A stretch of 64,000 bases of DNA, taken from positions 1 to 64,000 of the forward strand of contig JAICSO010000009.1 of assembly GCA_025936825.1 (NCBI GenBank), in the 5' to 3' direction. The DNA comes from Terriglobales bacterium. Lineage in GTDB: Bacteria; Acidobacteriota; Terriglobia; Terriglobales; Acidobacteriaceae. The notes under the pieces were generated by a model. The model saw only the letters and a list, made by a program, of their open reading frames with translations. It was not told the origin of the DNA and made no database searches. Of this stretch, positions 1 to 64,000 are shown piece after piece (position 1 is the stretch's first letter; every line of letters begins with the position of its first letter). A program made the position numbers and the translations under genes.

Positions 1-130
1 GCACCGAGCGAAACCAATCGCTCCTCGAGAGTGCGGATGGAAGCATGGCGACAGTGGTCACTCGGCAAGGAAAAAATCTTTGTCCAGCAAAATCGAAACG
101 AATGCGCTTGACACAGACCGGCCTTCTCAT
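1..130. other. No gene seen at left edge
   Basis: Short open frames cross this stretch on the plus strand, but they run into the repeat that follows and resemble no protein I recognise. It may hold the end of a gene that lies outside the window. Confidence 0.4.
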
Positions 131-190
131 GGAAGGCGATTACACAAGTTTGCGCTTTCCATTCGCCTTTTTTGGTGCTACCGGGATAGG
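131..190 (+). repeat. Palindromic repeat family, degenerate full copy
   Basis: Contains AGGCGATTACACAAG, TTGCGCTTTCCATTCGCC and the poly-T that corresponds to the AAAAAGGCGAA core on the other strand. The TGAGTG end is degraded. Strand for all copies is the one that reads TGAGTG. Confidence 0.7.
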
Positions 191-198
191 ACTCTCAA

Positions 199-615
199 TC
201 ATGAGCACGAGCGATTGCGCCATTTGATTCTGACTAGCCTCGTACCCCCGCCCGAGACTATCGAAATTGCCACGTTCGAGTATTGATAGGTTGTCTGGCA
301 AACACCCATGCACTCTTCAGACGTGCCCAGCTTTGCGCCTCGCTCCGATACCGGAACAAGGCCGTCAATTATGGAGAAAGCCTTTCGCTCATCAATGCGA
401 TAGCTTAGGTCTACTCCATCCTTGACGAAGCGTGTCTGTTCGACCTGCATTTCGCAAACCCTACCCGTTGAGTCGAATTTTGGGGCCATCTGGACTCCAG
501 GCTCCAATGCATAAACTTCGTGGTGAGGGTATTTCTTTGCTAGGTCGGCTGAAGTCTGACCAGCCGCCGGAATACACACGAGCACCGAAAATGCTGCCAG
601 AAAAGCCTTCGTCAT
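199..615 (-). CDS. Hypothetical secreted protein
   Basis: About 138 residues. I start it at the internal ATG that begins MTKAFLAAFSVLVC, because this gives a clean signal peptide (basic start, hydrophobic stretch, cleavage near PAAGQ). The longer open frame to 738 only translates the repeat at 671-750. The mature part has four cysteines (CEM, ECMGVC and a C-terminal CS), which suggests a small periplasmic or exported protein with disulphides. I do not recognise the family. It stands alone between two copies of the repeat family, like most genes in the first 26 kb. Confidence 0.6.
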   Translation of the reverse strand: MTKAFLAAFSVLVCIPAAGQTSADLAKKYPHHEVYALEPGVQMAPKFDSTGRVCEMQVEQTRFVKDGVDLSYRIDERKAFSIIDGLVPVSERGAKLGTSEECMGVCQTTYQYSNVAISIVSGGGTRLVRIKWRNRSCS

Positions 616-670
616 GTTTTGCTCCGATTTGGCACCGCTGATCGACAGCTTAGCGCAGCTCAAACTGCCG

Positions 671-750
671 GAACAGGCGATTTCACAAGTATGCGATTTT
701 CCTTCGCCTTTTCCGTGGATTCTGAGTGAAATAGACATTCATCGTCAACG
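671..750 (+). repeat. Palindromic repeat family, full copy
   Basis: Reads AACAGGCGATTTCACAAG, then CCTTCGCCTTTTCC, then TGAGTGAAATAGAC. The arms TTTCAC and GTGAAA in the two ends are complementary, so the copy can fold into a hairpin. Confidence 0.85.
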
Positions 751-800
751 ACCAGTTTCTTAGTCCCAAAGTGGTATACAATCCGCCCCTGAGTAGGCAA

Positions 801-1442
801 ATGCGTTCAAGCTACCTAGCGCTAGTTACCCTCCTCGCGTCAAGTTGTTGGAGTTCTGATTGGACAATTCGAACTCGACGACATATTGAAGGATCGCCTT
901 ACGAAGACGCTGTCTACACGCAATACCTGAGTGGTGGCTGGCGCAGATGGGATTCCGGGTTCCCGAACGGCAAGCTCTCGCTGACACGGATTACCGACTG
1001 TTCGAATCAACGGTGGATTTTTCTGAATCATGACGACCATACATTTCAAGTCGTCCCCGCTGTGGTGAATGTCGGCGTAAAGAAAAAAATCGAATCTAGG
1101 GATACGGCCGAGCGACGAGATGCTTTCGGCTTCAAGGCAAGACATGTGGTTCAGACGACAAAATACGGGCCTTCGCGGGAGACGATACGCGACGGTTGGT
1201 ACGTCGAGCTACCATTTTCGATGGAATGCTCAGCAACCGGAAATGAATCGGAACTAGGATTTGCAATTGAAGAAACGGTCACGGAACGCTTTCCGGGACA
1301 ATTAAAAGAGACGCGCACCATTGATCGTGTTGTCGATATTTCGAAAACGAGGCTTGATCCCGCCTTGTTCAGGATTCCCCGTGGCTATCACAGCTGGAAC
1401 AGTTGGCGAGAAAAGGTAAAAGCCTTCTTTAGCGGGCCGTAA
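801..1442 (+). CDS. Hypothetical exported protein, possible lipoprotein
   Basis: About 213 residues, started at the ATG that begins MRSSYLALVTLLASSC; an upstream in-frame start at 771 would add ten polar residues ahead of the signal sequence and is less likely. The hydrophobic stretch followed by a cysteine resembles a lipobox, but alanine rather than leucine occupies the -3 position, so lipidation is uncertain. The mature protein is hydrophilic and rich in charged residues with no recognised domain. It lies between two full repeat copies and ends 30 bp before the second one. Confidence 0.65.
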   Translation: MRSSYLALVTLLASSCWSSDWTIRTRRHIEGSPYEDAVYTQYLSGGWRRWDSGFPNGKLSLTRITDCSNQRWIFLNHDDHTFQVVPAVVNVGVKKKIESRDTAERRDAFGFKARHVVQTTKYGPSRETIRDGWYVELPFSMECSATGNESELGFAIEETVTERFPGQLKETRTIDRVVDISKTRLDPALFRIPRGYHSWNSWREKVKAFFSGP

Positions 1443-1472
1443 TGTTATGCCCGACGTTCTGCTTTCTCACGC

Positions 1473-1558
1473 AGTTGTTGAAAACAGGCGTTTGCGCAAG
1501 CATGCGCTTTTCATTCGCCTTTTCGAGACATTGAGTGCTATCGAGATTATCGCCAATT
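1473..1558 (+). repeat. Palindromic repeat family, full copy
   Basis: One of the best preserved copies: GTTGTTGAAAACAGGCG, TTGCGCAAGCATGCGC, ATTCGCCTTTTCGAG, then TTGAGTGCTATCGAG and ATTATCGCCAATT. It separates two convergent genes and could also act as a transcription barrier. Confidence 0.9.
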
Positions 1559-1560
1559 CA

Positions 1561-2073
1561 TCAGTAGTACGAATGTTTCTCTGAAAATTGTTCGGCAGCG
1601 ACTAATGCACGGAGTTCCGTTAAATCCTGCGCTCCGCTAAACCCAACTCCGCCCCACAAGAACTGAGAGCGTTTCCCACCATCGGCACTCAGAAGAACGA
1701 TGGCATAGTAGTGGCCAATTCCGCCCCTTTCATAATGAATAAACCATTTATCACCACAACTCCCGGCGAAGATAAGCCGCCGCCACGGCAAACGCGGCTT
1801 CTTAGGATTCACAACGTCGGTCGCCTGATACTCCTGACCGGGGTTGGCCAGCGCGAAGGACGGTTCTCTTGTGATCTCAGCGAAACTCTGTTTTACATTT
1901 GCAGGAATCGCTTCCGTGTCCTTGACGATGGTGAAGTCGCCTCTGAAGATGTTGTCTCTGCCAGCCTTGGAAAGAGATGATTTGGGCTCGCTTTGTGCTG
2001 GCAATTGTATGCAGGCGACCAACAGAAGAATAAGCAGAACACCAACCCGGGGCGCGACTCGATGTTTCGTCAT
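1561..2073 (-). CDS. Hypothetical secreted protein
   Basis: 170 residues. The start ATG gives a typical signal peptide, with basic residues, then VGVLLILLLVACIQLPAQ and a cleavage site after AQS. The mature part contains a predicted beta-rich segment around FAGSCGDKWFIHYERGG but no family I can name. The stop codon lies only 3 bp beyond the end of the neighbouring full repeat. It is probably exported to the periplasm. Function unknown. Confidence 0.7.
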   Translation of the reverse strand: MTKHRVAPRVGVLLILLLVACIQLPAQSEPKSSLSKAGRDNIFRGDFTIVKDTEAIPANVKQSFAEITREPSFALANPGQEYQATDVVNPKKPRLPWRRLIFAGSCGDKWFIHYERGGIGHYYAIVLLSADGGKRSQFLWGGVGFSGAQDLTELRALVAAEQFSEKHSYY

Positions 2074-2131
2074 GGAGGATCTCCTACTCCTTGGAACGCA
2101 GCTGTAGGTACATCTTGCCGCAATCGTAGGT

Positions 2132-2160
2132 TGTTGTTAACAGGCGATTTCACTCATTGA
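2132..2160 (-). repeat. Half copy of repeat family, holds a stop codon
   Basis: Reads TTGTTAACAGGCGATTTCAC then TCATTGA on the plus strand. The TGA stop of the gene at 2154-2366 (preceded by a CAA codon) is inside the conserved CAATGAGTG end. Confidence 0.9.
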
Positions 2161-2366
2161 CCCGACAAAGATGGCGTATGGGCATCCTCGTTGTGAGGAC
2201 GTTTTCTTGGCCAAACTGATCCCAACGCCCCGGCGACAAAAATTGCCCACATGATCTCTACGAAGAGAACGTCTGGATCAAGCCAGCCGAGTTTGGGCTT
2301 CAGTCCTGATGAGAAGCGCCCAGCAATGAATCCGAGTAGTAGTGACGCGAGAATTGCCAGCACCAC
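2154..2366 (-). CDS. Small membrane protein
   Basis: 70 residues with two predicted membrane helices (around residues 2-20 and 33-52) and a charged C-terminal tail. The first helix begins at the start codon, so no cleavable signal is needed. The last codons are GGA-CAA-TGA, and the CAA-TGA belongs to the half repeat. No family recognised. It is one of several such small membrane proteins in this region. Confidence 0.55.
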   Translation of the reverse strand: MVLAILASLLLGFIAGRFSSGLKPKLGWLDPDVLFVEIMWAIFVAGALGSVWPRKRPHNEDAHTPSLSGQ

Positions 2367-2479
2367 TGTCGTACGTGCTGACCAGTATTTGCGTTCTGGT
2401 TGTTGGAACCTGGTCCTTGGAGTCCTCGGAGTGACGCTCTGGAGATCGAAAGAATATTACTCCAGAGGCCCGTTCCACG

Positions 2480-2506
2480 GTTGACGTTAACAGGCGATAG
2501 CGCGAG
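2480..2506. repeat. Partial copy of repeat family
   Basis: TTGACGTTAACAGGCGATAG followed by CGCGAG matches one end of the family. The match breaks off near 2506, upstream of the IS1595-type transposase region. Confidence 0.65.
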
Positions 2507-2547
2507 ATTATGCACTTGACACAAGGTACTCACGCCAGCTATACTCC

Positions 2548-2697
2548 TTATCGTGATTTGCTCTTCTGAGACCGTGGCTTTTGCTCTGACTGCTTCTTTA
2601 CATGCTTTTTTACCGCTTTCACGATCTCAGGGTGAAAGATGTGCTTCAGCGCTTCATCGTCCGTCATGTGTATTGGGTGCTTCTTCTTTGTTGGCAT
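2548..2697 (-). CDS. Small basic protein next to IS1595 transposase
   Basis: 49 residues, beginning MPTKKKHPIHMTDDEALKHI and ending in a lysine/serine/arginine-rich tail. It is divergently placed 11 bp from the transposase start, so the two share one promoter region. The reading frame is open over its whole length and has a coherent amphipathic helix (DDEALKHIFHPEIVKAVKKH). I infer that it is a passenger or accessory gene of the insertion sequence, but a resident antitoxin-like or nucleic-acid-binding protein is also possible. No family is certain. Confidence 0.5.
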   Translation of the reverse strand: MPTKKKHPIHMTDDEALKHIFHPEIVKAVKKHVKKQSEQKPRSQKSKSR

Positions 2698-2708
2698 TAA
2701 GGTGACCT

Positions 2709-3632
2709 ATGAAAAACAACGAAGCCATTGACCTCGTAGAGCTGGTTGAACGTTATGGCGACGATCAGAAATGCCGCACCTACCTTGAGCATTTACGCTG
2801 GCCGCACGGCATCCGTTGTCCGAAATGTGGCGGCGACAAGATTTCGTCCATCTTGAAGCGTGATCAATACAACTGTGATTCCGAATCATGCGGCTATCAG
2901 TTCTCCGTTACGGCTGGAACGATCTTTCACGATACGCACCTGTCGCTTACCAAATGGTTCCTTGCTACGTTCATTCTCTGCCAATCCCGCAAGGGCGTCA
3001 GTGCAAATCAGCTTAAAAGAATGCTGGGAATCAACTATCGCACCGCGTGGTACCTTTGCCATCGTATTCGCCATGCCGTTGAGCAAGTGATTGAACCAAC
3101 CTTGAAGGGCACGGTAGAGATGGATGAAACCTATGTAGGCGGAATGCAGCACAGGGGGAAGGGATGGAACACGCCCGACAATAACAAGGAAATCGTGATT
3201 GGGCTGAGGCAACGCGGTGGAGAGTTGCGCTTCTTCCACGCGGAAGATGCCAAGTCCGGTACGCTGTCTAAGTACATCCGGGAGAATGTCGGCAAGGATG
3301 TTGAGGTAATGATGACCGACGAATTTCCCGCCTACCCCAAGGCTATGATTGGTGCTGGAATCAAAGGTGGGCAGCATAAGACGATCCGCCATCGTGACCG
3401 AATCTATGTTGACGGCGATATTCACACGAATACTGTGGAATCCGCGTTCTCGCTTTTGAAGCGTGGCATCATGGGAACGTGGCATCGTGTGTCTGCGAAG
3501 CATCTACCTGCCTATCTTGACGAAATGACTTGGCGATTCAATAACCGCAAGAACCCGTTTCTGTTCCGCGATACGATGCTGAGACTCATCAACTCTGAGA
3601 ATCTCGAATACAAGGAACTTATTGCTGCCTAA
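2709..3632 (+). CDS. IS1595-family (ISXO2-like) transposase
   Basis: 307 residues, full length for the family. The N-terminus carries a zinc ribbon with cysteines near 37, 40, 56 and 61 (CPKC ... NCDSESC), followed by a helical linker and the ISXO2-like DDE-type catalytic domain. The first acidic residue is in EMDETYVGG, the second in MTDEFPAY and the third position is in NTVESAFSLLKR. It catalyses DNA strand transfer of its own element. The gene is intact. I could not find terminal inverted repeats, so the element's ends are not fixed; its 3' end overlaps the convergent gene at 3619 by 14 bp, which suggests that the insertion altered the last codons of that gene. Confidence 0.93.
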   Translation: MKNNEAIDLVELVERYGDDQKCRTYLEHLRWPHGIRCPKCGGDKISSILKRDQYNCDSESCGYQFSVTAGTIFHDTHLSLTKWFLATFILCQSRKGVSANQLKRMLGINYRTAWYLCHRIRHAVEQVIEPTLKGTVEMDETYVGGMQHRGKGWNTPDNNKEIVIGLRQRGGELRFFHAEDAKSGTLSKYIRENVGKDVEVMMTDEFPAYPKAMIGAGIKGGQHKTIRHRDRIYVDGDIHTNTVESAFSLLKRGIMGTWHRVSAKHLPAYLDEMTWRFNNRKNPFLFRDTMLRLINSENLEYKELIAA

Positions 3633-4746
3633 CTTCAGCATCGAAAATAGTTTCCTGTGCGCTGGCCCACTCGCGAAATGTAAACCTATACGGCTGGGAC
3701 CGCTGTGTTCGCGTAACTTCGATTTGCAATTTTCGTATATTGCCTAACTGCTTTGGTGAGGCATTAGGAACCTTTAACCCAATCCACCCATTCCTCTCGA
3801 TGCCAGGTTTCAAACCGTGTTGCTTAACAGACCTCCAGAGCGAGAGCGCGTTTAGATTGTGCTCATCGAAGTTTTTGTAAGGATAGGTTTTTGTCATAAC
3901 CGGAATGTGGATGATCCAGCCTGATAGGTCTTCCATCGGCTTGCCCGTGAACAGAGTGCCATCTACATCCGCAAATATTGATATATCTCGAATCCCAACC
4001 TCCTCATCAGAAACCATCGAGAGTTTTAGAAAGAGGGCTGAATGATTGGAAAAAAAAGTTGTGCCATGGCAAAGCGTTAACAGCTTGCATTCCAAGTCTT
4101 GAGGATAGACTCGGATCGCAGCAAGGGCCTTCGCCTGCTCTTGAATAACGCCCTCGGCGTCTCTTAGAACGCCAAGACGCTGCCAATCGCTAAGACGCTC
4201 CTTCGTATTGCCTTTCTCATCGACCGAGATGCATCCGAATCTTGCTACCGTGTGAAAATTTCTCAGCGATTCAGCAACTCTCACAAAATGATTTACTGCC
4301 GGATCGTCACTCTGGATCAGAAGGCTTCCGGCAAACTCGCTATTCTCAATCTCCATCGGTGCAGTGCCATGAAACATAACCGTCACGTTTGTAAATGTGC
4401 AATCCTCAAATCTTTTGCCGTCAAGTTCAACGGTCTCATTGTGAAACTTCACCCCCCGCACCAATTTGAATACAGGATCACCGGAGAAACCTTGCCGTGC
4501 CTGTTCCGCTGGCTCAGAAGCCTCTACCATTGGAGTACCCTCTTTTTCGAGGCGCGAGACCTCACGCTGCAAGTGAGCAATGGAATGTGCATCGCGTTCT
4601 AGTCTTTCTTTGTGCAGCCACCATATCAATATCCAGATGATGATTACAGCCAGCAGAACGCAGGCGACAAACGAAAAGGGGGCGGCTTTAATCACTGGCC
4701 ACTCCCTGTGGAGGAATTCGAGCGAGCTTGTATCCGGAAGTTCCAT
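3619..4746 (-). CDS. Hypothetical membrane-anchored protein
   Basis: 375 residues from the ATG that begins MELPDTSSLEFLH. A longer frame to 4881 is open, but its extra 45 residues translate the repeat at 4784-4862 and are rejected. One membrane helix (AAPFSFVACVLLAVIIIW, about residues 20-43) is followed by a short coiled-coil segment, and then a large soluble domain. The segment VKFHNETVELDGKRFEDCTF resembles pentapeptide-like beta repeats, seen also in other short membrane-anchored proteins, but no catalytic motif is visible. The C-terminus overlaps the transposase gene tail and may be altered. Confidence 0.65.
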   Translation of the reverse strand: MELPDTSSLEFLHREWPVIKAAPFSFVACVLLAVIIIWILIWWLHKERLERDAHSIAHLQREVSRLEKEGTPMVEASEPAEQARQGFSGDPVFKLVRGVKFHNETVELDGKRFEDCTFTNVTVMFHGTAPMEIENSEFAGSLLIQSDDPAVNHFVRVAESLRNFHTVARFGCISVDEKGNTKERLSDWQRLGVLRDAEGVIQEQAKALAAIRVYPQDLECKLLTLCHGTTFFSNHSALFLKLSMVSDEEVGIRDISIFADVDGTLFTGKPMEDLSGWIIHIPVMTKTYPYKNFDEHNLNALSLWRSVKQHGLKPGIERNGWIGLKVPNASPKQLGNIRKLQIEVTRTQRSQPYRFTFREWASAQETIFDAEVRQQ

Positions 4747-4783
4747 GGCGAAATTGTACTCCCGCACCTTGCGTGAAGTACAC

Positions 4784-4862
4784 AATCCCGCGATAGCGCA
4801 AGCTTGCGCTTTTGTTTCGCCTAAAACTGGGATTTTGAGTGCTATAGGGATTTTTCGCCAAC
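4784..4862 (+). repeat. Palindromic repeat family, full copy
   Basis: CGCGATAGCGCAAGCTTGCG, then TTTCGCC, then TTTTGAGTGCTATAGGG and TTTTTCGCCAACTAG. The perfect palindrome GCGCAAGCTTGCGC is at its centre-left. It lies between two divergent genes. Confidence 0.88.
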
Positions 4863-4941
4863 TAGCAACTCGCCGCCCCACGTCGGTGTGCTGTGACTGT
4901 GATCACCGCAAGGCAACGCACTGAGCGCGTACAGTCCATTT

Positions 4942-5448
4942 TTGATCCTGAAGGGCTGGAAAGCAATCGCTGAGCACGTTTCTAGCGCGGTGGCTACGGT
5001 CATACGCTGGAAATCGAGGGGCCTTCCCGTCCACAGATGCGGCCCCCATGAACGTGGCTGCGTGGTCGGATACTCCGAAGAAATTGACGCCTGGTTGCGT
5101 AGCAGTTCTCTCTGGGCACACGACGGGCTTAACCAGCGCAGTGTAATGGCACGAAGAGCAGCCGTGGCACGGTTTCAAAGGAAACGAAGGCGCGAAGAGA
5201 AGGTTCGGATACTTGAGCACCTACTTCACTTCCAAGAAAAAATCCAAATCATTTTAGATTTGTGCGCGGAAGGCGAATTTTCAAAGGAGCGCGCAGCCAG
5301 AGCATCAATCCTGTTAGCTCAGCTACAGAGAGAATTTGAAAGCGAGGGTAAGGCCACGGAGCGCTCTAGAACGCGGGATGTGCACGGGCCTGAAGGGCGC
5401 CGTCTATGGTCCTGCAATTTGCGATGCTCTAGAACTCTTGAAATGTAG
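4942..5448 (+). CDS. Helix-turn-helix DNA-binding protein
   Basis: 168 residues from a TTG start. Residues 4-55 (GWKAIAEHV ... VIRWKSRGLPVHR ... SEEIDAWLRS) match the winged helix-turn-helix (MerR/excisionase-like) unit found in many short Acidobacteria proteins. A basic linker and a helical region follow. From about 5340 a second frame (to 5545) encodes a more protein-like C-terminus containing CDALELLKCSSEQVDG, so a frameshift near 5340-5400 may have changed the original tail. Role: probably a transcription regulator; its target is unknown. Confidence 0.6.
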   Translation: MILKGWKAIAEHVSSAVATVIRWKSRGLPVHRCGPHERGCVVGYSEEIDAWLRSSSLWAHDGLNQRSVMARRAAVARFQRKRRREEKVRILEHLLHFQEKIQIILDLCAEGEFSKERAARASILLAQLQREFESEGKATERSRTRDVHGPEGRRLWSCNLRCSRTLEM

Positions 5449-5678
5449 TTCGGAGCAAGTTGACGGCAAAACCGATCAGTCTGCCGTATCGGCTCTCCTA
5501 AGGCATCTACAGGAGTCCCGAGCGAATTTAGAAAAACTCCAATGATCGCAGCTAAACACCGGCGGGCTAGGTAGCCTCACGATTTTCAATGAATGTAGTG
5601 GCAATTTATCGTCAACTGACGTGTGCGGCAACTGCGATCCGGCGTTTGGCGCGCACTGTCAGTGAGCAGGATGGGGGA

Positions 5679-6074
5679 TTAGAGGTCCCTTCTAGCCAGG
5701 ACCAATTCTGCCTCGTGCCCATCAAAGGTCAGCTTCCAACTGGTAATCGATACTGGAAATGCGATGCCATCCCTTCCCACATGCCACCACTTCTCGCCGG
5801 TGCTCTCATGCGGGTGCCTCCAAGCATTCAGGAAGCGCTCTATGTCGGAGCTTGGCCGAATATCCAAAACTGTCATCCGCAAAAACTCTTCTTCGGAAAA
5901 TCCGTAGGCCTGCGTCGCTGATTTATTTACCATCAGAAAGGCAAGCGTTTTGGCGTCGTAAATCCACATTGGATATGGACTTCTTGCAAACGGCAACCCG
6001 AGCACGTCGGGTTCTCGGACAGCTTCACTCTTCACAGGAGTCCTCCCGTAAGAACGTCGCCAGACAGCAACCAC
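5679..6074 (-). CDS. Single PAS-domain protein
   Basis: 131 residues, of which about 30-128 form one PAS domain (PFARSPYPMWIYDAKTL, VNKSATQAYGFSEEEFL, PVSITSWKLTFDGHEAELV). No kinase, GGDEF or other output domain follows, and the frame closes soon after the fold ends. It may be a stand-alone sensor that passes its signal by protein contact, or the remnant of a longer sensor kinase. The diguanylate cyclase at 6584 on the other strand also has a PAS domain. Confidence 0.7.
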   Translation of the reverse strand: MVAVWRRSYGRTPVKSEAVREPDVLGLPFARSPYPMWIYDAKTLAFLMVNKSATQAYGFSEEEFLRMTVLDIRPSSDIERFLNAWRHPHESTGEKWWHVGRDGIAFPVSITSWKLTFDGHEAELVLARRDL

Positions 6075-6583
6075 GCTGCTTCATCTAGTTCGACGGTTAA
6101 ATGGAACGCTTGAAGGATCCCATAGCGCCATTTGGCAGAGCTGTGATGCACGTTTGTGGACCTCGCCGTAAGTAACGTGCCTCAGCCCTTTGTGGGAAAG
6201 AAGCGATTGAGAACCTGCTGTGTCCATCCGGAACTCGCAGGCCAATCTGGGAACACATGTGCTCCAGACAACGTGCCGATGTGCGCGCTATCACTGCCGG
6301 AAGGTGAAGCGCAATTTAGGATGCGAGCAGCAATAAAAAAAACGGTTGGGCGCATGCACGAAAGATGCTGGGAGGTGCTGGATCGCCCCTACTGTTCTGT
6401 GGTGGGCTGCGTGACTGACTGGCAACAGGAAACGCGCAGCCTGTTTATCGCTCCTCCGCCGGGACATGCTGAGTCCCGTTCTGGGAAAACTGAGTGACGC
6501 GGGTAATAGCCCCAATAGGCAAAGATACACTCCTTGCCGAACTGTAGCCCCACAATTGAAATGTTATTGAATGGAGGCAAACG
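6075..6583. other. Gap without a convincing gene
   Basis: A 113-codon frame at 6156-6497 on the plus strand is open, but its product has no recognised motif and an unlikely composition. A short A-run (AATAAAAAAAACGG near 6332) lies inside. I do not call a gene here. The upstream control region of the diguanylate cyclase should be in its last part. Confidence 0.4.
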
Positions 6584-7528
6584 GTGCCGCCCCGGTCAAA
6601 ACTTGACCGCTCCTGTTTGGCCGACGGAGCGGTGGAGCTAACCCGATCTTTTCACGAGGTTTTGCTGGACAGCCTCTCTGATGGCGTCTATTTCGTAGAC
6701 CCGCAACGCCGCATTCGTTATTGGAATCAGGGTTCTGCAACGATAACGGGATATGGAGCCAAAGAAATTGTTGGGCAAAGTTGTTTTGATGGTTTGCTCC
6801 AACATATTGACATCTCGGGCAAGTGCCTGTGCCATTCCGGTTGCCCACTTGCAAAAACGCTGCTCGATGGACGTAGCCGAGAGGAGCATCTGTTCTTGCA
6901 CCACAAGCGAGGCCACAGGGTTCCCGTTTGCGTGCGTGTGGCATCCATCAAGAGCAAGGGGAAGATTATTGGGGCCATGGAAGTATTTAGCGTCATAACG
7001 CCGGAAAACCAAGCCGAAAGGAGAATCCGCGAACTTGAAGGCATGGTGTTCCTCGATTATTTGACCGAGCTTCCGAATCGACGATACATCGAGCTAAAAC
7101 TGAAACAAGCTCTGGAAGAAAGTCAATCGTTTGGGCGAACCTTCGGTCTCGCGATCATAGATATCGACCACTTCAAAGATGTGAATGACGTATACGGACA
7201 TGAGGCAGGTGATTCTGCACTAAAAACACTCGCAGCAACTCTGACCGCGAGCCTGCGAGAGAAGGATGCAGTTGGCCGCTGGGGTGGTGAAGAGTTCGTG
7301 TTGCTGCTCGCGGATTCGGATCCACAGATGTTGCAACATGTGGCGGAACGCTGCCGAATGTTGATTGAGAATTCCGGTTGCCCGGAATTGATGGGCCAGT
7401 CGTTGACCGTGTCTATTGGAGCAACCCTCTTGCAAGAAGGGGACAGTACACAGTCCGCAGTTGATCGCGCTGATCGACTGCTATACACAAGCAAGTCGCG
7501 AGGGCGAAATCGAGTATCAATTGGATAG
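6584..7528 (+). CDS. PAS-GGDEF diguanylate cyclase
   Basis: 314 residues. Residues 20-140 form a PAS sensor domain with the cysteine-containing insert GKCLCHSGCPLAKTL, which could bind a metal or sense redox state. Residues 150-312 form the GGDEF domain: LTELPNRRY, the metal-binding DIDHF near 193-197, the active-site GGEEF at 234-238, and an inhibitory-site RxxD (REKD, 225-228) five residues before it. All key residues are intact, so it should make cyclic di-GMP and be inhibited by its product. The protein is probably cytosolic, as no membrane helix is seen. A PilZ receptor lies at 27 kb. Confidence 0.93.
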   Translation: MPPRSKLDRSCLADGAVELTRSFHEVLLDSLSDGVYFVDPQRRIRYWNQGSATITGYGAKEIVGQSCFDGLLQHIDISGKCLCHSGCPLAKTLLDGRSREEHLFLHHKRGHRVPVCVRVASIKSKGKIIGAMEVFSVITPENQAERRIRELEGMVFLDYLTELPNRRYIELKLKQALEESQSFGRTFGLAIIDIDHFKDVNDVYGHEAGDSALKTLAATLTASLREKDAVGRWGGEEFVLLLADSDPQMLQHVAERCRMLIENSGCPELMGQSLTVSIGATLLQEGDSTQSAVDRADRLLYTSKSRGRNRVSIG

Positions 7529-7700
7529 AACAGGTTAGGCCGTTTGAGGTTTATTGCACGATTTACGAATTGTGACTCCGATCACACGCGAGTAGTTCCA
7601 GCATCACATTCCGAGAAGGATTATCCGGGGAATAATCTAGCAACCAAGGTGATCTAGAAATGGATTACCACGATGCGGGGGGAGGAAGCGGTGCAGTCAA

Positions 7701-8036
7701 ATGCAGTCTCAATGCATAGCGAGTCATACGGGGGACCTGTTTTTTCACAATTTAGTCAATAAGCTGACGGCAATCATTTGCCATTGCGACATTCTGGAAA
7801 CGCATGATGCCAGCCCCGAGTGTCGATCACGGGCGCACAAAATTAAGGATCTGGCCGAAGCTGCTTCCGTCGTACTCTACTCGCGCTCAGCTGAACTTCA
7901 AGCCGAAAATCACATTTTCGCGTTGCAGCAGGCACTAACGGCGGAGCACTACCCCAAGAAACTTCCTCGAAGCACTCCGGCCCCAGTTGAAGAGCCGGTG
8001 GACTCATTAAGAATTATCGCTGGGGTGCAACGATGA
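7701..8036 (+). CDS. Isolated HisKA-like helix protein
   Basis: 111 residues. The N-terminal part FFHNLVNKLTAIICHCDILE resembles the first helix of a histidine-kinase dimerisation domain around the phospho-acceptor histidine, and a second helix follows (HKIKDLAEAASVVL). No ATPase domain is present here or next to it. The stop codon overlaps the start of the next gene (ATGA), so the two are translationally coupled. A second protein of the same kind is at 21353-21541. It may be a phosphotransfer or kinase-binding adaptor; this role is inferred. Confidence 0.6.
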   Translation: MQSQCIASHTGDLFFHNLVNKLTAIICHCDILETHDASPECRSRAHKIKDLAEAASVVLYSRSAELQAENHIFALQQALTAEHYPKKLPRSTPAPVEEPVDSLRIIAGVQR

Positions 8037-8422
8037 TGCCGACGGTCAATGTGGACGCCCTTGCCTACCTTTACGACCACCTAAAGGACTTCCCCAGTTG
8101 GTTTCAACGGTTGACGCCGGGACAGATGAATCAACTGGCGGCGATCTTGACAGGGTGGAGAAAGAGCGATGACCAACCCGAGGGAGTACAGCCGTTAGAG
8201 GAAATCGAGAAGCGCGAACTCACACGTGCTCTATTGGTCTTCGATGGTGATGTGTGTGCTGCGGCAAAGGCGCTCGGAATCGGGAAGACGACCGCATATC
8301 GTCATTTGAAAAAATGGGGACTGAGTACCTCCGATTCCCATGTACTTCACCAGGCCTCGGCTCTGTCTCAGCCGTGCAGACTACAGTACCTAGTGAGATC
8401 AATTCAGGATTCAGGGAAATAA
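8033..8422 (+). CDS. Fis-type helix-turn-helix protein
   Basis: 129 residues. Residues 60-100 (EKRELTRALLVFDGDVCAAA, KALGIGKTTAYRHLKKWGL) match the Fis/NtrC C-terminal DNA-binding domain (HTH_8). The N-terminal 55 residues are helical with no receiver or AAA domain, so this is a short stand-alone regulator. It overlaps the HisKA-like gene by 4 bp. I infer a small two-gene signalling unit in which the first protein controls the second. Confidence 0.75.
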   Translation: MMPTVNVDALAYLYDHLKDFPSWFQRLTPGQMNQLAAILTGWRKSDDQPEGVQPLEEIEKRELTRALLVFDGDVCAAAKALGIGKTTAYRHLKKWGLSTSDSHVLHQASALSQPCRLQYLVRSIQDSGK

Positions 8423-8536
8423 CGGGGCTGCTGTTATGCCCGAGAACCCCGGCGATGGGTTTCATTCCACGAGGAGGAGAACGTAACTTCCAGCGAGTTT
8501 CAAGCGCCAATCTCTCCAAAGACGGCTTCTGGAAGT

Positions 8537-8623
8537 CAACTGTTGAAATCAGGCGTTATCACAACTTTGCGCCTTCTGTTCGCCTTTTCGGGGATTTTGA
8601 GTGCTATTGCGATCTTCACCAAT
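8537..8623 (+). repeat. Palindromic repeat family, full copy
   Basis: CAACTGTTGAAATCAGGCG, TTTGCGCCTTCTGTTCGCC, TTTTGAGTGCTATTGCG and CTTCACCAATC. Lies 115 bp after the Fis-type gene. Confidence 0.9.
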
Positions 8624-8667
8624 CACTGCGTCTATTTTGCTTTGGGTACGCCTCCTTGATTGCTTCT

Positions 8668-9081
8668 TCAATGCACGTGACTGCGAATATGGGGTGACGC
8701 TGATGGCAGTGGGAATGCTTTGGTGGAGCGAGTTTGGTCGGACCAAAACTCAAGCCGCCGCACATTCCCGATTTCGCCGCTGAACATTCCCATATGCCCG
8801 TGACCTCTGGCCGTAAACACTCCGACGCAGATCGCGTAGCGCATGTTCACTTCATCCTGCTGCGGTTTCGTCATATCGGTAGGAATATCAACCCATAGGC
8901 CATTTTCTGCGATGCCATAGTCGAAGTCTTCCCGATGGAGATAGATCGCGTTACCTTCAAACTCGATCCTTAGAAATCCAATGAAACGAAGGCTGTTCAG
9001 CACGGCCACCTTCGAATGATCCAAATCTGGCAATCGCAGTACGATGCGGCGATAATTTGCTTTGGCCTTTTTTCGACCCAT
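8668..9081 (-). CDS. Chimera: tyrosine recombinase N-terminus fused to unknown protein
   Basis: 137 residues. The first 32 (including RRIVLRLPDLDHSKVAVLNS) match the conserved N-terminus of a tyrosine-recombinase group common in soil bacteria, in which a core-binding domain should follow. Instead the frame passes at about residue 33 into an unrelated sequence (EGNAIYLHREDFDYGIAEN, ARGHGHMGMFSGEIGNV) that looks like the C-terminal half of another hypothetical protein. The catalytic domain is absent, so no recombinase activity is possible. I read it as a deletion or recombination product, probably a remnant of an earlier integration event. Confidence 0.55.
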   Translation of the reverse strand: MGRKKAKANYRRIVLRLPDLDHSKVAVLNSLRFIGFLRIEFEGNAIYLHREDFDYGIAENGLWVDIPTDMTKPQQDEVNMRYAICVGVFTARGHGHMGMFSGEIGNVRRLEFWSDQTRSTKAFPLPSASPHIRSHVH

Positions 9082-9153
9082 GTCTGACGGCCTCCGGTGC
9101 CGTACCCATGGGATTGCAAATCGTGACTGGTTGGATCAGAAGGCGAGGTTTGG

Positions 9154-9387
9154 ATGGAAATTGATGAACATAAGGTCGATGAGATGTCACTGGCGCTCCT
9201 GTATCTCACCACGTTCGAGGACAAATGGGGAGTCAGAGCCTGGAAAGGTCATAGTTGGGAGGTTCTAGATCGCCTGCATCAGAGCGGCTACATTGAAGAT
9301 CCGCGGAGCAAGGCCAAATCCGTCCTGTTGACGGAGGAGGGCATAAAGCGATCCAAAGCCCTGTTCGAGAAACACTTCGCGAAGTAG
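9154..9387 (+). CDS. DUF6429 family protein
   Basis: 77 residues, the full family length. The sequence shows the typical pattern: VDEMSLALLYLTTFED, RAWKGHSWEVLDRLHQSG and SVLLTEEGIKRSKALFEK, which reads as a small winged-helix-like fold. Function unknown. A half repeat in the same orientation lies 56 bp downstream. Confidence 0.85.
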   Translation: MEIDEHKVDEMSLALLYLTTFEDKWGVRAWKGHSWEVLDRLHQSGYIEDPRSKAKSVLLTEEGIKRSKALFEKHFAK

Positions 9388-9442
9388 TCCAGGAACGCCA
9401 ACCCAACTGAGAGCAGACAGATTCCCATTTCCGAACACGCAT

Positions 9443-9474
9443 TTTGAGCGCTAACGCCTGTTCTCAGTAATTGA
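9443..9474 (+). repeat. Half copy of repeat family
   Basis: TTTTGAGCGCTAACGCCTGT followed by TCTCAGTAATTG. Downstream of the DUF6429 gene in the same orientation as that gene. Confidence 0.8.
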
Positions 9475-9529
9475 CAAGATAGCGGAAAATGGTGGCATGC
9501 TGGTTGGTTGAGTCGAACTGGCATCCATT

Positions 9530-10180
9530 GTGAAAGTATCTGAGCTAAAACGGTGTCTGTGGCGTGAACTCGACGCGATACTCAATGAGCTTGGCTTCAC
9601 GAGGGTGAGCTATGGGCGCTCTGGTGACCTATATTGCCGGACGGTGGCAGGCGGATCGCAACAAATCTCCTTCCCGACATACAGCCGCGGTGGGAGAGTA
9701 GAAGTCTACTGTCCCTATGTCAGCCTCCACCTCGATGCGGTAGAGGAATTTGTGGCACGGTTCGAAGTGCCTAGTCCTGTTCCTCTGACGCCTAGCGACA
9801 TCGAAATGAGGTCCACCCTTGGGCTTACGCTTGTGAAATGGAGTTTAATAGGGCTAATCGAAAAAACCTGGATCATTTCCGATGAGTCAAGTGCTTATAA
9901 AGTAGCTAGAAAACTCGCACCCTGGGTGATCTCAAAAGGAACCTCCTTCTGGGGACAATTCTCGGACAATCTCGAAGTCTTGCGAATTCTGTTAGGCGAC
10001 GGGAAGGAATCCCGTCGATACGGCGGCCTTGACCGCTTTCGGGCAGAGAGAGCGGTCGCTCTCACGTTCCGACTCGATGGCAAGGAGGCTGCAAGAAAAC
10101 TCGCTGAAGCGAAGTTGTTAGTCCTCCGCGGCGACCAGCACGCCGAATTCAAGGACTGGATGCACCGGGCACTGCCATAA
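9530..10180 (+). CDS. Hypothetical cytosolic protein
   Basis: 216 residues from a GTG start that begins VKVSELKRCLWREL. The N-terminal part (LDAILNELGFTRVSYGRSGD, then a beta-hairpin-like stretch) has some likeness to DUF4304-type folds, but I cannot assign it. No membrane segment, signal peptide or catalytic motif is visible. The C-terminal third is helical (AARKLAEAKLLVLRGDQH). It stands alone between repeat copies. Confidence 0.6.
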   Translation: MKVSELKRCLWRELDAILNELGFTRVSYGRSGDLYCRTVAGGSQQISFPTYSRGGRVEVYCPYVSLHLDAVEEFVARFEVPSPVPLTPSDIEMRSTLGLTLVKWSLIGLIEKTWIISDESSAYKVARKLAPWVISKGTSFWGQFSDNLEVLRILLGDGKESRRYGGLDRFRAERAVALTFRLDGKEAARKLAEAKLLVLRGDQHAEFKDWMHRALP

Positions 10181-10198
10181 GTTGGCGATCGAGGGCTT

Positions 10199-10378
10199 CT
10201 AGCGACGCCCATCCCTTAGCGATTTCATGAACCAGATGGTGAAGCACAAAAAAGAAAATGAGACCACACCGACAAATGCGTCTGTGTGAACCGAAGGGCG
10301 AAGCTGCTCAAGAAAGCCGAGCAATATCACCAGAGCGATAGCGGCTAGCCCGAACAATCCAGTACGTTTCGTCAGCAT
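10199..10378 (-). CDS. Small membrane protein
   Basis: 59 residues from ATG to TAG, beginning MLTKRTGLFGLAAIALVILL. Two predicted membrane helices (residues 7-23 and 33-51) and a basic C-terminus (MKSLRDGRR). It is convergent with the gene at 9530 (18 bp apart), and its start lies 26 bp from a full repeat. It resembles the other short two-helix proteins of this region in layout only. No family recognised. Confidence 0.55.
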   Translation of the reverse strand: MLTKRTGLFGLAAIALVILLGFLEQLRPSVHTDAFVGVVSFSFLCFTIWFMKSLRDGRR

Positions 10379-10403
10379 GAGAGGAAAGAATACTCCAACG
10401 CCA

Positions 10404-10496
10404 CAGTTGACGTTAAATCCTCAATTACACTCATAATGCCGCCAAAAGGCGAAGGAAAAGCGCACACTTGTGCTATCGCCTGATTTCAACAGTTAT
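10404..10496 (-). repeat. Palindromic repeat family, full copy
   Basis: CAGTTGACGTTAAATCC, ATTACACTCATAATGCC, AAAAGGCGAAGGAAAAGCGC, ACTTGTGCTATCGCCTG and TTTCAACAGTT. All parts of the consensus are present. Confidence 0.92.
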
Positions 10497-10530
10497 CATG
10501 TCCTTGCGCTACTGACTGGAGGGTGAGGTC

Positions 10531-10770
10531 GTGGGTACAGGAAGAACGCTGATGATTGCCGCCGAAATTCTGGCCGTTGCCGCCGTAGCGGTTCAGTTTC
10601 TTCTGCCGAGCGAGATGGGAATCACCATCCATGTCGGGCACAAGGCATTGGGGCTGCCGATTCGCTGGGTCGTGCCGTTAGTGCTTATCTCCGCTGCTGG
10701 CGCACTGAGTTTGTTCGCCCTCGGTGCAATGTACTGGCGACTGGGGCAGGTCAAGATTCCGGGTCAATGA
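10531..10770 (+). CDS. Small membrane protein
   Basis: 79 residues from a GTG start with GGAGG nine bases upstream. Two predicted membrane helices (about residues 5-22 and 48-68) are joined by a loop with two prolines. The final codons are GGT-CAA-TGA, and CAATGA is the start of the half repeat that follows. Function unknown. Confidence 0.6.
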   Translation: MGTGRTLMIAAEILAVAAVAVQFLLPSEMGITIHVGHKALGLPIRWVVPLVLISAAGALSLFALGAMYWRLGQVKIPGQ

Positions 10771-10795
10771 GTGAAACGCCTGTTTTCAACAATTG
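10765..10795 (+). repeat. Half copy of repeat family, holds a stop codon
   Basis: CAATGAGTGAAACGCCTG followed by TTTTCAACAATTG. The TGA is the stop codon of the gene at 10531. Confidence 0.9.
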
Positions 10796-10847
10796 TGAGT
10801 TCCGGCGATAATTGCTTGCCCTGTCCAAAGGATTGGAGAAAACGGCA

Positions 10848-11660
10848 ATGCAAACACCACTCACAGAACGACAGCGAAAACTGGCGCATCATGTTCTCCT
10901 CTTTGATCGGCCATTGGCACATGAGGTAGCGGAGGCACTCCAACGCACTACCCTCGCGTGCGCCGAAAATAAGGTTGTATCAACCGGCATCCTTCAGTTC
11001 TTTTGTGGTCTCTACCTTCAATTCGGACAGGAATTGCAATCTCATTTTCAAGGGAACGCCCTCGCGCTCCTTGAACGCACTTTCCCAAAGCACAGGTTCG
11101 GCGATAAGGGATTGGTTACTGAAAAAGTTCTCGAAAACGCCGCGTCAGATACCGACTCCAGCTTCGGATATTCAGTCGTTTTGTCGGATGACCTCATACG
11201 TCTGCTGTGGTCGGCAACTCGGTTAGCCGACGCGGTTGGCAGGAGAACTTCTCTGAAGGACGTCATTGCCGCCATTACGCTTGAGAATGCGTGGCTTGAA
11301 GAACTGCGACGGAATGAAGTTGTGCCAGTTCGAAAATTGCACGACTTCAACGATGTTCTGAACGTGGTTTTTTTCGTTACTGTTCATGCTCACGGCAGTT
11401 GGCCCAAAAAGATGGAATTCGATTTGGACGGGAAGATTCACCAACCTTTTACGGCCTCGGTAAAGACGCCCTCCGGAGGGTTCGGGGCCATGAAGACAGC
11501 ATCGATGAAGGTGAACGGGAAGCAAATTGCTGAGCTTTCTTGGCCTGACCGTTCCGAAGTCAATGTTCCCGTGGAATTGCAGCCGAAGAATACAGTGGAA
11601 TTTGAGTTTGATGGGCCACAGTTCGGGAGCATGGAAGCGACGATCCGGGGAGTGTCGTGA
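10848..11660 (+). CDS. Protein with a Clp-N-like helical domain
   Basis: 270 residues from the ATG after GGAGAAAACGGCA; an in-frame start at 10812 lacks a ribosome site. Residues 5-150 are all-helical, with two related halves (around VSTGILQFFCGLYLQFG and SDDLIRLLWSATRLADAVG) that resemble the double repeat of the ClpA/ClpB N-terminal domain. Residues 200-270 are beta-rich (GKIHQPFTASVKTPSGGFG). No AAA ATPase module is present. If the likeness holds, it could be an adaptor or substrate-binding protein without its unfoldase; the assignment is tentative. Confidence 0.55.
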   Translation: MQTPLTERQRKLAHHVLLFDRPLAHEVAEALQRTTLACAENKVVSTGILQFFCGLYLQFGQELQSHFQGNALALLERTFPKHRFGDKGLVTEKVLENAASDTDSSFGYSVVLSDDLIRLLWSATRLADAVGRRTSLKDVIAAITLENAWLEELRRNEVVPVRKLHDFNDVLNVVFFVTVHAHGSWPKKMEFDLDGKIHQPFTASVKTPSGGFGAMKTASMKVNGKQIAELSWPDRSEVNVPVELQPKNTVEFEFDGPQFGSMEATIRGVS

Positions 11661-11679
11661 AGATCGAAATGGGAACACT

Positions 11680-11755
11680 ACTGTTGGTAAATCCCTATTA
11701 CGCTCAAAACCCCTCGGGAGGGGTCAATGAGTGCAATCGCCTGGTTGCGCCAATT
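11680..11755. repeat. Two inverted half copies around a GC hairpin
   Basis: CTGTTGGTAAATCCCTATTA then CGCTCA on the left, CAATGAGTGCAATCGCCTG then GTTGCGCCAATTG on the right, with CCCCTCGGGAGGGG between them in place of the usual core. This copy shows most clearly that the family consists of two inverted, related ends. Confidence 0.85.
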
Positions 11756-11782
11756 GACCCCCGCAAAGGTACACTTCTGAGC

Positions 11783-12043
11783 GTGAAAAGAACCCGCCAC
11801 ATCGGCGTCTGGCTTCTGTTCGTACTCCTTCAGGCTCTTGGGGTGCTGATTCCCCGGTTGACCAACATTCATGCGAACATTTGGCCCGCGTTCGCCTTGC
11901 TGTTATTAGTTCCGGGGATTCTTCTCGCTGCCGTGCTCGGGCTCACTTGGGGAGTTGTGTTTTCGATACCCGTAAACGGTGTTGTTTGGTACTTGGGTTT
12001 ACGCTTGCTGGACTGTAATGAGGGGTCGGAGGCGAGCCAATGA
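11783..12043 (+). CDS. Small membrane protein
   Basis: 86 residues from the GTG that begins VKRTRHIGVWLLFVLLQ. A longer frame from 11657 is open but its added residues translate the repeat at 11680-11755. Three predicted membrane helices (about residues 6-24, 30-52 and 57-75). The final codons AGC-CAA-TGA run into the half repeat. No family recognised. Confidence 0.6.
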   Translation: MKRTRHIGVWLLFVLLQALGVLIPRLTNIHANIWPAFALLLLVPGILLAAVLGLTWGVVFSIPVNGVVWYLGLRLLDCNEGSEASQ

Positions 12044-12069
12044 GCGTTATCGCCTGGTTTGAACAGTTA
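12039..12069 (+). repeat. Half copy of repeat family, holds a stop codon
   Basis: CAATGAGCGTTATCGCCTGG followed by TTTGAACAGTTA. TGA at 12041-12043 is the stop of the preceding gene. Confidence 0.88.
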
Positions 12070-12231
12070 TTTTTCGAGTCTAGCTCCTTCTGCTACGATA
12101 GGCGTCAGCGTAGAGGACGCACCCGGTCCGCGGAAAGGGTAGAAGCCCACCTTCAGATTACGAGCTTTGCGAAACCTTCTTTCAGCCCGAAATTGTCGGA
12201 CGACGGGCGCTTGCATTGAAAGGAGGTCGCC

Positions 12232-13458
12232 ATGCCGACCAATTCTCCAGGAGCGCACCGCCCGCTTCCCGAACGTCCTAACATCCGTCATCTGAAAGAC
12301 CAAGCCAAGGATTTGCTCAAGGCGGGCGCGGCCCAATCGATCACCGAAGCACAGTTCAAGATTGCTCGTAGTTACGGATTCACCAGTTGGCCAAAGCTCA
12401 AGGCGCACGTTGAGTCACTCGAAGACATTGGTGAACTCAAGCAGGCCATCGACACGAACGATCTTTCTCGCGTGAAGACTTTGATGACGCTCGACCCGGA
12501 ACTGCATGGGGCTCCGCTGGGCTATGGAAAGAATGGACCCCTCACGTGGGTTGCAGAATGCCGCGTACCTTGGGCGCCGCCCGGCCCGGAGAGACTGGCC
12601 ATGGCGGCCTGGATGATTGACCACGGCTCCGATGTACATCAGGGAGGCGATGGGCCGCTCATGAGGGCCGCGCTCCGAGGCGATCGCATTCCAATGATGG
12701 AGCTTCTTGTGTCGCGCGGAGCCAACGTGAATGCGTTGTGGAGCGGATATTATCCCATCATCTTTGCGCCGTGTGAAACCGTCGAGCCATTGGCGCTAAA
12801 GTGGCTGCTGGAGCACAGCGCCAATCCCAATCCGCCAGGTCAGCGGCAGAAGTATCCCGGCACAGCGCTGGATTTCGTGATTAGCACGTATGGACGTTCA
12901 GCCGAGCTCGGCACGTGCATGGAGATCCTGATTGAAGCTGGCTGTCCCACGAAATACAAGGTTCCTGCCGTATTAGATTTATTGCGCAACCGGCTCGACC
13001 TTCTCGTCCGACACCTGGATGCCGATCCTATGCTGGTGCATCGGCGGTTTCCCGAACTCACTTTCGGAAACACCGCCGAACGCCGTCTGACCTTGCGAGG
13101 AGCAACACTGTTGCATGTGGCAGCGGAGTACGGCAATGTGGAAGCGGCAAATCTGCTTCTGGATAGTGGAGCAGACGTAAATGCGCCCGCGACAATAGAT
13201 GACACCGGAGTCGGCGGACAGACACCGATATTTCATGCTGTCAGTCAGTTCGACGACTGGGGACTAGCGGTGACTCGGCTGTTGCTGGATCGCGGAGCGG
13301 ACCTCTCGGTGCGAGTAGATCTTCCGGGCCACTATGAACGACCAGATGAAGTGGTTAAGTGCACGCCTTTGGGATATGCCCTGTTATTTCCCGCCAGCCA
13401 TGGCCCTCGCCCTAGCAACAGCACCATCCTATTGCATGAACGCGGGGCACCGGAGTGA
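12232..13458 (+). CDS. Ankyrin-repeat protein
   Basis: 408 residues with a strong ribosome site (GGAGG six bases before ATG). The N-terminal 60 residues (RPNIRHLKDQAKDLLKAG, YGFTSWPKLKAHVE) form the helical head common to this group of bacterial ankyrin proteins. Ankyrin repeats follow: MAAWMIDHGSDVHQGG, PMMELLVSRGANVNAL, LALKWLLEHSANPNPPG, TLLHVAAEYGNVEAANLLLD and LAVTRLLLDRGADLSV. No signal peptide, so it should be cytosolic and act through protein-protein binding. Not obviously linked to a neighbour. Confidence 0.9.
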   Translation: MPTNSPGAHRPLPERPNIRHLKDQAKDLLKAGAAQSITEAQFKIARSYGFTSWPKLKAHVESLEDIGELKQAIDTNDLSRVKTLMTLDPELHGAPLGYGKNGPLTWVAECRVPWAPPGPERLAMAAWMIDHGSDVHQGGDGPLMRAALRGDRIPMMELLVSRGANVNALWSGYYPIIFAPCETVEPLALKWLLEHSANPNPPGQRQKYPGTALDFVISTYGRSAELGTCMEILIEAGCPTKYKVPAVLDLLRNRLDLLVRHLDADPMLVHRRFPELTFGNTAERRLTLRGATLLHVAAEYGNVEAANLLLDSGADVNAPATIDDTGVGGQTPIFHAVSQFDDWGLAVTRLLLDRGADLSVRVDLPGHYERPDEVVKCTPLGYALLFPASHGPRPSNSTILLHERGAPE

Positions 13459-13501
13459 AGAGCTGACCGGCCCACATCCATGTGGACGTGAGCCGAGGGT
13501 T

Positions 13502-13588
13502 GGTTGGCGTAACATCGCTATAGCACTCAAAATGCCCGAAAAAGGCGAAACAAAGGCGCAAACTTGCGCAATCGCCTGTTTACGTCAC
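13502..13588 (-). repeat. Palindromic repeat family, full copy
   Basis: GGTTGGCGTAACATCGC, TATAGCACTCAAAATGCCCG, AAAAAGGCGAAACAAAGGCG, AACTTGCGCAATCGCCTG and TTTACGTCA. The outermost arms TGGCGTAACA and TGTTTACGTCA are complementary. The stop codon of the gene at 13585-14124 lies in its right end. Confidence 0.93.
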
Positions 13589-14124
13589 ATGCCGAGATTG
13601 CAGGTGGCGGGAAGGCCAATTACGTGCGGCTCCGTCGTATAGGTCGTGACTTTTCCACCGCGTTGCATGTTGGAAACCACAAAAGAGACCAGCAGTGATT
13701 TTCGTGCGCCAGCCCTTTGAATGTCAGTTGGAGTAATTGCGATAGGCCGTTCGAGCCTTATCTGTTTCGTTGAGTGTGCCCAAACGTGCCGTTCTGGTGT
13801 CTGAAAGAGACCCTCGCCCTCTGGCGCGAGAAATTCCTCGGTATCGGGATTGTCTCGAATCGGATGTAGTACACCTTGATCCTTTCGGTAAAACGACTCC
13901 CGAACCACCGTGATCCTGCCAATCACAAGTGGCTCGTCTGTCGGATTGCTGACAGTCAGGACTATCGGAACGCGAACAACATTCTTTGAGCAAACCGGAG
14001 CGCCGGTTCCGGTGATCTTGAACTGCAGCCCAGAGGACACTTGGCCAGCGGCAAGGGCAGCACCGACAACCACCAAACCAAAAATGATTCTAGTTGCGAA
14101 CTTCCAGTGCCAGCCTGAAATCAC
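13585..14124 (-). CDS. Hypothetical secreted protein
   Basis: 179 residues. N-terminal membrane or signal segment (ATRIIFGLVVVGAALAAGQ, residues 10-28), then a beta-rich domain containing VRVPIVLTVSNPTDEPLVIG, a pattern typical of immunoglobulin-like periplasmic domains in which the residues before NPTDEP form a strand-turn. Two cysteines are far apart. No family recognised. The stop codon lies inside the outer end of a full repeat, and the start lies 25 bp from the half repeat split by the IS110 element. Confidence 0.65.
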   Translation of the reverse strand: MISGWHWKFATRIIFGLVVVGAALAAGQVSSGLQFKITGTGAPVCSKNVVRVPIVLTVSNPTDEPLVIGRITVVRESFYRKDQGVLHPIRDNPDTEEFLAPEGEGLFQTPERHVWAHSTKQIRLERPIAITPTDIQRAGARKSLLVSFVVSNMQRGGKVTTYTTEPHVIGLPATCNLGM

Positions 14125-14148
14125 TAAAACATTGTAGCGAAAGCAGCG

Positions 14149-14168
14149 AACTGTTGATAAATCGCCTC
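14149..14168 (-). repeat. Left part of a half repeat split by the IS110 element
   Basis: AACTGTTGATAAATCGCC matches the left end of the family (compare the copy at 19922). The rest of the copy is found after the insertion, at 15542-15558. Confidence 0.8.
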
Positions 14169-14183
14169 TCTGACGATGTCGGC

Positions 14184-14405
14184 GTTGTCAAGAGTTTTTG
14201 AACACACTACGACCTGCACTCGGTAAAGAGCGCCATTTCGCTCTAGGTGAACAGCTGCTGCTCCAACCACGGCTCGCCACATAATCTCTTCGGGTCGGCA
14301 CGTCGGCTCGACCCATGCATCTCTTCGGTCTCGGACTGCGATCATGATTACTAATGCAGACTCCTCGCGAGGAGGAGCGGGACACCCAATCAATATCTCG
14401 GTGTT
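14184..14405 (-). ncRNA. Candidate seekRNA/bridge RNA region of the IS
   Basis: This is the non-coding segment between the ancestral transposase stop and the right inverted repeat. In IS1111-type elements the guide RNA that pairs with target and donor DNA is encoded at this place. The open frame that runs through it on the minus strand is arginine/serine-rich and is not conserved-looking, which fits non-coding DNA. Placement is by family analogy; I have not folded it or matched guide loops to the repeat. Confidence 0.35.
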
Positions 14406-15457
14406 CTACTGCACACCATGGCGATTTCCGGGCTCCCGCGTGCGAACCGAACCTCTGTAACTGCTCGTAATCCCAACCGCGACGCCACATCCAGTACAAA
14501 CGAACTGTAAGCTTCCGTGCCATTGCGACCTTTGCGGTGTTTCGCCCACGTCGCTGCATCAGGTGAAAGTATTTGCTTCTCCACTCGGGCACGCTCCGCA
14601 CCGTCGCCTGTGCAGCCTCAACCAGAAGGAAACGCAGGATCGAACTTCCTTGCTTCGTGATATGACCTAGACGCCTGCGGTTTCCACTGGACTTCTCCAG
14701 CGGCACCAGGCCCAAGTAACTCGCAACCTGCTTGCCGCAGCGAAAGCGTTCCGCATCTCCGATCAGCAGAACAAACGCCAGTGCCGTCAAAGCTCCCACT
14801 CCTGGATGTGTCCTCAGGCGCTGAGCTTCCGGACACTTCTCGGTTTCGCGCTCGATCGCGTGTGTCAGTTCCGCGATGGTTGGGTTCAGTTGATCCAATA
14901 ACTGAAGCAGATCGTGCCGCCGGCGGCTTGCCCACTGCCCCAGTTGGAAGGATTCCAACCGTTGTCGTCCGTTCTCTCGCCACAACTTCTTCTTGCAGCG
15001 CAGCCCTCCATTCAGCGCCACCGCCTGCAACTGATTCATCACCCGCGTCCGCGTTTGCACCATGCGATGCCGATGCCAGAGCAGTTGCCGCAGGTCCCGG
15101 TTCTCCGAACTCGGAACCCAGATGCGGGGAAACCGATCTTCCACCAGAAGCTGCAGAATCAGCTGTGCATCTTGTCGGTCCGTCTTTTGCTTACGCACTC
15201 GCTTAGAACAGATCTCGTCCGCATCTCCAATCCACAGCTCAAAATGCAGTTCTGCCAACAGTCGTTCTAACCAGCGGGCATGTCCGCTGGCCTCCATCCC
15301 GATTCGCACCTGTGCACCGCGACCCGCAAGCTCACGATAAAACTGCTCCGCCTGCTCCGGGTTCTGCAGACGTGCTTCCTTGAATTCGCTTGTCTCGGTA
15401 TCTACTGACGCTAGTTGTTGAAACTCGGGGTGATAATCGACTCCATATAATGATCAT
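14406..15457 (-). pseudogene. IS110-family transposase, two frameshifts
   Basis: The main open part holds the DEDD (RuvC-like) domain residues GMEASG and KTDRQDAQL, and the C-terminal transposase domain with THPGVGALTALAF and YLGLVPLEKSSGNRR. Upstream, the first catalytic aspartate (in YGVDYHPEF) is in the same frame but has no start codon; the only ATG, at 15457, is one base out of frame. Near the end, one missing base moves the frame away from the family-typical finish, which is still readable as EPGNRHGVQ followed by TAG at 14406. The gene is therefore probably inactive unless frameshifting restores it. Confidence 0.8.
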
Positions 15458-15541
15458 CGTTCGGCTCCTTTCTCCCGAGCTGTTGGTTGGATTAGCGCCA
15501 CCAACTTTACTCGGAGCTGGGAGCCGACATCGTCATGGAAT

Positions 15542-15558
15542 CAATATCACTCATTGAG
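15542..15558 (-). repeat. Right part of the split half repeat
   Basis: AATATCACTCATTGAGG completes the copy begun at 14149. Joining the two parts gives a half repeat like the one at 19922-19952. Confidence 0.8.
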
Positions 15559-15586
15559 GCCGGAATGGTCGCCGTTGAGAGAATCC

Positions 15587-15778
15587 TTAAAGCCTTTTCC
15601 AGTCTGTTAGCGCTATCAATTCGTGTTGAATTTCTTGCAATCGCTGCAGGCGTCGCTCGTGATCCGACGAAGAACCGGGCATCTTCTTACCACCTTGCAG
15701 ATATACGCGATTCGCTTCGCTGATTCGTGCTATTTCTTCCCGCAACTTTGCGATGCGCTCTTTGACCGGTCGCTGCAT
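15587..15778 (-). CDS. Small coiled-coil protein
   Basis: 63 residues, almost all charged and helical: KERIAKLREEIARISEANRV, a short GGKKMPGSSSD linker, then a second helix RRLQRLQEIQHELIALTDW. A helical hairpin or dimeric coiled coil is likely. I have seen similar short proteins in Acidobacteria but know no function. The half repeat now split by the IS110 element lies 29 bp downstream in the same orientation. Confidence 0.6.
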   Translation of the reverse strand: MQRPVKERIAKLREEIARISEANRVYLQGGKKMPGSSSDHERRLQRLQEIQHELIALTDWKRL

Positions 15779-15808
15779 GCGGACAGGCTAGCAGAAGCCA
15801 AGTGATGG

Positions 15809-15838
15809 CTGGCGAAAAATCTCTATAGCACTCATTGA
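15809..15838 (-). repeat. Half copy of repeat family
   Basis: GGCTGGCGAAAAATCTCTAT then AGCACTCATTGA. Same orientation as the gene at 15882, which ends 43 bp away. Confidence 0.88.
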
Positions 15839-15881
15839 CCGCTTTCTTGAGCGTTCGGCTGCCTTCGTTCGGAAAACCAGA

Positions 15882-16133
15882 TCAAGAATGCCGTCGCCAG
15901 TAGAGGAGCTCGGCAACGGTTGACGCCACCAAACTGTAGGCGACGAAGTTCGCGACCAACACAACTTTAATGAAACCCACACCACCGTGGATGTCTGGGG
16001 TGTGAAGAAGAACTGCTATGGAGGTCCCGGGCGCAAGAACCAGCGCGGGAACCCAGCTCACGGGTAGAAAAAATGTTCCCACAGCGACGATGCCGACCAA
16101 GCACCCAACTCCCACGGACTTGAGGTGGGTCAT
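15882..16133 (-). CDS. Small membrane protein
   Basis: 83 residues from the ATG that begins MTHLKSVGVGCLVGIVAVG. The open frame continues to 16190 but only through the repeat at 16161, so that start is rejected. Three predicted membrane helices (about residues 5-25, 28-42 and 52-75). The C-terminus is basic. No family recognised. Confidence 0.55.
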   Translation of the reverse strand: MTHLKSVGVGCLVGIVAVGTFFLPVSWVPALVLAPGTSIAVLLHTPDIHGGVGFIKVVLVANFVAYSLVASTVAELLYWRRHS

Positions 16134-16160
16134 ACGGGGAAAGCCTACCAGTTTAGCGGT

Positions 16161-16192
16161 CAATTGGCGAAAAATCGCCATAGCACTCATTG
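16161..16192 (-). repeat. Half copy of repeat family, holds a stop codon
   Basis: CAATTGGCGAAAAATCGCCA then TAGCACTCATTG. The TGA stop of the gene at 16187-16459 lies inside it, again preceded by CAA. Confidence 0.92.
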
Positions 16193-16459
16193 AGCAGTCT
16201 TTCGCTTCGGAATCCTTCCGAGAAAAGCTTCCAGAGCCGCTGTTGGATCGGCTGATTTCTCGATTTCTTGGTACAGGTCACGGAATGTCAGCCGCACACC
16301 CCCGAGCATCTCTTTGTCGGAAATCAGATGGTCAACGAGCTTCTGCCAATTGGCGATACCGCGATGCTCAAGCACTAGCTTGAGGGCCATGTTCTCAAGG
16401 AAAAGGTACTCAGTCGCATGGAGGACGGCTGATAGCCGTTTTTTCTCGTCTTCTTTCAT
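16187..16459 (-). CDS. Small helical cytosolic protein
   Basis: 90 residues, highly helical and charged (MKEDEKKRLSAVLHATEYLF, EHRGIANWQKLVDHLIS, DLYQEIEKSADPTAALEAFL). No signal or membrane segment. Stop codon CAA-TGA sits in the half repeat. Function unknown. Confidence 0.6.
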   Translation of the reverse strand: MKEDEKKRLSAVLHATEYLFLENMALKLVLEHRGIANWQKLVDHLISDKEMLGGVRLTFRDLYQEIEKSADPTAALEAFLGRIPKRKTAQ

Positions 16460-16507
16460 GGATGGTTCCTGAAGGGTCGAACATTGTAGCGCAGTGGCTC
16501 TGGCGTG

Positions 16508-16538
16508 GTTGGTGAAACATCTCTATTGCACTCATTGA
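16508..16538 (-). repeat. Half copy of repeat family
   Basis: TTGGTGAAACATCTCTATTG then CACTCATTGA; AACAGGCGAATGG follows a few bases later and may be a fragment of a second copy. Downstream of the minus-strand gene at 16601. Confidence 0.85.
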
Positions 16539-16600
16539 CCCCGAACAGGCGAATGGAAGTTACAAGCTAGCGTTGCTAAACGTTTGTTTGACCAGCTCCT

Positions 16601-17023
16601 CTAGCGTTCGGCGACGCGCGGCTCAACGATAGGCGCAACCGCCTGCGATGGTTGTTTTGCCGGGAGCAGTGCAAGCAGCGTCACTCCAATCACGACCATG
16701 ATCACAATGTCCTGGGGGCTGTCCTTCCGGTGCATCCCGTGGGCCGCAGCCTGCGCCGACATGATGGTCATTGTGAACCCATGGGCAAGGCTTGACCACG
16801 CCCCATAGGCGATCATCAAACGATGCTTGGTGGGGTGCTTAGCGGCTACCAACAAACAGACCCCAAGCGCCGTGTTAAGACTCAGGAACATCGGCATTAC
16901 GTCACTATGCCCGCTAAGCCACCTGAGGTGGGGCCACAAGTCGTCGAACAGGATATAGCCGCAAAGGGAATAAAACAGGCCCACCAACACCAACACTACC
17001 TTCAAGGAGCGCTCACGATTCAT
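16601..17023 (-). CDS. DUF6632 family membrane protein
   Basis: 140 residues from the ATG that begins MNRERSLKVVLVLVGLFYSL; the longer frame to 17137 adds an unlikely soluble extension. Four predicted membrane helices. The pattern LNTALGVCLLVAAKHPTKHR, AYGAWSSLAHGFTM and VIGVTLLALLPAKQ matches DUF6632 proteins, which are common in Acidobacteria. Function unknown; inner membrane. Confidence 0.72.
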   Translation of the reverse strand: MNRERSLKVVLVLVGLFYSLCGYILFDDLWPHLRWLSGHSDVMPMFLSLNTALGVCLLVAAKHPTKHRLMIAYGAWSSLAHGFTMTIMSAQAAAHGMHRKDSPQDIVIMVVIGVTLLALLPAKQPSQAVAPIVEPRVAER

Positions 17024-17208
17024 ACCGTCCTCCCTTTTGTGCCATGGAAGGTTATTACCACTGCTCGGTGCAAGTGTCATGGGTGAGTCAAAATTCATTG
17101 GAACCGCCAGGCGCTCACCCCGCTGGTACGCGCGCATGTGTTGGCGGGCATTTGCATTGCTGTTTCGGGGCGTCGCTGTTGAAAAATCATTAAGAGCGGG
17201 AAACCAGA

Positions 17209-18099
17209 TTACCTTGCCATCGCAAGTTCAATCTTGCGCAGAATCTCATGTCGTTTAGGAGGCCCGCAGTTTGTCAGCGCCTCATCCTCGCACACCCGTT
17301 CAATGGTCGTCACCGGATTCTCCATCGTTGCGCTGACAATGTGTCCATCCGCCGTGCTGACTATCAGGTTGACGGTAAACGTCTCTATGCCCACACCTGC
17401 TTCATACTTGCCTTGTGAATTCTTTACGATCTCAACCCAGTTGTTTGCACCTGCCCCGACTGGCTCCTGCATCCACCCCGCCTTCATGGGTAGAGCTGAA
17501 TCCTTCGGTGGCACGTGCTTCACTTCCACCATCGCGGTTCCCGCCTCGGAATTCATCGACTTTAGAGTCATATCAAAGTCGATTGCATCCTCGCCCACCA
17601 GCACACGATTTCCGTCCGCCCACGACGACGGCGGCATCGGATTCCTAAAATAGAAGTGATCGCCAGCTTTCTTGAGTACACTCAACTTGTTCGCCAACCA
17701 CAGGTCTGCGTAGAAGGTCATCATGTCCGTGATCGGGCCAATCAGCTTTGGATCAACTTTTGTTAGATCTGGCCCGGATGGGATTTGTTCAGGATCGAGC
17801 GCCAACTTCTGTCGGTACTCTCCTGCAGACAAGGCCAATGACACGGGCTGCTCGCTACTCGTCATGTGCGCCCACTGATACTCCTCGAAAAACCGACCTC
17901 CTGCGTCCTTCTTCACCACGCCTTCTGCATCGATCTCGTAGCGCCAAGCTTCGTTCGTCCCTTTCATGCGGTAGGTCAGCCTTTCGCCCTCCCTGTATTG
18001 TCGGTGCAGCGGATTCGTTGGCGTGGAGGCTGCCTGTGCGTTTGAGAAGTTAGAGGCACCGTGTGCTACGAGAAAAATGAGTGCAATTTTCAACTTCAT
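17209..18099 (-). CDS. Hypothetical secreted protein
   Basis: 296 residues from the ATG that begins MKLKIALIFLVAHGASNF, which gives a signal peptide with cleavage near SNAQA; the frame upstream to 18165 is open but has no signal. The mature domain begins with RQYREGERLTYRMKGTNEAW, a beta-rich opening also found in periplasmic substrate-binding-like or lipoprotein-localisation-like folds. Two cysteine pairs near the C-terminus (VCEDEALTNCGPP). No family assigned. Exported; role unknown. Confidence 0.65.
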   Translation of the reverse strand: MKLKIALIFLVAHGASNFSNAQAASTPTNPLHRQYREGERLTYRMKGTNEAWRYEIDAEGVVKKDAGGRFFEEYQWAHMTSSEQPVSLALSAGEYRQKLALDPEQIPSGPDLTKVDPKLIGPITDMMTFYADLWLANKLSVLKKAGDHFYFRNPMPPSSWADGNRVLVGEDAIDFDMTLKSMNSEAGTAMVEVKHVPPKDSALPMKAGWMQEPVGAGANNWVEIVKNSQGKYEAGVGIETFTVNLIVSTADGHIVSATMENPVTTIERVCEDEALTNCGPPKRHEILRKIELAMAR

Positions 18100-18187
18100 T
18101 ATTCTTATCTCCTGAGCGTAGTCGAGAAGTGGTATGCGCCGGTGGTTAGGGGCTAAGGCTTGCATGTCGAATCAGTTATACCGGATA

Positions 18188-18278
18188 GCTGTTGATAAAT
18201 CTCGATTTCACTCAAAATGGCCGAAAAAGGCGAACGGAAAGCGCAAAGTTGTGAAATCGCCTGATTACAGGAATTGAC
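18188..18278 (-). repeat. Palindromic repeat family, full copy
   Basis: GCTGTTGATAAATCTC, GATTTCACTCAAAATGGCCG, AAAAAGGCGAACGGAAAGCG, AAAGTTGTGAAATCGCCTG and ATTACAGGAATTG. CGATTTCAC and GTGAAATCG in the two ends are exact complements, so pairing between the ends is strong in this copy. Confidence 0.93.
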
Positions 18279-18314
18279 AGGATAGGAGCGGAGCCTGTGC
18301 AATGGACTTGCCCA

Positions 18315-18743
18315 ATGAGACGCTTAATCGTCCCGCTCGCGTTTCTGTGTTGCACCATTTCTGTCCACGCGCAAGAAGACCGTTCGACCGCATCACAACT
18401 GAGCGGCTGCTATGAAGTCATCTCGTTATCGTGGAATCCGCCAGACGACACCATCAAAATGATTCCGCCACGGTTCAGATTGACCGCCGATGGCCACATT
18501 CATGCGGTCCCCAGCGAAGACTTTCCACGGGGTTCTTGGACCGCCGAAGCAAAGAGGCTGAAGCTGACGTTCGGATTTATGGGAGGGTTCAGCGGGAGCC
18601 TAAAAGCGGCAAGTTCTAAGGAATTCGGTGGCAAGTTGAAGGAATGGTCGGATCATCGCTGCTGGCCTTGGGGCTGGTGCGGTTCTCAAGGGAAAAGACG
18701 AACTGGTTTGCTTTGGATTCGTAAAACAGATTGTGGCGGTTGA
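18315..18743 (+). CDS. Hypothetical secreted protein
   Basis: 142 residues from the ATG that begins MRRLIVPLAFLCCTISVHAQ, a clear signal peptide; an ATG-less extension to 18297 is ignored. The mature part starts SGCYEVISLSWNPPDDTIKM and holds a lipocalin-like small beta domain pattern: GCYE near the start, then FRLTADGHIHAVPSEDFPRG. The last 30 residues are rich in tryptophan, cysteine and arginine and may be altered by a frameshift. Function unknown. Confidence 0.6.
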   Translation: MRRLIVPLAFLCCTISVHAQEDRSTASQLSGCYEVISLSWNPPDDTIKMIPPRFRLTADGHIHAVPSEDFPRGSWTAEAKRLKLTFGFMGGFSGSLKAASSKEFGGKLKEWSDHRCWPWGWCGSQGKRRTGLLWIRKTDCGG

Positions 18744-18945
18744 TGACCGAATCGTTTCCGCAAAATCCGCATTTCACTGATTTGAGACCCGAGAGCGTGG
18801 GTAGACCTTAAAAGGAAAGCTATACGGACGTAAAGAGTCCGAACCTGCGACTCACTTGCTTAGCTGCGGCATTTCCGAGCCAAGCTCCACATATGCCACA
18901 AATTAACCACACCGTCCCTGCGCTCCAAGGGTGCAGGGGTAGGGG

Positions 18946-19122
18946 TCAGCGGAGTTCATGAAGAATGATGACGACAGTCGCACCACCAAAAGATGCGAAG
19001 AAGACAAACGCGATCGGTATGACCAAGGCTTGAAGAGCATAACGCCGCCATCGCGGAATTGCCAATAAACTCAAGAACAGGATCACAGACGAGGCGATGA
19101 GCGGCAGCCACACAGTGAACAT
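18946..19122 (-). CDS. Small membrane protein
   Basis: 58 residues from the internal ATG that begins MFTVWLPLIASSVILFLSLL; the frame extends to 19197 with a basic, non-hydrophobic stretch, so either start is possible. Two predicted membrane helices with a short basic loop (RWRRY). No family recognised. Confidence 0.45.
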   Translation of the reverse strand: MFTVWLPLIASSVILFLSLLAIPRWRRYALQALVIPIAFVFFASFGGATVVIILHELR

Positions 19123-19198
19123 GCTGGAAATCTTACTACTCGCCTTTCGGCTGGAGAACCCTCTTTTTGGTTTGACCGTGGGGAACCGCTGCCCCAAA

Positions 19199-19228
19199 CT
19201 GTCGTTAAATCCCCATTACACTCAATGA
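19199..19228 (-). repeat. Half copy of repeat family, holds a stop codon
   Basis: CTGTCGTTAAATCCCCATTA then CACTCAATGAG. TGA at 19222-19224 (minus strand) is the stop codon of the short gene that follows. Confidence 0.85.
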
Positions 19229-19329
19229 GAGGCAAGCCTCACGATCCCCCACATCGCTATTGCGATAAGAACGATAACTCCCCACTGAACGGCTAACCAG
19301 ACCTTGCTCCTTCGTTCGGGAATCAACAT
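19222..19329 (-). CDS. Very small membrane protein
   Basis: 35 residues, MLIPERRSKVWLAVQWGVIV followed by a second hydrophobic stretch and RLASH. One membrane helix after a basic N-terminus. It fills the space between two half repeats, and its stop codon lies inside the left one in the same position as for the other genes of the region. No clear ribosome site is visible, so the call rests on the layout. Confidence 0.4.
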   Translation of the reverse strand: MLIPERRSKVWLAVQWGVIVLIAIAMWGIVRLASH

Positions 19330-19348
19330 GCCTAGGAGGGTAGCACCA

Positions 19349-19380
19349 AACTGTTGCAAAATAGCGATTGCACTCATTGA
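19349..19380 (-). repeat. Half copy of repeat family
   Basis: AACTGTTGCAAAATAGCG then ATTGCACTCATTGA. The minus-strand gene at 19390 ends 10 bp away in the same orientation. Confidence 0.9.
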
Positions 19381-19389
19381 CCCCTCCCC

Positions 19390-19869
19390 CTACCATCGGG
19401 CAACGGTGCAGGAACGCTCGGCGTTCTTTGTTCCCCCGTCTACGATATGAAAGCGCAGACGACCATAGAACCACACGTCTCTGCCATGCTGTCTCTTTGG
19501 GCGGAACGTCCAATCTTTCACCGCCTCGATTGCGGAACCGAACAGCAGTGGGTGACCGCTGACGACGCGGGCGCACGAGACTTTTCCATTGTCATCCACA
19601 AGAACGTCGATCACAACATAACCATCAAGCCTGCTGCGATCTAGCATTGCGGGCTTTAGCGGCGCGGCGCAATGTGTTGCGTTGCGGACCAAAGATTTCG
19701 TGTCAAACCAAAGCGGCTTGTGGTCTCTGCCCACGTACACGGGCTTATCAGTTGCGCACGAAGGTCCTGAATGCGCAATCCGGGGATTGTTCACAGTCTG
19801 CAAACGGGCAGGGATTGAGAGTACGAGAACCGCGGCTGATAGCGACAGAAACCTGCGGATCAGCCCCAT
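19390..19869 (-). CDS. TonB C-terminal-domain protein
   Basis: 159 residues from the ATG that begins MGLIRRFLSLSAAVLVLSIP (signal peptide or anchor). Residues 75-150 match the TonB C-terminal fold: LDGYVVIDVLVDDNGKVSCA, VVSGHPLLFGSAIEAVKDW and TFRPKRQHGRDVWF. A proline-rich spacer and ExbB/ExbD genes are absent, and the N-terminal helix may be cleaved, so this is a periplasmic TonB-like domain protein rather than a classical TonB. Such proteins are numerous in Acidobacteria. No direct link to the TonB receptor at 49 kb. Confidence 0.82.
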   Translation of the reverse strand: MGLIRRFLSLSAAVLVLSIPARLQTVNNPRIAHSGPSCATDKPVYVGRDHKPLWFDTKSLVRNATHCAAPLKPAMLDRSRLDGYVVIDVLVDDNGKVSCARVVSGHPLLFGSAIEAVKDWTFRPKRQHGRDVWFYGRLRFHIVDGGTKNAERSCTVARW

Positions 19870-19921
19870 GCCTGAAGTTGACACCAGCGGCTGGATATTA
19901 GTTCCGCTCTCGGTCTTGGAC

Positions 19922-19952
19922 AACTGTTGTTAAATCGCGATATCACTCATTG
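19922..19952 (-). repeat. Half copy of repeat family, holds a stop codon
   Basis: AACTGTTGTTAAATCGCG then ATATCACTCATTGAGG. The TGA stop of the gene at 19947 is inside. This copy is the best match to the half repeat split by the IS110 element. Confidence 0.93.
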
Positions 19953-20249
19953 AGGCGATTCCTGAAGCTTTCCGAGCGCCCTGTAAACCCAGACCGCCAC
20001 CGTCACGATGATCAGACCTCCGACTAGGCTGCAGACGTTGTCAAACACCGGGAATTCCGGACCTTGCCAGTGCGATGGCAGCACCAGAAACGGGGCTGCA
20101 AATGGCCAGAACAAAGTGATTAAAGTGTCGGGGCGACCCCGGCCCAGGGAGTGAAGCACTCCAAGAAAGATCTGAAGGAGCGCGAAATAAACCACGTAAC
20201 CCGCCAGGAACCCAATGAACCCTCGCCCGATCCGCCTCGCTGTCCGCAT
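19947..20249 (-). CDS. Small membrane protein
   Basis: 100 residues with three predicted membrane helices (about residues 9-32, 42-58 and 68-90) and a basic N-terminus (MRTARRIGRG). The last codons CCT-CAA-TGA lie in the half repeat. Inner membrane; no family recognised. Confidence 0.6.
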   Translation of the reverse strand: MRTARRIGRGFIGFLAGYVVYFALLQIFLGVLHSLGRGRPDTLITLFWPFAAPFLVLPSHWQGPEFPVFDNVCSLVGGLIIVTVAVWVYRALGKLQESPQ

Positions 20250-20294
20250 TCTGTATTAGTTCTATTCCGATAAACCATCTCACAAAATTTGAAG

Positions 20295-20345
20295 GTTGGC
20301 GATAAATCCCCATTACACTCATCGGCCACGAAAAAGACGAATAGA
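20295..20345 (-). repeat. Truncated full copy of repeat family
   Basis: GGTTGGCGATAAATCCCC, ATTACACTCATCGGCCACG and AAAAAGACGAATAGAGGG; the right end is missing. Confidence 0.8.
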
Positions 20346-20363
20346 GGGCAGACAGAACTGGAG

Positions 20364-20834
20364 TTAATCAGGTATTAAGAGCCGCAAACGCCGCTGTGCC
20401 TTCTGAACACCACGAGAGGTCGATGCCATTGTGTGCGCCCTAAAAACTATCGCGGCAACCAGAATGCAAAAGGCAGAGTATGTGGCCGCTTCGGTGACTC
20501 TCGAGGTTCCAAGCACTTCAAGCCCGAAAACCACGATGGCACAAATCCACGTGGCGAAAACTGCGAAGCCTGCAATCGCACTTCCTAAGAGAATTCCCAG
20601 TCGCCCCAGGTGGTAATAGCTCAAGAGCACGGGAATTATCGACACAAAGGCGAGACCGAAGTTGATGTACGGATTGAGATCACGAGAGGGCGCAAGAAAG
20701 CGGTACATGGGCGTACCATCTGCCGGAATCGACGCGATCCCAATTGCAGCACCAATGACGAGAGCACACACGACGGACACCACGAAAACCTGCGTTCGGC
20801 TCAGGACATGGTATTTCTGCCACATCGGACGCAT
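20364..20834 (-). CDS. Membrane protein
   Basis: 156 residues from the ATG that begins MRPMWQKYHVLSRTQVFVVS; the open frame to 20870 includes repeat-adjacent sequence. Four predicted membrane helices (about residues 15-38, 53-75, 78-105 and 112-133), then a basic C-terminal tail with KAQRRLRLL. No family recognised. Confidence 0.6.
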   Translation of the reverse strand: MRPMWQKYHVLSRTQVFVVSVVCALVIGAAIGIASIPADGTPMYRFLAPSRDLNPYINFGLAFVSIIPVLLSYYHLGRLGILLGSAIAGFAVFATWICAIVVFGLEVLGTSRVTEAATYSAFCILVAAIVFRAHTMASTSRGVQKAQRRLRLLIPD

Positions 20835-20867
20835 TATAGCCTTCAATCCACACCCGATGCCGCCCCT

Positions 20868-20900
20868 CAATTGACGTTAAATCGCCATAGCACTCATTGA
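20868..20900 (-). repeat. Half copy of repeat family
   Basis: CAATTGACGTTAAATCGCC then ATAGCACTCATTGAGG. It lies downstream, in the same orientation, of the minus-strand pair at 21057-21541. Confidence 0.92.
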
Positions 20901-21056
20901 GGAGATTTCCGACCGAGATGCGCTCTGAGCGCGCTCCATTTTCGTGTTTACCAACGCTTTGCATCTCCTTAGGTGTCATCCGCCGACTTGCATGTTGTTG
21001 AAACTACGTTTAATTGTTGATTCGAGTCCTACCTGAGGACCCATTCTTTCAATGGC

Positions 21057-21356
21057 TTAGCCTTCCGCGCGATCCGTTTGCGCTCTGTCTGCACGAAACG
21101 CAAGCGCAGCCACCTTGCCACTCGCGGTAATCATCGAATCGTCAAAGACGGTCCGTAAATGTTCATCGTGGTGCGGATGTCGGAATGCCGCATCATCTTT
21201 TGTTGTGTGGCGATCGGAGTCCCCACTTCGAATATGGCGGATTGCGTCATCATACTGCCGCTCCAGAGACTCACAGGAAGGACACGTGACGGAACCGAGC
21301 GTTGCGCGAAGAGACAAGCCAGTGTTGATGTGTTCGGGAGGTTTCTTTCGTGTCAT
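21057..21356 (-). CDS. Hypothetical protein coupled to a HisKA-like protein
   Basis: 99 residues from the ATG that begins MTRKKPPEHINTGLSLRATL. It overlaps the stop of the upstream gene by 4 bp (ATGA), so it is translationally coupled. A CPSC motif is followed by ESLERQYDDAIRHIRSGDSD, a helix, and a histidine/aspartate-rich stretch (DDAAFRHPHHDEH). No DNA-binding motif is apparent, in contrast to the similarly coupled gene at 8033. Function unknown. Confidence 0.5.
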   Translation of the reverse strand: MTRKKPPEHINTGLSLRATLGSVTCPSCESLERQYDDAIRHIRSGDSDRHTTKDDAAFRHPHHDEHLRTVFDDSMITASGKVAALAFRADRAQTDRAEG

Positions 21357-21541
21357 CGGGCGGTCCGGGGCGTGTTGCATTCTTGGCATTCGGGAGCGCG
21401 GAGCACAGCAGCAACGGCTTGTGCCTGTTCCCGAATCTTGCTCGTGTGCTCAGAGCACCACGGGGTCGGAATGAGACGTTCGAGCTCGTCACAGTGGGCG
21501 ACGATGACGAACATTTTGTTAATCAAATCATGGGAGAGCAT
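21353..21541 (-). CDS. Isolated HisKA-like helix protein
   Basis: 62 residues from the ATG that begins MLSHDLINKMFVIVAHCDEL. The frame is open upstream to 21775 but that part has no coherent fold. The first helix matches the protein at 7701: H-[ND]-L-[VI]-N-K, then I-x2-HCD-x-LE, followed in both by a cysteine and a second helix with KI. The conserved histidine resembles the phospho-acceptor of a kinase dimerisation domain, but no ATPase domain is present. Coupled to the gene at 21057. Confidence 0.5.
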   Translation of the reverse strand: MLSHDLINKMFVIVAHCDELERLIPTPWCSEHTSKIREQAQAVAAVLRAPECQECNTPRTAR

Positions 21542-21678
21542 GCAATGGGGCTGATTCAAAGTGGCCCGCCTTCTCCCCTCGATTAATCCACTTCTATAGC
21601 GCACAACCGTAGCAGATGACGCTAATGCTAGTCTATGGCACCTTCGAGTTAGCTCCCGCAGTGGCGTAGAATTTGCTC

Positions 21679-21835
21679 GTGCTCGAACTCCGCAAAGAAC
21701 TTGTTGCACTGATTGAATGGGAGGAGGAGGATTTTCCGTGCGCTCACGCAAACGGAGATTGACGCCGTGGCACACCGCATCATTCGCATGGCAGAACTGC
21801 TCAAACGGATGCGTGAGATTGCAGAACGGAATTGA
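21679..21835 (+). pseudogene. Small helical ORF, probably frameshifted
   Basis: A GTG start leads to LELRKELVALIEWEEEDF; a +1 shift near 21735 then gives RALTQTEIDAVAHRIIRMAE and a lysine/arginine-rich end before TGA. Both parts are charged and helical and could be one short protein of about 50 residues. The call is weak because neither frame stands alone. Confidence 0.28.
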
Positions 21836-22005
21836 TAACGGAGGGGCGTAGAATCCAATGGCCCGTTGACTCGCTTCCCGATTCCGCGCGGGGAAAGTCA
21901 GCGGCGCTCTTCACGGTAGGGTTATTGGCGTTGCTGAACCGCTATACTGTTCACAATCCGTGGTAGGTGGACATACCCCTAATTGTTTAATCGCACATTT
22001 CCGAA

Positions 22006-22722
22006 ATGACGCTAATCCGAATACCGCGACCGCCCAAAGGTTCCGTTAATCCAAACAGGCGGCTCAATGGCAATATCCGAGCACAACTAGGGCAATTTCA
22101 GGTGGTTGAAGCTTCTTTACCCTCGGAATTGAAGACCGATATTTACGTCAATGCAATTGAGACCGACCGCGAAGCGGCAGTTTACATACGTGAGATGACT
22201 GAGACTCTGCTTCGAATGCATGGTCTCCTCTCTTCCGAGCCTAAAGCGGAACTGGCAGACCATCGTCCTGTACTCAGCTCTGATCAACTCGTTTCGTCAT
22301 CAGATGGATGGGATATCTTCATCTCGCATGCCAGCGAAGATAAGGTGGCTGTTGCTGCCCCCCTGGCCCAAGCTCTTGTGGCGAGAGGTTTAAGAGTGTG
22401 GTACGACGAATTTTCTTTAACGCTCGGAGACAGCCTCCGCGAGTGTATTGACCGTGGGCTGGCAAATTCCCGCTTCGGTGTTGTGATTTTGAGTGATTAC
22501 TTCTTCCAGAAACAGTGGCCACAGCGCGAACTAAATGGCTTGGCTTCGCGTGAGGTCAATGGAACTAAGGTGATTCTCCCCGTTTGGCACGACATCACTT
22601 TCGAAACGGTGCGCACCTTTTCACCGATGTTGGCAGACCGAGTTGCCGTTCAAACGAATAGCGGACTAGCAAATGTCGTAAACAGAATAGTGGATGCCGC
22701 AACTAGAATGAGAACGCGTTAG
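22006..22722 (+). CDS. TIR-domain protein
   Basis: 238 residues. Residues 1-100 are without a recognised fold. Residues 101-238 form a TIR domain: WDIFISHASEDK (first strand and SHASED loop), LRVWYDEFSLTLGDSLRECI, RFGVVILSDYFFQKQWPQRE and LPVWHDITF. E175, in the WPQRE motif, is at the position of the catalytic glutamate of NAD-degrading TIR domains. No membrane helix. Bacterial TIR proteins act in anti-phage defence or as NADases; here it lies in the same stretch as an MltR-like gene and an integrase, which fits a defence or cargo role but is not proof. Confidence 0.88.
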   Translation: MTLIRIPRPPKGSVNPNRRLNGNIRAQLGQFQVVEASLPSELKTDIYVNAIETDREAAVYIREMTETLLRMHGLLSSEPKAELADHRPVLSSDQLVSSSDGWDIFISHASEDKVAVAAPLAQALVARGLRVWYDEFSLTLGDSLRECIDRGLANSRFGVVILSDYFFQKQWPQRELNGLASREVNGTKVILPVWHDITFETVRTFSPMLADRVAVQTNSGLANVVNRIVDAATRMRTR

Positions 22723-22845
22723 GGGCGAGTGCATCCAATCTGCGCTTCAGCGGGCGCGGGATTGCGGAGCGATAAGCTACGAGGCCGTGCGAGTTATTTG
22801 CTGAGTGGCCGCCTGCTCGCTACCAACGGGGAGGTTCGTCACCGG

Positions 22846-23433
22846 CTACGTTTTTGTATGTTTTCGCAACATGGCTAGTACCGGCACGCCGGACGGAGGT
22901 TTTTCATTCTCAACTGATCGCCATCTAGACTGGTCGGGAGAAACCCAGGTTTTGGGTGGTCGCCGCTCCAGCGCAACCCATTTCGGACGGTAGTAAAGCC
23001 GAAGGACGATACAAACCACTGCATTTGTAAACCGGAATCGCGGGTCGTTAGTTGGATAGCCTGCCCCGACGGGAAGCTCCGACTTTAGGCTAGAGCACAG
23101 GCCTTGCACTTTTTCAGACTTGAAGGAAGTGCCGTGTTTCGCGTGAGCAAATTCATTTCGGACCTTCCGAATAAGTGCGATTTCTGCAAATTCAAAATCA
23201 TCTATGAGCCCGAGCAAGTAACAGGCTTGGGCGCGGGAGGAAAAAGTCCCAAGTGGGGCGTTGGCTTCATCTAGGATTTTGCTAGCTGATCTACCCTCGA
23301 CAAAGAACGATCGCAGTGTGTCTTCCAAGCGATCATCAATCAAAGCCGCTCCGACGAGGGGTAGACCTCTATCGGTCTCTCGATTTAACTCTTCAAGGAA
23401 TGTGGCAAGGTCTTTTATGTCGGGATCAATCAT
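22846..23433 (-). CDS. MltR-like protein
   Basis: 195 residues. The core matches the mannitol-repressor-like (MltR) fold: DRGLPLVGAALIDDRLEDTL, LGTFSSRAQACYLLGLID and ALIRKVRNEFAHAKHG (the RNEFAH motif). Despite the name, these proteins lack a DNA-binding domain and are often found on mobile islands. The last 60 residues are specific to this copy. It is 39 bp from the integrase gene on the same strand, downstream of it, and convergent with the TIR gene. Confidence 0.75.
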   Translation of the reverse strand: MIDPDIKDLATFLEELNRETDRGLPLVGAALIDDRLEDTLRSFFVEGRSASKILDEANAPLGTFSSRAQACYLLGLIDDFEFAEIALIRKVRNEFAHAKHGTSFKSEKVQGLCSSLKSELPVGAGYPTNDPRFRFTNAVVCIVLRLYYRPKWVALERRPPKTWVSPDQSRWRSVENEKPPSGVPVLAMLRKHTKT

Positions 23434-23472
23434 CTCCCAAATTGTCGCACAGCAGCAGTTCGTGACCTTTTT

Positions 23473-24681
23473 CTATTTCTTCCATGTTTCGAGTACCAAC
23501 GAGTCCAAGCGGTCCTGCCGTCCCTTAACCCACTTCGCGTAATGCCGCTCTGTGGTCTTGATGCTTTCGTGCCCGAGCAGCTTTGAGACTTCCTCAAGAG
23601 GCACGCCCTTTTCGAGAAGGTCCACGGCGAAGGTGTCCCGGAGTCGGTGGCTCATCATGTGCCCGTCATTCGGAATCTTGGCGGCCTTGAAGAGCGGAGC
23701 AATGTAATACTTCGCCCAATTCTTGGTGATGCTTTCTTCCTCACCCTTGCCGGACCAAAACACGTACTCGGGATTCCCGTTTAGAACGCTTAACAGCTCT
23801 TGTGCCACGTCTTCGGGTATAGGCACGGAAACGTGCGTGCCGGTCTTCTGTCGAGCGGTCACGATGCGGTACAACTTTTTCTTTTTGTCGTGCTGTAGCT
23901 CGCCTCGCTTTAGCGTCAGGGCGTCACGAATTGCCAAGCCGGACCAACGCATGAGCTGGATGAGCGCATGGACTTGGGCTTGCCGTTCTTTGCCCTCAAT
24001 CGTTCCATAAATCGCATCGAGCAGACGCTTGTATTCCTCTTCCGTGAGGGGCATCGTGGGCGGCTCTTCAATCTTGATCTTCGGTAATTGCGGGATTCTC
24101 GCAATCCATTGCGCCTCATAGCAATACCGGAGGAAGGACCGCACGCGCTCGCGCACTTTGGCGCGGGTGTAGCTGGATGGGTACAACTTGGGCCATGTCG
24201 CGCAAAAGCCGGTCAGCAACTCGCGGGTGATGCCGTGCACCGCGTGTACATGGTTGTGCTCGCAAAATTCGCGGAGCCGCGCTAGTTCGCGGGTGTACTT
24301 CCCCACAACTTTGTCTGTAATTCCCTGATTCTTTTTGTCTTGCAGAAAAACGTCTATCGCGTCCTGTGTGCCGTGGGCAGATTCCTCGGGCTTCGGGTCG
24401 GGGGCGCGGCCGCTTAGCTGGTCCTCAATGGCCCGCTTCTTGTTTTCAGCCTCAGCCCAAGACCGCGTTTGTGCCGATACGCGGTTCTGCTTCCCGTATT
24501 GGCTCCAGCGCAGATGCTTGGGGCAGTCGCACCGCTTACAGAACTCATCGCCCCGGTATTTGCAGTCAGCGCTGTGGCGCACAAAGATCGTGATAACGGG
24601 CGGGCCGCGTTTAACCCGCCACTTCCGCACGTTCACTTTGATCTTGGCTTTTTCGGCGTCTGTGAGGCTTAGGATGTCCAT
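23473..24681 (-). CDS. Tyrosine recombinase (integrase) beside tRNA-Ser
   Basis: 402 residues, full length. The N-terminus has a four-cysteine cluster (C40, C48, C51, C53) that may bind zinc, followed by a core-binding SAM-like domain (about 105-195) and the catalytic domain. The active-site set is complete: R252 (GLAIRD), K279, H345 and R348 (SHRLRD), H371 (LLGHES) and Y381 (RHYAKW). It starts 80 bp from the 3' end of tRNA-Ser, the usual arrangement for an element integrated at a tRNA. I found no second copy of the tRNA 3' end in the window, so the element cannot be delimited; it may extend left beyond the window or be partly decayed. Confidence 0.93.
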   Translation of the reverse strand: MDILSLTDAEKAKIKVNVRKWRVKRGPPVITIFVRHSADCKYRGDEFCKRCDCPKHLRWSQYGKQNRVSAQTRSWAEAENKKRAIEDQLSGRAPDPKPEESAHGTQDAIDVFLQDKKNQGITDKVVGKYTRELARLREFCEHNHVHAVHGITRELLTGFCATWPKLYPSSYTRAKVRERVRSFLRYCYEAQWIARIPQLPKIKIEEPPTMPLTEEEYKRLLDAIYGTIEGKERQAQVHALIQLMRWSGLAIRDALTLKRGELQHDKKKKLYRIVTARQKTGTHVSVPIPEDVAQELLSVLNGNPEYVFWSGKGEEESITKNWAKYYIAPLFKAAKIPNDGHMMSHRLRDTFAVDLLEKGVPLEEVSKLLGHESIKTTERHYAKWVKGRQDRLDSLVLETWKK

Positions 24682-24760
24682 GCCGGGGACGGTAGCACGA
24701 AATTAGCACAAAATCTGTGATGTGCATCACAAAGCCAGTATTTATGCGGGGAAATTCTGG

Positions 24761-24847
24761 CGGAGAGAGTGGGATTCGAACCCACGTTAGAGTTTCCCCT
24801 AAACACGCTTTCCAAGCGTGCGCCTTCAGCCACTCGGCCATCTCTCC
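24761..24847 (-). tRNA. tRNA-Ser (anticodon GGA)
   Basis: 87 nt with a complete cloverleaf: acceptor arms GGAGAGA and TCTCTCC, D-arm with GGCCGAGTGG, anticodon stem CACGC/GCGTG around TTGGAAA, a long variable arm (class II), and the T-loop GTTCGAATCC. The discriminator base is G; no encoded CCA. Its 3' end faces the integrase gene and is the likely attachment site. Confidence 0.97.
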
Positions 24848-24956
24848 GGCGCTATCGGGAAGCTACTGCAGAATGGCGGGCGATGCCCGCCTCTTTGATT
24901 CTATGGTGCGCTGCTGATCGCCGCAACCGCGATTCCTTATAGCCGTCTTGCTTGGT

Positions 24957-24987
24957 CAATGAGTGATATGGCGATGTGTCGCCAATC
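24957..24987 (+). repeat. Half copy of repeat family
   Basis: CAATGAGTGATATGGCGATG then TGTCGCCAATC. It lies beyond the tRNA, which shows that the family is not limited to the integrase side. Unlike the others it has no gene end before it on the same strand. Confidence 0.85.
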
Positions 24988-25002
24988 TCCACGAAAACGT
25001 CA

Positions 25003-25488
25003 TCAACGCAGCACTAGTTCCTTAACGAACTTCTTCGCACGTCCGTTTTCGAGAGCCTTTTGTCTAAGGAACTCTTCCAAAGCACCACAGCTTTCCTTGT
25101 TTGGAAGAAGCCAAGGCAAAATCTTAAACGTCCCGGCTTCAGTCTCCACCATGAGCGCAAATCCTCTGTCGTAGAACAATCGCTTCCAGACACGCCTAAT
25201 GCTTGTGTACTCGATCTTGGCCGTCCTCCTGCACATCTGGAGCGTACCTATTGGAAGTAGCATGCTGTCGATTTCGAGTAACAGATAGCGTTCAAACCAA
25301 ATACAGCGCACACTGAGAATCAATGCGAACGTGACGAGAAGGAGGCCAATGAGGATGTGAAGCCAAAGTCGGAACCAAAAATAAGAAAACCCCCAGAGCC
25401 CGATAGACATCTCCCCGAAGCCACAAACGAAAAACACGAGGATAGTTCCAAGTCGCGGATTGTAGGGGTACTGATTCGGTACGTCCAT
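25003..25488 (-). CDS. Membrane protein
   Basis: 161 residues. Two long hydrophobic segments (about 13-38 and 40-65) are followed by a soluble domain with CIWFERYLLLEIDSMLLPIG and a C-terminal part with LVETEAGTFKILPWLLP-like strands, which resembles a membrane-anchored PH-like domain. That likeness is weak. The C-terminus is basic (RAKKFVKELVLR). Function unknown. Confidence 0.6.
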   Translation of the reverse strand: MDVPNQYPYNPRLGTILVFFVCGFGEMSIGLWGFSYFWFRLWLHILIGLLLVTFALILSVRCIWFERYLLLEIDSMLLPIGTLQMCRRTAKIEYTSIRRVWKRLFYDRGFALMVETEAGTFKILPWLLPNKESCGALEEFLRQKALENGRAKKFVKELVLR

Positions 25489-25622
25489 TCAATTGCCTGT
25501 CAATGACAGTGGAATGGGAGACCGGGTATCCTGGCAACATTACCGGTGTAATCAAGCGTGATCATCGATGCTTTGTCCACCATTGTGTCGGGAGGGGTTT
25601 TAGCCACAGCACCATCATAGAT

Positions 25623-25685
25623 GTTGTTATCAGGCGTTAGCACAAGTGTACGCCTTCTATTCGCCTTTCAGCCTATTGCTGAGAA
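25623..25685 (+). repeat. Truncated full copy of repeat family
   Basis: GTTGTTATCAGGCGTTAGC, ACAAGTGTACGCC, TATTCGCCTTTCAG. The TGAGTG end is lost. Confidence 0.8.
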
Positions 25686-25776
25686 CTCAGCGGAGGAATT
25701 TTGAGGCATTATGGGGCTTTACCAATAGCTACCGAATCGCACCTGCTACAATCCCGACTCTAAGGAGGGAAGGACG

Positions 25777-26043
25777 ATGATACTTGCTCTCGTACTTGGG
25801 GCTGCTGCAACTGTAACAGTATTCGCGCTGACCATTGGTGTTTGGAAGAACTCGATGGTCATTACTGCTGTTCTGATGGCATTGGCGTTCATAGCGGGAG
25901 CCCTGCTGATGGCGGAAGGTAGTCTCGCCATGCCCATCTGCGTGGGCCTGGCATTCGCTTTTGTGGTGTACTTCTGCTATATGCTGACCCAGTTAATAGC
26001 AACGCTGAAGCAAATTGCCATGGCGATGCAGGCGAGAAAGTGA
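25777..26043 (+). CDS. Small membrane protein
   Basis: 88 residues with three predicted membrane helices (1-20, 24-44 and 50-75), preceded by GGAGGGAAGGACG as ribosome site. The C-terminal helix is amphipathic and basic (TLKQIAMAMQARK). No family recognised. Confidence 0.65.
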   Translation: MILALVLGAAATVTVFALTIGVWKNSMVITAVLMALAFIAGALLMAEGSLAMPICVGLAFAFVVYFCYMLTQLIATLKQIAMAMQARK

Positions 26044-26060
26044 TGCCAACCACGATGATT

Positions 26061-26088
26061 GTTGTTATCAGGAGATTACGCTCACCGA
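26061..26088 (-). repeat. Half copy of repeat family, last one seen
   Basis: GTTGTTATCAGGAGATTACG then CTCACCGAG. From here to the right end of the window I saw no further copy. Confidence 0.7.
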
Positions 26089-26163
26089 GGATGTACGGGC
26101 CTTGCTCATGAGTAACGAAGGCGGCCGACGTGGTTTGGAGGACTGGAAACTCGAAACTGGTGG

Positions 26164-27009
26164 CTACGAGTTCTTCTTTTCGGCGAGTGGGTCGCCCACG
26201 ACTTCTGGAGTTGTCTGATCCCTGCCTTCGGGCGCGTGTGGCGCTTGGGGCGCCTGCGGAGCTGCGCTCTGTGGGTCTGCCGGGGCTGCCTGCTTGGCAT
26301 CCTGCAAAACGCGGCTGTTGAGGCAGTAGAGTGCTAGCTCAAGACGATCGGCGACGCCCAGCTTGTCGTAAACCTTGCGCAGATAGTTCTTCACCACCTG
26401 CTCGGTCGTGCCAACGCGCTGTGCAATTTCCTTGTTCTTCATGCCCTGCGTGACGCAGGAGACAATCAAAGCTTCTTTTGGGGTCAGCTGAACTTTTGTG
26501 CGGGAAGTCTGCGGACGCGTACCCTGCGTGCGGTACGCATCCAGTACCCACTTCATGGCGTGCGGCTCGACCCATGCTTCGCCGGTAGCGACTTTGCGCA
26601 GGCATTCCACGAACAGCTCTGAGTCGACCTCGCGCGAAACCACGGCGTGCGCGCCACGACGCAGAAGCTCCAGCGTCAGCTCCTGGTCAGGAGCTTCGGT
26701 GACCGCAACCACGCGCAGGCCGGAAGCCTGCTTCAGAATGTCTTGCACGGCATCTGCCGGGCGCTCGGCCAAGGCAGCTTCGAAGATCACAATTTCGGCG
26801 CTGAATTTTTTGGCAGCGGCGACCGCTTGCTGCAGAGTTTCGGCCTGGCCGACGACGCGAATGTCGTCTTCGACGGCGAAGATCTTGCGCAGCCCGGCGC
26901 GAAAAATTGCCTGCGAGTCGGCCACGATGACCCGGATAAATTGCTCGCGGTTCTCCATGGATGGAGGGGCCAACGTCGGTTCTCCCGTGCTCATTGCTGG
27001 GCTTGCCAT
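26164..27009 (-). CDS. LuxR-type regulator with degenerate receiver
   Basis: 281 residues. Residues 24-140 have the receiver fold, but the phospho-acceptor aspartate is replaced by E77 (EIVIFEAAL), the second acidic pocket residue by S32 (VADSQAIF), and the conserved lysine by R126; T104 is kept. Residues 172-232 are a LuxR-type helix-turn-helix (LTPKEALIVSCVTQGMKNKE, IAQRVGTTEQVVKNYLRKVY). An alanine/proline-rich tail of 45 residues follows. It should bind DNA but is unlikely to be switched by normal phosphorylation; glutamate may mimic the active state. It starts 14 bp after the PilZ gene, so they form an operon. Confidence 0.9.
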   Translation of the reverse strand: MASPAMSTGEPTLAPPSMENREQFIRVIVADSQAIFRAGLRKIFAVEDDIRVVGQAETLQQAVAAAKKFSAEIVIFEAALAERPADAVQDILKQASGLRVVAVTEAPDQELTLELLRRGAHAVVSREVDSELFVECLRKVATGEAWVEPHAMKWVLDAYRTQGTRPQTSRTKVQLTPKEALIVSCVTQGMKNKEIAQRVGTTEQVVKNYLRKVYDKLGVADRLELALYCLNSRVLQDAKQAAPADPQSAAPQAPQAPHAPEGRDQTTPEVVGDPLAEKKNS

Positions 27010-27023
27010 CAGTTCATCCGCCC

Positions 27024-27377
27024 TTATCGGTGCTCGAAACGATATTCGTCAATCACGACGCCAACGCCGCGGCGCTCGCCGTCCTGCGAAACGCGCGCGA
27101 CCCGTCCGATGCATTGCACCTTCACGTCTTCCTCGGCGCCGACCACGTCGGCGGGTAACGAGATGGTGAATTCCATCTTCGATCCCACCGGCATATCCAC
27201 GTCGTGATGGAAAAGCAATCCATTCGCGGAAATGTTTTCGGTCTCCGCGTCACTCTCGCCAGCTTGTGACTTGAAGTGGATGGGAAGCTTGACGGGGAAT
27301 CGCGCCGCGCCCTGCACTTCTGCATAACGCGACTTGACTGCTTTCGCTGCGCCAGTTGTCGAGTCGTTGGACATCAA
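27024..27377 (-). CDS. PilZ-domain protein
   Basis: 117 residues, nearly all one PilZ domain: the arginine-containing entry (GAARFPVKLPIHF), then ETENISANGLLF, which is the N/DxSxxG motif, and a closing strand with RRGVGVVIDEY. The first motif has RF rather than the usual RxxxR, so binding of cyclic di-GMP may be altered. It precedes the degenerate-receiver regulator in one operon; a cyclic di-GMP signal might control that regulator, which is inference. A diguanylate cyclase is at 6584. Confidence 0.85.
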   Translation of the reverse strand: MMSNDSTTGAAKAVKSRYAEVQGAARFPVKLPIHFKSQAGESDAETENISANGLLFHHDVDMPVGSKMEFTISLPADVVGAEEDVKVQCIGRVARVSQDGERRGVGVVIDEYRFEHR

Positions 27378-27617
27378 ACGCAGAGTACACTCGAAAACAG
27401 GGCCGCGAAAGTTACCGAAGTCATTGGCCTTTGAGGTGTAAGTTCTTGAGGTACATGAACTTGGGGGCAGATTGTCAAAGAGTCGTCACGGCCTGGTCAA
27501 GGACGCAAAGATGGGAATTTCCAGCACTCAGCGTGAGCCATCCCTGAGATTCTGGACGAAGTGGAGACGGCAGTTTACCGCGCTGGTTCGGAGAACGCCA
27601 GAGTTTCTTAGAAGGTA

Positions 27618-28106
27618 CTAAGAGGCACTCGCAGCGGGTACGCTCCGACTGCGCTGCGGAGGGGAACTCATGGCGGCGAGTTTGGCCGCCTCGTATCCTT
27701 CAGCGGTGTAGCAGATGGCGCGATCGAAGAATTGATCGAGAAGCCGGAGCAGTTCCATCTCGCCAAAGATTTCAAGCGGGCCGCGGAGAAACCCTTCCCG
27801 TTGCAGGAAGTTCCAGATGTGCTCCTTGGTGAGCATGATTCCCCAGCACACATGAGCTAGAGAAACGTCCTGGGAAGCGCGCAACTCCCCGATCGCACGG
27901 TAGCGACGCTCAACATCGGAATCTGCCTTAGACAGCAGCCAGTCGCTCAGATTACAGATGATTTCGTGGCTGCGGGCGCGCAGTTCGTGCTCCGGCACCT
28001 TCTTCAAATCGCTGGTCCGCGGGGAACTCTGGAATTTGCGCAAGAGTCCTTCGGTAAGGTCATCGGAATGTTGCTCGATCAGGCGTACCAGGCGAACCGC
28101 AATCAT
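27618..28106 (-). CDS. RsbRD-N-like sensor protein
   Basis: 162 residues. Residues 5-145 resemble the helical RsbT co-antagonist (RsbRD) N-terminal domain: LVRLIEQHSDDLTEGLL, RSHEIICNLSDWLLSK, RYRAIGELRASQDVSLAHV and MELLRLLDQFFDRAICYTAE. No STAS domain follows, so this is the sensor part alone. The last 20 residues are a serine/alanine-rich tail. Cytosolic; signal unknown. Confidence 0.62.
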   Translation of the reverse strand: MIAVRLVRLIEQHSDDLTEGLLRKFQSSPRTSDLKKVPEHELRARSHEIICNLSDWLLSKADSDVERRYRAIGELRASQDVSLAHVCWGIMLTKEHIWNFLQREGFLRGPLEIFGEMELLRLLDQFFDRAICYTAEGYEAAKLAAMSSPPQRSRSVPAASAS

Positions 28107-28239
28107 CTCAGGCTCCTCTTATGCGTTCATTTTGGGAAGGGCAGAGCCTCCCTTGTAACGTAATCATATCGTATTACGATATAGATGCGCAATCCCGAAA
28201 ATCGGGAGGGCAAGAGGCAAACCAAATTCATTGCCCCGG

Positions 28240-28304
28240 ATTTAAACGGACAAACACGGATTCAGAAGAGCTTGATTTCAAAATCCGTGTTCATCCGTGT
28301 AAAT
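28240..28304. repeat. Intergenic hairpin, 23-bp arms
   Basis: ATTTAAACGGACAAACACGG at 28240 and CCGTGTTCATCCGTGTAAAT ending at 28304 are inverted with three mismatches over 23 bp. The unit ATCCGTGTTCATCCGTGTAA is a frequent intergenic repeat in Acidobacteria and related soil bacteria. It lies in the leader of the aminomethyltransferase gene. Confidence 0.75.
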
Positions 28305-28372
28305 CTGTGGAGATGAATCTCTTGACATTGTCCTCCGCTATAATCCAGTCGCCAAAGAATCGCGGAGGCAAT

Positions 28373-29569
28373 ATGCCGGTTCCGACAGCCTTTCACGAGC
28401 GCACCTTTCCCCTGTGCCAAAGCCTCAACTATCGCGAATGGGCCGGGTACTACACGGTCAGCAGCTACGAAGTGCATCATGAGCACGAGTACAACGCCAT
28501 CCGGAACGCGGCGGCGCTGATCGACATTACGCCCCTGTTCAAGTATCTGATCTCGGGACGGGACGCGACCAGGTTTGTAAATCGCATCATCACTCGCAAC
28601 ATCGACAAAGTGGCCAAGGGGCAGGTCATCTATTGCTGCTGGTGCAATGAAGAAGGCAAGGTGATCGATGATGGCACGATTACGCGTCTGGACGAGAACC
28701 GCTACCGTTGGACTGCGGCGGAACCCAACCTGCGCTGGTTCCATCTGAATTCGACCGGAATGGATGTGCAGGTCGAAGACATCTCCGAACGTACTGCGGC
28801 GCTGGCGGTACAAGGGCCGACAGCTGCGCGTTTGCTGAAGTCTGTTGCAGATGCCGACATCGCGAATCTGAAGTACTTCCGCATGACCAGCGGCAAGATT
28901 GCAGGAGTTGCGGTCGACATTTCCCGAACCGGTTATACAGGGGATCTTGGCTACGAGATTTGGACCGACTGGAAAGACGCGCTGCGCGTCTGGGACGCAC
29001 TTGCTGGTGCGGGCGAGCAGTTCGATCTGCATGCGACGGGCATGCTGGCGCTGGATGTAGCTCGCATTGAGGCGGGATTGCTGTTGCTGGATGTCGATTA
29101 CACCAGTTCGCGGAAGGCGCTCATTCCGTCGCAGAAGTTCTCGCCGTACGAGCTGGGCTTCGGCCGCATGGTGCATCTCGACAAGGGAAATTTCGTGGGG
29201 TGCGCGGCATTGGAAAAAGATCATTCAAACGGCGTTCCCCGGCAACTCGTCGCACTCGAACTCGATTGGAACGAGATTGAGGCGCACTACGAGAAATTAG
29301 GACTGACGCCCGCGGCGCCGAGCCAGGCTTCGCGGATACACGTTCCTGTGTATGCGGGCAAGCGCCAGTGCGGAAAAGCTACTTCAACCACGTGGTCGCC
29401 AGTGTTAAAGAACATGATCGCCCTAGCCAGCATTGAAACTGAGCACTCCAACCCAGGAACCAAACTGCAAATGGAAATCACGGTTGAAGCGATACGCCAG
29501 AAAGCGGCTGCCACCGTCGTGAAGTTGCCGTTCTTCAATCCAGCGCGGAAGACAGCGGTGCCGGTTTGA
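28373..29569 (+). CDS. GcvT-like aminomethyltransferase
   Basis: 398 residues from the ATG after CGCGGAGGCAAT; the frame is open to 28121 but without a ribosome site. The whole length matches the folate-binding aminomethyltransferase family (glycine-cleavage T protein and relatives): ALIDITPLFKYLISGRDATR, ALAVQGPTAARLLK, ISRTGYTGDLGYEIW and the ALDVARIEAGLLLLDVDYT segment. It should transfer a one-carbon unit to tetrahydrofolate. No gcvH or gcvP gene is next to it, so it may be a paralogue acting on another methyl donor (for example a dimethylglycine- or sarcosine-type substrate). Cytosolic. Confidence 0.87.
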   Translation: MPVPTAFHERTFPLCQSLNYREWAGYYTVSSYEVHHEHEYNAIRNAAALIDITPLFKYLISGRDATRFVNRIITRNIDKVAKGQVIYCCWCNEEGKVIDDGTITRLDENRYRWTAAEPNLRWFHLNSTGMDVQVEDISERTAALAVQGPTAARLLKSVADADIANLKYFRMTSGKIAGVAVDISRTGYTGDLGYEIWTDWKDALRVWDALAGAGEQFDLHATGMLALDVARIEAGLLLLDVDYTSSRKALIPSQKFSPYELGFGRMVHLDKGNFVGCAALEKDHSNGVPRQLVALELDWNEIEAHYEKLGLTPAAPSQASRIHVPVYAGKRQCGKATSTTWSPVLKNMIALASIETEHSNPGTKLQMEITVEAIRQKAAATVVKLPFFNPARKTAVPV

Positions 29570-29865
29570 GCTTTCCGGTATTTTCGCAAAGCGGATAGTC
29601 GTTCGCCACTAACCCGAACATTACTAATGACTTGTGCAGATGTGCCCGGTTGCAGTATTTGCAACATAGCGCCTTTCTGCGTTCGAGAGCGGCATAGGCC
29701 GTAGGAACGGATCGCTCAGGCGGTAGTCAGGGGACGGGCTGGAACGCAGCCGCACTACACGCCTGATTTGTAAGAAAAATCAGAATCCGAATTCTTTGGC
29801 CTGAGCGGTTACGCAAGCGAATCTGCAAGTTCGCGCTCTGATCGCGGCGCTTACGAGGGGGAACT

Positions 29866-32800
29866 GTGGGCACAATCTCATTGGGGCGGTCTGCGCCCCA
29901 AGACGCACTCTTTTGTAATTTCGCGCACAGCATTTTCGCAGAGTGGAGGCGATCTTACGGCGTCGCGCTTGCTGCGGTGATCTTGTTGTGCATGGCGACG
30001 GCGCACGCGCAGGTGGCCTTCGATACAGCCACGAGCAGCAGTGGCGTCCTTATGCAAGGTGCAAACACCCTCACTTTCGGCCATACGAGTACGGGCACGA
30101 ACCTGGTGCTCGTAGTCGGAGTCTCCTTCAATATCAGTGGGCAGACCAATGCCTCGATCACCGGCATCACATACAACGGCATAGGACTACAGTCTGCCGG
30201 AAGCCAGTCGAATGGCACCAATCGCCACACTGAGATCTGGTATCTGATCGGACCGGCAACGGGAACGCACAATGTGGTAGTTACTCTAAACATCCCAGGT
30301 GGAGGAACCGTCGGGACGGTGGCGGGAGCTGTTACTTTCACGGGAGCCGACCAGTCGACGCCGATTCGGACATTCGCTTCAAGCACCGGGAGTTCTACTA
30401 ATGCCTTCGTGAACGTAGCCAGTTCGTCGAACGACATGGTTCTGGATACGCTGGCCATTGACCGGAACTCAACCGCGGCAAGCACCTCGCCTGCGCAAAT
30501 TCAGCGATGGGCCGCCGCGAGCGGGGGAACGAATCGGGACATCTACGGATTCGGCTCGACTCGCGCTGGTGCAGCCAGCGTGCCGATGTCGGAAACCCTG
30601 AATACGACTGGAACGTGGGCCCTCTCTGCCGTATCAGTGCAGCCTTCGCAATCGGACCTTACAGTCTCAATCTCTGGATCCACGACACACTTCGCAGCAA
30701 ACGTTACTTACGCAGTGGCCATAAAGAACACTGGTCCTTCGGGCGGGAGCGGCGTCACGGCCACGCTCACGATGCCCAGTGGATTGACGCTCGTCTCTGC
30801 GATTCCGAGCCAAGGATCCGGTTGTACCGGCACAACGACGATCACCTGCAGCTTGGGTTCTCTCGCCAAAGACACCACGGCAACCATCGCCGTTACGGCG
30901 ACCCCAAGTGCCCCTGGTGGCTATGTGCTGAGTGCCGCTGTGAGTTCGACCTCTGCGGACCTGAACAATTCCAACAACTCGGCGAGTGCGGTGTCGTATT
31001 CCGAGTTCACATCTTGCGCAACCACACCGACGACTGCAGGCGGAAACTTGACGGGAGTGATCAATACTTATTACCCCGGCACCGCGACCGCGGGGGCGGG
31101 AACTACTTCGATCACACTGGGCGCCGCCACCGGTTCAGGCACAGCGATTGCGGCCGGAGACATGGTGCTGATCATACAAATGCAGGATGCAGCCATCAAC
31201 ACCTCTAACAATTCGCAGTACGGCGACGGCGTGAGCGGGTCGGGATCCACCAATTTGAATAACGCCGGGGTTTACGAGTATGCGACGGCTGTCAACGGAG
31301 TGCCAACCTCTGGTGGCACGTTAACCGTAACTGGTGCTGGCCCCGGAGGCGGGTTGCTCTACACGTATACCGCGGCGGCCGCATCGTCCTCGCAAGGCGC
31401 TCGGACGTTCCAAGTGATCCGCGTTCCGAACTACTTGTCAGCCACGTTGACGACCGGACTGACCGCGTCAGCGTGGAATGGATCCACAGGCGGCGTGCTG
31501 GCGGTGAACGTTTCGGGAACTCTCACGCTGAACAATGCAAACGTCAGCGTGAACGGCTTGGGTTTCCGAGGCGGAGCGCCGCTCTTTCTTAACGGCACGA
31601 GTGGAGCGGCAAACACCGACTATCTCTTCACCGCGCCTAGTTCCTACAACACGACAACGCTGACGGTCGCCGCAGGTGCGCATGGCGGGAAGGGCGAGGG
31701 TATCGCTGGCACGCCGGAATATGTGGAGAATGTGACCGGTGTGACGGGCGGAGTGGTAACAGCGGGAACAGTAGTGAATACCAACCAGAGCTATGCCGAG
31801 GGATATCCGCTCGGCAGTGTGGCCCGCGGTGCGCCTGGCAATGCAGGCGGCGGTGGAACTGACAGTGATCCGGCGGGCAACGACGAGAACTCTGGTGCGG
31901 GCGGCGGTGCCAACGCCGGCGCCGGGGGACAAGGCGGTAACAGTTGGAATACCAACTTGTCGGTGGGAGGCCTCGGTGGGACTGCATTTCCTGCCACTAC
32001 AAGCCGTGTGGTCATGGGAGGTGGTGGCGGTTCGGGAAGCAGCAACAACAACAGCGACAACACCACTGCTCCGTTTGCCTCCAGCAGTGGTGCGCCGGGC
32101 GGTGGTATTGTCCTGATTCGTGCTGCGACCATTTCCGGGAATGCGACCATCACGGCAAATGGATACGGGGCTTATAACAGCACCGGCCGAGACGGCGGAG
32201 GAGGCGGCGGTGCGGGCGGAAGCATCATTTTTTTGTGGACCACGGTGACCGGCACTCCCACCATAACGTTGACTGCGAATGGCGGAAAAGGGGGCGACAC
32301 CTGGGACACCGGGACTCCCCAATTTCCCGGTTACAGCAATGCAAACCGGCACGGCCCCGGCGGAGGGGGCGGTGCTGGAGCGATTTTCTACTCTGGGAAC
32401 GGATCCACTGTCAACGCAACATCGAACGGCGGCGCGAATGGCATCACTCTAAGTAATGCCACCGCAAGCTACGGTGCGACGTCAGGTGGGAATGCGACTC
32501 CCGTGAGCGGAATAACGCTTGACTCCAGTCCCGGGCCGCATTCAGCGGCCGGTTGCGCGGATCTAGCCATTACGAAATCGGCATCACCGAATCCCGTGAT
32601 CGTGAACAACACAATCACATACACGATAACGGTTACCAACAACACGGCCACGGCAGCAGCGAGCACGTTGACTGTCGTGGACACCATTCCGGCGGAGGTA
32701 ACATACGTGTCCTCCTCTGTATCCGGAGGCACGGGAGGCAGTTGCACTCAATCGGCTGGCGTATTGACTTGCACATTCACAGCCCTCGCGGGCGGCGCGA

Positions 32801-35544
32801 GTGCCACTATCACTGTGACGACGACGGCGGCGACCGCCTATTCGTTGGCTGTCAATACGGTTATTGTGAATTCCGGAACTTCCGACCCGAACGCCACGAA
32901 CAACACGGCAAGTGTTTCGGTCGCGATTGAAGGACCGACAAGCGTGAAAGTGAACTCGTTCTCTGCGAGTCAGAACGGCAATGGTGTGCTGCTGGCATGG
33001 AACACAGGAGGCGAGATTCACAATCTCGGCTTCAACGTGTATCGCGACGCGAACGGTCAGAAGATACAGCTGAATCCGTCTTTGATCGCGGGATCGGCGC
33101 TGCTGATGCGCGAAGCGTTAGAGCAACACGCGGCAAAATCTTATGGATGGGTTGATCCGTCGCCGATCCCGGGCGCTGAGTATTGGCTCGAAGATGTCGA
33201 TCTGAACGGCATGCGCACTATGCATGGACCAATCAGCGTCCAGGCGATGTCGCCGGCGATGCAAACTGGGGCGAAAGCTATGGTGCGGGTGGCCACGCTT
33301 CAGGACCTGGCACGGCCGGTGGCGCGGTTTGCGGCTACTTCGGCTGCAAGCAATCTAGCGGCGCCGCCGCTGGCGCATGTACGTGAAGTTATGGCGAGGC
33401 CCGCTAGTACATCAACGCGGCAGCAGGTTGGGTTCGCACTGGCAGCGCGTCCAGCTGTAAAAATCTTTGTCGATCACGAAGGCTGGTATCGCGTGACTCA
33501 GCCGCAGTTGGTTGCGGCAGGGCTATCGCCAAATGTGGATGCTCGATCTCTGCACCTGTTCGCGGAGGGCATTGAGCAACCCGTTCGTGCGACCGGTGGT
33601 GACGTATTCGGGCCGCAATCCGCGATCGAATTCTACGGGACGGCGATTGACACGCCATACTCCGGCCAACGGGTGTATTGGCTCACGTCGCAACAACAGC
33701 CGGGGCTGCGAATTGCGGCGGAGAATGAGAACGGAAGCGCCGGGCCGACGCCGACAAGCTTCCTGCAAACGGTGGAACTCAAGCCGCGCACCACGTACTT
33801 CGCGGCGCTTTTGCGCGAGAACACCGATAACTTCTTCGGGCCAGTGATCTCGCCGACTTCAACGACTGAGAGTTTGAATGTGGCGAACGTTGCTCTGGGT
33901 GAAGTTGCGCTGGACATCGTATTGCAAGGCGTAACGGAAGGCCAGCAGCACGATGTCACCGTGGCATTGAATAGCGCGACGCTCGGCGACGTGCACTTTG
34001 CAGGCCAGCAGGAGGGCCGAGAGCACTTCACCATCCCGAACGGAATTCTCGCCAACGGTACGAACACCATTACATTGACAGCACAGCAAGGAAGCAACGA
34101 CATCAGCTTGATCGACACTATCGATGTGAGCTTCCCGCATACGTATACCTCCGAATCGGATCAACTGAAGTTCAGCGCAAATGCCGGAGCCACCGTCACT
34201 GTCGCTGGATTCTCCCAACCGCCGACGCGGCTGATCGATGTAACGAATGCGCAACAGCCCTACTCCGTTGCATTTCAAACGTCAGCGGTTGGCATGACCT
34301 ATTCGCTCACTGCTCAGGTGCCATGGACTTCCTCTGGAACGCATTGGCTCTTGGCCACGACGGACTCACAGATTGCCACGCCTGTCATGCTGGCGCCGCA
34401 CAATCCTTCCAGCTTGCATGCAGTACAGCGCGGCTCAGAAATGGTTTTGCTGACTCCACCGCAGTTCGCCCCACAGTTCCAGCCAGTAGCAGACCTGCGT
34501 CGCGCGCAAGGCAAGTCGGTCGCGATGATCAGCGTGGACGACATTTACGATGAATTCAATTTTGGCGAGCGCACTCCGTATGCAGTGCGCGATTTTCTAC
34601 GCACCGCGACCGCAGCATGGAAGCAGAAGCCACGTTATCTGCTGCTCGGTGGAGATGCTTCCGTCGATCCCAGGAACTATCTCGGGTTCGGCTATCTGGA
34701 TTTCGTGCCGACGAAAATCATTGTCACGCAGGAACTGAAGACGGCGTCCGATGATTGGTTTTCGGATTTCAACAACAGCGGCTTTGCGCAAATCGCCACC
34801 GGCCGTCTCCCGGCGCGCAGCCCCGGCGATGCGCAAATCATGGCTGGGAAGATTGTTGGATATGAAGCGGGCCAACGTGGAAGCTGGGCTAACGACGGCA
34901 TGGTGGTTGCCGACGTGGACGATCCAGGCGTGAGCTTCACGCAGGCTGCGCAATCTGTCCAAAGTGCGTTGCCCCAGAATATGAATGTCACCGGCATATT
35001 TACGACCAGTGTTGGTGCCAGCACGGCACGGCAGCAGATCCTCTCCGGAATGAATGCCGGTCAGTTGTTCGTGAATTACAACGGCCACGGTTCGGTGCAG
35101 ATTTGGGGCAGCACGCTGTTCGACGATAATGCGGCTTCGACATTGACTAACGGCAACAAGCTGCCATTTGTGGTTGCGATGAATTGTCTGAACGGGTTCT
35201 TCCACGATGTCTACAGCGAGAGCCTTGCGACGGCGCTGATGATTTCGCCCAACGGTGGCGCAGTGGCGGTCTGGGCCTCTTCGGGGCTCACTGCGCCGAG
35301 TCCGCAATTCCAAATGGACCAGACGCTGGTGCGAACGTTGGCAGGTTCGCCGTGGATGCCGGTCGGCGATGCCGTTATGCTGGCGAAGTCGGGAATCGCA
35401 GACCAGGATGTGCGAAGAACATTTATCCTGTTTGGCGATCCCACGATGCGACTGAAGTGGCCGCAAGGTATCACAGCGCCGCCTGCATTTAAGAAAGCGC
35501 CAGCAAGTGAAATCAAACCGCAAGCCGGAATTCGTTTGTATTGA
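29866..35544 (+). CDS. Large secreted protein with DUF11 repeats and C25 peptidase domain
   Basis: 1,892 residues from a GTG start; a signal peptide ends near residue 48 (LAAVILLCMATAHAQ). Domains: a beta-rich N-terminal domain (50-260), a DUF11 domain (about 264-365), a long glycine/asparagine-rich region (about 605-860, with runs such as GAGGGANAGAGGQGG), a second DUF11 domain (about 899-1022), a fibronectin-like stretch, and a C-terminal C25 (gingipain-type) peptidase domain (about 1537-1880). The catalytic pair is visible: H1741 in YNGHGS and C1774 in MNCLNG. No C-terminal sorting domain was recognised. It probably acts outside the cell or on its surface. Long compared with typical C25 proteins. 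Confidence 0.85.
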   Translation: MGTISLGRSAPQDALFCNFAHSIFAEWRRSYGVALAAVILLCMATAHAQVAFDTATSSSGVLMQGANTLTFGHTSTGTNLVLVVGVSFNISGQTNASITGITYNGIGLQSAGSQSNGTNRHTEIWYLIGPATGTHNVVVTLNIPGGGTVGTVAGAVTFTGADQSTPIRTFASSTGSSTNAFVNVASSSNDMVLDTLAIDRNSTAASTSPAQIQRWAAASGGTNRDIYGFGSTRAGAASVPMSETLNTTGTWALSAVSVQPSQSDLTVSISGSTTHFAANVTYAVAIKNTGPSGGSGVTATLTMPSGLTLVSAIPSQGSGCTGTTTITCSLGSLAKDTTATIAVTATPSAPGGYVLSAAVSSTSADLNNSNNSASAVSYSEFTSCATTPTTAGGNLTGVINTYYPGTATAGAGTTSITLGAATGSGTAIAAGDMVLIIQMQDAAINTSNNSQYGDGVSGSGSTNLNNAGVYEYATAVNGVPTSGGTLTVTGAGPGGGLLYTYTAAAASSSQGARTFQVIRVPNYLSATLTTGLTASAWNGSTGGVLAVNVSGTLTLNNANVSVNGLGFRGGAPLFLNGTSGAANTDYLFTAPSSYNTTTLTVAAGAHGGKGEGIAGTPEYVENVTGVTGGVVTAGTVVNTNQSYAEGYPLGSVARGAPGNAGGGGTDSDPAGNDENSGAGGGANAGAGGQGGNSWNTNLSVGGLGGTAFPATTSRVVMGGGGGSGSSNNNSDNTTAPFASSSGAPGGGIVLIRAATISGNATITANGYGAYNSTGRDGGGGGGAGGSIIFLWTTVTGTPTITLTANGGKGGDTWDTGTPQFPGYSNANRHGPGGGGGAGAIFYSGNGSTVNATSNGGANGITLSNATASYGATSGGNATPVSGITLDSSPGPHSAAGCADLAITKSASPNPVIVNNTITYTITVTNNTATAAASTLTVVDTIPAEVTYVSSSVSGGTGGSCTQSAGVLTCTFTALAGGASATITVTTTAATAYSLAVNTVIVNSGTSDPNATNNTASVSVAIEGPTSVKVNSFSASQNGNGVLLAWNTGGEIHNLGFNVYRDANGQKIQLNPSLIAGSALLMREALEQHAAKSYGWVDPSPIPGAEYWLEDVDLNGMRTMHGPISVQAMSPAMQTGAKAMVRVATLQDLARPVARFAATSAASNLAAPPLAHVREVMARPASTSTRQQVGFALAARPAVKIFVDHEGWYRVTQPQLVAAGLSPNVDARSLHLFAEGIEQPVRATGGDVFGPQSAIEFYGTAIDTPYSGQRVYWLTSQQQPGLRIAAENENGSAGPTPTSFLQTVELKPRTTYFAALLRENTDNFFGPVISPTSTTESLNVANVALGEVALDIVLQGVTEGQQHDVTVALNSATLGDVHFAGQQEGREHFTIPNGILANGTNTITLTAQQGSNDISLIDTIDVSFPHTYTSESDQLKFSANAGATVTVAGFSQPPTRLIDVTNAQQPYSVAFQTSAVGMTYSLTAQVPWTSSGTHWLLATTDSQIATPVMLAPHNPSSLHAVQRGSEMVLLTPPQFAPQFQPVADLRRAQGKSVAMISVDDIYDEFNFGERTPYAVRDFLRTATAAWKQKPRYLLLGGDASVDPRNYLGFGYLDFVPTKIIVTQELKTASDDWFSDFNNSGFAQIATGRLPARSPGDAQIMAGKIVGYEAGQRGSWANDGMVVADVDDPGVSFTQAAQSVQSALPQNMNVTGIFTTSVGASTARQQILSGMNAGQLFVNYNGHGSVQIWGSTLFDDNAASTLTNGNKLPFVVAMNCLNGFFHDVYSESLATALMISPNGGAVAVWASSGLTAPSPQFQMDQTLVRTLAGSPWMPVGDAVMLAKSGIADQDVRRTFILFGDPTMRLKWPQGITAPPAFKKAPASEIKPQAGIRLY

Positions 35545-35887
35545 CCACGTGCAACTCGCCATGCCTGCCGGGCAGGAGGCGGTTGCACGCGCTTTCTTTT
35601 GCGACGTGCTGGGAATGGCGGAGGTCCTCAAACCAGCGGAGTTAGCGAAACGCGGTGGATGCTGGTTTCAGGCCGGCAATGTGCAAATCCATCTCGGGGT
35701 GGAAGCCGATTTTCGTCCTGCGAAAAAAGCTCATCCGGCTTTGAGATGCGAAAATTACGACGCTTTACTCGCGAGTCTTGCCGCAAAAGGCATCCATGCA
35801 GAAGAAGCCAACGACATTCCGGGCGTTCGGCGCTGCCATATTCACGATCCGTTCGGAAACCGGATTGAACTTGTGTGCGGGGACTAG
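35507..35887 (+). CDS. VOC (glyoxalase-type) family protein
   Basis: 126 residues from a GTG start that overlaps the end of the C25 peptidase gene by 38 bp in another frame. The fold pattern is complete: CIDHVQLAMPAG, ARAFFCDVLGM, GCWFQAGNVQIHLGVE, and HIHDPFGNRIELV. Metal-ligand candidates are the histidine in DHVQLA, that in IHLGVE and the final glutamate in RIELV. Substrate unknown; annotated homologues include glyoxalases and ring-cleavage dioxygenases. Cytosolic. Confidence 0.85.
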   Translation: MKSNRKPEFVCIDHVQLAMPAGQEAVARAFFCDVLGMAEVLKPAELAKRGGCWFQAGNVQIHLGVEADFRPAKKAHPALRCENYDALLASLAAKGIHAEEANDIPGVRRCHIHDPFGNRIELVCGD

Positions 35888-35991
35888 CGCAATCCAGTAT
35901 TGCTCCTCGAATGCGGACTGAGTAGCATAAGAGCAAGCTCAGGCCCGCTCACGCAAGAGCCGCGGGATTACTCTCTCATTCGAAGGGTATA

Positions 35992-38481
35992 GTGCGACTC
36001 AAGACCTGTAATTTTCATTGGGAATTCTTGTTTCTACAGACGACGGTGCTCCTGGCCGCGATCGGCGCGATGGCACAGAACGTCTCGTTTGATCTGGTTG
36101 GGCCCAAGGTGGACGTCCGCGTGCAGCGTGCTGGCGAAACCCTGCCCATCGCGCAGGTGCCGAATCTCCAGGCCGGCGATCGTGTGTGGATTCATCCTGA
36201 TCTGCCCGATACTCAGTCGGTGCACTACGTGATGATTGTCGCGTTCTTGCGCGGGGCAACGAATCCGCCGCCGGAGTCGTGGTTCACTCGCGTAGATACC
36301 TGGACGAAACAAGTCCATCAAGAGGGTATTTACGTTACGGTTCCGGAAGAGGCGGAAGAAGCAGTTGTGTTTCTCGCACCAGATACAGGCGGCGCCTTCT
36401 CGACCCTGCGCGGAACTGTGCGCGCCAAGCCTGGAGCGTTCGTCCGCGCAGTCCAGGACTTGGAGCAAGCCAGCCTCGACCGCTTGCGGCTCGAAGCTTA
36501 TCTGGACGCGGTGCGAGAAAGTTCGCTGGATACGGAGCAACTCAAAGCGCGTACATCGATGCTGGCGCGAAGTCTGGGAATCAAACTGGACCAGCAATGT
36601 TTTGATAAGCCGAGCGCGCAGCAGGTGCCGTGCCTGACGCAACACACGGACCAACTTGTGCTTGATGATCAGCACAGCCAGACCATGGTTGCGACGCTGA
36701 CCACCGGTCCATCCACCGAGCTGATTGCAAACATCAGTTCCACTCCAACGGCACGCAGCGGCTATTACAGCCCCTATATTGGCGCGGTGGTCGACATGGC
36801 GCGAATTCTTAGCACCGCGCACACGGCGCAGTTTCAGTACATCCCTGCGCTCGCTCTGCCGAAAGAAGACCAACTCAAATTGCGGCTGAACAATCCGCCA
36901 TCGTTCAGGAATCCCAAATCGGTGATTGTCATCGCGTTGCCGCCGGTGCGACCCGCCGTTGTGCCTCCTTTGCGAGCGCTGGATGGCACCCAAGTGTTCT
37001 GTGCCAACCAACCCGAACTAGTCTTGCCTGCGGACGGTGCGCCTCTTATCTTCGCCACGAACCTAGGGCGGAAATACGTCTTGCACGTTGAGACTAAGGC
37101 TGGCGCTGGATTCGAATTGCCAGCTGAGCCGGATCCCGCGCGCGGCGGATTTGTGATTGGCACAAAGGACGCGCATTTCCAGCCTTGGGACGGTGAAGTT
37201 ACAGGAACCATTCGTGGCACTTGGGGGTTCCGCCCATTCGAAGGGCCGCATTATCGATTGCGGGCAGCGCGTCCGGGACAGTGGGTGGTTGCGTCGAAAG
37301 ACGCGAGCGCGTTAATCGTGGGCCGCGGAGACACGCTGCACGTGCAATCCGCGGACATATGTTGCGTGCACGAAGTGGTGATGCACGATCGTGAGGGCAA
37401 GGATGTGAACCTGCCCTGGAAAGTTTCGAAACCCGATGAGTTGGAGGTCAAGGTCCCGCTGCAGAATGCGACTGCCGGGTCGCTGAAGATGTACATCAAC
37501 AAGTTCGGATTACACGAACCGGACGAGATCTCGTTGCATACCTTCGCAGAAGCAGGCAGGCTCGATTCCCTGACAATCTACGCCGGGGACAGTGATGCGG
37601 TCCTGAAAGGAACTCGGTTGGACCAAGTGGCGTCGGTGGAACTCGATGGAATCAATTTCCAGCCTGGTGCGCTCTCGCGTGCGAACCAGCACGACGAGCT
37701 GAAGCTCGCGACGCAAGATAGCTCTGTAAAAGTAAAACTCGAAGTTGGCCAAAGTTCGACTGCGCTGGTGACGCTGAAAGACAGCCGCACACTCGATCTC
37801 AAGACTACGGTTGCTGCGCCCCGGCCGAAGGTCACACTACTCAGCAAGAGCGTGCAGGTCGAGAACACCGATCCTCCGCCGATGATTCATCTTGGGAATC
37901 CCGATGAACTGCCGCAGGATGGGCGACTGAATTTCTTTCTGAAAGCGCAGGTTCCCGAGACGTTTTCACCAAGCGCCAAGGTCGAAGTCGCGACTGCAGA
38001 TGAATCATTTCACGTACTGCTGACTGTTAAGGACGGCAACCTGACGTTGCAGGATTCGAAGACGGTGTTCGCCGTTCTAGATCCGATGAAGCTATTAGGT
38101 CCATCTGCTTTTGGGCCGCTGAAGCTCCGCGCAGTAAGTCCGGATGGCGTGGAGGGGGATTGGCAGCCGCTGGTCAATCTGGTGCGAATGCCGGAACTCA
38201 AAGCCATTCATTGCACCACGCCCGCAAAGCCTGCCGAACGGCGTGCTGCTGCAGATAAACCCGACTTCCCTGAAAGCCAATGCACTTTGACCGGCGACAA
38301 ACTCTTTCTGATCGACGCGATTAGCGCGGACCCAGACTTCAGCAGTCCTGTAACTGTGCCGGACGGCTTTATTGAGGCTTCCTTGAGCTTGTCAGTGCCG
38401 CGCGGGAAGGGTGTTTACATCAAGCTCCGAGACGATCCAGCAACTGTGGACACTATCAGCATGCCGATCTCCGGGGATTGA
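35992..38481 (+). CDS. Large hypothetical exported protein
   Basis: 829 residues from a GTG start; the N-terminal segment LQTTVLLAAIGAMAQ is a signal peptide. The first 200 residues include a helical part (AVQDLEQASLDRLRLEAYL). The rest is beta-rich, with several IgA-like or tip-type segments: DGTQVFCANQPELVLPADG, GPHYRLRAARPGQWVVAS and SLTIYAGDSDAVLKGTRLDQ. No catalytic motif. Similar large proteins of unknown function are common in Acidobacteria genomes. Probably periplasmic or outer-membrane associated. Confidence 0.7.
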   Translation: MRLKTCNFHWEFLFLQTTVLLAAIGAMAQNVSFDLVGPKVDVRVQRAGETLPIAQVPNLQAGDRVWIHPDLPDTQSVHYVMIVAFLRGATNPPPESWFTRVDTWTKQVHQEGIYVTVPEEAEEAVVFLAPDTGGAFSTLRGTVRAKPGAFVRAVQDLEQASLDRLRLEAYLDAVRESSLDTEQLKARTSMLARSLGIKLDQQCFDKPSAQQVPCLTQHTDQLVLDDQHSQTMVATLTTGPSTELIANISSTPTARSGYYSPYIGAVVDMARILSTAHTAQFQYIPALALPKEDQLKLRLNNPPSFRNPKSVIVIALPPVRPAVVPPLRALDGTQVFCANQPELVLPADGAPLIFATNLGRKYVLHVETKAGAGFELPAEPDPARGGFVIGTKDAHFQPWDGEVTGTIRGTWGFRPFEGPHYRLRAARPGQWVVASKDASALIVGRGDTLHVQSADICCVHEVVMHDREGKDVNLPWKVSKPDELEVKVPLQNATAGSLKMYINKFGLHEPDEISLHTFAEAGRLDSLTIYAGDSDAVLKGTRLDQVASVELDGINFQPGALSRANQHDELKLATQDSSVKVKLEVGQSSTALVTLKDSRTLDLKTTVAAPRPKVTLLSKSVQVENTDPPPMIHLGNPDELPQDGRLNFFLKAQVPETFSPSAKVEVATADESFHVLLTVKDGNLTLQDSKTVFAVLDPMKLLGPSAFGPLKLRAVSPDGVEGDWQPLVNLVRMPELKAIHCTTPAKPAERRAAADKPDFPESQCTLTGDKLFLIDAISADPDFSSPVTVPDGFIEASLSLSVPRGKGVYIKLRDDPATVDTISMPISGD

Positions 38482-38555
38482 TCGTCTTTTCTACTGGCCC
38501 CATCTGACGCCCTCGCATTTGCCAAATTACGCAGGCAGGCCCGAAACTAGTTGCC

Positions 38556-39335
38556 ATGCCTGTTCCGCTCAGTCTCGAAGGTCGCGTCGCGCTGGTCACC
38601 GGCGGTTCCCGTGGAATTGGCGCCGCCATCGTGCGGATGTTCGTGGCGGCGGGGGCACGAGTCTACTTCAATTACGAAAAAGCAAAAGAGCAGGCGAAGG
38701 AGTTGTGCCGCGAGTGTGGAGAGGCGAACTGTGCTGCGGAAGCCAGATCGCTCGATAGTCCCGCGTCGGCGGCAGAGTTGGTGACCTCCTGCCTGAAGAA
38801 ATTCGGACGCCTGGACATCTTGGTCGCGAATCATGGAATTTGGCCACCTGAAGATGCACCGATCGATCGGATGGCAGACGATCAATGGAATCGAACCGTG
38901 GCGGTGAACCTGGATTCTGTCTTCGGCCTCATGAAGCACTCGGTTGCAGCGATGAAAAAGACGGCCACGATGGCATCTCCTGGGCACGTGGTACTGATCA
39001 GTTCGACTGCAGGCCAGCGCGGCGAGGCCTTCCATTGCGATTACGCAGCAACCAAAGGCGCGCTCATCAGCATGGTGAAAGGGCTTTCGACGGAACTGGC
39101 GCGAGATCACATTTATGTCAATTGTGTGGCCCCGGGTTGGGTCGAAACCGACATGGCGCGTCCGGCAATGGAGGATCCACCAACCGCTAAGAAAGTTCTC
39201 AGTACAATACCGCTAGGCAGAATCGGAAAACCTGAGGAAATTGCCGGACCGGTGCTGTTCCTTTGTACGCCACTCGCCGGGTTTGTGACGGGCGAGATTT
39301 TCAATGTGAATGGTGGCGCCGTTCTGGTGGGCTAA
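38556..39335 (+). CDS. SDR-family oxidoreductase
   Basis: 259 residues, the usual classical SDR length. The nucleotide-binding TGGSRGIG motif is at 15-22, the structural VANHGI (in place of NNAG) near 91, the catalytic serine at 150 (LISS), and YxxxK at 163-167 (DYAATKGAL). The closing GEIFNVNGGAVLVG is FabG-like. It reduces or oxidises a carbonyl or alcohol with NAD(P)H; the substrate cannot be told from sequence, and a FabG-like 3-oxoacyl reductase role is only one option. Cytosolic. Confidence 0.92.
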   Translation: MPVPLSLEGRVALVTGGSRGIGAAIVRMFVAAGARVYFNYEKAKEQAKELCRECGEANCAAEARSLDSPASAAELVTSCLKKFGRLDILVANHGIWPPEDAPIDRMADDQWNRTVAVNLDSVFGLMKHSVAAMKKTATMASPGHVVLISSTAGQRGEAFHCDYAATKGALISMVKGLSTELARDHIYVNCVAPGWVETDMARPAMEDPPTAKKVLSTIPLGRIGKPEEIAGPVLFLCTPLAGFVTGEIFNVNGGAVLVG

Positions 39336-39374
39336 TCTGAAGCAGCCGCAGGGGTTTCGCTCGCGTCTAACTCT

Positions 39375-40220
39375 ATGAAGATAATGAAATATGTGGTTAC
39401 GTTTCTGCTACTGACGGCGCTTGCCGTGGCCCAGAACACCAGCGATGCTCCTCCAACTGCTGCGGCGCCTTCGACGTCCACCGGTTCGACAACAAATTCC
39501 GCTATTCCTACAGATCAGGAGAATGCTGCCAAGGCGAAACAACTTATCCAGCAGGCAATCCAAACGCTCGGAGGTCAAGCCTATCTGACATGGCGCACGC
39601 AAACGTCCCAGGGGCGAAGCTACAGCTTCCATCATGGGGAACCGAACAGCCTGGGAACCCAGGTTTGGCGCTTCCGTGAATACCCGGACAAAGATCGCCT
39701 CGAGCTCACGAAGAAGCGAGACATATTTGAGATCTTCAACGGTGACAAGGGCTGGGAAGTCACTTTTCGCGGGGTTCGGAACTTGGAAGATACCGATCTC
39801 CAACCCTACATGCGTCGTCGGCACTACTCCCTGGACAGCGTTCTTCGGGAGTGGATTAACCAGCCGGGAGTAGCCTTTTTCTACGAAGGCCAGACGGTTG
39901 CGGCGCAGAAGCAGACCGAACAGGTCACGATTATGAACGCCAAGAATGAAGCCGTGACCCTGAACTTCGACATCCATACGCACCTGCCGGTACGCAAGAG
40001 CTTCACGTGGCGAGATCCTACCGACAAAGAGCGCAACGTCGAAGAAGAAATTTACGACAACTACCGCAATGTGCAAGGGATCCTCACCCCCTTCGACGTG
40101 ACCCGGACCTACAACGGAGAGATGTCGGCACAGTCATTCTTGACCGAAGCCAGTTACAACCAGACCCTGAATCCCGAATTGTTTGACCCGCAAGCTACCT
40201 GGAAGAGCAAGCACAAGTAG
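39375..40220 (+). CDS. Periplasmic protein, LolA-like fold likely
   Basis: 281 residues with a signal peptide (VVTFLLLTALAVAQN). After a threonine/serine/proline-rich linker (about 20-45) a helix (AAKAKQLIQQAIQTLGGQAY) leads into a beta-rich domain (VWRFREYPDKDRLELTKK, FEIFNGDKGWEVTFRG) of the outer-membrane-lipoprotein-sorting type seen in many Acidobacteria proteins. It may carry lipoproteins or lipids across the periplasm; this is inferred from the fold pattern. It precedes lpxC by 180 bp but is not clearly in the same operon. Confidence 0.65.
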   Translation: MKIMKYVVTFLLLTALAVAQNTSDAPPTAAAPSTSTGSTTNSAIPTDQENAAKAKQLIQQAIQTLGGQAYLTWRTQTSQGRSYSFHHGEPNSLGTQVWRFREYPDKDRLELTKKRDIFEIFNGDKGWEVTFRGVRNLEDTDLQPYMRRRHYSLDSVLREWINQPGVAFFYEGQTVAAQKQTEQVTIMNAKNEAVTLNFDIHTHLPVRKSFTWRDPTDKERNVEEEIYDNYRNVQGILTPFDVTRTYNGEMSAQSFLTEASYNQTLNPELFDPQATWKSKHK

Positions 40221-40402
40221 CTCGCTCGTCCTTCTACCCACGTTACGATGTGTGTAACCCCTTCGGCAAAGGGCGACGTACGCGTGGCGTATATCGCTGA
40301 TTCTAAAATGTTAATTCCGTCCCGTAAGTTATTTGCATTGTTCGATGTGGCTTTTCTGCCACAGTCGCCCATTCAGCAAAACAGGTAATCTAACCGGTTG
40401 CC

Positions 40403-41314
40403 TTGATCTACGAGCAGACAATCCGTACCAGTGCTGAGTGCAAGGGAGTTGGCCTGCACTCCGGGGCCCCTGTTCACCTCAAGATTCTTCCCGCTGCCTC
40501 GGGCACCGGAATTGTATTTCGCCGAACCGATCTGGATGGTTTTGAACTAGAGGCGGTGAGCCGCAACGTTGCGCGCGTCAGCTACGCCACCAGTCTGATG
40601 AAGAAAGGCGTGCTGATCTCCACCACCGAGCACCTGTTATCCGCTTTCGTAGGCATGGGGATCGATAACGCGATCGTGGAACTGGACAACCTGGAACTGC
40701 CGATCCTCGATGGCAGCGCTCAGCCGTTTGTCGACCTGATGCGACGGGCTGGAGTTCGCAAGCAGCGACGGGCACGCAGCTTCCTCAAGGTTCTACGGCC
40801 AATCGAACTGCGAGAGGGCAGCAAGTTCATCGGCGTTTACCCATCCGACCGGTACACCGTCTCGTACACGATTGATTTCCCGCATCCGTTGATCGGACGC
40901 GAAGCTCGCACATTAGAACTCACGAACGGCCATTATCTGGCAGAAATTGCTTCTGCGAGAACCTTTGGTTTTTTGCATGAGGCCGAGGTCATGCGTCAGC
41001 AGGGCTTGATACGAGGTGCCTCTGAAGAGAATGCAATCGTCCTGACGCGCGACGGCTTGGTGAATCCTCCGTTGCGGTATCCCGATGAGTTCGTTCGTCA
41101 CAAGATACTGGACCTGATTGGCGATCTCGCGCTCATCGGGAGACGAATTCTCGGGAATGTGGTTGCTGATCGTGCCGGACACGCTATGCACACCGCTTTG
41201 GTATCGCGCCTGCTGCGCGATCAGGCTTCATGGGAAGAAGTGACCCTGGCCCGTGAGGAAGAAGCGGCAGATGTTCCAGTCGAACCCGAACGCGCGGCAG
41301 CATCCCTTCAGTAG
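40403..41314 (+). CDS. lpxC: UDP-3-O-acyl-N-acetylglucosamine deacetylase LpxC
   Basis: 303 residues from a TTG start. This zinc enzyme makes the committed step of lipid A synthesis. Zinc ligands and active-site residues are present: H77 (TTEHLLSA), H233 and D237 (RHKILDLIGD), and the catalytic histidine at 260 (RAGHAMHTAL). GVGLHSGAPV near residue 15 and SARTFGFL near 184 are diagnostic. The C-terminal 30 residues are an acidic extension. Essential in most Gram-negative bacteria, which supports a lipopolysaccharide-bearing outer membrane here. Cytosolic. Confidence 0.96.
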   Translation: MIYEQTIRTSAECKGVGLHSGAPVHLKILPAASGTGIVFRRTDLDGFELEAVSRNVARVSYATSLMKKGVLISTTEHLLSAFVGMGIDNAIVELDNLELPILDGSAQPFVDLMRRAGVRKQRRARSFLKVLRPIELREGSKFIGVYPSDRYTVSYTIDFPHPLIGREARTLELTNGHYLAEIASARTFGFLHEAEVMRQQGLIRGASEENAIVLTRDGLVNPPLRYPDEFVRHKILDLIGDLALIGRRILGNVVADRAGHAMHTALVSRLLRDQASWEEVTLAREEEAADVPVEPERAAASLQ

Positions 41315-41350
41315 TTTTCGAGCGCTACCAACGTTTAGCAGCGCTTCCGA

Positions 41351-41569
41351 TTACGCGTCGGTTCTCGCTGCTTTGGTTTTTTCCTTACGCAGCTTCTTAA
41401 TTTCCGCTCGGGTCAACTCAGCGAGCAGCATGGCGTGTGATTTGGCCGACTCCTGATGTTCGCGGCTGAGAGGCGCCACTCGCATCTCAAGCAGCGGGGC
41501 ATCGTCTTCAATCATCTGCAAAAGGCGCTGAGCACGCGTGATTCTTTGGTCTATGGAGAGCTGGTTCAT
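41351..41569 (-). CDS. Small helical protein
   Basis: 72 residues, charged and helical throughout (QRITRAQRLLQMIEDDAPLL, then a basic C-terminus AEIKKLRKEKTKAARTDA). It lies between lpxC and folK on the opposite strand. It may bind nucleic acid or another protein. No family recognised. Confidence 0.5.
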   Translation of the reverse strand: MNQLSIDQRITRAQRLLQMIEDDAPLLEMRVAPLSREHQESAKSHAMLLAELTRAEIKKLRKEKTKAARTDA

Positions 41570-41684
41570 CCTTTAAGGGTCGCCAACCAGCAAACGGGGC
41601 ACAAGTTTCAAGCTGGGTTCCTGTATGCTACGAACCTGAGTTCTAAACGTCCCATCTAAGCCAGAATCGCGGAAGATCAGGCAA

Positions 41685-42176
41685 GTGCATAAGATCGTCT
41701 ATCTCTCGCTGGGATCGAACCTGGACGACCGGGCGGCCAACCTCCGCACCGCGCTGGAGAAACTAGGGGACTTGGGGACGGTGAATTCGGTTTCTGCGTT
41801 CTATGAGACCGAGCCGGTCGGGTTAACTGCTCAACCGTGGTTCGTGAACTGTGCCGCGAAACTGGACACGGAAAAAATGCCGCGCCAGTTGCTCAACGGA
41901 GTCCTCAACCTGGAACAGGAGATGGGCCGCCAGCGGAAACAGAAGAACGGCCCACGCATCATTGACATCGATATCCTGCTATTCGGAACATCTGTGATTG
42001 AAACCGCCGGCCTCACGGTGCCGCATCCCCGTATGCATGAGCGAAGGTTTGTGCTCGAGCCCCTCGCGGAGATTGCGCCAGATGTTCGCCATCCTGTGTT
42101 TAAGCGAACCGTACGCGAACTGCGCGACGCCCTTCCTCCAGGGCAGACGGTACGGCGGGTTTTAGAATCACTATGA
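41685..42176 (+). CDS. folK: 6-hydroxymethyl-7,8-dihydropterin pyrophosphokinase FolK
   Basis: 163 residues from a GTG start, the normal FolK length. Diagnostic parts: YLSLGSNLDDRAANL at the N-terminus, FYETEPVGLTAQPWFVN, and the signature GPRIIDIDILLFG whose two aspartates bind magnesium, followed by VPHPRMHERRFVLEPL. It transfers pyrophosphate from ATP to hydroxymethyl-dihydropterin in folate synthesis. Cytosolic. No other fol genes are adjacent. Confidence 0.95.
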   Translation: MHKIVYLSLGSNLDDRAANLRTALEKLGDLGTVNSVSAFYETEPVGLTAQPWFVNCAAKLDTEKMPRQLLNGVLNLEQEMGRQRKQKNGPRIIDIDILLFGTSVIETAGLTVPHPRMHERRFVLEPLAEIAPDVRHPVFKRTVRELRDALPPGQTVRRVLESL

Positions 42177-42366
42177 CGCCAGACCTCCAGATGAACACGG
42201 GCTGCCGGTTCGTGCCCAGCCCCTTTCTGGTCGTGACAAGAAATAACGATCTACTTACACCCCACGCCGCAGGTTTTTGCTCCGTCAGAGTTCTCCTGGG
42301 TTCGCCGATTACTTTAATAACAGGCGTCACACTCATCCACTTGCAGGCGTGCGCGATGTCCGGTGT

Positions 42367-43017
42367 CTACGGAACAATAATGCTCGATTGCGCGGGGGCG
42401 GCAACGGTTCCTTGCTGCTCGGGGAATTGCCGGAACAAAAATTCGACGAAGGCTTTCGACTTCGGACGGCCCGAGGTGCGGGTCAGTCCCATTCGAAGCA
42501 AGAAGACCAACGCGCGGAGAACGTCGGCATCACGCAATCTTGTGTAGCCCAGATGCTTCTGTTCCGCCTCGCGGTATTCCTTGAGCATCTGCTGTAATTC
42601 GGCGGCGATCGCCTGTTGGGAGAGGCTCGTCACCGGCGATTCGTAGTGAAGCCCGGAACTGGCGAGGGTTTCGTAGCTCTTGGCCAGGGAAGTCAGGGCG
42701 CTGGTGAGATCGGAATCCCGGATGCCGCGGTCGGCTCGCGCGCTCTTGGCCAGCGCATAACTCAATCCCAGCAGGAGATGCTCTTGCTCATAGAGAAAAC
42801 GATCGCCGATTTCGACCTTGGGAAACAGGGTTGACGGGTCGAAATCCTCGATGGAACGCGGCTTTTCGTGCTCGTGCGCCTGCTGGAGATAGGCGCATTC
42901 CGTGGGGCAGTCCAGCGTCACCTCGCGCTGCTCACCGCAACACTGCGGACAAATTCGCCCGTGGACGGCCAGGCAGAAGCGCTTTTCCTTTCGCTTTTCG
43001 CAGATGGAGCAGGACAA
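42367..43017 (-). CDS. Cysteine-rich zinc-binding protein of unknown function
   Basis: 216 residues from a TTG start (read as MSCSICEKRKEKRFC) that has AGGAG seven bases upstream; the frame to 43080 has no such site. Eight cysteines in the first 45 residues (CSIC, FC, ICPQCCGEQ, DCPTEC) form two probable zinc knuckles. The remaining part is helical (RFLYEQEHLLLGLSYALAKS). Homologues are frequent in Acidobacteria and usually of unknown role. The upstream region is divergent with the HU gene. Confidence 0.7.
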   Translation of the reverse strand: MSCSICEKRKEKRFCLAVHGRICPQCCGEQREVTLDCPTECAYLQQAHEHEKPRSIEDFDPSTLFPKVEIGDRFLYEQEHLLLGLSYALAKSARADRGIRDSDLTSALTSLAKSYETLASSGLHYESPVTSLSQQAIAAELQQMLKEYREAEQKHLGYTRLRDADVLRALVFLLRMGLTRTSGRPKSKAFVEFLFRQFPEQQGTVAAPAQSSIIVP

Positions 43018-43059
43018 AGGAACTCCTGAATCTTCATTATGGCACGCGAGCAGTCGGGC

Positions 43060-43180
43060 GTCGCAGGCCGCACGTCGCACGCTCGGTTGCGCCTATCCGC
43101 GGGCCTTCCGCTGATTTCCAGAAATCGGCCTTAGCGCCCGACGCGCGACGTGCGACGCGCCTAGAGCCTAGAGCCTAATC
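43060..43180. repeat. GC-rich inverted repeat and GCCTAGA tandem units
   Basis: CGCACGTCGC at 43069-43078 and GCGACGTGCG at 43145-43154 are inverted. CCTAGAGCCTAGAGCCTAAT follows. A related AGCCTAGAGTCTGACGCCTG tract is at 57.8 kb, which points to a second short repeat family in this half of the window. Confidence 0.5.
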
Positions 43181-43219
43181 CTTGCCTCAACATGCTCCCA
43201 CCCGCGTCTTTTGTGGCTC

Positions 43220-43242
43220 TTTTTGGTACATAGTGCCAAAAA
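43220..43242. promoter_or_regulatory. Inverted repeat upstream of the HU gene
   Basis: TTTTTGGTAC and GTGCCAAAAA with a 3-bp spacer, one mismatch. It is in the divergent region between the zinc-binding protein and the HU gene and is a candidate operator. Confidence 0.45.
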
Positions 43243-43343
43243 CCCGCATAAATATTGGCTTTTGCGCTTCTTTTCCACAGGTTGGAGGATTAAGATAGCT
43301 GCGCGATCTCGCAGAACATCTTTACCTTAAAAGGAGAGGATTC

Positions 43344-43637
43344 ATGGCAGCTGGCATGACCAAGACGCAACTCGTTCGTCACCTCGCAGAGAAGGCGGCG
43401 ATCAACAATAAGACCGCAGCAGCATTTCTTGAGAACCTGGCCGATACAGCCATCAAAGAGACCAAGAAGAACGGCGTGTTCGTCGTTCCCGGCATTGGCC
43501 GCCTGGTGAAGGCGCACCGCAAGGCCCGCATCGGACGCAATCCGCAGACGGGCGAGCAGATCCAGATCAAGGCAAAGACGGTCGTGAAATTCCGCGTGGC
43601 CAAGGCCGCGAAGGATGCGATCGCGCCTAAGAAGTAG
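43344..43637 (+). CDS. HU-family DNA-binding protein
   Basis: 97 residues with AAAGGAGAGG upstream. The HU fold is clear: MTKTQLVRHLAEKAAINNKT (helices), VFVVPGIGRLVKAHRKARIG (strand and DNA-binding arm start) and RNPQTGEQIQIKAKTVVKFR, closing with a lysine-rich end AAKDAIAPKK. It bends and compacts DNA as a dimer. A strong terminator follows, so it is probably a single-gene transcript. Confidence 0.95.
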   Translation: MAAGMTKTQLVRHLAEKAAINNKTAAAFLENLADTAIKETKKNGVFVVPGIGRLVKAHRKARIGRNPQTGEQIQIKAKTVVKFRVAKAAKDAIAPKK

Positions 43638-43659
43638 TTCAGTTTTCGACACCCAGAGA

Positions 43660-43688
43660 GGCCGGCGAAAGCCGGCCTTTTCTTTTTC
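43660..43688 (+). terminator. Rho-independent terminator after the HU gene
   Basis: GGCCGGC-GAAA-GCCGGCC hairpin followed by TTTTCTTTTTC. Confidence 0.93.
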
Positions 43689-43717
43689 TCCAGCGAAAGC
43701 GCGCTGTGCAAAAAGAC

Positions 43718-43747
43718 TTGACACAATGACACTGTGTGTCATACAGT
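43718..43747 (+). promoter_or_regulatory. Promoter with a dyad operator for the PadR gene
   Basis: TTGACA at 43718-43723 and TACAGT at 43742-43747, 18 bp apart. Between them ATGACAC-TGT-GTGTCAT is a dyad with perfect 7-bp arms (43726-43742), the size and place expected for a PadR-type autorepressor site. Confidence 0.65.
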
Positions 43748-43775
43748 GTGTTGCGTACAGTATGTGGCGCATGGT

Positions 43776-44156
43776 ATGACCGTCACTCAACACAATGCGT
43801 TTCTTGAAAATCTGCGGCTGGAACTCCGCCGTGGCTGCCTGGTAGTGGCAGTTTTGGCCGAACTGAAAACCGAGCAGTACGGCTACACGCTGCGGAAATC
43901 TCTTGCCGACCACGGTGTGGCCATCGACGAGGGCACGCTGTATCCGCTGTTGCGGCGCCTGGAAACACAAGGATTGCTGGTGAGCGAGTGGCGCGAAGAA
44001 GACAAGCGCAATAAGCGCTTTTACCGCATTTCAAAGGAAGGAAAGGCCGTTCTCAAGCAGTTGCTGGGCGACTGGGAGAATCTGGATGCGTCACTGCGCA
44101 CGATTTTGAAAGGGGAATTTTATGGATTTGCTAAACCGCTACTTGCAGGCAGTTAA
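43776..44156 (+). CDS. PadR-family transcription regulator
   Basis: 126 residues from the ATG that begins MTVTQHNAFLENLRLELRRG; the in-frame upstream start lies in the promoter. Winged-helix domain: VVAVLAELKTEQYGYTLRKS, DEGTLYPLLRRLETQGLLVS, KRNKRFYRISKEGKAVL. These are the classical PadR features. It overlaps the next gene by 35 bp, a common arrangement in which a PadR regulator and a HAAS-type membrane protein are coupled. It probably represses its own operon through the dyad at 43726. Confidence 0.93.
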   Translation: MTVTQHNAFLENLRLELRRGCLVVAVLAELKTEQYGYTLRKSLADHGVAIDEGTLYPLLRRLETQGLLVSEWREEDKRNKRFYRISKEGKAVLKQLLGDWENLDASLRTILKGEFYGFAKPLLAGS

Positions 44157-45105
44157 GTTCTGGCTCCCACGAGCGCAGCAGGATGACATTATTGCCGAGC
44201 TTCGCGACGACATTCGCTCCGAGATCGAAGAGCGTGAGAGCGAACTAGGCCGCAGCCTGCACGACTCGGAACTGGAAGCCGTCCTCAAACAGCGCGGGCG
44301 GCCTCTGTTGGTCGCGGAGAAGTATCTACCCCAAACGTCGCTGATAGGTCCGGCGCTGTTTCCAGCGTACTGGTTTGTGCTGAAGTTAGTGATGTTGTGC
44401 TACCTGTTTCCCTGGGCCCTTGTATTGATCGGGGCGATTGTGTTCCATACGAATGCTTACGTCCATCGTGTTGCCCCGACGATTCTCTCTACTCTGTGGA
44501 CAAACGCGGTAGGCGCATTCGCGATTGTCACCATCATTTTCGCAGTCCTCGATCGCGCTAAAAATAAGAATTGGCTTGTCAACGACTGGAGCCCAAGCAA
44601 ACTGCCGCCGGTCCGTGATTCGGAAAGGATCTCGCGAGCTGGTTCTGCAATCGAGTTGATCGTGGGATTGATCTTCGGGACATGGTGGCTGAAGATCGTG
44701 TGGAACCTGACAATCTTAGATAGCCATTCATTCAAGATTTCACTGGCGCCGGCCTGGCATTCGCTTTTTTGGGCGTTCCTGCCGTGGGTGGTGGCAACGG
44801 TTGCGCTCTCTGTTTTCAATTTCGTCCGCCCTTATTGGACACGGGCCCGTCACGCCGTCAAAGCGGCGCTCAGTTTTGCAGGCGCCATCATTCTCACTTA
44901 TGTCGTTAAGATCCAGCCGATGGCCATGGTGACTTATCCCTCGTCCGATCCGGAGAAACAGGTCGTTTCCGCAATTAACCTAGGGCTGTCGAGCGTGTTT
45001 GCCATCGCAGTTGTGATCAACGTTGTCATCGGCTGTATTGAGTTGTGGCGAATCTATACCATGAACCAGAAGCGCACACAACTCACCAGCAGCGTCGTTG
45101 CCTGA
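44122..45105 (+). CDS. HAAS-domain membrane protein
   Basis: 327 residues. Residues 1-70 form the helical HAAS (PadR-associated) signalling domain (LPRAQQDDIIAELRDDIRSE, LEAVLKQRGRPLLVAEKYL), followed by about six membrane helices (85-110, 120-140, 170-195, 210-230, 245-265, 280-305). No transport motif. The partner of the upstream PadR gene; it may be the sensed or sensing component in the inner membrane. Role unknown. Confidence 0.8.
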   Translation: MDLLNRYLQAVKFWLPRAQQDDIIAELRDDIRSEIEERESELGRSLHDSELEAVLKQRGRPLLVAEKYLPQTSLIGPALFPAYWFVLKLVMLCYLFPWALVLIGAIVFHTNAYVHRVAPTILSTLWTNAVGAFAIVTIIFAVLDRAKNKNWLVNDWSPSKLPPVRDSERISRAGSAIELIVGLIFGTWWLKIVWNLTILDSHSFKISLAPAWHSLFWAFLPWVVATVALSVFNFVRPYWTRARHAVKAALSFAGAIILTYVVKIQPMAMVTYPSSDPEKQVVSAINLGLSSVFAIAVVINVVIGCIELWRIYTMNQKRTQLTSSVVA

Positions 45106-45128
45106 GCCACAAACGAGGAACGAATACA

Positions 45129-46463
45129 CTACTTCGCGTATTCGTTCTTCACTACCTCGCCGCCCTTCATCACGAACTTCACGTGCTGCAAGGTTGTGAT
45201 GTCATGGAGCGGATCGCCATCGACGGCAATGATGTCGGCCCACTTGCCGGGTTCAAGGGTGCCAACCTTGTCTTTCAGTCCCAGGACATCGGCGTCGTTG
45301 ATCGTCGCCGTTTGAATCGCTTGCAACGGCGTCATTCCCAGTTGAACGTAGACTTCGAGTTCGTGGGCATTCAAGCCATGGGGATAGACGGCCGCGTCTG
45401 TGCCCATGCCGATCTTCACGCCCGCGGCAAAAGCCTTCTTGGCATTGTTTTTTGCACTTTGCGAGACCAGTTCCATCTTGGCTTTCAGGAAGCTGGGAAG
45501 ATTCGCCTGGGCTGCATGCTCGCGCTGCCAATCGATGAGATACAGCGTGGGCACGAGATAGGTGCCATTCTTCTTCAGCGTGGCAATAGCCTCGTCGTTC
45601 ATCAAATGGCCATGCTCGACCGAATCGACGCCCGCCTCGGATGCCCAGATCACGCCCTGTGCACCGTGCGCATGGGCAGCGACTTTCCTTCCGAGGCGAT
45701 GCGCGTCGGCGACGATCGCCTTCATCTCCTCGAGCGTGTATTGCGACGCGTTCGGATCGTCGCCCTTAGAGAGAACTCCGCCGGTGGCGCAAACCTTAAT
45801 CAGGTCGGCGCCGTACTTAATATTTTCGCGAACCTTGTGCTGGACTTGCTCAACGCCGTCCGCTACCCCGTCACCGACTGCATGGTACTCGGAGGGCAAA
45901 AGGTTGTTGTCGCAGTGGCCGCCGGTGATGCCCAGGGGCGGGCCGCTTACCAGCATCCGAGGTCCGGGAACGTCGCCAGCGTTGATGGCATCGCGCAAGG
46001 CTACGTCGGCGTAGCCATCCGCGCCAACATTTCGGACCGTCGTGATTCCCGCTTGCAGGGTTACGCGCGCATTCTTCGCGCCAATGAGCGCTTCGCGCGG
46101 CACGGAAATCGCCAGGCTTTCATACCCGAACTGGGGGTCAAAGGTCAGGTGCGTGTGGGCATCGATGAGGCCCGGCAGAATGGTTGCATCGCCCAATTCA
46201 ATTCTCTGCTCGTTACCCGTCAACTTCGCTGACGACATGGGTCCGACACTCACGATCTTGTCGCCCTCAATCACGATAGCTTGGTCGGAAAGCGTGCTGC
46301 CGGTTTTCACATCGAGCAGCTTGCCTGCGTGAATCACAGCGCGCTTTGGCATCTGCTGCGCGAAAGCAGCAAGGCTGAACAGGACTGCGGCGAGAAGGAC
46401 CGTAGCCTTCAGACCGAGCGGATTTTTCAGCCGGACCCCACGCGAAATTTTCATTTGCGCCAT
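45129..46463 (-). CDS. Secreted amidohydrolase (Xaa-Pro-dipeptidase-like)
   Basis: 444 residues from the ATG that follows AAGGAGAAACAACGTCG. A signal peptide (GLKATVLLAAVLFSLAAFAQ) precedes the TIM-barrel metallohydrolase. Metal and catalytic residues: DAHTHL, the probable carboxylated lysine in LIKVCATGG, HAHG, VEHGH and the aspartate in MGTDAA. This set matches the amidohydrolase group that includes prolidase- and imidazolonepropionase-like enzymes. Probably hydrolyses dipeptides or cyclic amides in the periplasm; the exact substrate is not known. Confidence 0.9.
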   Translation of the reverse strand: MAQMKISRGVRLKNPLGLKATVLLAAVLFSLAAFAQQMPKRAVIHAGKLLDVKTGSTLSDQAIVIEGDKIVSVGPMSSAKLTGNEQRIELGDATILPGLIDAHTHLTFDPQFGYESLAISVPREALIGAKNARVTLQAGITTVRNVGADGYADVALRDAINAGDVPGPRMLVSGPPLGITGGHCDNNLLPSEYHAVGDGVADGVEQVQHKVRENIKYGADLIKVCATGGVLSKGDDPNASQYTLEEMKAIVADAHRLGRKVAAHAHGAQGVIWASEAGVDSVEHGHLMNDEAIATLKKNGTYLVPTLYLIDWQREHAAQANLPSFLKAKMELVSQSAKNNAKKAFAAGVKIGMGTDAAVYPHGLNAHELEVYVQLGMTPLQAIQTATINDADVLGLKDKVGTLEPGKWADIIAVDGDPLHDITTLQHVKFVMKGGEVVKNEYAK

Positions 46464-46760
46464 CGACGTTGTTTCTCCTTGTGTACATCTTCCCACCCGC
46501 AAATACGGGCTGATTTCTCGCGTTCTGCAAGGCTCACGGTACACGACTCGCCATTAAGGCCATCAGTCGCTAGGACTTTTGTCCACGCGTGACTTTAGCA
46601 GCGTTGATGCTGGTTTGCCAACAACGAAGCGCGTGAAACCTTCGGCAGAATATGGGTTTCTAATATGCAGGGCCGAATCAAGTGGCCGACTAACTAAAGT
46701 TACTTGAATTTGGTTACCGGCCTAATTTAAGAAAGCGCAATGGCCGATTAGGAGGACAGT

Positions 46761-47312
46761 ATGATTCCGGACGATCATCCTTTGCAGAAGCTGTTCATGG
46801 AACTTGTGGCACGCCACTATGCGGAGGAGATCGGGATTCGCGACTCCGAACTCGTCGGCTACGTGGCTCACTTGCTCACCGAGTTCTGTGATGCGGAGCA
46901 ACTGTTCAAAATCCACAACGCTGCGGGGAAGCCGCTGATGGACGTCGGTGAAATGCTGGTGGAATCCAATCCAGTGTTTGGGCCCGCGCCGTCATTCGAC
47001 CGCGAACGCCAGGTCCGCAAGCATATTGGTGACTACACGCTGTTTTTTGCAGGCATGTTCCCTGAGAGCATTAATCACCTGCGCCTGCGGCGGGATCGAG
47101 TAGAGAATTTTATCGACTGGGTGAAAGCGGGCAAGGAAAGCTACTACATCGTCTCGAAATTCGACTGCTTCGAATACACGAAAGTTGCGCCGCTGTTTCA
47201 GAAGCTTTCCAATCACTTTGAGCAGTGCGTTTACGGATTGAATTGCGTTAAGAACGAATTGCAGGAACTGCAGCATCCGGTTATGCGAAGGACGAATGAA
47301 CTCTTGATGTAA
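46761..47312 (+). CDS. Conserved hypothetical protein
   Basis: 183 residues after AGGAGGACAGT. Helical, with HPLQKLFMELVARHYAEEIG, YVAHLLTEFCDAEQLFKIHN, the segment DYTLFFAGMFPESINHL, and FEYTKVAPLFQKLSNHFEQC. No signal peptide or membrane segment. I do not know the family; the sequence has the look of a widely conserved cytosolic protein. A terminator follows. Confidence 0.75.
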   Translation: MIPDDHPLQKLFMELVARHYAEEIGIRDSELVGYVAHLLTEFCDAEQLFKIHNAAGKPLMDVGEMLVESNPVFGPAPSFDRERQVRKHIGDYTLFFAGMFPESINHLRLRRDRVENFIDWVKAGKESYYIVSKFDCFEYTKVAPLFQKLSNHFEQCVYGLNCVKNELQELQHPVMRRTNELLM

Positions 47313-47337
47313 TCTTTTGGCTCTGCAGCCTTCCCCC

Positions 47338-47371
47338 GAATAGCACCGCCAGCGGGTGCTATTCTTTTTTT
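47338..47371 (+). terminator. Rho-independent terminator
   Basis: GAATAGCACC and GGTGCTATTC around a 7-base loop, followed by seven T. It abuts the start codon of the HAD gene at 47372, so that gene may be transcribed from within or after the terminator. Confidence 0.88.
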
Positions 47372-48058
47372 ATGGTGCGTTTTTACCGGCGCTTCGATCC
47401 ACATGCCATCAGGCTCGTCATCTTCGACCTCGATGGCACGCTGATCGATTCACGTCTAGATCTTATTCACTCGGTGAATGCGATGCTGCGGCATCTTCAG
47501 CGGCCGGAATTGCCGGGTGACATTGTCGCTTCCTATGTCGGGGATGGCGCGCCCATGTTGGTCCGCCGGGCCTTGGGCGACCCGAAAGATGAAAGATGTT
47601 TGAAAAGCGCGCTGGATTATTTTCTCGCCTACTACAAAGAGCACAAACTTGACCATACGACCGTATACGCGGGGATCCCGGAGACGCTGCGGCACATTCA
47701 ATCGAATGGAACGCGACGCCAGATGGCGGTGCTCTCCAACAAGCCGGTGAACCCGTCGCGAGCAATCGTGGAAGCGCTTGGACTGGAGCGCTTCTTCACG
47801 CATGTTTACGGCGGCAACAGCTTCGAGACGAAAAAGCCTGATCCGTTGGGGATTCGAACAATCCTAAAAGAAACCGGAACAGCCGCAGACCACGCGTTGA
47901 TGGTGGGCGATTCCGCAATCGACATTCTAACCGGCCGCAATGCGGGCCTCGCAACATGTGGCGTCACCTATGGTTTTGCGCCACACACGTTGACGGGAGA
48001 GGTCCAGCCGGATGTACTCGTAGACAGCCCGCAAGAGTTGATCGATCTATTCAAGTAA
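47372..48058 (+). CDS. HAD hydrolase, phosphoglycolate phosphatase-like
   Basis: 228 residues. HAD motifs: I, IFDLDGTLIDS (nucleophile D19, acid D21); II, AVLSNKP; III, the lysine in ETKKPDP; IV, MVGDSAIDI. The cap (about 25-100) is the C1 type of phosphoglycolate phosphatases. It should dephosphorylate 2-phosphoglycolate or a similar small phosphate. The start directly after the terminator is unusual; no ribosome site is clear, and an internal GTG or ATG could be used. Confidence 0.9.
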   Translation: MVRFYRRFDPHAIRLVIFDLDGTLIDSRLDLIHSVNAMLRHLQRPELPGDIVASYVGDGAPMLVRRALGDPKDERCLKSALDYFLAYYKEHKLDHTTVYAGIPETLRHIQSNGTRRQMAVLSNKPVNPSRAIVEALGLERFFTHVYGGNSFETKKPDPLGIRTILKETGTAADHALMVGDSAIDILTGRNAGLATCGVTYGFAPHTLTGEVQPDVLVDSPQELIDLFK

Positions 48059-48060
48059 TC

Positions 48061-48205
48061 CACCGCAAAGACGGCAAAGCACGCAAAGAAAACCTGAAGA
48101 AAGCACCAGATATTCGACGGAGCTCGTTCTTTGCGTACTTTGCGGTTCGAATCACGTGCCGCGTGGTTTCGCTGAGCCGTCGTCCGTGTCCTTCGTGGTA
48201 AATGG
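48061..48205. repeat. Intergenic hairpin repeat
   Basis: GGCAAAGCACGCAAAGAA at 48073-48090 and TTCTTTGCGTACTTTGCGG at 48127-48145 are inverted with one or two mismatches. CGTCCGTGTCCTTCGTGGTA follows. Both units are frequent intergenic repeats in soil bacteria of this kind. Confidence 0.7.
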
Positions 48206-48237
48206 TTTTGCGGTATTGCTCCGATACACTGGATTGA

Positions 48238-48861
48238 ATGAGCCACTCGCACGGGGATTGGATGCCCGCGGAACTTCGCAAGCTGCGGAGCCTCAAAGAT
48301 CCATATGGAATTCAGCGTTTCCTGGATTCGCAGCCTTACCATCTGCAGGATACTGCGTGGTCGCCGCGGCGGGTGCTGCGCGAGAACACATCACATTGCT
48401 ATGAGGGCGCGCTGTTTGGCGCCGCGGCGCTAAGAGCCAATGGATATCCGCCGCTGATCATTGACCTCGAAGCGGAGCACGATACCGACCATGTGATCTC
48501 CGTTTTCAAGCAGCACGGGCACTGGGGCGCAATCGGAAAATCCAACTACACCGGCTGCCGATACCGCGAACCGGTTTATCGAACTCTGCGTGAGCTGGCA
48601 CTGAGCTATTTCGAGGGGTATTTCAATCTGCGGCGCGAGCGATCGCTGCGCACATTCTCCAACCCGGTAAACTTGACCCGCTTCGACAATCAGGAATGGA
48701 TGACGACGGAGAAGCCGGTCTGGTTCATCGCAGAATACCTGTTCACCATCCGGCACACACCGTTGCTCAATCCAACGCTCATCCGACATCTTCATCGTGT
48801 GGACGACCGAACATTTCGCGCCGGGTGCGTAGACAGGGCAGAGAAGCCCGCGCAGAAATAG
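48238..48861 (+). CDS. Transglutaminase-like protein
   Basis: 207 residues. A cysteine at the start of a helix (NTSHCYEGALFGAAALRANG), a histidine in a strand (DTDHVISVFKQHGHWG) and the following GAIGKSNYTG strand fit the Cys-His-Asp/Asn order of the transglutaminase-like superfamily. The usual sequence signature is weak, so the assignment rests on this order. The rest (RYREPVYRTLRELALSYFEG) is helical. Probably a cytosolic cysteine hydrolase or transferase of unknown substrate. Confidence 0.55.
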   Translation: MSHSHGDWMPAELRKLRSLKDPYGIQRFLDSQPYHLQDTAWSPRRVLRENTSHCYEGALFGAAALRANGYPPLIIDLEAEHDTDHVISVFKQHGHWGAIGKSNYTGCRYREPVYRTLRELALSYFEGYFNLRRERSLRTFSNPVNLTRFDNQEWMTTEKPVWFIAEYLFTIRHTPLLNPTLIRHLHRVDDRTFRAGCVDRAEKPAQK

Positions 48862-48928
48862 GCGACCCACCGACAGCCAGCAGGTGTAGAATGCGGCGGG
48901 TTGAAAGCTCGAGCCTCAAGGAGGTTCT

Positions 48929-49273
48929 ATGCCGGTTTATCTGCACCAGATTGCCTACTCGCGCGAGGGGTGGCAGGCGCTGCTCGCGCAGCCACAAGAT
49001 CGGATCGAAGCTGTACGTCCCGCGATTGAGAAGCTCGGAGGCAAGATCAGAAATGCATGGTTCGCGTTTGGGGAGTACGACATTGTGCTCATCAGCGAAA
49101 TGCCCGACAACGCCAGCGCCGCAGCGATTTCGATGGCGTTTGCCGGAGGCGGCGCCTGCAAGTCGGTGCAGACCACGCCGCTGATGTCGACGGAGGAAGC
49201 GGTGAGCGCAATGCGCAGGGCCGGTGAGTCCGGATATCGTCCGGTATCAGCTACAGCCAGCCGAGCGGCTTAG
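48929..49273 (+). CDS. GYD-domain protein
   Basis: 114 residues with AAGGAGG upstream. The GYD domain is complete: VYLHQIAYSREGWQALLA, the ferredoxin-like fold core, and AWFAFGEYDIVLISEMPDN with the family-naming G-Y/E-Y-D segment, then the closing CKSVQTTPLMSTEEAVSAM. Function unknown; small cytosolic proteins. A bidirectional terminator follows. Confidence 0.9.
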   Translation: MPVYLHQIAYSREGWQALLAQPQDRIEAVRPAIEKLGGKIRNAWFAFGEYDIVLISEMPDNASAAAISMAFAGGGACKSVQTTPLMSTEEAVSAMRRAGESGYRPVSATASRAA

Positions 49274-49293
49274 AGGTTGAATTCGCAGCAAAG

Positions 49294-49321
49294 AAAACGC
49301 GACGCTATAGCGTCGCGTTTT
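49294..49321. terminator. Bidirectional terminator
   Basis: AAAACGCGACGC-TATA-GCGTCGCGTTTT, perfect arms with A and T runs on both sides. It serves the GYD gene and the convergent TonB receptor gene. Confidence 0.92.
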
Positions 49322-49355
49322 GCTTTGCTCGCGGACTCGACAAATCTCAGCACTT

Positions 49356-52300
49356 CTAGAATGTAAACTTCGCGGCCAACTGAATTCCTCGCGGCCCGCC
49401 GCCGCCGAGAAATGGATTGCCGATACCAACGTCACCGGTGGCGGTGATTTGGTACCCGCCGTTGCCGACCTCGCGATTGTTAGCTACGTGGAAGCCACAG
49501 CCGCAACCGGAAGCCAAATTCGACGCAGGGTCGGCGATGAACGCGGGCAGCACGGGATTGGAGAAGTTGGGGTGATTGAGAAGATTGAAAAATTCAGCCC
49601 TCAACTGCATCGTTACTCGCTCGGTGATAGGAGTGTTCTTGTAAAGAGCCAAATCCCACTGCTTGAAGGTGGGGCCAATAAGAGCGTTCCTGCCGAGATT
49701 GCCATAGTGCCGCGCCCCGGGCTGGCAATCGGAGGCGAAGCCGGAGAGATTCGTTTGGTCGATGCCGGGTGCGAGCAAGCAGGGCATGGCAAACGCACTC
49801 AAATCGATGTAGTTTCGTGGGTCGCGCTTGTGATACACGATGCGTCCGACCACATCCGGCCGGTCAAAGCCATCTCCGCCGCCGCTAAAGTCATCTTCGA
49901 AGTTGTAATTGAGCGTAAACGGCTGACCGCTTTGCATCGTAATCGTGCTATCCACACCCCAGCCGTTCTTTAACTTCTGCATACTGCCAGAAAGTTTGGG
50001 AAACTCATATCCCAGAATCCAAGTGAAGCGATTCCGGATATCGAAGTTCGACAGGCCGTATTCCTTTTGAGGGCTGTTGCTGTCTTGGGGCTGCGCAGCA
50101 TTGACGACGAAGTCCTCACCATCGCTGGAGTTGTCAAGGGATTTCGACCAGACGTAATTCACGATTGACGTGAACCCGCGATAGTTGGTCACGTGCAAGC
50201 TGGTTTGCAATGAGTGATAGTTCGACTTGCCGGTAGAGTTTTCCTGAAAGATATAGAATGCGCCGTTCGGGAAGCCGTAATTTCGGGAGACGCTTACATC
50301 GTTAATGCAGTTGCACGCCGTATCTTCTGCTGTGATGGTGGCCTGGCTGGGCTGATTGATATCGAAGAAGCGGAACAATCTGTGTCCCTGAGATCCGACG
50401 TAACCAACTTGTAGCACCAGGTTCCGATTGAACTGCTGCTGGACGTTGACGTTGTAGTTCTCGATATATGGAGTCTTTAGGTTCCGATCGAACGAGAAGA
50501 TGTCACATTCAAAGCTGCAATCGGGAACGCCGTAGAGAGGGGTACCGGCAATATACGCGCCGTTTACATCCAAGGCTGCGGGATTAATCTGTGCCATCTG
50601 AATCGGATTAGGTCCGATGGGGTTATAGGCGGGGCCGGGCGCGTAAAACGTCGGGTAGGGCAAGTGGCCCAGCATCATATCCTGAGAAAAGGCGTCGAAG
50701 AACAGCCCATAACCCGCGCGAACCACGGTCTTTCCCCGTCCAGTCACATCCCAGGCGACGCTTACCCGAGGTGAGAAATTCGTCTTGTCTGGTTTGTAAA
50801 GATTCGGAAGTCCCCCAGGACCAACTTGGATCAGATTACCCGTTGTGGCCGAGCTCGGAACGAAATCGGAGAAGAGGTGATTCTTTTCCTGGACTACAGC
50901 GTAGTAATCCCAACGCAGGCCGTAGTTGAATGTGAGCCGCGGACTGATTCGGAAGGAGTCCTGTGCGTAGAAGCCCCACCCGTTCTGGAAGGTGTGCCGC
51001 AGCGTGTTGCCGGTATAGCTGAACGTTCCAAACGCTGAGGTTTGGGGTGTCATCTGCAGGAGGGCATTCAAGTCGTCAAACCTGACTCGTCCTCGCGAGT
51101 ATTTGTCAAAGCGCTGGTGAACGCTGGTGCGGTGGAATTCGCCTCCAAAGCGGAAGTCGTGCTTATTCTCCTTCCAGGAAAAACTGTCGAGCAACTGAGT
51201 GTTGGTGTCGACCCGTTGTCGAGGGTCGCCCGAAGTTGCGCCCACTTGGGCAAAGAAGCCGGATGCTCCGGTTGGAGTTGGGGACAGGATCAAAATTGGC
51301 AGCCCTGAAGAATGACATGTTCCGAAGGTAGAAGGAACATTGCACAATCCGATGGTGCTGGGATCGAACTTGCTGTCCTGAGGGAAGAAGCCCTCCGCAA
51401 AGCGATTCCAGCCATAGCGCAGTTCGTTGACCTTGGTGGGCGAAATCACGTGTACATCGGAGAGCGAAACCAGTTGCACGCGAGTCGGGGTGACCGTGTC
51501 GAACCCGGGCAATTGGCCGCCGGTCGCATTCAAAGCGAGAGGAAACTGTTGTGTGCTGTCCCCAAAGAAATATCGGCCGGTCACGTTGTTGTTGGAGGAA
51601 AAACTGTGGTCAATTTTCCCAATAAAGCTGCTCAGGTTATTGAATGAGGGAGCAATCGCCACGTAGTCCGCCGCACCACCGCAGCCGGTCGCAGTTGGCG
51701 AGACTCCTGGAATGTAATTCGCAGCGTCGTGCGGCCAAAAGTCCAGCAAGGCCGATCCCACGGGACTAACCGCGGTACCGAGGGCCGCTTTGGCGCTAGC
51801 GATCTGAGACAACGTCGGAACGCAAGCGAGACTCACCACTCCCACGCTTTCACGCTGGCCCTCGTAGTCAACAAAGAAGAACGTCTTGTTCTTCACAATA
51901 GGTCCGCCCATCGATCCGCCGAACTGGTTGTTGTGGAATGGCGCCTTTGGTGCCGAGGTCTGGTCAAAGTAGTTGCGGGCGTCCAGTGCGTCGTTACGGA
52001 AGTATTCGAAGGCGTCACCGTGAATGGCATTCGTCCCGCTCTTGGTCACGATGTTGACGATGGCGCCACCGTTGCGGCCAAACTCCGGTTCGAAATTCGA
52101 GAGAACGCGCATGTCAGAGACGGCGTCAATGGGCAAAATGGCCGACGGTGTTGCGAACACGCCACCCTGGTTGATGGCAGGATCGTTGCGGTAGCCGTCG
52201 TTCATGTCAGTGCCATCGAGCAGGTAGTTGTTCGATCGGCCACGAGCGCCGTTCATTGAAAACTCACCGAACGAACCCGGCGAGTCGGTAATCTGATCGG

Positions 52301-52790
52301 GCGAGCCTGCGACTCCTGGATTCAGATAAATCAATTTGGTGTAATCGCGTCCATTAATGGGGAGGTCTTTCACGTCCTGCTGCGTCAGGACTCCGCCCAG
52401 CGTGTCGCTGGTGGTCTCTACAAGCGGCAGAGTCTCTCCGGAGACTTCCACCGTCTCGGCTACCTGGCCGGGTTTCAGCGTGACATCCACTCTTCGCTCG
52501 ACCGAAACGTTGACGGCAATATTGTTTGTGATCTGAGTTTGGAAGCCGCTTTGCGAAACGCTGACGGTGTACGTGCCGATCGGCAACTCAGGAATGGAGT
52601 AGCTGCCGTCGTCGCTGGTGCTGGTGGTGCGCTCCAGCCCAGTGTTTACGTTGTGCGCGATAACCTTGGCGTTAGCAATGACCGCGCCGCCTGGATCAGT
52701 AACGGTGCCCAAAATTGTTCCGCGAAATGTCTGTGCCAAAAGTGCCGCCGAACAGAGCAAGAGACAGGACAAAGCAAGCCGCAGCCGCAT
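49356..52790 (-). CDS. TonB-dependent receptor, Oar-like
   Basis: 1,144 residues with a signal peptide (LRLALSCLLLCSAALLAQ). Residues 22-105 are a carboxypeptidase-regulatory-like (CNA-B type) domain (GTILGTVTDPGGAVIANAKV, YSIPELPIGTYTVSVSQSGF). The plug domain (about 120-230) has LTQQDVKDLPINGRDYTKLI, and the remaining 900 residues are a 22-strand-type barrel ending in GGGGPRGIQLAAKFTF with the terminal aromatic residue. This architecture is the Oar-type group, very abundant in Acidobacteria. It takes up an unknown large substrate across the outer membrane, driven by TonB. Confidence 0.94.
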   Translation of the reverse strand: MRLRLALSCLLLCSAALLAQTFRGTILGTVTDPGGAVIANAKVIAHNVNTGLERTTSTSDDGSYSIPELPIGTYTVSVSQSGFQTQITNNIAVNVSVERRVDVTLKPGQVAETVEVSGETLPLVETTSDTLGGVLTQQDVKDLPINGRDYTKLIYLNPGVAGSPDQITDSPGSFGEFSMNGARGRSNNYLLDGTDMNDGYRNDPAINQGGVFATPSAILPIDAVSDMRVLSNFEPEFGRNGGAIVNIVTKSGTNAIHGDAFEYFRNDALDARNYFDQTSAPKAPFHNNQFGGSMGGPIVKNKTFFFVDYEGQRESVGVVSLACVPTLSQIASAKAALGTAVSPVGSALLDFWPHDAANYIPGVSPTATGCGGAADYVAIAPSFNNLSSFIGKIDHSFSSNNNVTGRYFFGDSTQQFPLALNATGGQLPGFDTVTPTRVQLVSLSDVHVISPTKVNELRYGWNRFAEGFFPQDSKFDPSTIGLCNVPSTFGTCHSSGLPILILSPTPTGASGFFAQVGATSGDPRQRVDTNTQLLDSFSWKENKHDFRFGGEFHRTSVHQRFDKYSRGRVRFDDLNALLQMTPQTSAFGTFSYTGNTLRHTFQNGWGFYAQDSFRISPRLTFNYGLRWDYYAVVQEKNHLFSDFVPSSATTGNLIQVGPGGLPNLYKPDKTNFSPRVSVAWDVTGRGKTVVRAGYGLFFDAFSQDMMLGHLPYPTFYAPGPAYNPIGPNPIQMAQINPAALDVNGAYIAGTPLYGVPDCSFECDIFSFDRNLKTPYIENYNVNVQQQFNRNLVLQVGYVGSQGHRLFRFFDINQPSQATITAEDTACNCINDVSVSRNYGFPNGAFYIFQENSTGKSNYHSLQTSLHVTNYRGFTSIVNYVWSKSLDNSSDGEDFVVNAAQPQDSNSPQKEYGLSNFDIRNRFTWILGYEFPKLSGSMQKLKNGWGVDSTITMQSGQPFTLNYNFEDDFSGGGDGFDRPDVVGRIVYHKRDPRNYIDLSAFAMPCLLAPGIDQTNLSGFASDCQPGARHYGNLGRNALIGPTFKQWDLALYKNTPITERVTMQLRAEFFNLLNHPNFSNPVLPAFIADPASNLASGCGCGFHVANNREVGNGGYQITATGDVGIGNPFLGGGGPRGIQLAAKFTF

Positions 52791-53003
52791 AAAGGTCCTC
52801 TTTCACGCGAAGCAGAGATGGATATCGGTTGCGGATTGTAGCGCAGCGGACAGAGAGTCTTCCAGCCGAAATCCGGACATCATGACGTAGAAACGTTATT
52901 TCAGTGCTGGAAAAAATTTCCGGGTTGGAGACCTAAGCCTCAAGGATGTTCGTTGACGGCGGGCCAAGCCCTGAAGGATTCAACTTATGAGGAGTGATGA
53001 AGG

Positions 53004-54692
53004 CTAGAAGCTGAATGCGACGCCGCCGCGAACCGCACGGGCGGATTGCACGAGATAAACGGTGTGGCCGTCCTGCCCGAATACTGGCACATAGCCTTGA
53101 GCAAGGAGATTACGGACTTCTACGATGAGATCCATGCGGCCAGGCAAGCCACCGGTGCCGGGAAGCGGCTGGCGCAGGAAGAAATCCAGGAATGGATCGG
53201 TCTGGCCCGCGGATGAGTTGAACATATCTACGGGCGTAAGGGAACGACCGCCAGTCCACCCGTACGACGCGATCCAGCGGGTCTTCATTTTAGGAGCAGT
53301 GCCACTGATCTTTCCGCCGACTGAGTGACGATAGCGAATGGTGCTGTTCTGCTGCGCATCTGCGAGGCTGACGCGATTGCCATTCATGTCGAGCGTGCCG
53401 CCGAATCCGTAGTCAACAGTCGCACTTATATCGGAGGTGAGCTTCCGTTCCAGCACTATGCGCATTCCTTCGACACCGAAATCGCGGCCTTGGTAGGTAA
53501 ATGTGCCCGAATAAATATCAGGCAGCACGTCACCCATGGCGCTGGAAAAATCACCCACACCAGTGAGAGCAGGGTCGACGACTCGATCGCGATATACGGC
53601 AACTTGCATGTTGGTGTTGCCTTCACGATGAGAGAGCGCGATCTCCTGGTGATGCGCCTTCTCTAACGCGGGAGAGAATCCGTTCATGCTGACCCGTGGA
53701 TCGGTCTCGCTGAGGTCGGCGGGTGACGAATCGAACCCTTTCTCGGTGCGGGTGGTGGGCCGCGAAGTCGTGTACTTGTACTCCACGACGGTGTCTGGAG
53801 AGAGGTGCGCTGTGACCGAACCAAACGGCCTAAGCGCCGTGACCTTGCCTAGGAACTGGATGCTTTGCAGTTCACTGCCGAATTTTAGTTCCAGCACGTC
53901 GCCCAACACGATGTCATCTGATGTCGAAAGCGCAAGCGCCTGAAGGTCCGCATTGCGCAACCCGAGGTCGGGACTCGAAAGTCTCCGCATGGTGAGCGCG
54001 ACTTGCGGGGTTGAGCCATTGCTCATCGGGTGTTTAAACGACGCTCGGAGGACCGCGTTTGGAAGTCCCTCGCCGTAACCGACGTCTCCACGGAACCTGA
54101 GCGTATCGCTCGAGAACAAAGATTTCTCAAGCAGGAATCCCGTACTCATATCGGAGAGCGACCCGAATCCTTGCGAAGACGAACCCGCCACAAAGGAAAG
54201 TGTGCCGCGAAAATCGGGAGTGTCTGCCGGCTTGCTCGCGAGCACAACCGGCGTGCCGTCGGGCAACACGCGTAAGATCGGTCGATTGGCAGTGGAACGT
54301 AACACCCAGTCCCAATCGCCGTTGTCAGCACTGCCACGACGCGGCGCAAACTGAACGGAGTCGAACAAGGTGCTAAGGGTCAGGTTCAGCAGAACGCTGG
54401 CACCGGCGCGCACGTTGACTTTGTCACGAAGGGTCGGAAGGAACGCGGGAGCCGAAACCTTTAGGCTGTAATTGCCAGGAGCCAGAACCTTGGCCGAGAA
54501 GAAGCCATTCTCGTCGGTGAAGACGCGCAGACGTTGCAGAGCGCTACCGAGCACGTCCACCATGGCACCCATTTGCGGGGTTCCACTGGCGTTGCGGACG
54601 TATCCCGAGATTGTAGCTGTCTTGTCTGCGGCGGCGCACCACACCGGCAGCGTGAGTCCGAGTACAACCACGAGATGGCTGAGCTTACGCAC
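53004..54692 (-). CDS. Carboxypeptidase-regulatory domain/barrel outer-membrane protein
   Basis: 562 residues with a signal peptide (LSHLVVVLGLTLPVWCAAA). Residues 27-108 form a CNA-B/carboxypeptidase-regulatory domain (ATISGYVRNASGTPQMGAMV, APGNYSLKVSAPAFLPTL). The rest is a beta-barrel-like region without a recognisable plug, ending RGGVAFSF with a terminal phenylalanine, as outer-membrane proteins do. It starts 18 bp after the GWxTD gene, so they are one operon. I infer a paired outer-membrane function. Confidence 0.8.
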   Translation of the reverse strand: MRKLSHLVVVLGLTLPVWCAAADKTATISGYVRNASGTPQMGAMVDVLGSALQRLRVFTDENGFFSAKVLAPGNYSLKVSAPAFLPTLRDKVNVRAGASVLLNLTLSTLFDSVQFAPRRGSADNGDWDWVLRSTANRPILRVLPDGTPVVLASKPADTPDFRGTLSFVAGSSSQGFGSLSDMSTGFLLEKSLFSSDTLRFRGDVGYGEGLPNAVLRASFKHPMSNGSTPQVALTMRRLSSPDLGLRNADLQALALSTSDDIVLGDVLELKFGSELQSIQFLGKVTALRPFGSVTAHLSPDTVVEYKYTTSRPTTRTEKGFDSSPADLSETDPRVSMNGFSPALEKAHHQEIALSHREGNTNMQVAVYRDRVVDPALTGVGDFSSAMGDVLPDIYSGTFTYQGRDFGVEGMRIVLERKLTSDISATVDYGFGGTLDMNGNRVSLADAQQNSTIRYRHSVGGKISGTAPKMKTRWIASYGWTGGRSLTPVDMFNSSAGQTDPFLDFFLRQPLPGTGGLPGRMDLIVEVRNLLAQGYVPVFGQDGHTVYLVQSARAVRGGVAFSF

Positions 54693-54710
54693 GCAACCTC
54701 TCTGCCTCTA

Positions 54711-56465
54711 CTATTCGACCGCGAACGTTGCCGTAGGGTCTACCGTCTGTTTCGAAATCTGATCCGAAACTTTGATCTCAATCTTATACACCCCGGGGTC
54801 AAGTGCTGACGAGGCAACAGCCTTGTGCAAGGTCACCTGGTCTCCGACATTGCCCAGCTTCTCCGAGGCTTCCACCGCGTGCACCACCGGCTTATTAGTG
54901 GCCGTGTTCACGATGTCGTACTCGAACGTGGCCGATGGCTTATGGGTCTTGTCGTCGACGCTGAGATTATAGACCTGCATCCAGAAGTTGACCTTCTGGC
55001 CGCGCTTGAACACCGCCGGTTTTCCATCAGAAGGCGCCACCCGGGGACGCACCTTGGTGGTGCCGATCACAAACATGCCGGTTCCCACGCTGTTGGTCGG
55101 GACTGACTCAACATCGTCGGCGATAATCAACGAGGAGTTCGTGAGCTTGTCGTCAGAAAACTCCGGGACCATAATGCCCTTGGAGTAGGTTCCGACCCGG
55201 TCCCCGTTCACATCTTTTACCACGACATCCAGTTTGTACCGACCGGGCTTCAGCGGAACTGCCTTCCAGTAGACCTTGTAATTTTCCGCCTCGCGCGCGA
55301 GCAACTCAGATGGAACATCGGCGGAAACGGTGTCCTCGAAGGTCTGAGCCACCCTTCCGGAGATGCTGGTCAAGCGTCCAAAAATGTTCACGACACCATG
55401 CTGTACGCCATCTTTGTCAGTGTAGGTGATATCTCGATTGCGCAGCTGGACCGTGACCGGCACCAGCACTGTGTCGCTGGTGATTTTGATGAAGTCAGTG
55501 CGCACATCGAACGGCATCGCGTTATAAGTAATCTTATGGTTTACAACTTCTTCCAGATCTTTGAACTTGACTGGAGGAGCTTGCTGCAGCTTGAAGAACT
55601 GCTCCATGCGATCAAATTCCTTGCTTTGCAGGTAGGTTGCTCCGTTTGGTCCCGTACCCAGCCGCTCCATGCTGCCGCCATTAAAGCGGTCAACTTTGTT
55701 CGCCATCCCCATTTGCTCGTAGAAGGTGAGGCCGGCACCCGGAACATTGAGGAGCGCGTCCTTCTTGCTGCGATCCATCGTCATTTCATAAGCGCCGCAC
55801 ATGCAATCGTCGACGAATTCGATGATGACTTGCTCACCAATGCCATCGATATGGCGGTAACGCCAGTCTTCAAAGGGATAGGTAGAAGTCTCGCCGCCGC
55901 CTTCTTCCATCGGCCTTTCGTACGATCCTCCAGAAGGATGTGATTCAATCTCGTCCGGTGGGCCGAACACGATATAGATGCGCCCGCGATCGGTCATCCA
56001 GCCGGGCATGCCGGCGGCAAAATGCTCGTTCGCGTATTCGATTCGACGATAGTGCTCGTCTTTAAACTCGTTGTCTTCGCTGTCGGGATTGGGATTGCGA
56101 CGGTCCCAGAACGCTTCGATAAACTTCTCACGCTCTTCTTCGTTGGAGAGTTGTTTGAAGGCCTTGCGTTCCTCGTCGGTAATGATCCAGCGCACGTCTT
56201 CGTTCAGCCACTTGCTGTCCTCAGGGCTCATTAACTCTTTCTTCAGCGCCTTCGCATGTTCCTTCTTGCGCTTGGCATCGGGAACTCGCTTGAGGGGATC
56301 GCCCGAGGTGTCCTGGGTTGCATCATCGGCCTTGGCTTTGTCTTGAGCCGGTTTGGCCGGCGGCTGATTAGCCTGGTCATCCGCCTTGAGAATGGACGGG
56401 GTGACCCCGACCACCGCGAACAGCAAAGCGTAAACAAATAAGCGGCTTAAAGAACTGGGACGCAT
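54711..56465 (-). CDS. GWxTD-domain protein
   Basis: 584 residues from the ATG that begins MRPSSLSRLFVYALLFAVVG (signal peptide). A lysine/aspartate-rich stretch follows. The naming motif GWMTD is at 155-159 (AGMPGWMTDRGRIYIVFGPP), with DRRNPNPDSEDNEFKDEHYR before it, as in the family. The C-terminal 300 residues are beta-rich, with PDVKGD-like and VKDVNGDRVGTYSKG segments. Function unknown; the family is typical of Acidobacteria and related phyla. First gene of a two-gene operon with the barrel protein. Confidence 0.9.
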   Translation of the reverse strand: MRPSSLSRLFVYALLFAVVGVTPSILKADDQANQPPAKPAQDKAKADDATQDTSGDPLKRVPDAKRKKEHAKALKKELMSPEDSKWLNEDVRWIITDEERKAFKQLSNEEEREKFIEAFWDRRNPNPDSEDNEFKDEHYRRIEYANEHFAAGMPGWMTDRGRIYIVFGPPDEIESHPSGGSYERPMEEGGGETSTYPFEDWRYRHIDGIGEQVIIEFVDDCMCGAYEMTMDRSKKDALLNVPGAGLTFYEQMGMANKVDRFNGGSMERLGTGPNGATYLQSKEFDRMEQFFKLQQAPPVKFKDLEEVVNHKITYNAMPFDVRTDFIKITSDTVLVPVTVQLRNRDITYTDKDGVQHGVVNIFGRLTSISGRVAQTFEDTVSADVPSELLAREAENYKVYWKAVPLKPGRYKLDVVVKDVNGDRVGTYSKGIMVPEFSDDKLTNSSLIIADDVESVPTNSVGTGMFVIGTTKVRPRVAPSDGKPAVFKRGQKVNFWMQVYNLSVDDKTHKPSATFEYDIVNTATNKPVVHAVEASEKLGNVGDQVTLHKAVASSALDPGVYKIEIKVSDQISKQTVDPTATFAVE

Positions 56466-56945
56466 GACCACGGGTACTCCTTCGGACACACTCTGAGGTG
56501 TGTCAATTCTATGTCTTTAAACAAGGGAATACAAGGGTTTAAGGCCAGAATCATGGGGGCGCGGACTGCCTCTCCTAATCCAGATTCTGCGGGGTACAAC
56601 GATGGTTGTCCGGTGGATAACAAAATCCGCTGCTGTTGGTTTTTTTGTCGAGGCAGGCCTGCAATGCTCAAAGTTCGACTATCAAGGACAATCCATATTG
56701 CAAACTTTGGTGTCTAAATCGTTCATACCACAGGGTACGGGATATAATCGTGGTTAGTTGCCCGAATCCCGCTGTCTGACGGGAACTTTTCGCCGGATTG
56801 CGTCGTATTTCCTGGTGGAGGCTGTGCGAGGCCGTTCTGTGAGCCTGGACACAGCTTTTCCAATAACCAACGCCTGGGTGGCGCGTCCAACAGAATTGAG
56901 AGGGACTGGAGCGGCGGTTTGTCCCAGAACGAGCAGGAGAAAAGC
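56466..56945. other. Divergent intergenic region
   Basis: About 480 bp between the GWxTD operon (minus) and the ABC ATPase (plus). Promoter-like GATATAATCG lies near 56740 on the plus strand. GGTTTTTTTGTCG near 56638 has a T-run without a clear hairpin. Short open frames here are not convincing. Confidence 0.4.
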
Positions 56946-57689
56946 ATGGCGACGGCAGAAGTCATCAGTATTTCCGAGCCAGTAGTGTCGGCCCCCCCTG
57001 AATCCGCAATCATCTATACCCACGATCTCTGGAAGACCTACGACATGGGGTCCGAGCAGCAGGTACATGCCTTGCGAGGCGTGAATCTGCAGATCCGCCG
57101 CAATGAATACGCCGCCATCATGGGACCTAGCGGATCGGGCAAGTCAACGCTGATGAACCTGATCGGCTGCCTCGACTCGCCCAGCCGCGGCCAGTACTGG
57201 CTCAATCAGCAACTGGTAAGCGAACTGGACGATGACGAGTTGGCGCGCATCCGAAACAAAGAAATCGGATTCGTCTTCCAGACCTTCAACCTGCTGGCGC
57301 GCGCCACCGCTTTGCATAACGTTGAACTGCCGCTCATTTACGCCGGCATCCCTTCAAACGAGCGTATCGATCGAGCGAAAGAATCGCTGATCGCCGTCGG
57401 TATGGAAGCGCGCATGCACCACAAGCCCAACGAGCTTTCCGGTGGACAACGCCAGCGCGTCGCCATCGCTCGTGCTCTGGTTAATAAGCCTTCGATCATC
57501 CTCGCGGACGAACCCACCGGAAACCTCGATTCCCAGACAGGTATCGAGATCATGGCCCTGTTTGATCGCTTGCAATCAGAAGGCAATACGATCGTTCTGG
57601 TTACCCACGAGCACGATATCGCGGCCTACGCACATCGCGTCATCCACATCAAGGACGGCGTAGTGGAACGGGACGAGAGAAAGCGGTAG
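56946..57689 (+). CDS. ABC transporter ATP-binding protein, LolD/MacB type
   Basis: 247 residues from the ATG preceded by AGGAGAAAAGC. All ATPase motifs are present: Walker A GPSGSGKS, the Q-loop in FQTFNLL, signature LSGGQRQR, Walker B ILADEPTG, and the H-loop VTHEHD. Features such as [18 protein letters not shown] and the TGNLD segment place it in the LolD/MacB subgroup, which extracts lipoproteins or exports peptides and drugs. No permease gene is adjacent in the window, which is unusual; a partner must be elsewhere. Membrane-associated on the cytosolic side. Confidence 0.94.
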
Positions 57690-57774
57690 GTCACGCTCCA
57701 GGCTTAAGGCTCTGGGCTTCAGCAACCAGAACAATTTCACTCCTGCACCCTCAATCAAGGGCGTATGTTCAAAA

Positions 57775-57832
57775 CCGGATGCCTGACGCCTAAGCCTGAA
57801 CCTGAAACCTAGAGCCTAGAGTCTGACGCCTG
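57775..57832. repeat. Short tandem-like GCCTGA/GCCTAGA units
   Basis: GATGCCTGACGCCTAAGCCT, then GAACCTGAAACCTAGAGCCT and AGAGTCTGACGCCTGG. Imperfect 6-7 bp units, related to the tract at 43.17 kb. Confidence 0.5.
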
Positions 57833-57883
57833 GTTTACAATACCTCCGGCGCCGCGATAAAGTGCTCGCGCCAACTCTGACGC

Positions 57884-60106
57884 ATGCCGACCAGGAACCA
57901 CGGAAAATCCGGCGCAGTTGCAGAGGCGAACCACAAGACCTACGAAGGCCTTACACGTCAGCAACTCATCGAAATTTATCGCACGATGTACACCTCCCGG
58001 CGGCTGGACGACCGGGAGATCCTCCTAAAACGGCAGCAGAAGATTTTCTTTCAGATTTCCGGAGCGGGGCATGAGGCGGTGCTGGCCGCAGCCGGCATGG
58101 CTCTGAAGCCCGCCTACGACTGGTTCTTTCCGTATTACCGAGACCGCGCACTGTGCCTGGCGTTAGGAGCCACTCCATACGAGATGTTGTTGCAGGGCGT
58201 TGGTGCTGCCGACGATCCCAGTTCCGGTGGCCGCCAGATGCCTTCCCATTGGGGATTTAAGCGCCTGAACGTGGTCACGCAGTCATCGTGCACGGGAACG
58301 CAAGTCTTGCATGCGGTCGGTTGCGCCGAGGTTTCGCGGCACTTGATTGCCCATCCCGGCGCAGTCGAGAAAGTTGCCGGTGACTATCGCGAGTTCAAGG
58401 ACGTCAAGTTCTACGGCGATGAGGTCACATACACCTCCATCGGCGACGGGACCACCAGCGAAGGTGAGTTCTGGGAGGCGATGAATGCCGCCTCCAACCT
58501 GCGGCTTCCGCTGATTTTTCTAGTGGAAGATAACGGCTATGCGATTTCCGTGCCGGTCGAAGTGAACACTGCTGGCGGAAATATCTCGCGCCTGGTTTCG
58601 CAATTCCCCAACTTCCACTTCGAAGAGATTGACGGCACCGATCCGGTGGTCAGCTATGCCGCGTTCACGCGTGCGGTGGCGCACTGCCGGGCTGGAGTTG
58701 GTCCTGCATTTGTGCACGCGCACGTGATTCGTCCGTACTCGCACTCTCTTTCGGATGACGAGAAACTTTATCGACCTGAGATTGAGCGTCAGCGCGACGC
58801 TGCCCGCGATCCGATTTCGCGCATGCAGATGTTTCTGATCCGCGAGGGGATTCTCGACGAGAAGGCAATCAATAAGCTTGAGAAGGAAGTCGATCAGCAG
58901 ATTCAGGAAGCCGCTGACCAGGCGCTGGCAGCCGCGCCTCCGGATCCCGAATCGGTGATGAGGTACGTATATTCGCCGGACTTGGAGCCAACTTCGTCTA
59001 CATTCGATACGCAGGTTGCAGTGAGTACGGGCGAGGGCGCCCGTGCCTCCACGGAACAGAGTGACAAGAAGCCTGCGCCCAAGACCATGGCTGATCTCAT
59101 CAATGCCACGCTGCACGATGAGATGAAGCGCGACGAGCGCATTGTGGTGTTCGGCGAAGACGTGGCCGACTGCAGCCGCGAAGAGTACCTGCGCCAGAAA
59201 ATGGTGAAAGGGAAGGGTGGCGTCTTCAAGCTTACTTCGGGCCTGCAGTGTGAATTCGGCTCAGAGCGCGTTTTCAATTCGCAGCTCGCGGAGGCCACGA
59301 TCGTGGGTCGCGCCACGGGCATGGCGGTGCGCGGACTGAAGCCTGTGGTCGAGATTCAGTTCTTCGACTACATCTGGCCGGCGATGATGCAACTGCGCAA
59401 TGAATTGCCCGTCATCCGGTGGCGGTCGAACAATGCATTCTCGGCACCCTGCGTAGTACGCGTTGCCATTGGCGGATACCTTACTGGCGGCGCGATCTAC
59501 CACTCGCAGTGCGGCGAGAGCATATTTACGCACACGCCCGGAATGCGCGTGGTGTTTCCTTCGAATGCGCTCGATGCCGCGGGCCTGTTGCGCACCGCGA
59601 TTCGCTGTGACGACCCAGTTCTGTTCCTCGAGCACAAGCGTCTGTATCGCGAGAGCTATGGCCGCGCCGCCTATCCGGGGCCGGATTACGTGATCCCGTT
59701 CGGCAAGGCCAAAGTCGTGCATCCGGGAACCGATGTTACGGTGATCACGTATGGCGCGGTGGTTCCGCGCGCGTTGCAAGCCGTCCATCGCCTGGATCGA
59801 GAGCAGGGACTGAAAGGCGAGTTGATCGACCTGCGCACGCTGAACCCGTTCGATTGGGAGACGATTGCTGCGTCTGTATCGAAGACTAATCGCGTGATCG
59901 TTGCCTACGAAGACACCTTGAGCTGGGGATACGGCGCAGAGATTGCCGCGCGCATCGCGGACCAACTTTTTGAGTACCTCGACGCTCCAGTGAAGCGTGT
60001 CGCGGCTAAAGATGCATTCGTGCCGTATCAGCCCGTCCTCGAAAGCGCGATGTTGCCGCAGGTGCAAGACTTGTATTTGGCGATGAAAGAATTGGCCGAA
60101 TACTAG
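57884..60106 (+). CDS. Fused E1 alpha-beta subunits of a 2-oxoacid dehydrogenase
   Basis: 740 residues. Residues 25-380 are an E1-alpha: [20 protein letters not shown] and the thiamine-diphosphate motif [11 protein letters not shown] (about 187-197) closing with VEDNGYAIS. From about 402 ([20 protein letters not shown]) an E1-beta follows: [35 protein letters not shown] and the final [20 protein letters not shown]. The two halves, separate in most bacteria, are joined by a 20-residue serine/lysine linker. It decarboxylates a branched-chain or similar 2-oxoacid as part of a multi-enzyme complex. E2 and E3 genes are not in the window. Cytosolic. Confidence 0.93.
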
Positions 60107-60150
60107 ACTCACTTTTCCTTTCCTTCTTAATCTGCTTAAATCGCGAATAC

Positions 60151-60867
60151 GTGATCGACATTCACTGCCACATCCTGCCCGAGGTGGACGATGGGCCCAA
60201 GTCCTGGGAAACCGCCGAGGCCATGTGCCGAATGGCCGCGCAGGATGGAATCGAGCACATGGTCGCGACTCCGCACGCGAATGATCGCTACTATTACGAT
60301 CGCGCCTATCTCACGAGCCTACTGCAGCAACTGCAGCAGCGGGTTGGGCCTTCGCCGCGGTTGAGTCTGGGCTGCGACTTCCACCTTTCCTTCGAGAACA
60401 TGCAAGCCGCGCTGCAGGCGCCGGAGCGGTGGTGCATCGCGAACACGCGCTATCTGCTGGTAGAGTTCAATAATTTCAACATTCCGCCGCAGATCGACGA
60501 GTGGCTGGCGAACATGTGCACGATTGAAGTCACGCCAATCATTACGCATCCGGAGCGGAATCCGATTTTGCAGAAAACTCCGGAACGGGTGCTGCAGTGG
60601 GCGGCTGGCGGATGCGCGGTGCAGGTCACCGCCTCGGCGTTAACCGGATCGTGGGGCGATCGCGCGGGACAGTTGGCGCGGCAGTTTATGAAGAAGAAGG
60701 CGGCGCATTTTCTTGCCACGGACGCGCACGACACGGTGCGGCGGCCACCGATCTTATCGCAGGCAAGGAAAGTTGTGGAGAAGGAATATGGAGCGGAAGT
60801 GGCGAGAGCGCTGGTCGAAGAAAATCCGGCCTCTGTGTTAGCCAACAGGACCTTGAAGGTTTTCTAA
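60151..60867 (+). CDS. CpsB/YwqE-like PHP-family tyrosine phosphatase
   Basis: 238 residues from a GTG start. The PHP metal-binding motifs are all present: DIHCHILPEVDDGPKSW at the start, ATPHAND, SLGCDFHLS, THPERNP and ATDAHDT. These are typical for manganese-dependent phosphatases that act on tyrosine kinases controlling capsule or exopolysaccharide export. No kinase or polysaccharide gene is next to it, so the partner is unknown. Confidence 0.88.
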   Translation: MIDIHCHILPEVDDGPKSWETAEAMCRMAAQDGIEHMVATPHANDRYYYDRAYLTSLLQQLQQRVGPSPRLSLGCDFHLSFENMQAALQAPERWCIANTRYLLVEFNNFNIPPQIDEWLANMCTIEVTPIITHPERNPILQKTPERVLQWAAGGCAVQVTASALTGSWGDRAGQLARQFMKKKAAHFLATDAHDTVRRPPILSQARKVVEKEYGAEVARALVEENPASVLANRTLKVF

Positions 60868-60889
60868 GCCGCAATCCATGCTCGACTTT

Positions 60890-61062
60890 CAGCCGTGCCT
60901 ACGGCACTTCCTTCGGCTGCCGGCGTTCCCAGCGCCGAGGCGTTGGGTTATTCGCAGTCAGCCCACTCGGTGGGCTAAAACGCAAGTATGCGATAGCGAG
61001 TCTCCTGTTGAGTGTTCTCGGCGTGCTCTGCGGTCTCGGCGGTGAAATGTCTTAGAAACTAT
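60890..61062. repeat. Intergenic repeat block
   Basis: CTACGGCACTTCCTTCGGCT, CCCAGCGCCGAGGCGTTGGG and AGCCCACTCGGTGGGCT (a perfect hairpin around TCGG) are followed by TGTTCTCGGCGTGCTCTGCG. These short units resemble dispersed intergenic repeats known from Acidobacteria chromosomes. The block has no open frame of note. Confidence 0.6.
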
Positions 61063-61586
61063 CGCGAAGAAGAAAAGTCTGATCCTGCATTGACCTGCAT
61101 GCCCGGCGAGGAATTCGAAGCGGGCAGAACGGTCGCGCGCGATGGAGTACTTGCACGAGCCGATTGCACGGCGCTGCCGCTTACGATCGCGCTCTCCGGA
61201 TTCAGCAGGTGCTCGCGGCTGGGTCCGAGACCCAAGCGAATGAGGGCTCGTGAATCGGGAATGACCTTGGTCTGCCACCCCTGATCAGCTTGGTACTTGC
61301 GCATCGCCGCCTGGGTTGAGGCATCCCAAGTTCCGGAAGGTTCGCCGGTCAGGTAGTGCTCCCGAAGCAAAGCTGCCTGGATCTCGTGCGCGCGCTGAGT
61401 GTCGATGGCCTGCTGGCCCCGCGGTTTGCGGGACTTCTTGCTGCGATGGGAACTCTTGTGAACCTTGCTGCTGTGGGCCTTAAGCTTGCTGGATTGGGTC
61501 TTCGGCGGGGTGGTGGCGGATGCCATCGAGGCGGCTAGCACGAGGCCAGCAGCAAAGATTGGCAATTTCCTGGATATAGAACTCAT
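61059..61586 (-). CDS. Secreted peptidoglycan-binding-domain protein
   Basis: 175 residues. Signal peptide (PIFAAGLVLAASMASA), then a very basic serine/lysine/histidine linker (about 28-58), then a peptidoglycan-binding type-1 fold: HEIQAALLREHYLTGEPSGT and WDASTQAAMRKYQADQGW. The last 65 residues are serine-rich and without a fold. No hydrolase domain. Probably binds cell wall in the periplasm. Confidence 0.85.
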   Translation of the reverse strand: MSSISRKLPIFAAGLVLAASMASATTPPKTQSSKLKAHSSKVHKSSHRSKKSRKPRGQQAIDTQRAHEIQAALLREHYLTGEPSGTWDASTQAAMRKYQADQGWQTKVIPDSRALIRLGLGPSREHLLNPESAIVSGSAVQSARASTPSRATVLPASNSSPGMQVNAGSDFSSSR

Positions 61587-61711
61587 TCGTTACTTCTCCG
61601 CTTTCCATGTATCGTTGGCGGCCCGTCGTGCCGCTGCTCACCTGTTTAGATGCGCTGACCATCTTCTCGCAAAAGATTGATCAGCGCCAGTATCGTTGGT
61701 GCAAGTAACTG

Positions 61712-63307
61712 TTACGGAAGTGTTCCGGCCAAGAAAATAGTGCCCCCGTTGCGTCCAGCGCCCCTCTGGCGGACAAGAAACACCACGTCCTGTCCACTCT
61801 TGAGATTGCCCTGTACGCGGTCGAAATCCTCTTGGCTGTTGATCGGTTGCTTGTTGATCTCCAAGATGATGTCGCCGCGAGTGAGGCCGGTGTCGTCGGC
61901 GAAGGACCCAGGTTTGACGTCCTGCACGACCACGCCCTTGTCCGATGGAACATTCAGACGATCCGCCATTTCAGGCGTGAGCGAACGCACCGTGATTCCG
62001 AGCTTGCTTTGCTTAGGCGCGGCTTCCTCACCGTTGTCTTCCGCTTCACCCAGACGAGATGCGAACAGCTTGGCTCGATCCGCAACCGTGACTGGCGCTT
62101 CCTGCTTCTTTCCGTTTCGGACGAAGCCCAGGTTCACCTTGCTACCCGGCTTGCGCGAAGCGATATCGGCGACCAGTTCGTCACCATTCTTTACCGGTTT
62201 GCCGTCAACGGAAACGATGGTGTCGCCAACTTTCAAGCCAGCCTTGTCAGCTGGGCTGCCGGCGACCACGTCGGCAACGGTGACTCCCGACTGCACACCG
62301 TACACGCGCGCGATTGCGGGATTCTCTTCCGCATTGAACTGAATGCCAATGGAGCCCCGCTGCACACGGTGTTCAGAGCCAATGAGCTGGTTATAGACAT
62401 CAACGACCGTCTTTGAGGGCAGTGCAAAACCAACGCCGGCGTAGGCATTGGTGTCAGTGAGAATAGCGGTGTTGATGCCAATCACCTCGCCGTCCATGTT
62501 AACCAGCGGTCCGCCGGAGTTGCCGGGATTGATTGCCGCGTCAGTCTGAATGAAGGACTGGAACTGGCGGTTGGGAACGATGTTGCGGCCCTTGGCAGAG
62601 ACTATGCCCGCGGTGACGGTGGCCTGCAAGCCAAAGGGGCTGCCGATGGCAAGAACCCAATCGCCCACCTGCATACTGTCGGAGTTGCCGAGCTTTGCGA
62701 CAGGAAGCGGCTTATCAACATCGATTTTGATTACGGCGAGATCAGTCTCCTGGTCGGTGCCGATTACCTTGGCGTCATGCTGCACGCCCGGAGCATCGTC
62801 CTGGAGCTTTACCCGAATGCGGTCAGCCTTCTCCACTACGTGGCGATTAGTGACGATGTAGCCTTTACCATCCACCAGCACGCCGGAGCCGAGGGAGCGC
62901 TGCTTGATGGGACCGGCGTCCTGATTCCCGAAGAATTTGTCGAAGAAGTCGCCGAAAGGATTCTCCTGATCATCGTCGCCGCCTCCGGGCTGACCGCCGC
63001 GACGTCGGGCACTCGGCTTCACGGTGGATTCGGTGTTGATATTAACTACCGCCGGCTCAAGCGACTTGGCGATTTGCGAGAACTGATTGGACATCTGCTT
63101 GGGTGACGGTACGCTGAGCGGCGTCGCATCCGACGCGCGCTTTTCCTGGCCGCGAACACCGCCGGACACAACTGTGCCGATAAGGATTCCGAGCGACAGC
63201 GTCAGAAGAATGACCAGGGTCGACGCCAGCCTGTTTGCCTTGAACCGTCCCCACAGAGCGTTTGCATGCTCTCGCATAAAGCCACTTGCCTCCCGTACCG
63301 AATCCAC
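61712..63307 (-). CDS. HtrA/DegP-type serine protease
   Basis: 531 residues. An N-terminal membrane helix ([19 protein letters not shown], about 29-47) anchors it or serves as signal. The trypsin-like domain has the triad H156 (VTNRHVV), D189 (QETDLAV) and S264 (GNSGGPL). Two PDZ domains follow (about 320-410 and 435-525, the second with [20 protein letters not shown]). A glycine/arginine-rich loop ([14 protein letters not shown]) precedes the protease domain. Degrades misfolded periplasmic proteins. A second start at residue 11 is possible. Confidence 0.95.
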
Positions 63308-63427
63308 GATTATAGCGCGATGGTTCTCCCGGGCTACCGGAGAAGAAGAACCGCCCAGCTTTCTGATACTTAGACGCGCATGCCCCCAGAAATGTTGTTG
63401 AGCAGCACACCAGAAAACCTGACTTGT

Positions 63428-64000
63428 TTACTGATCTGTGAGCAAGATGAAGGTGAAACCCCCGGTGGGCGAATCCAGGGCAAGGATGGTCTGCTTCGCC
63501 GAAACCGACAGGTTCAGTGACCCAGTGCTGAGGTATACGCTTTGCGCGCCAGGTTTTGTCAGATAGACGTTGACGTTGCCAGTGGTACTGCCGGTCCCTA
63601 TGTATCCGGTGTTTTGATCAAAATCCAGCGCACTGGCGACCGGGGTCGCACCACTCAGGCTTGTCCCGGCTGGGACAATGTAGACATCCGCAGGCCCCAT
63701 AGTGTTGGAGATATTCACGATTCGCACGTTGTTACTGCTGGTTGTTCCGGTGGTTGTGCCATCGTCTAGAACAAGAGGCTTAAGCTGGGTAGATGGGCCG
63801 GTTAAAACCAGCGTCTCGTTGGCGCTATCGGCCAGTGAGACGGTTTGAGAGAGCAGGGGCTTGGTTGAGTTCACAGGGATGATCTGCACACTTCGTGTTC
63901 CAGACTTGACGCTGGCGTAACTGGATGCGTTCCCGTACAGGAGGTTGGAACTCTCCGTTGTGTTATCGACAACATAGTCGACGGCGGGGGCGTCAGGAGA
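63428..64000 (-). CDS. DUF4397-domain protein, cut by the window edge
   Basis: At least 191 residues; the reading frame runs off the right end, so the true start is outside. It opens with SPDAPAVDYVVDNTTESSN, the DUF4397 entry pattern, and has a second copy around NVRIVNISNTMGPADVYIVP. The rest is rich in serine and threonine (STGSLNLSVSAKQTILALDS). Such proteins are usually secreted or surface-attached, and their function is unknown. Confidence 0.82.
   Translation of the reverse strand, partial: SPDAPAVDYVVDNTTESSNLLYGNASSYASVKSGTRSVQIIPVNSTKPLLSQTVSLADSANETLVLTGPSTQLKPLVLDDGTTTGTTSSNNVRIVNISNTMGPADVYIVPAGTSLSGATPVASALDFDQNTGYIGTGSTTGNVNVYLTKPGAQSVYLSTGSLNLSVSAKQTILALDSPTGGFTFILLTDQ

What the first reader, a model, noticed from the sequence alone, without database searches (positions are those of the whole stretch)
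131..26088. About 26 copies of one two-ended palindromic repeat, limited to the left 26 kb
Seen directly: full copies of about 80-95 bp and half copies of about 30 bp share the consensus pieces TGAGTG, ATCGCCTG, TTGTTnAAATCG, AAAAAGGCGAA and GCGCAAnnTTGCGC. The two ends of a full copy are inverted versions of the same half, and complementary changes occur (CGATTTCAC/GTGAAATCG at 18188). The family appears about once per kilobase up to 26.1 kb and not at all in the next 38 kb by eye. Such density and local limit are unlike common REP patterns, which are spread over the genome, and suggest a local amplification or a cassette system.
Basis: partly seen in the sequence, partly recalled or inferred. 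Interest (0 to 1): 0.85.

Follow-up and report, generated by a model that had tools for sequence, protein, structure and literature searches.

The report
Gene-cassette arrays in soil Acidobacteria
The repeats look like the joints of a swap-in, swap-out gene collection in soil bacteria of the phylum Acidobacteriota: one short DNA site, facing the same way along an array, sits between small genes, and genes seem to have been exchanged between genomes at the middle of that site by an enzyme not yet identified.

Summary
The repeat family is real: 8 two-armed copies, 18 single-armed copies and one cut copy in bases 134-26,084; none in the other 38 kb. The unit is a 25-bp arm in two forms, A and B; a full copy is an inverted A-B pair. 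It is not one local amplification: it is clustered on many contigs of this 6.5-Mb genome and occurs in relatives.

Three findings point to mobile gene cassettes. Neighbouring copies share polarity in 217 of 224 cases, median gap 643 bp. Of 39 ends of DNA shared between loci, 16 lie within 40 bp of a site centre (7.8% expected); 23 do not. At 6 of 9 hand-picked borders identity drops across the site centre; one cassette, 98% identical in two MAGs, shows this at both ends.

Canonical attC ends (0 of 77), an IntI over the curated cut-off, alternating dif-module order and RAYT linkage were tested and not met. The recombinase is unidentified and no recombination was observed. Best reading: a cassette system that works like an integron or dif modules but fits neither definition.

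The parts
1..137 (+). Right end of an IS1111-type (IS110 family) element whose insertion cut a B arm; the contig begins inside it. Neighbour, not part of the array machinery
   Evidence: transposase seen in a relative's copy
134..175 (+). Cut copy: remaining half of B arm plus inner part of a full copy
665..747 (+). Full copy, order B-A
1476..1556 (+). Full copy, order B-A
2132..2156 (+). Single B arm
2482..2506 (+). Single B arm
4778..4860 (+). Full copy, order B-A (B arm weak, 8.8 bits)
5590..5614 (-). Single A arm
8541..8624 (+). Full copy, order B-A (A arm with indel)
9445..9469 (-). Single B arm; polarity switches here
10405..10491 (-). Full copy, order A-B (A arm with indel)
10767..10791 (-). 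Single B arm (indel)
11682..11752 (-). Full copy, order A-B, short spacer
12041..12065 (-). Single B arm
13505..13587 (-). Full copy, order A-B
15810..15834 (+). Single A arm
16165..16189 (+). Single A arm
16510..16534 (+). Single A arm
18190..18272 (-). Full copy, order A-B
18756..18780 (+). Weak single A arm (12.3 bits)
19200..19224 (+). Single A arm
19352..19376 (+). Single A arm
19925..19949 (+). Single A arm
20297..20321 (+). Single A arm
20872..20896 (+). Single A arm; end of the middle polarity block
24960..24984 (-). Single A arm; third polarity block starts
25622..25646 (+). Single B arm
26060..26084 (+). Single B arm

Best explanation
The repeats are recombination sites of mobile gene-cassette arrays. 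Each site is about 25-28 bp: outer half TGNYGNNAA, a centre of about 6 bp (ATCGCC in form A, CAGGCG in form B) and inner half ATNNCACTCA, often followed by TTGACC. Two arms in inverted order with a spacer make the full copy. A cassette is the DNA between two sites, usually with at most one small gene, in either orientation. A site-specific recombinase, most likely of the tyrosine type and acting in trans, exchanges strands at the site centre and so excises, inserts or swaps cassettes; since the sites of an array share one polarity, the outcome is excision and insertion, not inversion. Shown: anatomy, polarity, intergenic placement, homology borders at the centre. Inferred: the enzyme and its type, circular intermediates, and whether the substrate is double-stranded DNA or a folded single strand.
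For: Polarity shared by 217 of 224 neighbours within 2 kb, 61 of 61 for A-A neighbours. 77 of 78 full copies are A-B pairs. Midpoints of 3 of 393 elements fall in confidently called genes while 54% of the loci is called coding. Homology ends: 16 of 39 within 40 bp of a site centre (random 7.8%, P 1e-8), 9 within 20 bp (random 4.3%). Identity switches at the centre in 6 of 9 border site pairs, e.g. L181/L193 18/19 against 12/20 and 20/20 against 5/19 (alignments). Arms and centres are coupled: 424 of 425 sites are of form A or B, as expected if only A x A and B x B exchange.
Against: No recombinase is linked to the arrays. 23 of 39 homology ends are not within 40 bp of a site; in 3 of 9 border pairs the switch is not seen. 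The nine pairs were picked by hand. Most elements are single arms (330 single against 78 full), so the palindrome is not needed everywhere. Cassette genes show no preferred direction (41 same, 42 opposite), and 133 of 213 cassettes have no confident gene call. The data are MAGs, so chimeric assembly cannot be fully excluded.
Confidence: 0.7

Rival explanations
1. A true integron or its integrase-less clusters (CALIN): the full copy is a diverged attC that recombines as a folded single strand, single arms are decayed copies, and a diverged IntI acts in trans. (A special case of the best explanation that names the enzyme.)
For: B-spacer-A has the layout R''-L''-loop-L'-R' with a non-matching centre; arrays of one polarity; inner stem pairs slightly better than chance (z 2.4). 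Integrons are reported from Acidobacteriota (PMC8618304, passages) and attC sites of Acidobacteria were modelled (PMC8352920, passages).
Against: 0 of 77 full copies have RYYYAAC...GTTRRRY ends (random intervals also 0, so this says little beyond absence). No IntI over the curated cut-off in 15 genomes, own included; the best IntI-like gene is in 1 of 31 genomes. Most sites are single arms that cannot fold. Outer stem shows no pairing signal.
Confidence: 0.2
2. Xer-driven dif modules: A and B are diverged dif sites used by the host XerC/XerD. (Also a special case that names the enzyme.)
For: 11-6-11 layout fits; the inner six bases of the outer half (YGWWAA) resemble the XerC half (YGATAA) of the dif-like sites of this order (compared by eye, no statistics).
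Against: The inner half does not resemble the XerD half TTATGTWAANT (by eye). dif modules need sites of alternating orientation (PMC13141974, Introduction), but A-A neighbours have one orientation in 61 of 61 cases. XerC/XerD-like genes also occur in genomes without the sites.
Confidence: 0.1
3. REP/REPIN- or MITE-like intergenic repeats that happen to mark the edges of exchanged DNA.
For: Short inverted repeats, intergenic, many copies; an IS1111-type element inserts in the B arm, and IS1111 relatives target REP as well as attC (PMC11187229, passages).
Against: Shared polarity over kilobases; identity switches at one position of the arm; no arm above 11 bits in the fetched surroundings (about 3.2 kb each) of the 8 Y1-transposase matches of this genome.
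Confidence: 0.12

Closest known systems
Integron gene-cassette arrays (attC sites; CALIN where no integrase is near)
   Same: Arrays of mostly small genes separated by an asymmetric two-armed site of one polarity; exchange at one fixed point of the site
   Different: Arms conserved in sequence and unlike RYYYAAC/GTTRRRY; most sites are single arms; genes in both directions; several arrays per genome; no IntI over cut-off found
dif modules of Acinetobacter plasmids (pdif, XerC/XerD)
   Same: Single genes bounded by about 28-bp sites with a short spacer; targeted by a site-specific insertion sequence (for dif: PMC10132070, search listing only)
   Different: Chromosomal; polarity constant, not alternating; only one half resembles dif; two coupled forms A and B
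REP/REPIN elements with RAYT transposases
   Same: Intergenic inverted pairs and single halves, many copies
   Different: Arrays of one polarity, unit exchange at the centre, no RAYT linkage found
IS1111 family insertion sequences (neighbouring parasite of the site)
   Same: IS110-type transposase, non-coding region downstream, subterminal inverted repeats, one specific target
   Different: Target is the centre of the B arm of this site family

Membership tests
Integron | Integron integrase (IntI) in the genome | tested here: not met
   0 of 15 genomes over the TIGR02249 cut-off, own included; best 113.6 of 265 bits. 4 of the 11 carriers were not in that search; a very diverged IntI could be missed
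Integron | attC with RYYYAAC / GTTRRRY ends | tested here: not met
   0 of 77 full copies. The motif is recalled, not taken from a call
Integron | attC folds; arms co-vary | tested here: inconclusive
   outer stem z -1.0, inner stem z 2.4
Integron | Tandem array of sites of one polarity | tested here: met
   217 of 224 neighbours
Integron | attI platform at the array head | tested here: not met
   the one conserved leader found is the end of an insertion sequence
dif module | dif-like site with XerC and XerD halves | tested here: inconclusive
   outer half resembles the XerC half in its inner six bases, inner half unlike XerD; by eye
dif module | Sites alternate in orientation | tested here: not met
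   A-A neighbours: same orientation in 61 of 61
dif module | XerC/XerD needed | not testable with these tools
   needs an experiment
REP/REPIN | Copies linked to a RAYT (Y1) transposase | tested here: not met
   8 Y1 matches, no arm above 11 bits in the 8 loci fetched around them
REP/REPIN | Dispersed over the genome | tested here: not met
   clustered: 18 of 70 matches in 26 kb, further clusters on other contigs
IS1111 (neighbour) | IS110-type transposase, downstream non-coding region, subterminal inverted repeats | tested here: met
   PF01548 and PF02371; conserved non-coding region after the gene; 13-bp repeats read from the ends of different copies; exact ends not resolved

The most novel reading that the evidence does not exclude
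A third natural gene-cassette system beside integrons and Xer-driven dif modules: chromosomal arrays in Terriglobia that exchange single genes at a 25-28 bp site with two coupled forms (A and B), driven by a recombinase not yet linked to cassettes, with several arrays per genome and an IS1111 element as parasite of the site.
Probability: 0.35. Interest if true: 0.9.

Novelty: new variant of a known kind. Interest (0 to 1): 0.74.

Why it matters
Gene cassettes are a main known way in which bacteria stockpile and swap single genes. If this holds, a phylum common in soil has its own cassette system, which searches for IntI and canonical attC ends would not flag. Its cassettes are a catalogue of small, mostly unknown genes, and the coupled A/B sites with fixed polarity allow a clean test of how site geometry sets excision against inversion.

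Tried and rejected
RNA element: Rfam finds only a tRNA in the window; of eight copies folded, z-scores run from -2.2 to 0.9. Local amplification: rejected. The C122 tyrosine recombinase as missing integrase: in 1 of 31 genomes, no site on its contig above 11 bits. IntI-like recombinases of relatives G002 and G003: one truncated copy (G002:C24) lies near a B arm, the four other loci fetched hold no site, so not taken as the driver. Integrases near arrays: some lie beside tRNA genes and belong to at least two families; the profile used there was built from few proteins. Hybrid sites as proof of A x B exchange: 1 of 425. A conserved leader as attI-like array head: first believed, rejected when an IS110-family transposase was found just upstream and its left end was seen after the outer half of a B site (the left flank was seen in one locus). 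A preferred gene direction: none. Gene finding is weak: the first version missed most cassette genes, the second calls a gene in 80 of 213 cassettes. The first count of homology ends (27 of 53 within 40 bp) included insertion-sequence ends and is replaced.
Full report
Observation. Repeat finding and a two-form weight matrix confirm the family: 31 arms above 10 bits in the left 26.15 kb, none in the right 37.85 kb, 0.1 on average in 20 Markov versions of the left part. At 8 bits there are 32 arms; two more A arms carry indels. That makes 8 full copies, 18 single arms and one cut copy.

Anatomy. Arm A is TGNYGNNAAATCNCNATNNCACTCA, often followed by TTGACC; arm B has the centre CAGGCG instead (frequencies; examples). 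A full copy is a B arm, a spacer of 1-41 bp (median 21) and an A arm in inverted order. Over 162 loci 77 of 78 full copies are A-B pairs and one is B-B; 212 A and 118 B arms stand alone. Read with the shared GGCG of the centre on one strand, A is inner-centre-outer and B is outer-centre-inner; 237 and 187 sites are of these forms and one is scored as a hybrid. So both arms of a full copy carry the same centre polarity although the arms are inverted.

Distribution. The window is the start of contig C91 of a 6.54-Mb draft genome in 141 contigs. The full-copy model gives 70 matches (E up to 10) in it, 18 in this window; 150 of 1007 first-look candidates were scored, so this is a lower bound. Several clusters lie at contig ends. 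The model finds copies in 11 of 41 genomes at E 0.001 and the single-arm model in 10 of 21 at E 0.01, own genome included; in those searches every carrier belongs to the family of the window genome. Equal contig lengths suggest that G001 and G004 are the gp1 AA144 and RYN_4 MAGs of that list (inference).

Arrays. Elements lie between genes: 3 of 393 midpoints fall in a confidently called gene while 54% of the loci is called coding. Neighbours within 2 kb share polarity in 217 of 224 cases; the median gap of those that do is 643 bp. The window has three polarity blocks, 665-8,624, 9,445-20,896 and 24,960-26,084, so one replication direction cannot explain it. Cassette genes are mostly small. 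Of 30 window ORFs scanned, 10 exceed a Pfam cut-off; 8 of these are among ten that I chose because they looked known (two transposases, an integrase, GGDEF, ankyrin, TIR, LuxR-type and Fis-type regulators), and 2 among the other twenty (DUF6632, TonB_C). Gene ends lie inside the arm for some single arms (offset -2 in 8 A and 4 B cases). Gene direction relative to the array is 41 same, 42 opposite; 133 of 213 cassettes have no confident gene call.

Exchange. Between loci, some of them of one genome, 23 alignments of at least 300 bp and 78% identity remain after 6 were dropped. Of their 39 interior ends 16 lie within 40 bp of a site centre (random 7.8%, P 1e-8) and 9 within 20 bp (random 4.3%); the other 23 ends do not. 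I compared the two sites at nine borders picked by hand. In six, identity is high on the side of the shared DNA and low on the other, with the change at the centre (four A pairs, two B pairs). The clearest is L181 against L193, from two MAGs: 98.3% over 723 bp, 18/19 against 12/20 at one border and 20/20 against 5/19 at the other. In two, homology stopped short of the site; one was ambiguous. Over all nine, 130 of 173 positions match on the shared side and 97 of 178 on the other; unrelated A sites match at 49% (outer side) and 58% (inner side).

Mechanism. Fixed polarity plus a crossover in a short centre is what a site-specific recombinase that excises and inserts units would leave. I think a tyrosine recombinase acting in trans most likely, because two half-sites flank a centre of about 6 bp. 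This is inference: no enzyme was linked to the arrays. The genome has 26 tyrosine-recombinase matches. The best IntI-like one (contig C122) was not found in the other 30 genomes searched. No match passes the IntI cut-off in 15 genomes, own included (own). XerC/XerD remain possible: the outer half resembles the XerC half of the dif-like sites of this order in six bases, the inner half does not resemble the XerD half (by eye). The dif assignment is mine: 15 matches in 13 of 15 genomes against 6 for the reversed control pattern, with a shared GTC before the site in the ten distinct places printed. Whether full copies act folded is open.

Neighbour at window 1 to about 137. A conserved non-coding region found in 7 of 41 genomes, all carriers of the sites, looked like an array leader. 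It is the right end of an IS1111-type element: an IS110-family transposase gene ends within about 40 nt upstream in L127; 13-bp subterminal repeats are read from its ends; 16 of 18 aligned copies include the right end, most of them followed by something like the inner half of a B arm; the left end follows the outer half of a B arm in the one locus looked at. Such elements are known to target attC or REP (PMC11187229, passages).

Comparison. It works like an integron array or dif modules. Canonical attC ends, IntI over the cut-off, alternating site order and RAYT linkage were tested and not met. Eight searches of open-licence papers gave no listing that describes these repeats. Integrons are reported in Acidobacteriota (PMC8618304, passages), and attC sites of Acidobacteria were modelled (PMC8352920, passages); I could not run that model. 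Most subscription papers and bioRxiv were not searched.

Noticed in passing
window 1-137; L127:45-1362; L282:6545-6780; L376:8858-9751: IS1111-type element that inserts in the centre of B arms, with a conserved non-coding region of about 250 nt between transposase gene and right end (a likely guide RNA); 9 matches in the own genome, 7 of 41 genomes. Rfam does not know it.
   Followed up: partly
L256 (G000:C34:365,963-365,985) and L344-L355: A probable dif site of this order, GTCYGATAA-6-TTATGTWAANT, in 13 of 15 genomes.
   Followed up: partly
window 23473-24847: Phage-type integrase next to a tRNA-Ser gene: part of the region is probably a tRNA-integrated island.
   Followed up: no
L209:1077-2303, L148:641-1078, L109:9610-10077: Related tyrosine integrases near sites in three other loci, two of them beside tRNA genes.
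   Followed up: partly
window 2709-3632 and 14188-15309: IS1595-type and IS110-type transposase genes inside the array region.
   Followed up: no
L276:4350-4498, L108:9035-9183, L171, L187, L153: Another conserved sequence of about 150 bp shared by several array loci, not identified.
   Followed up: no
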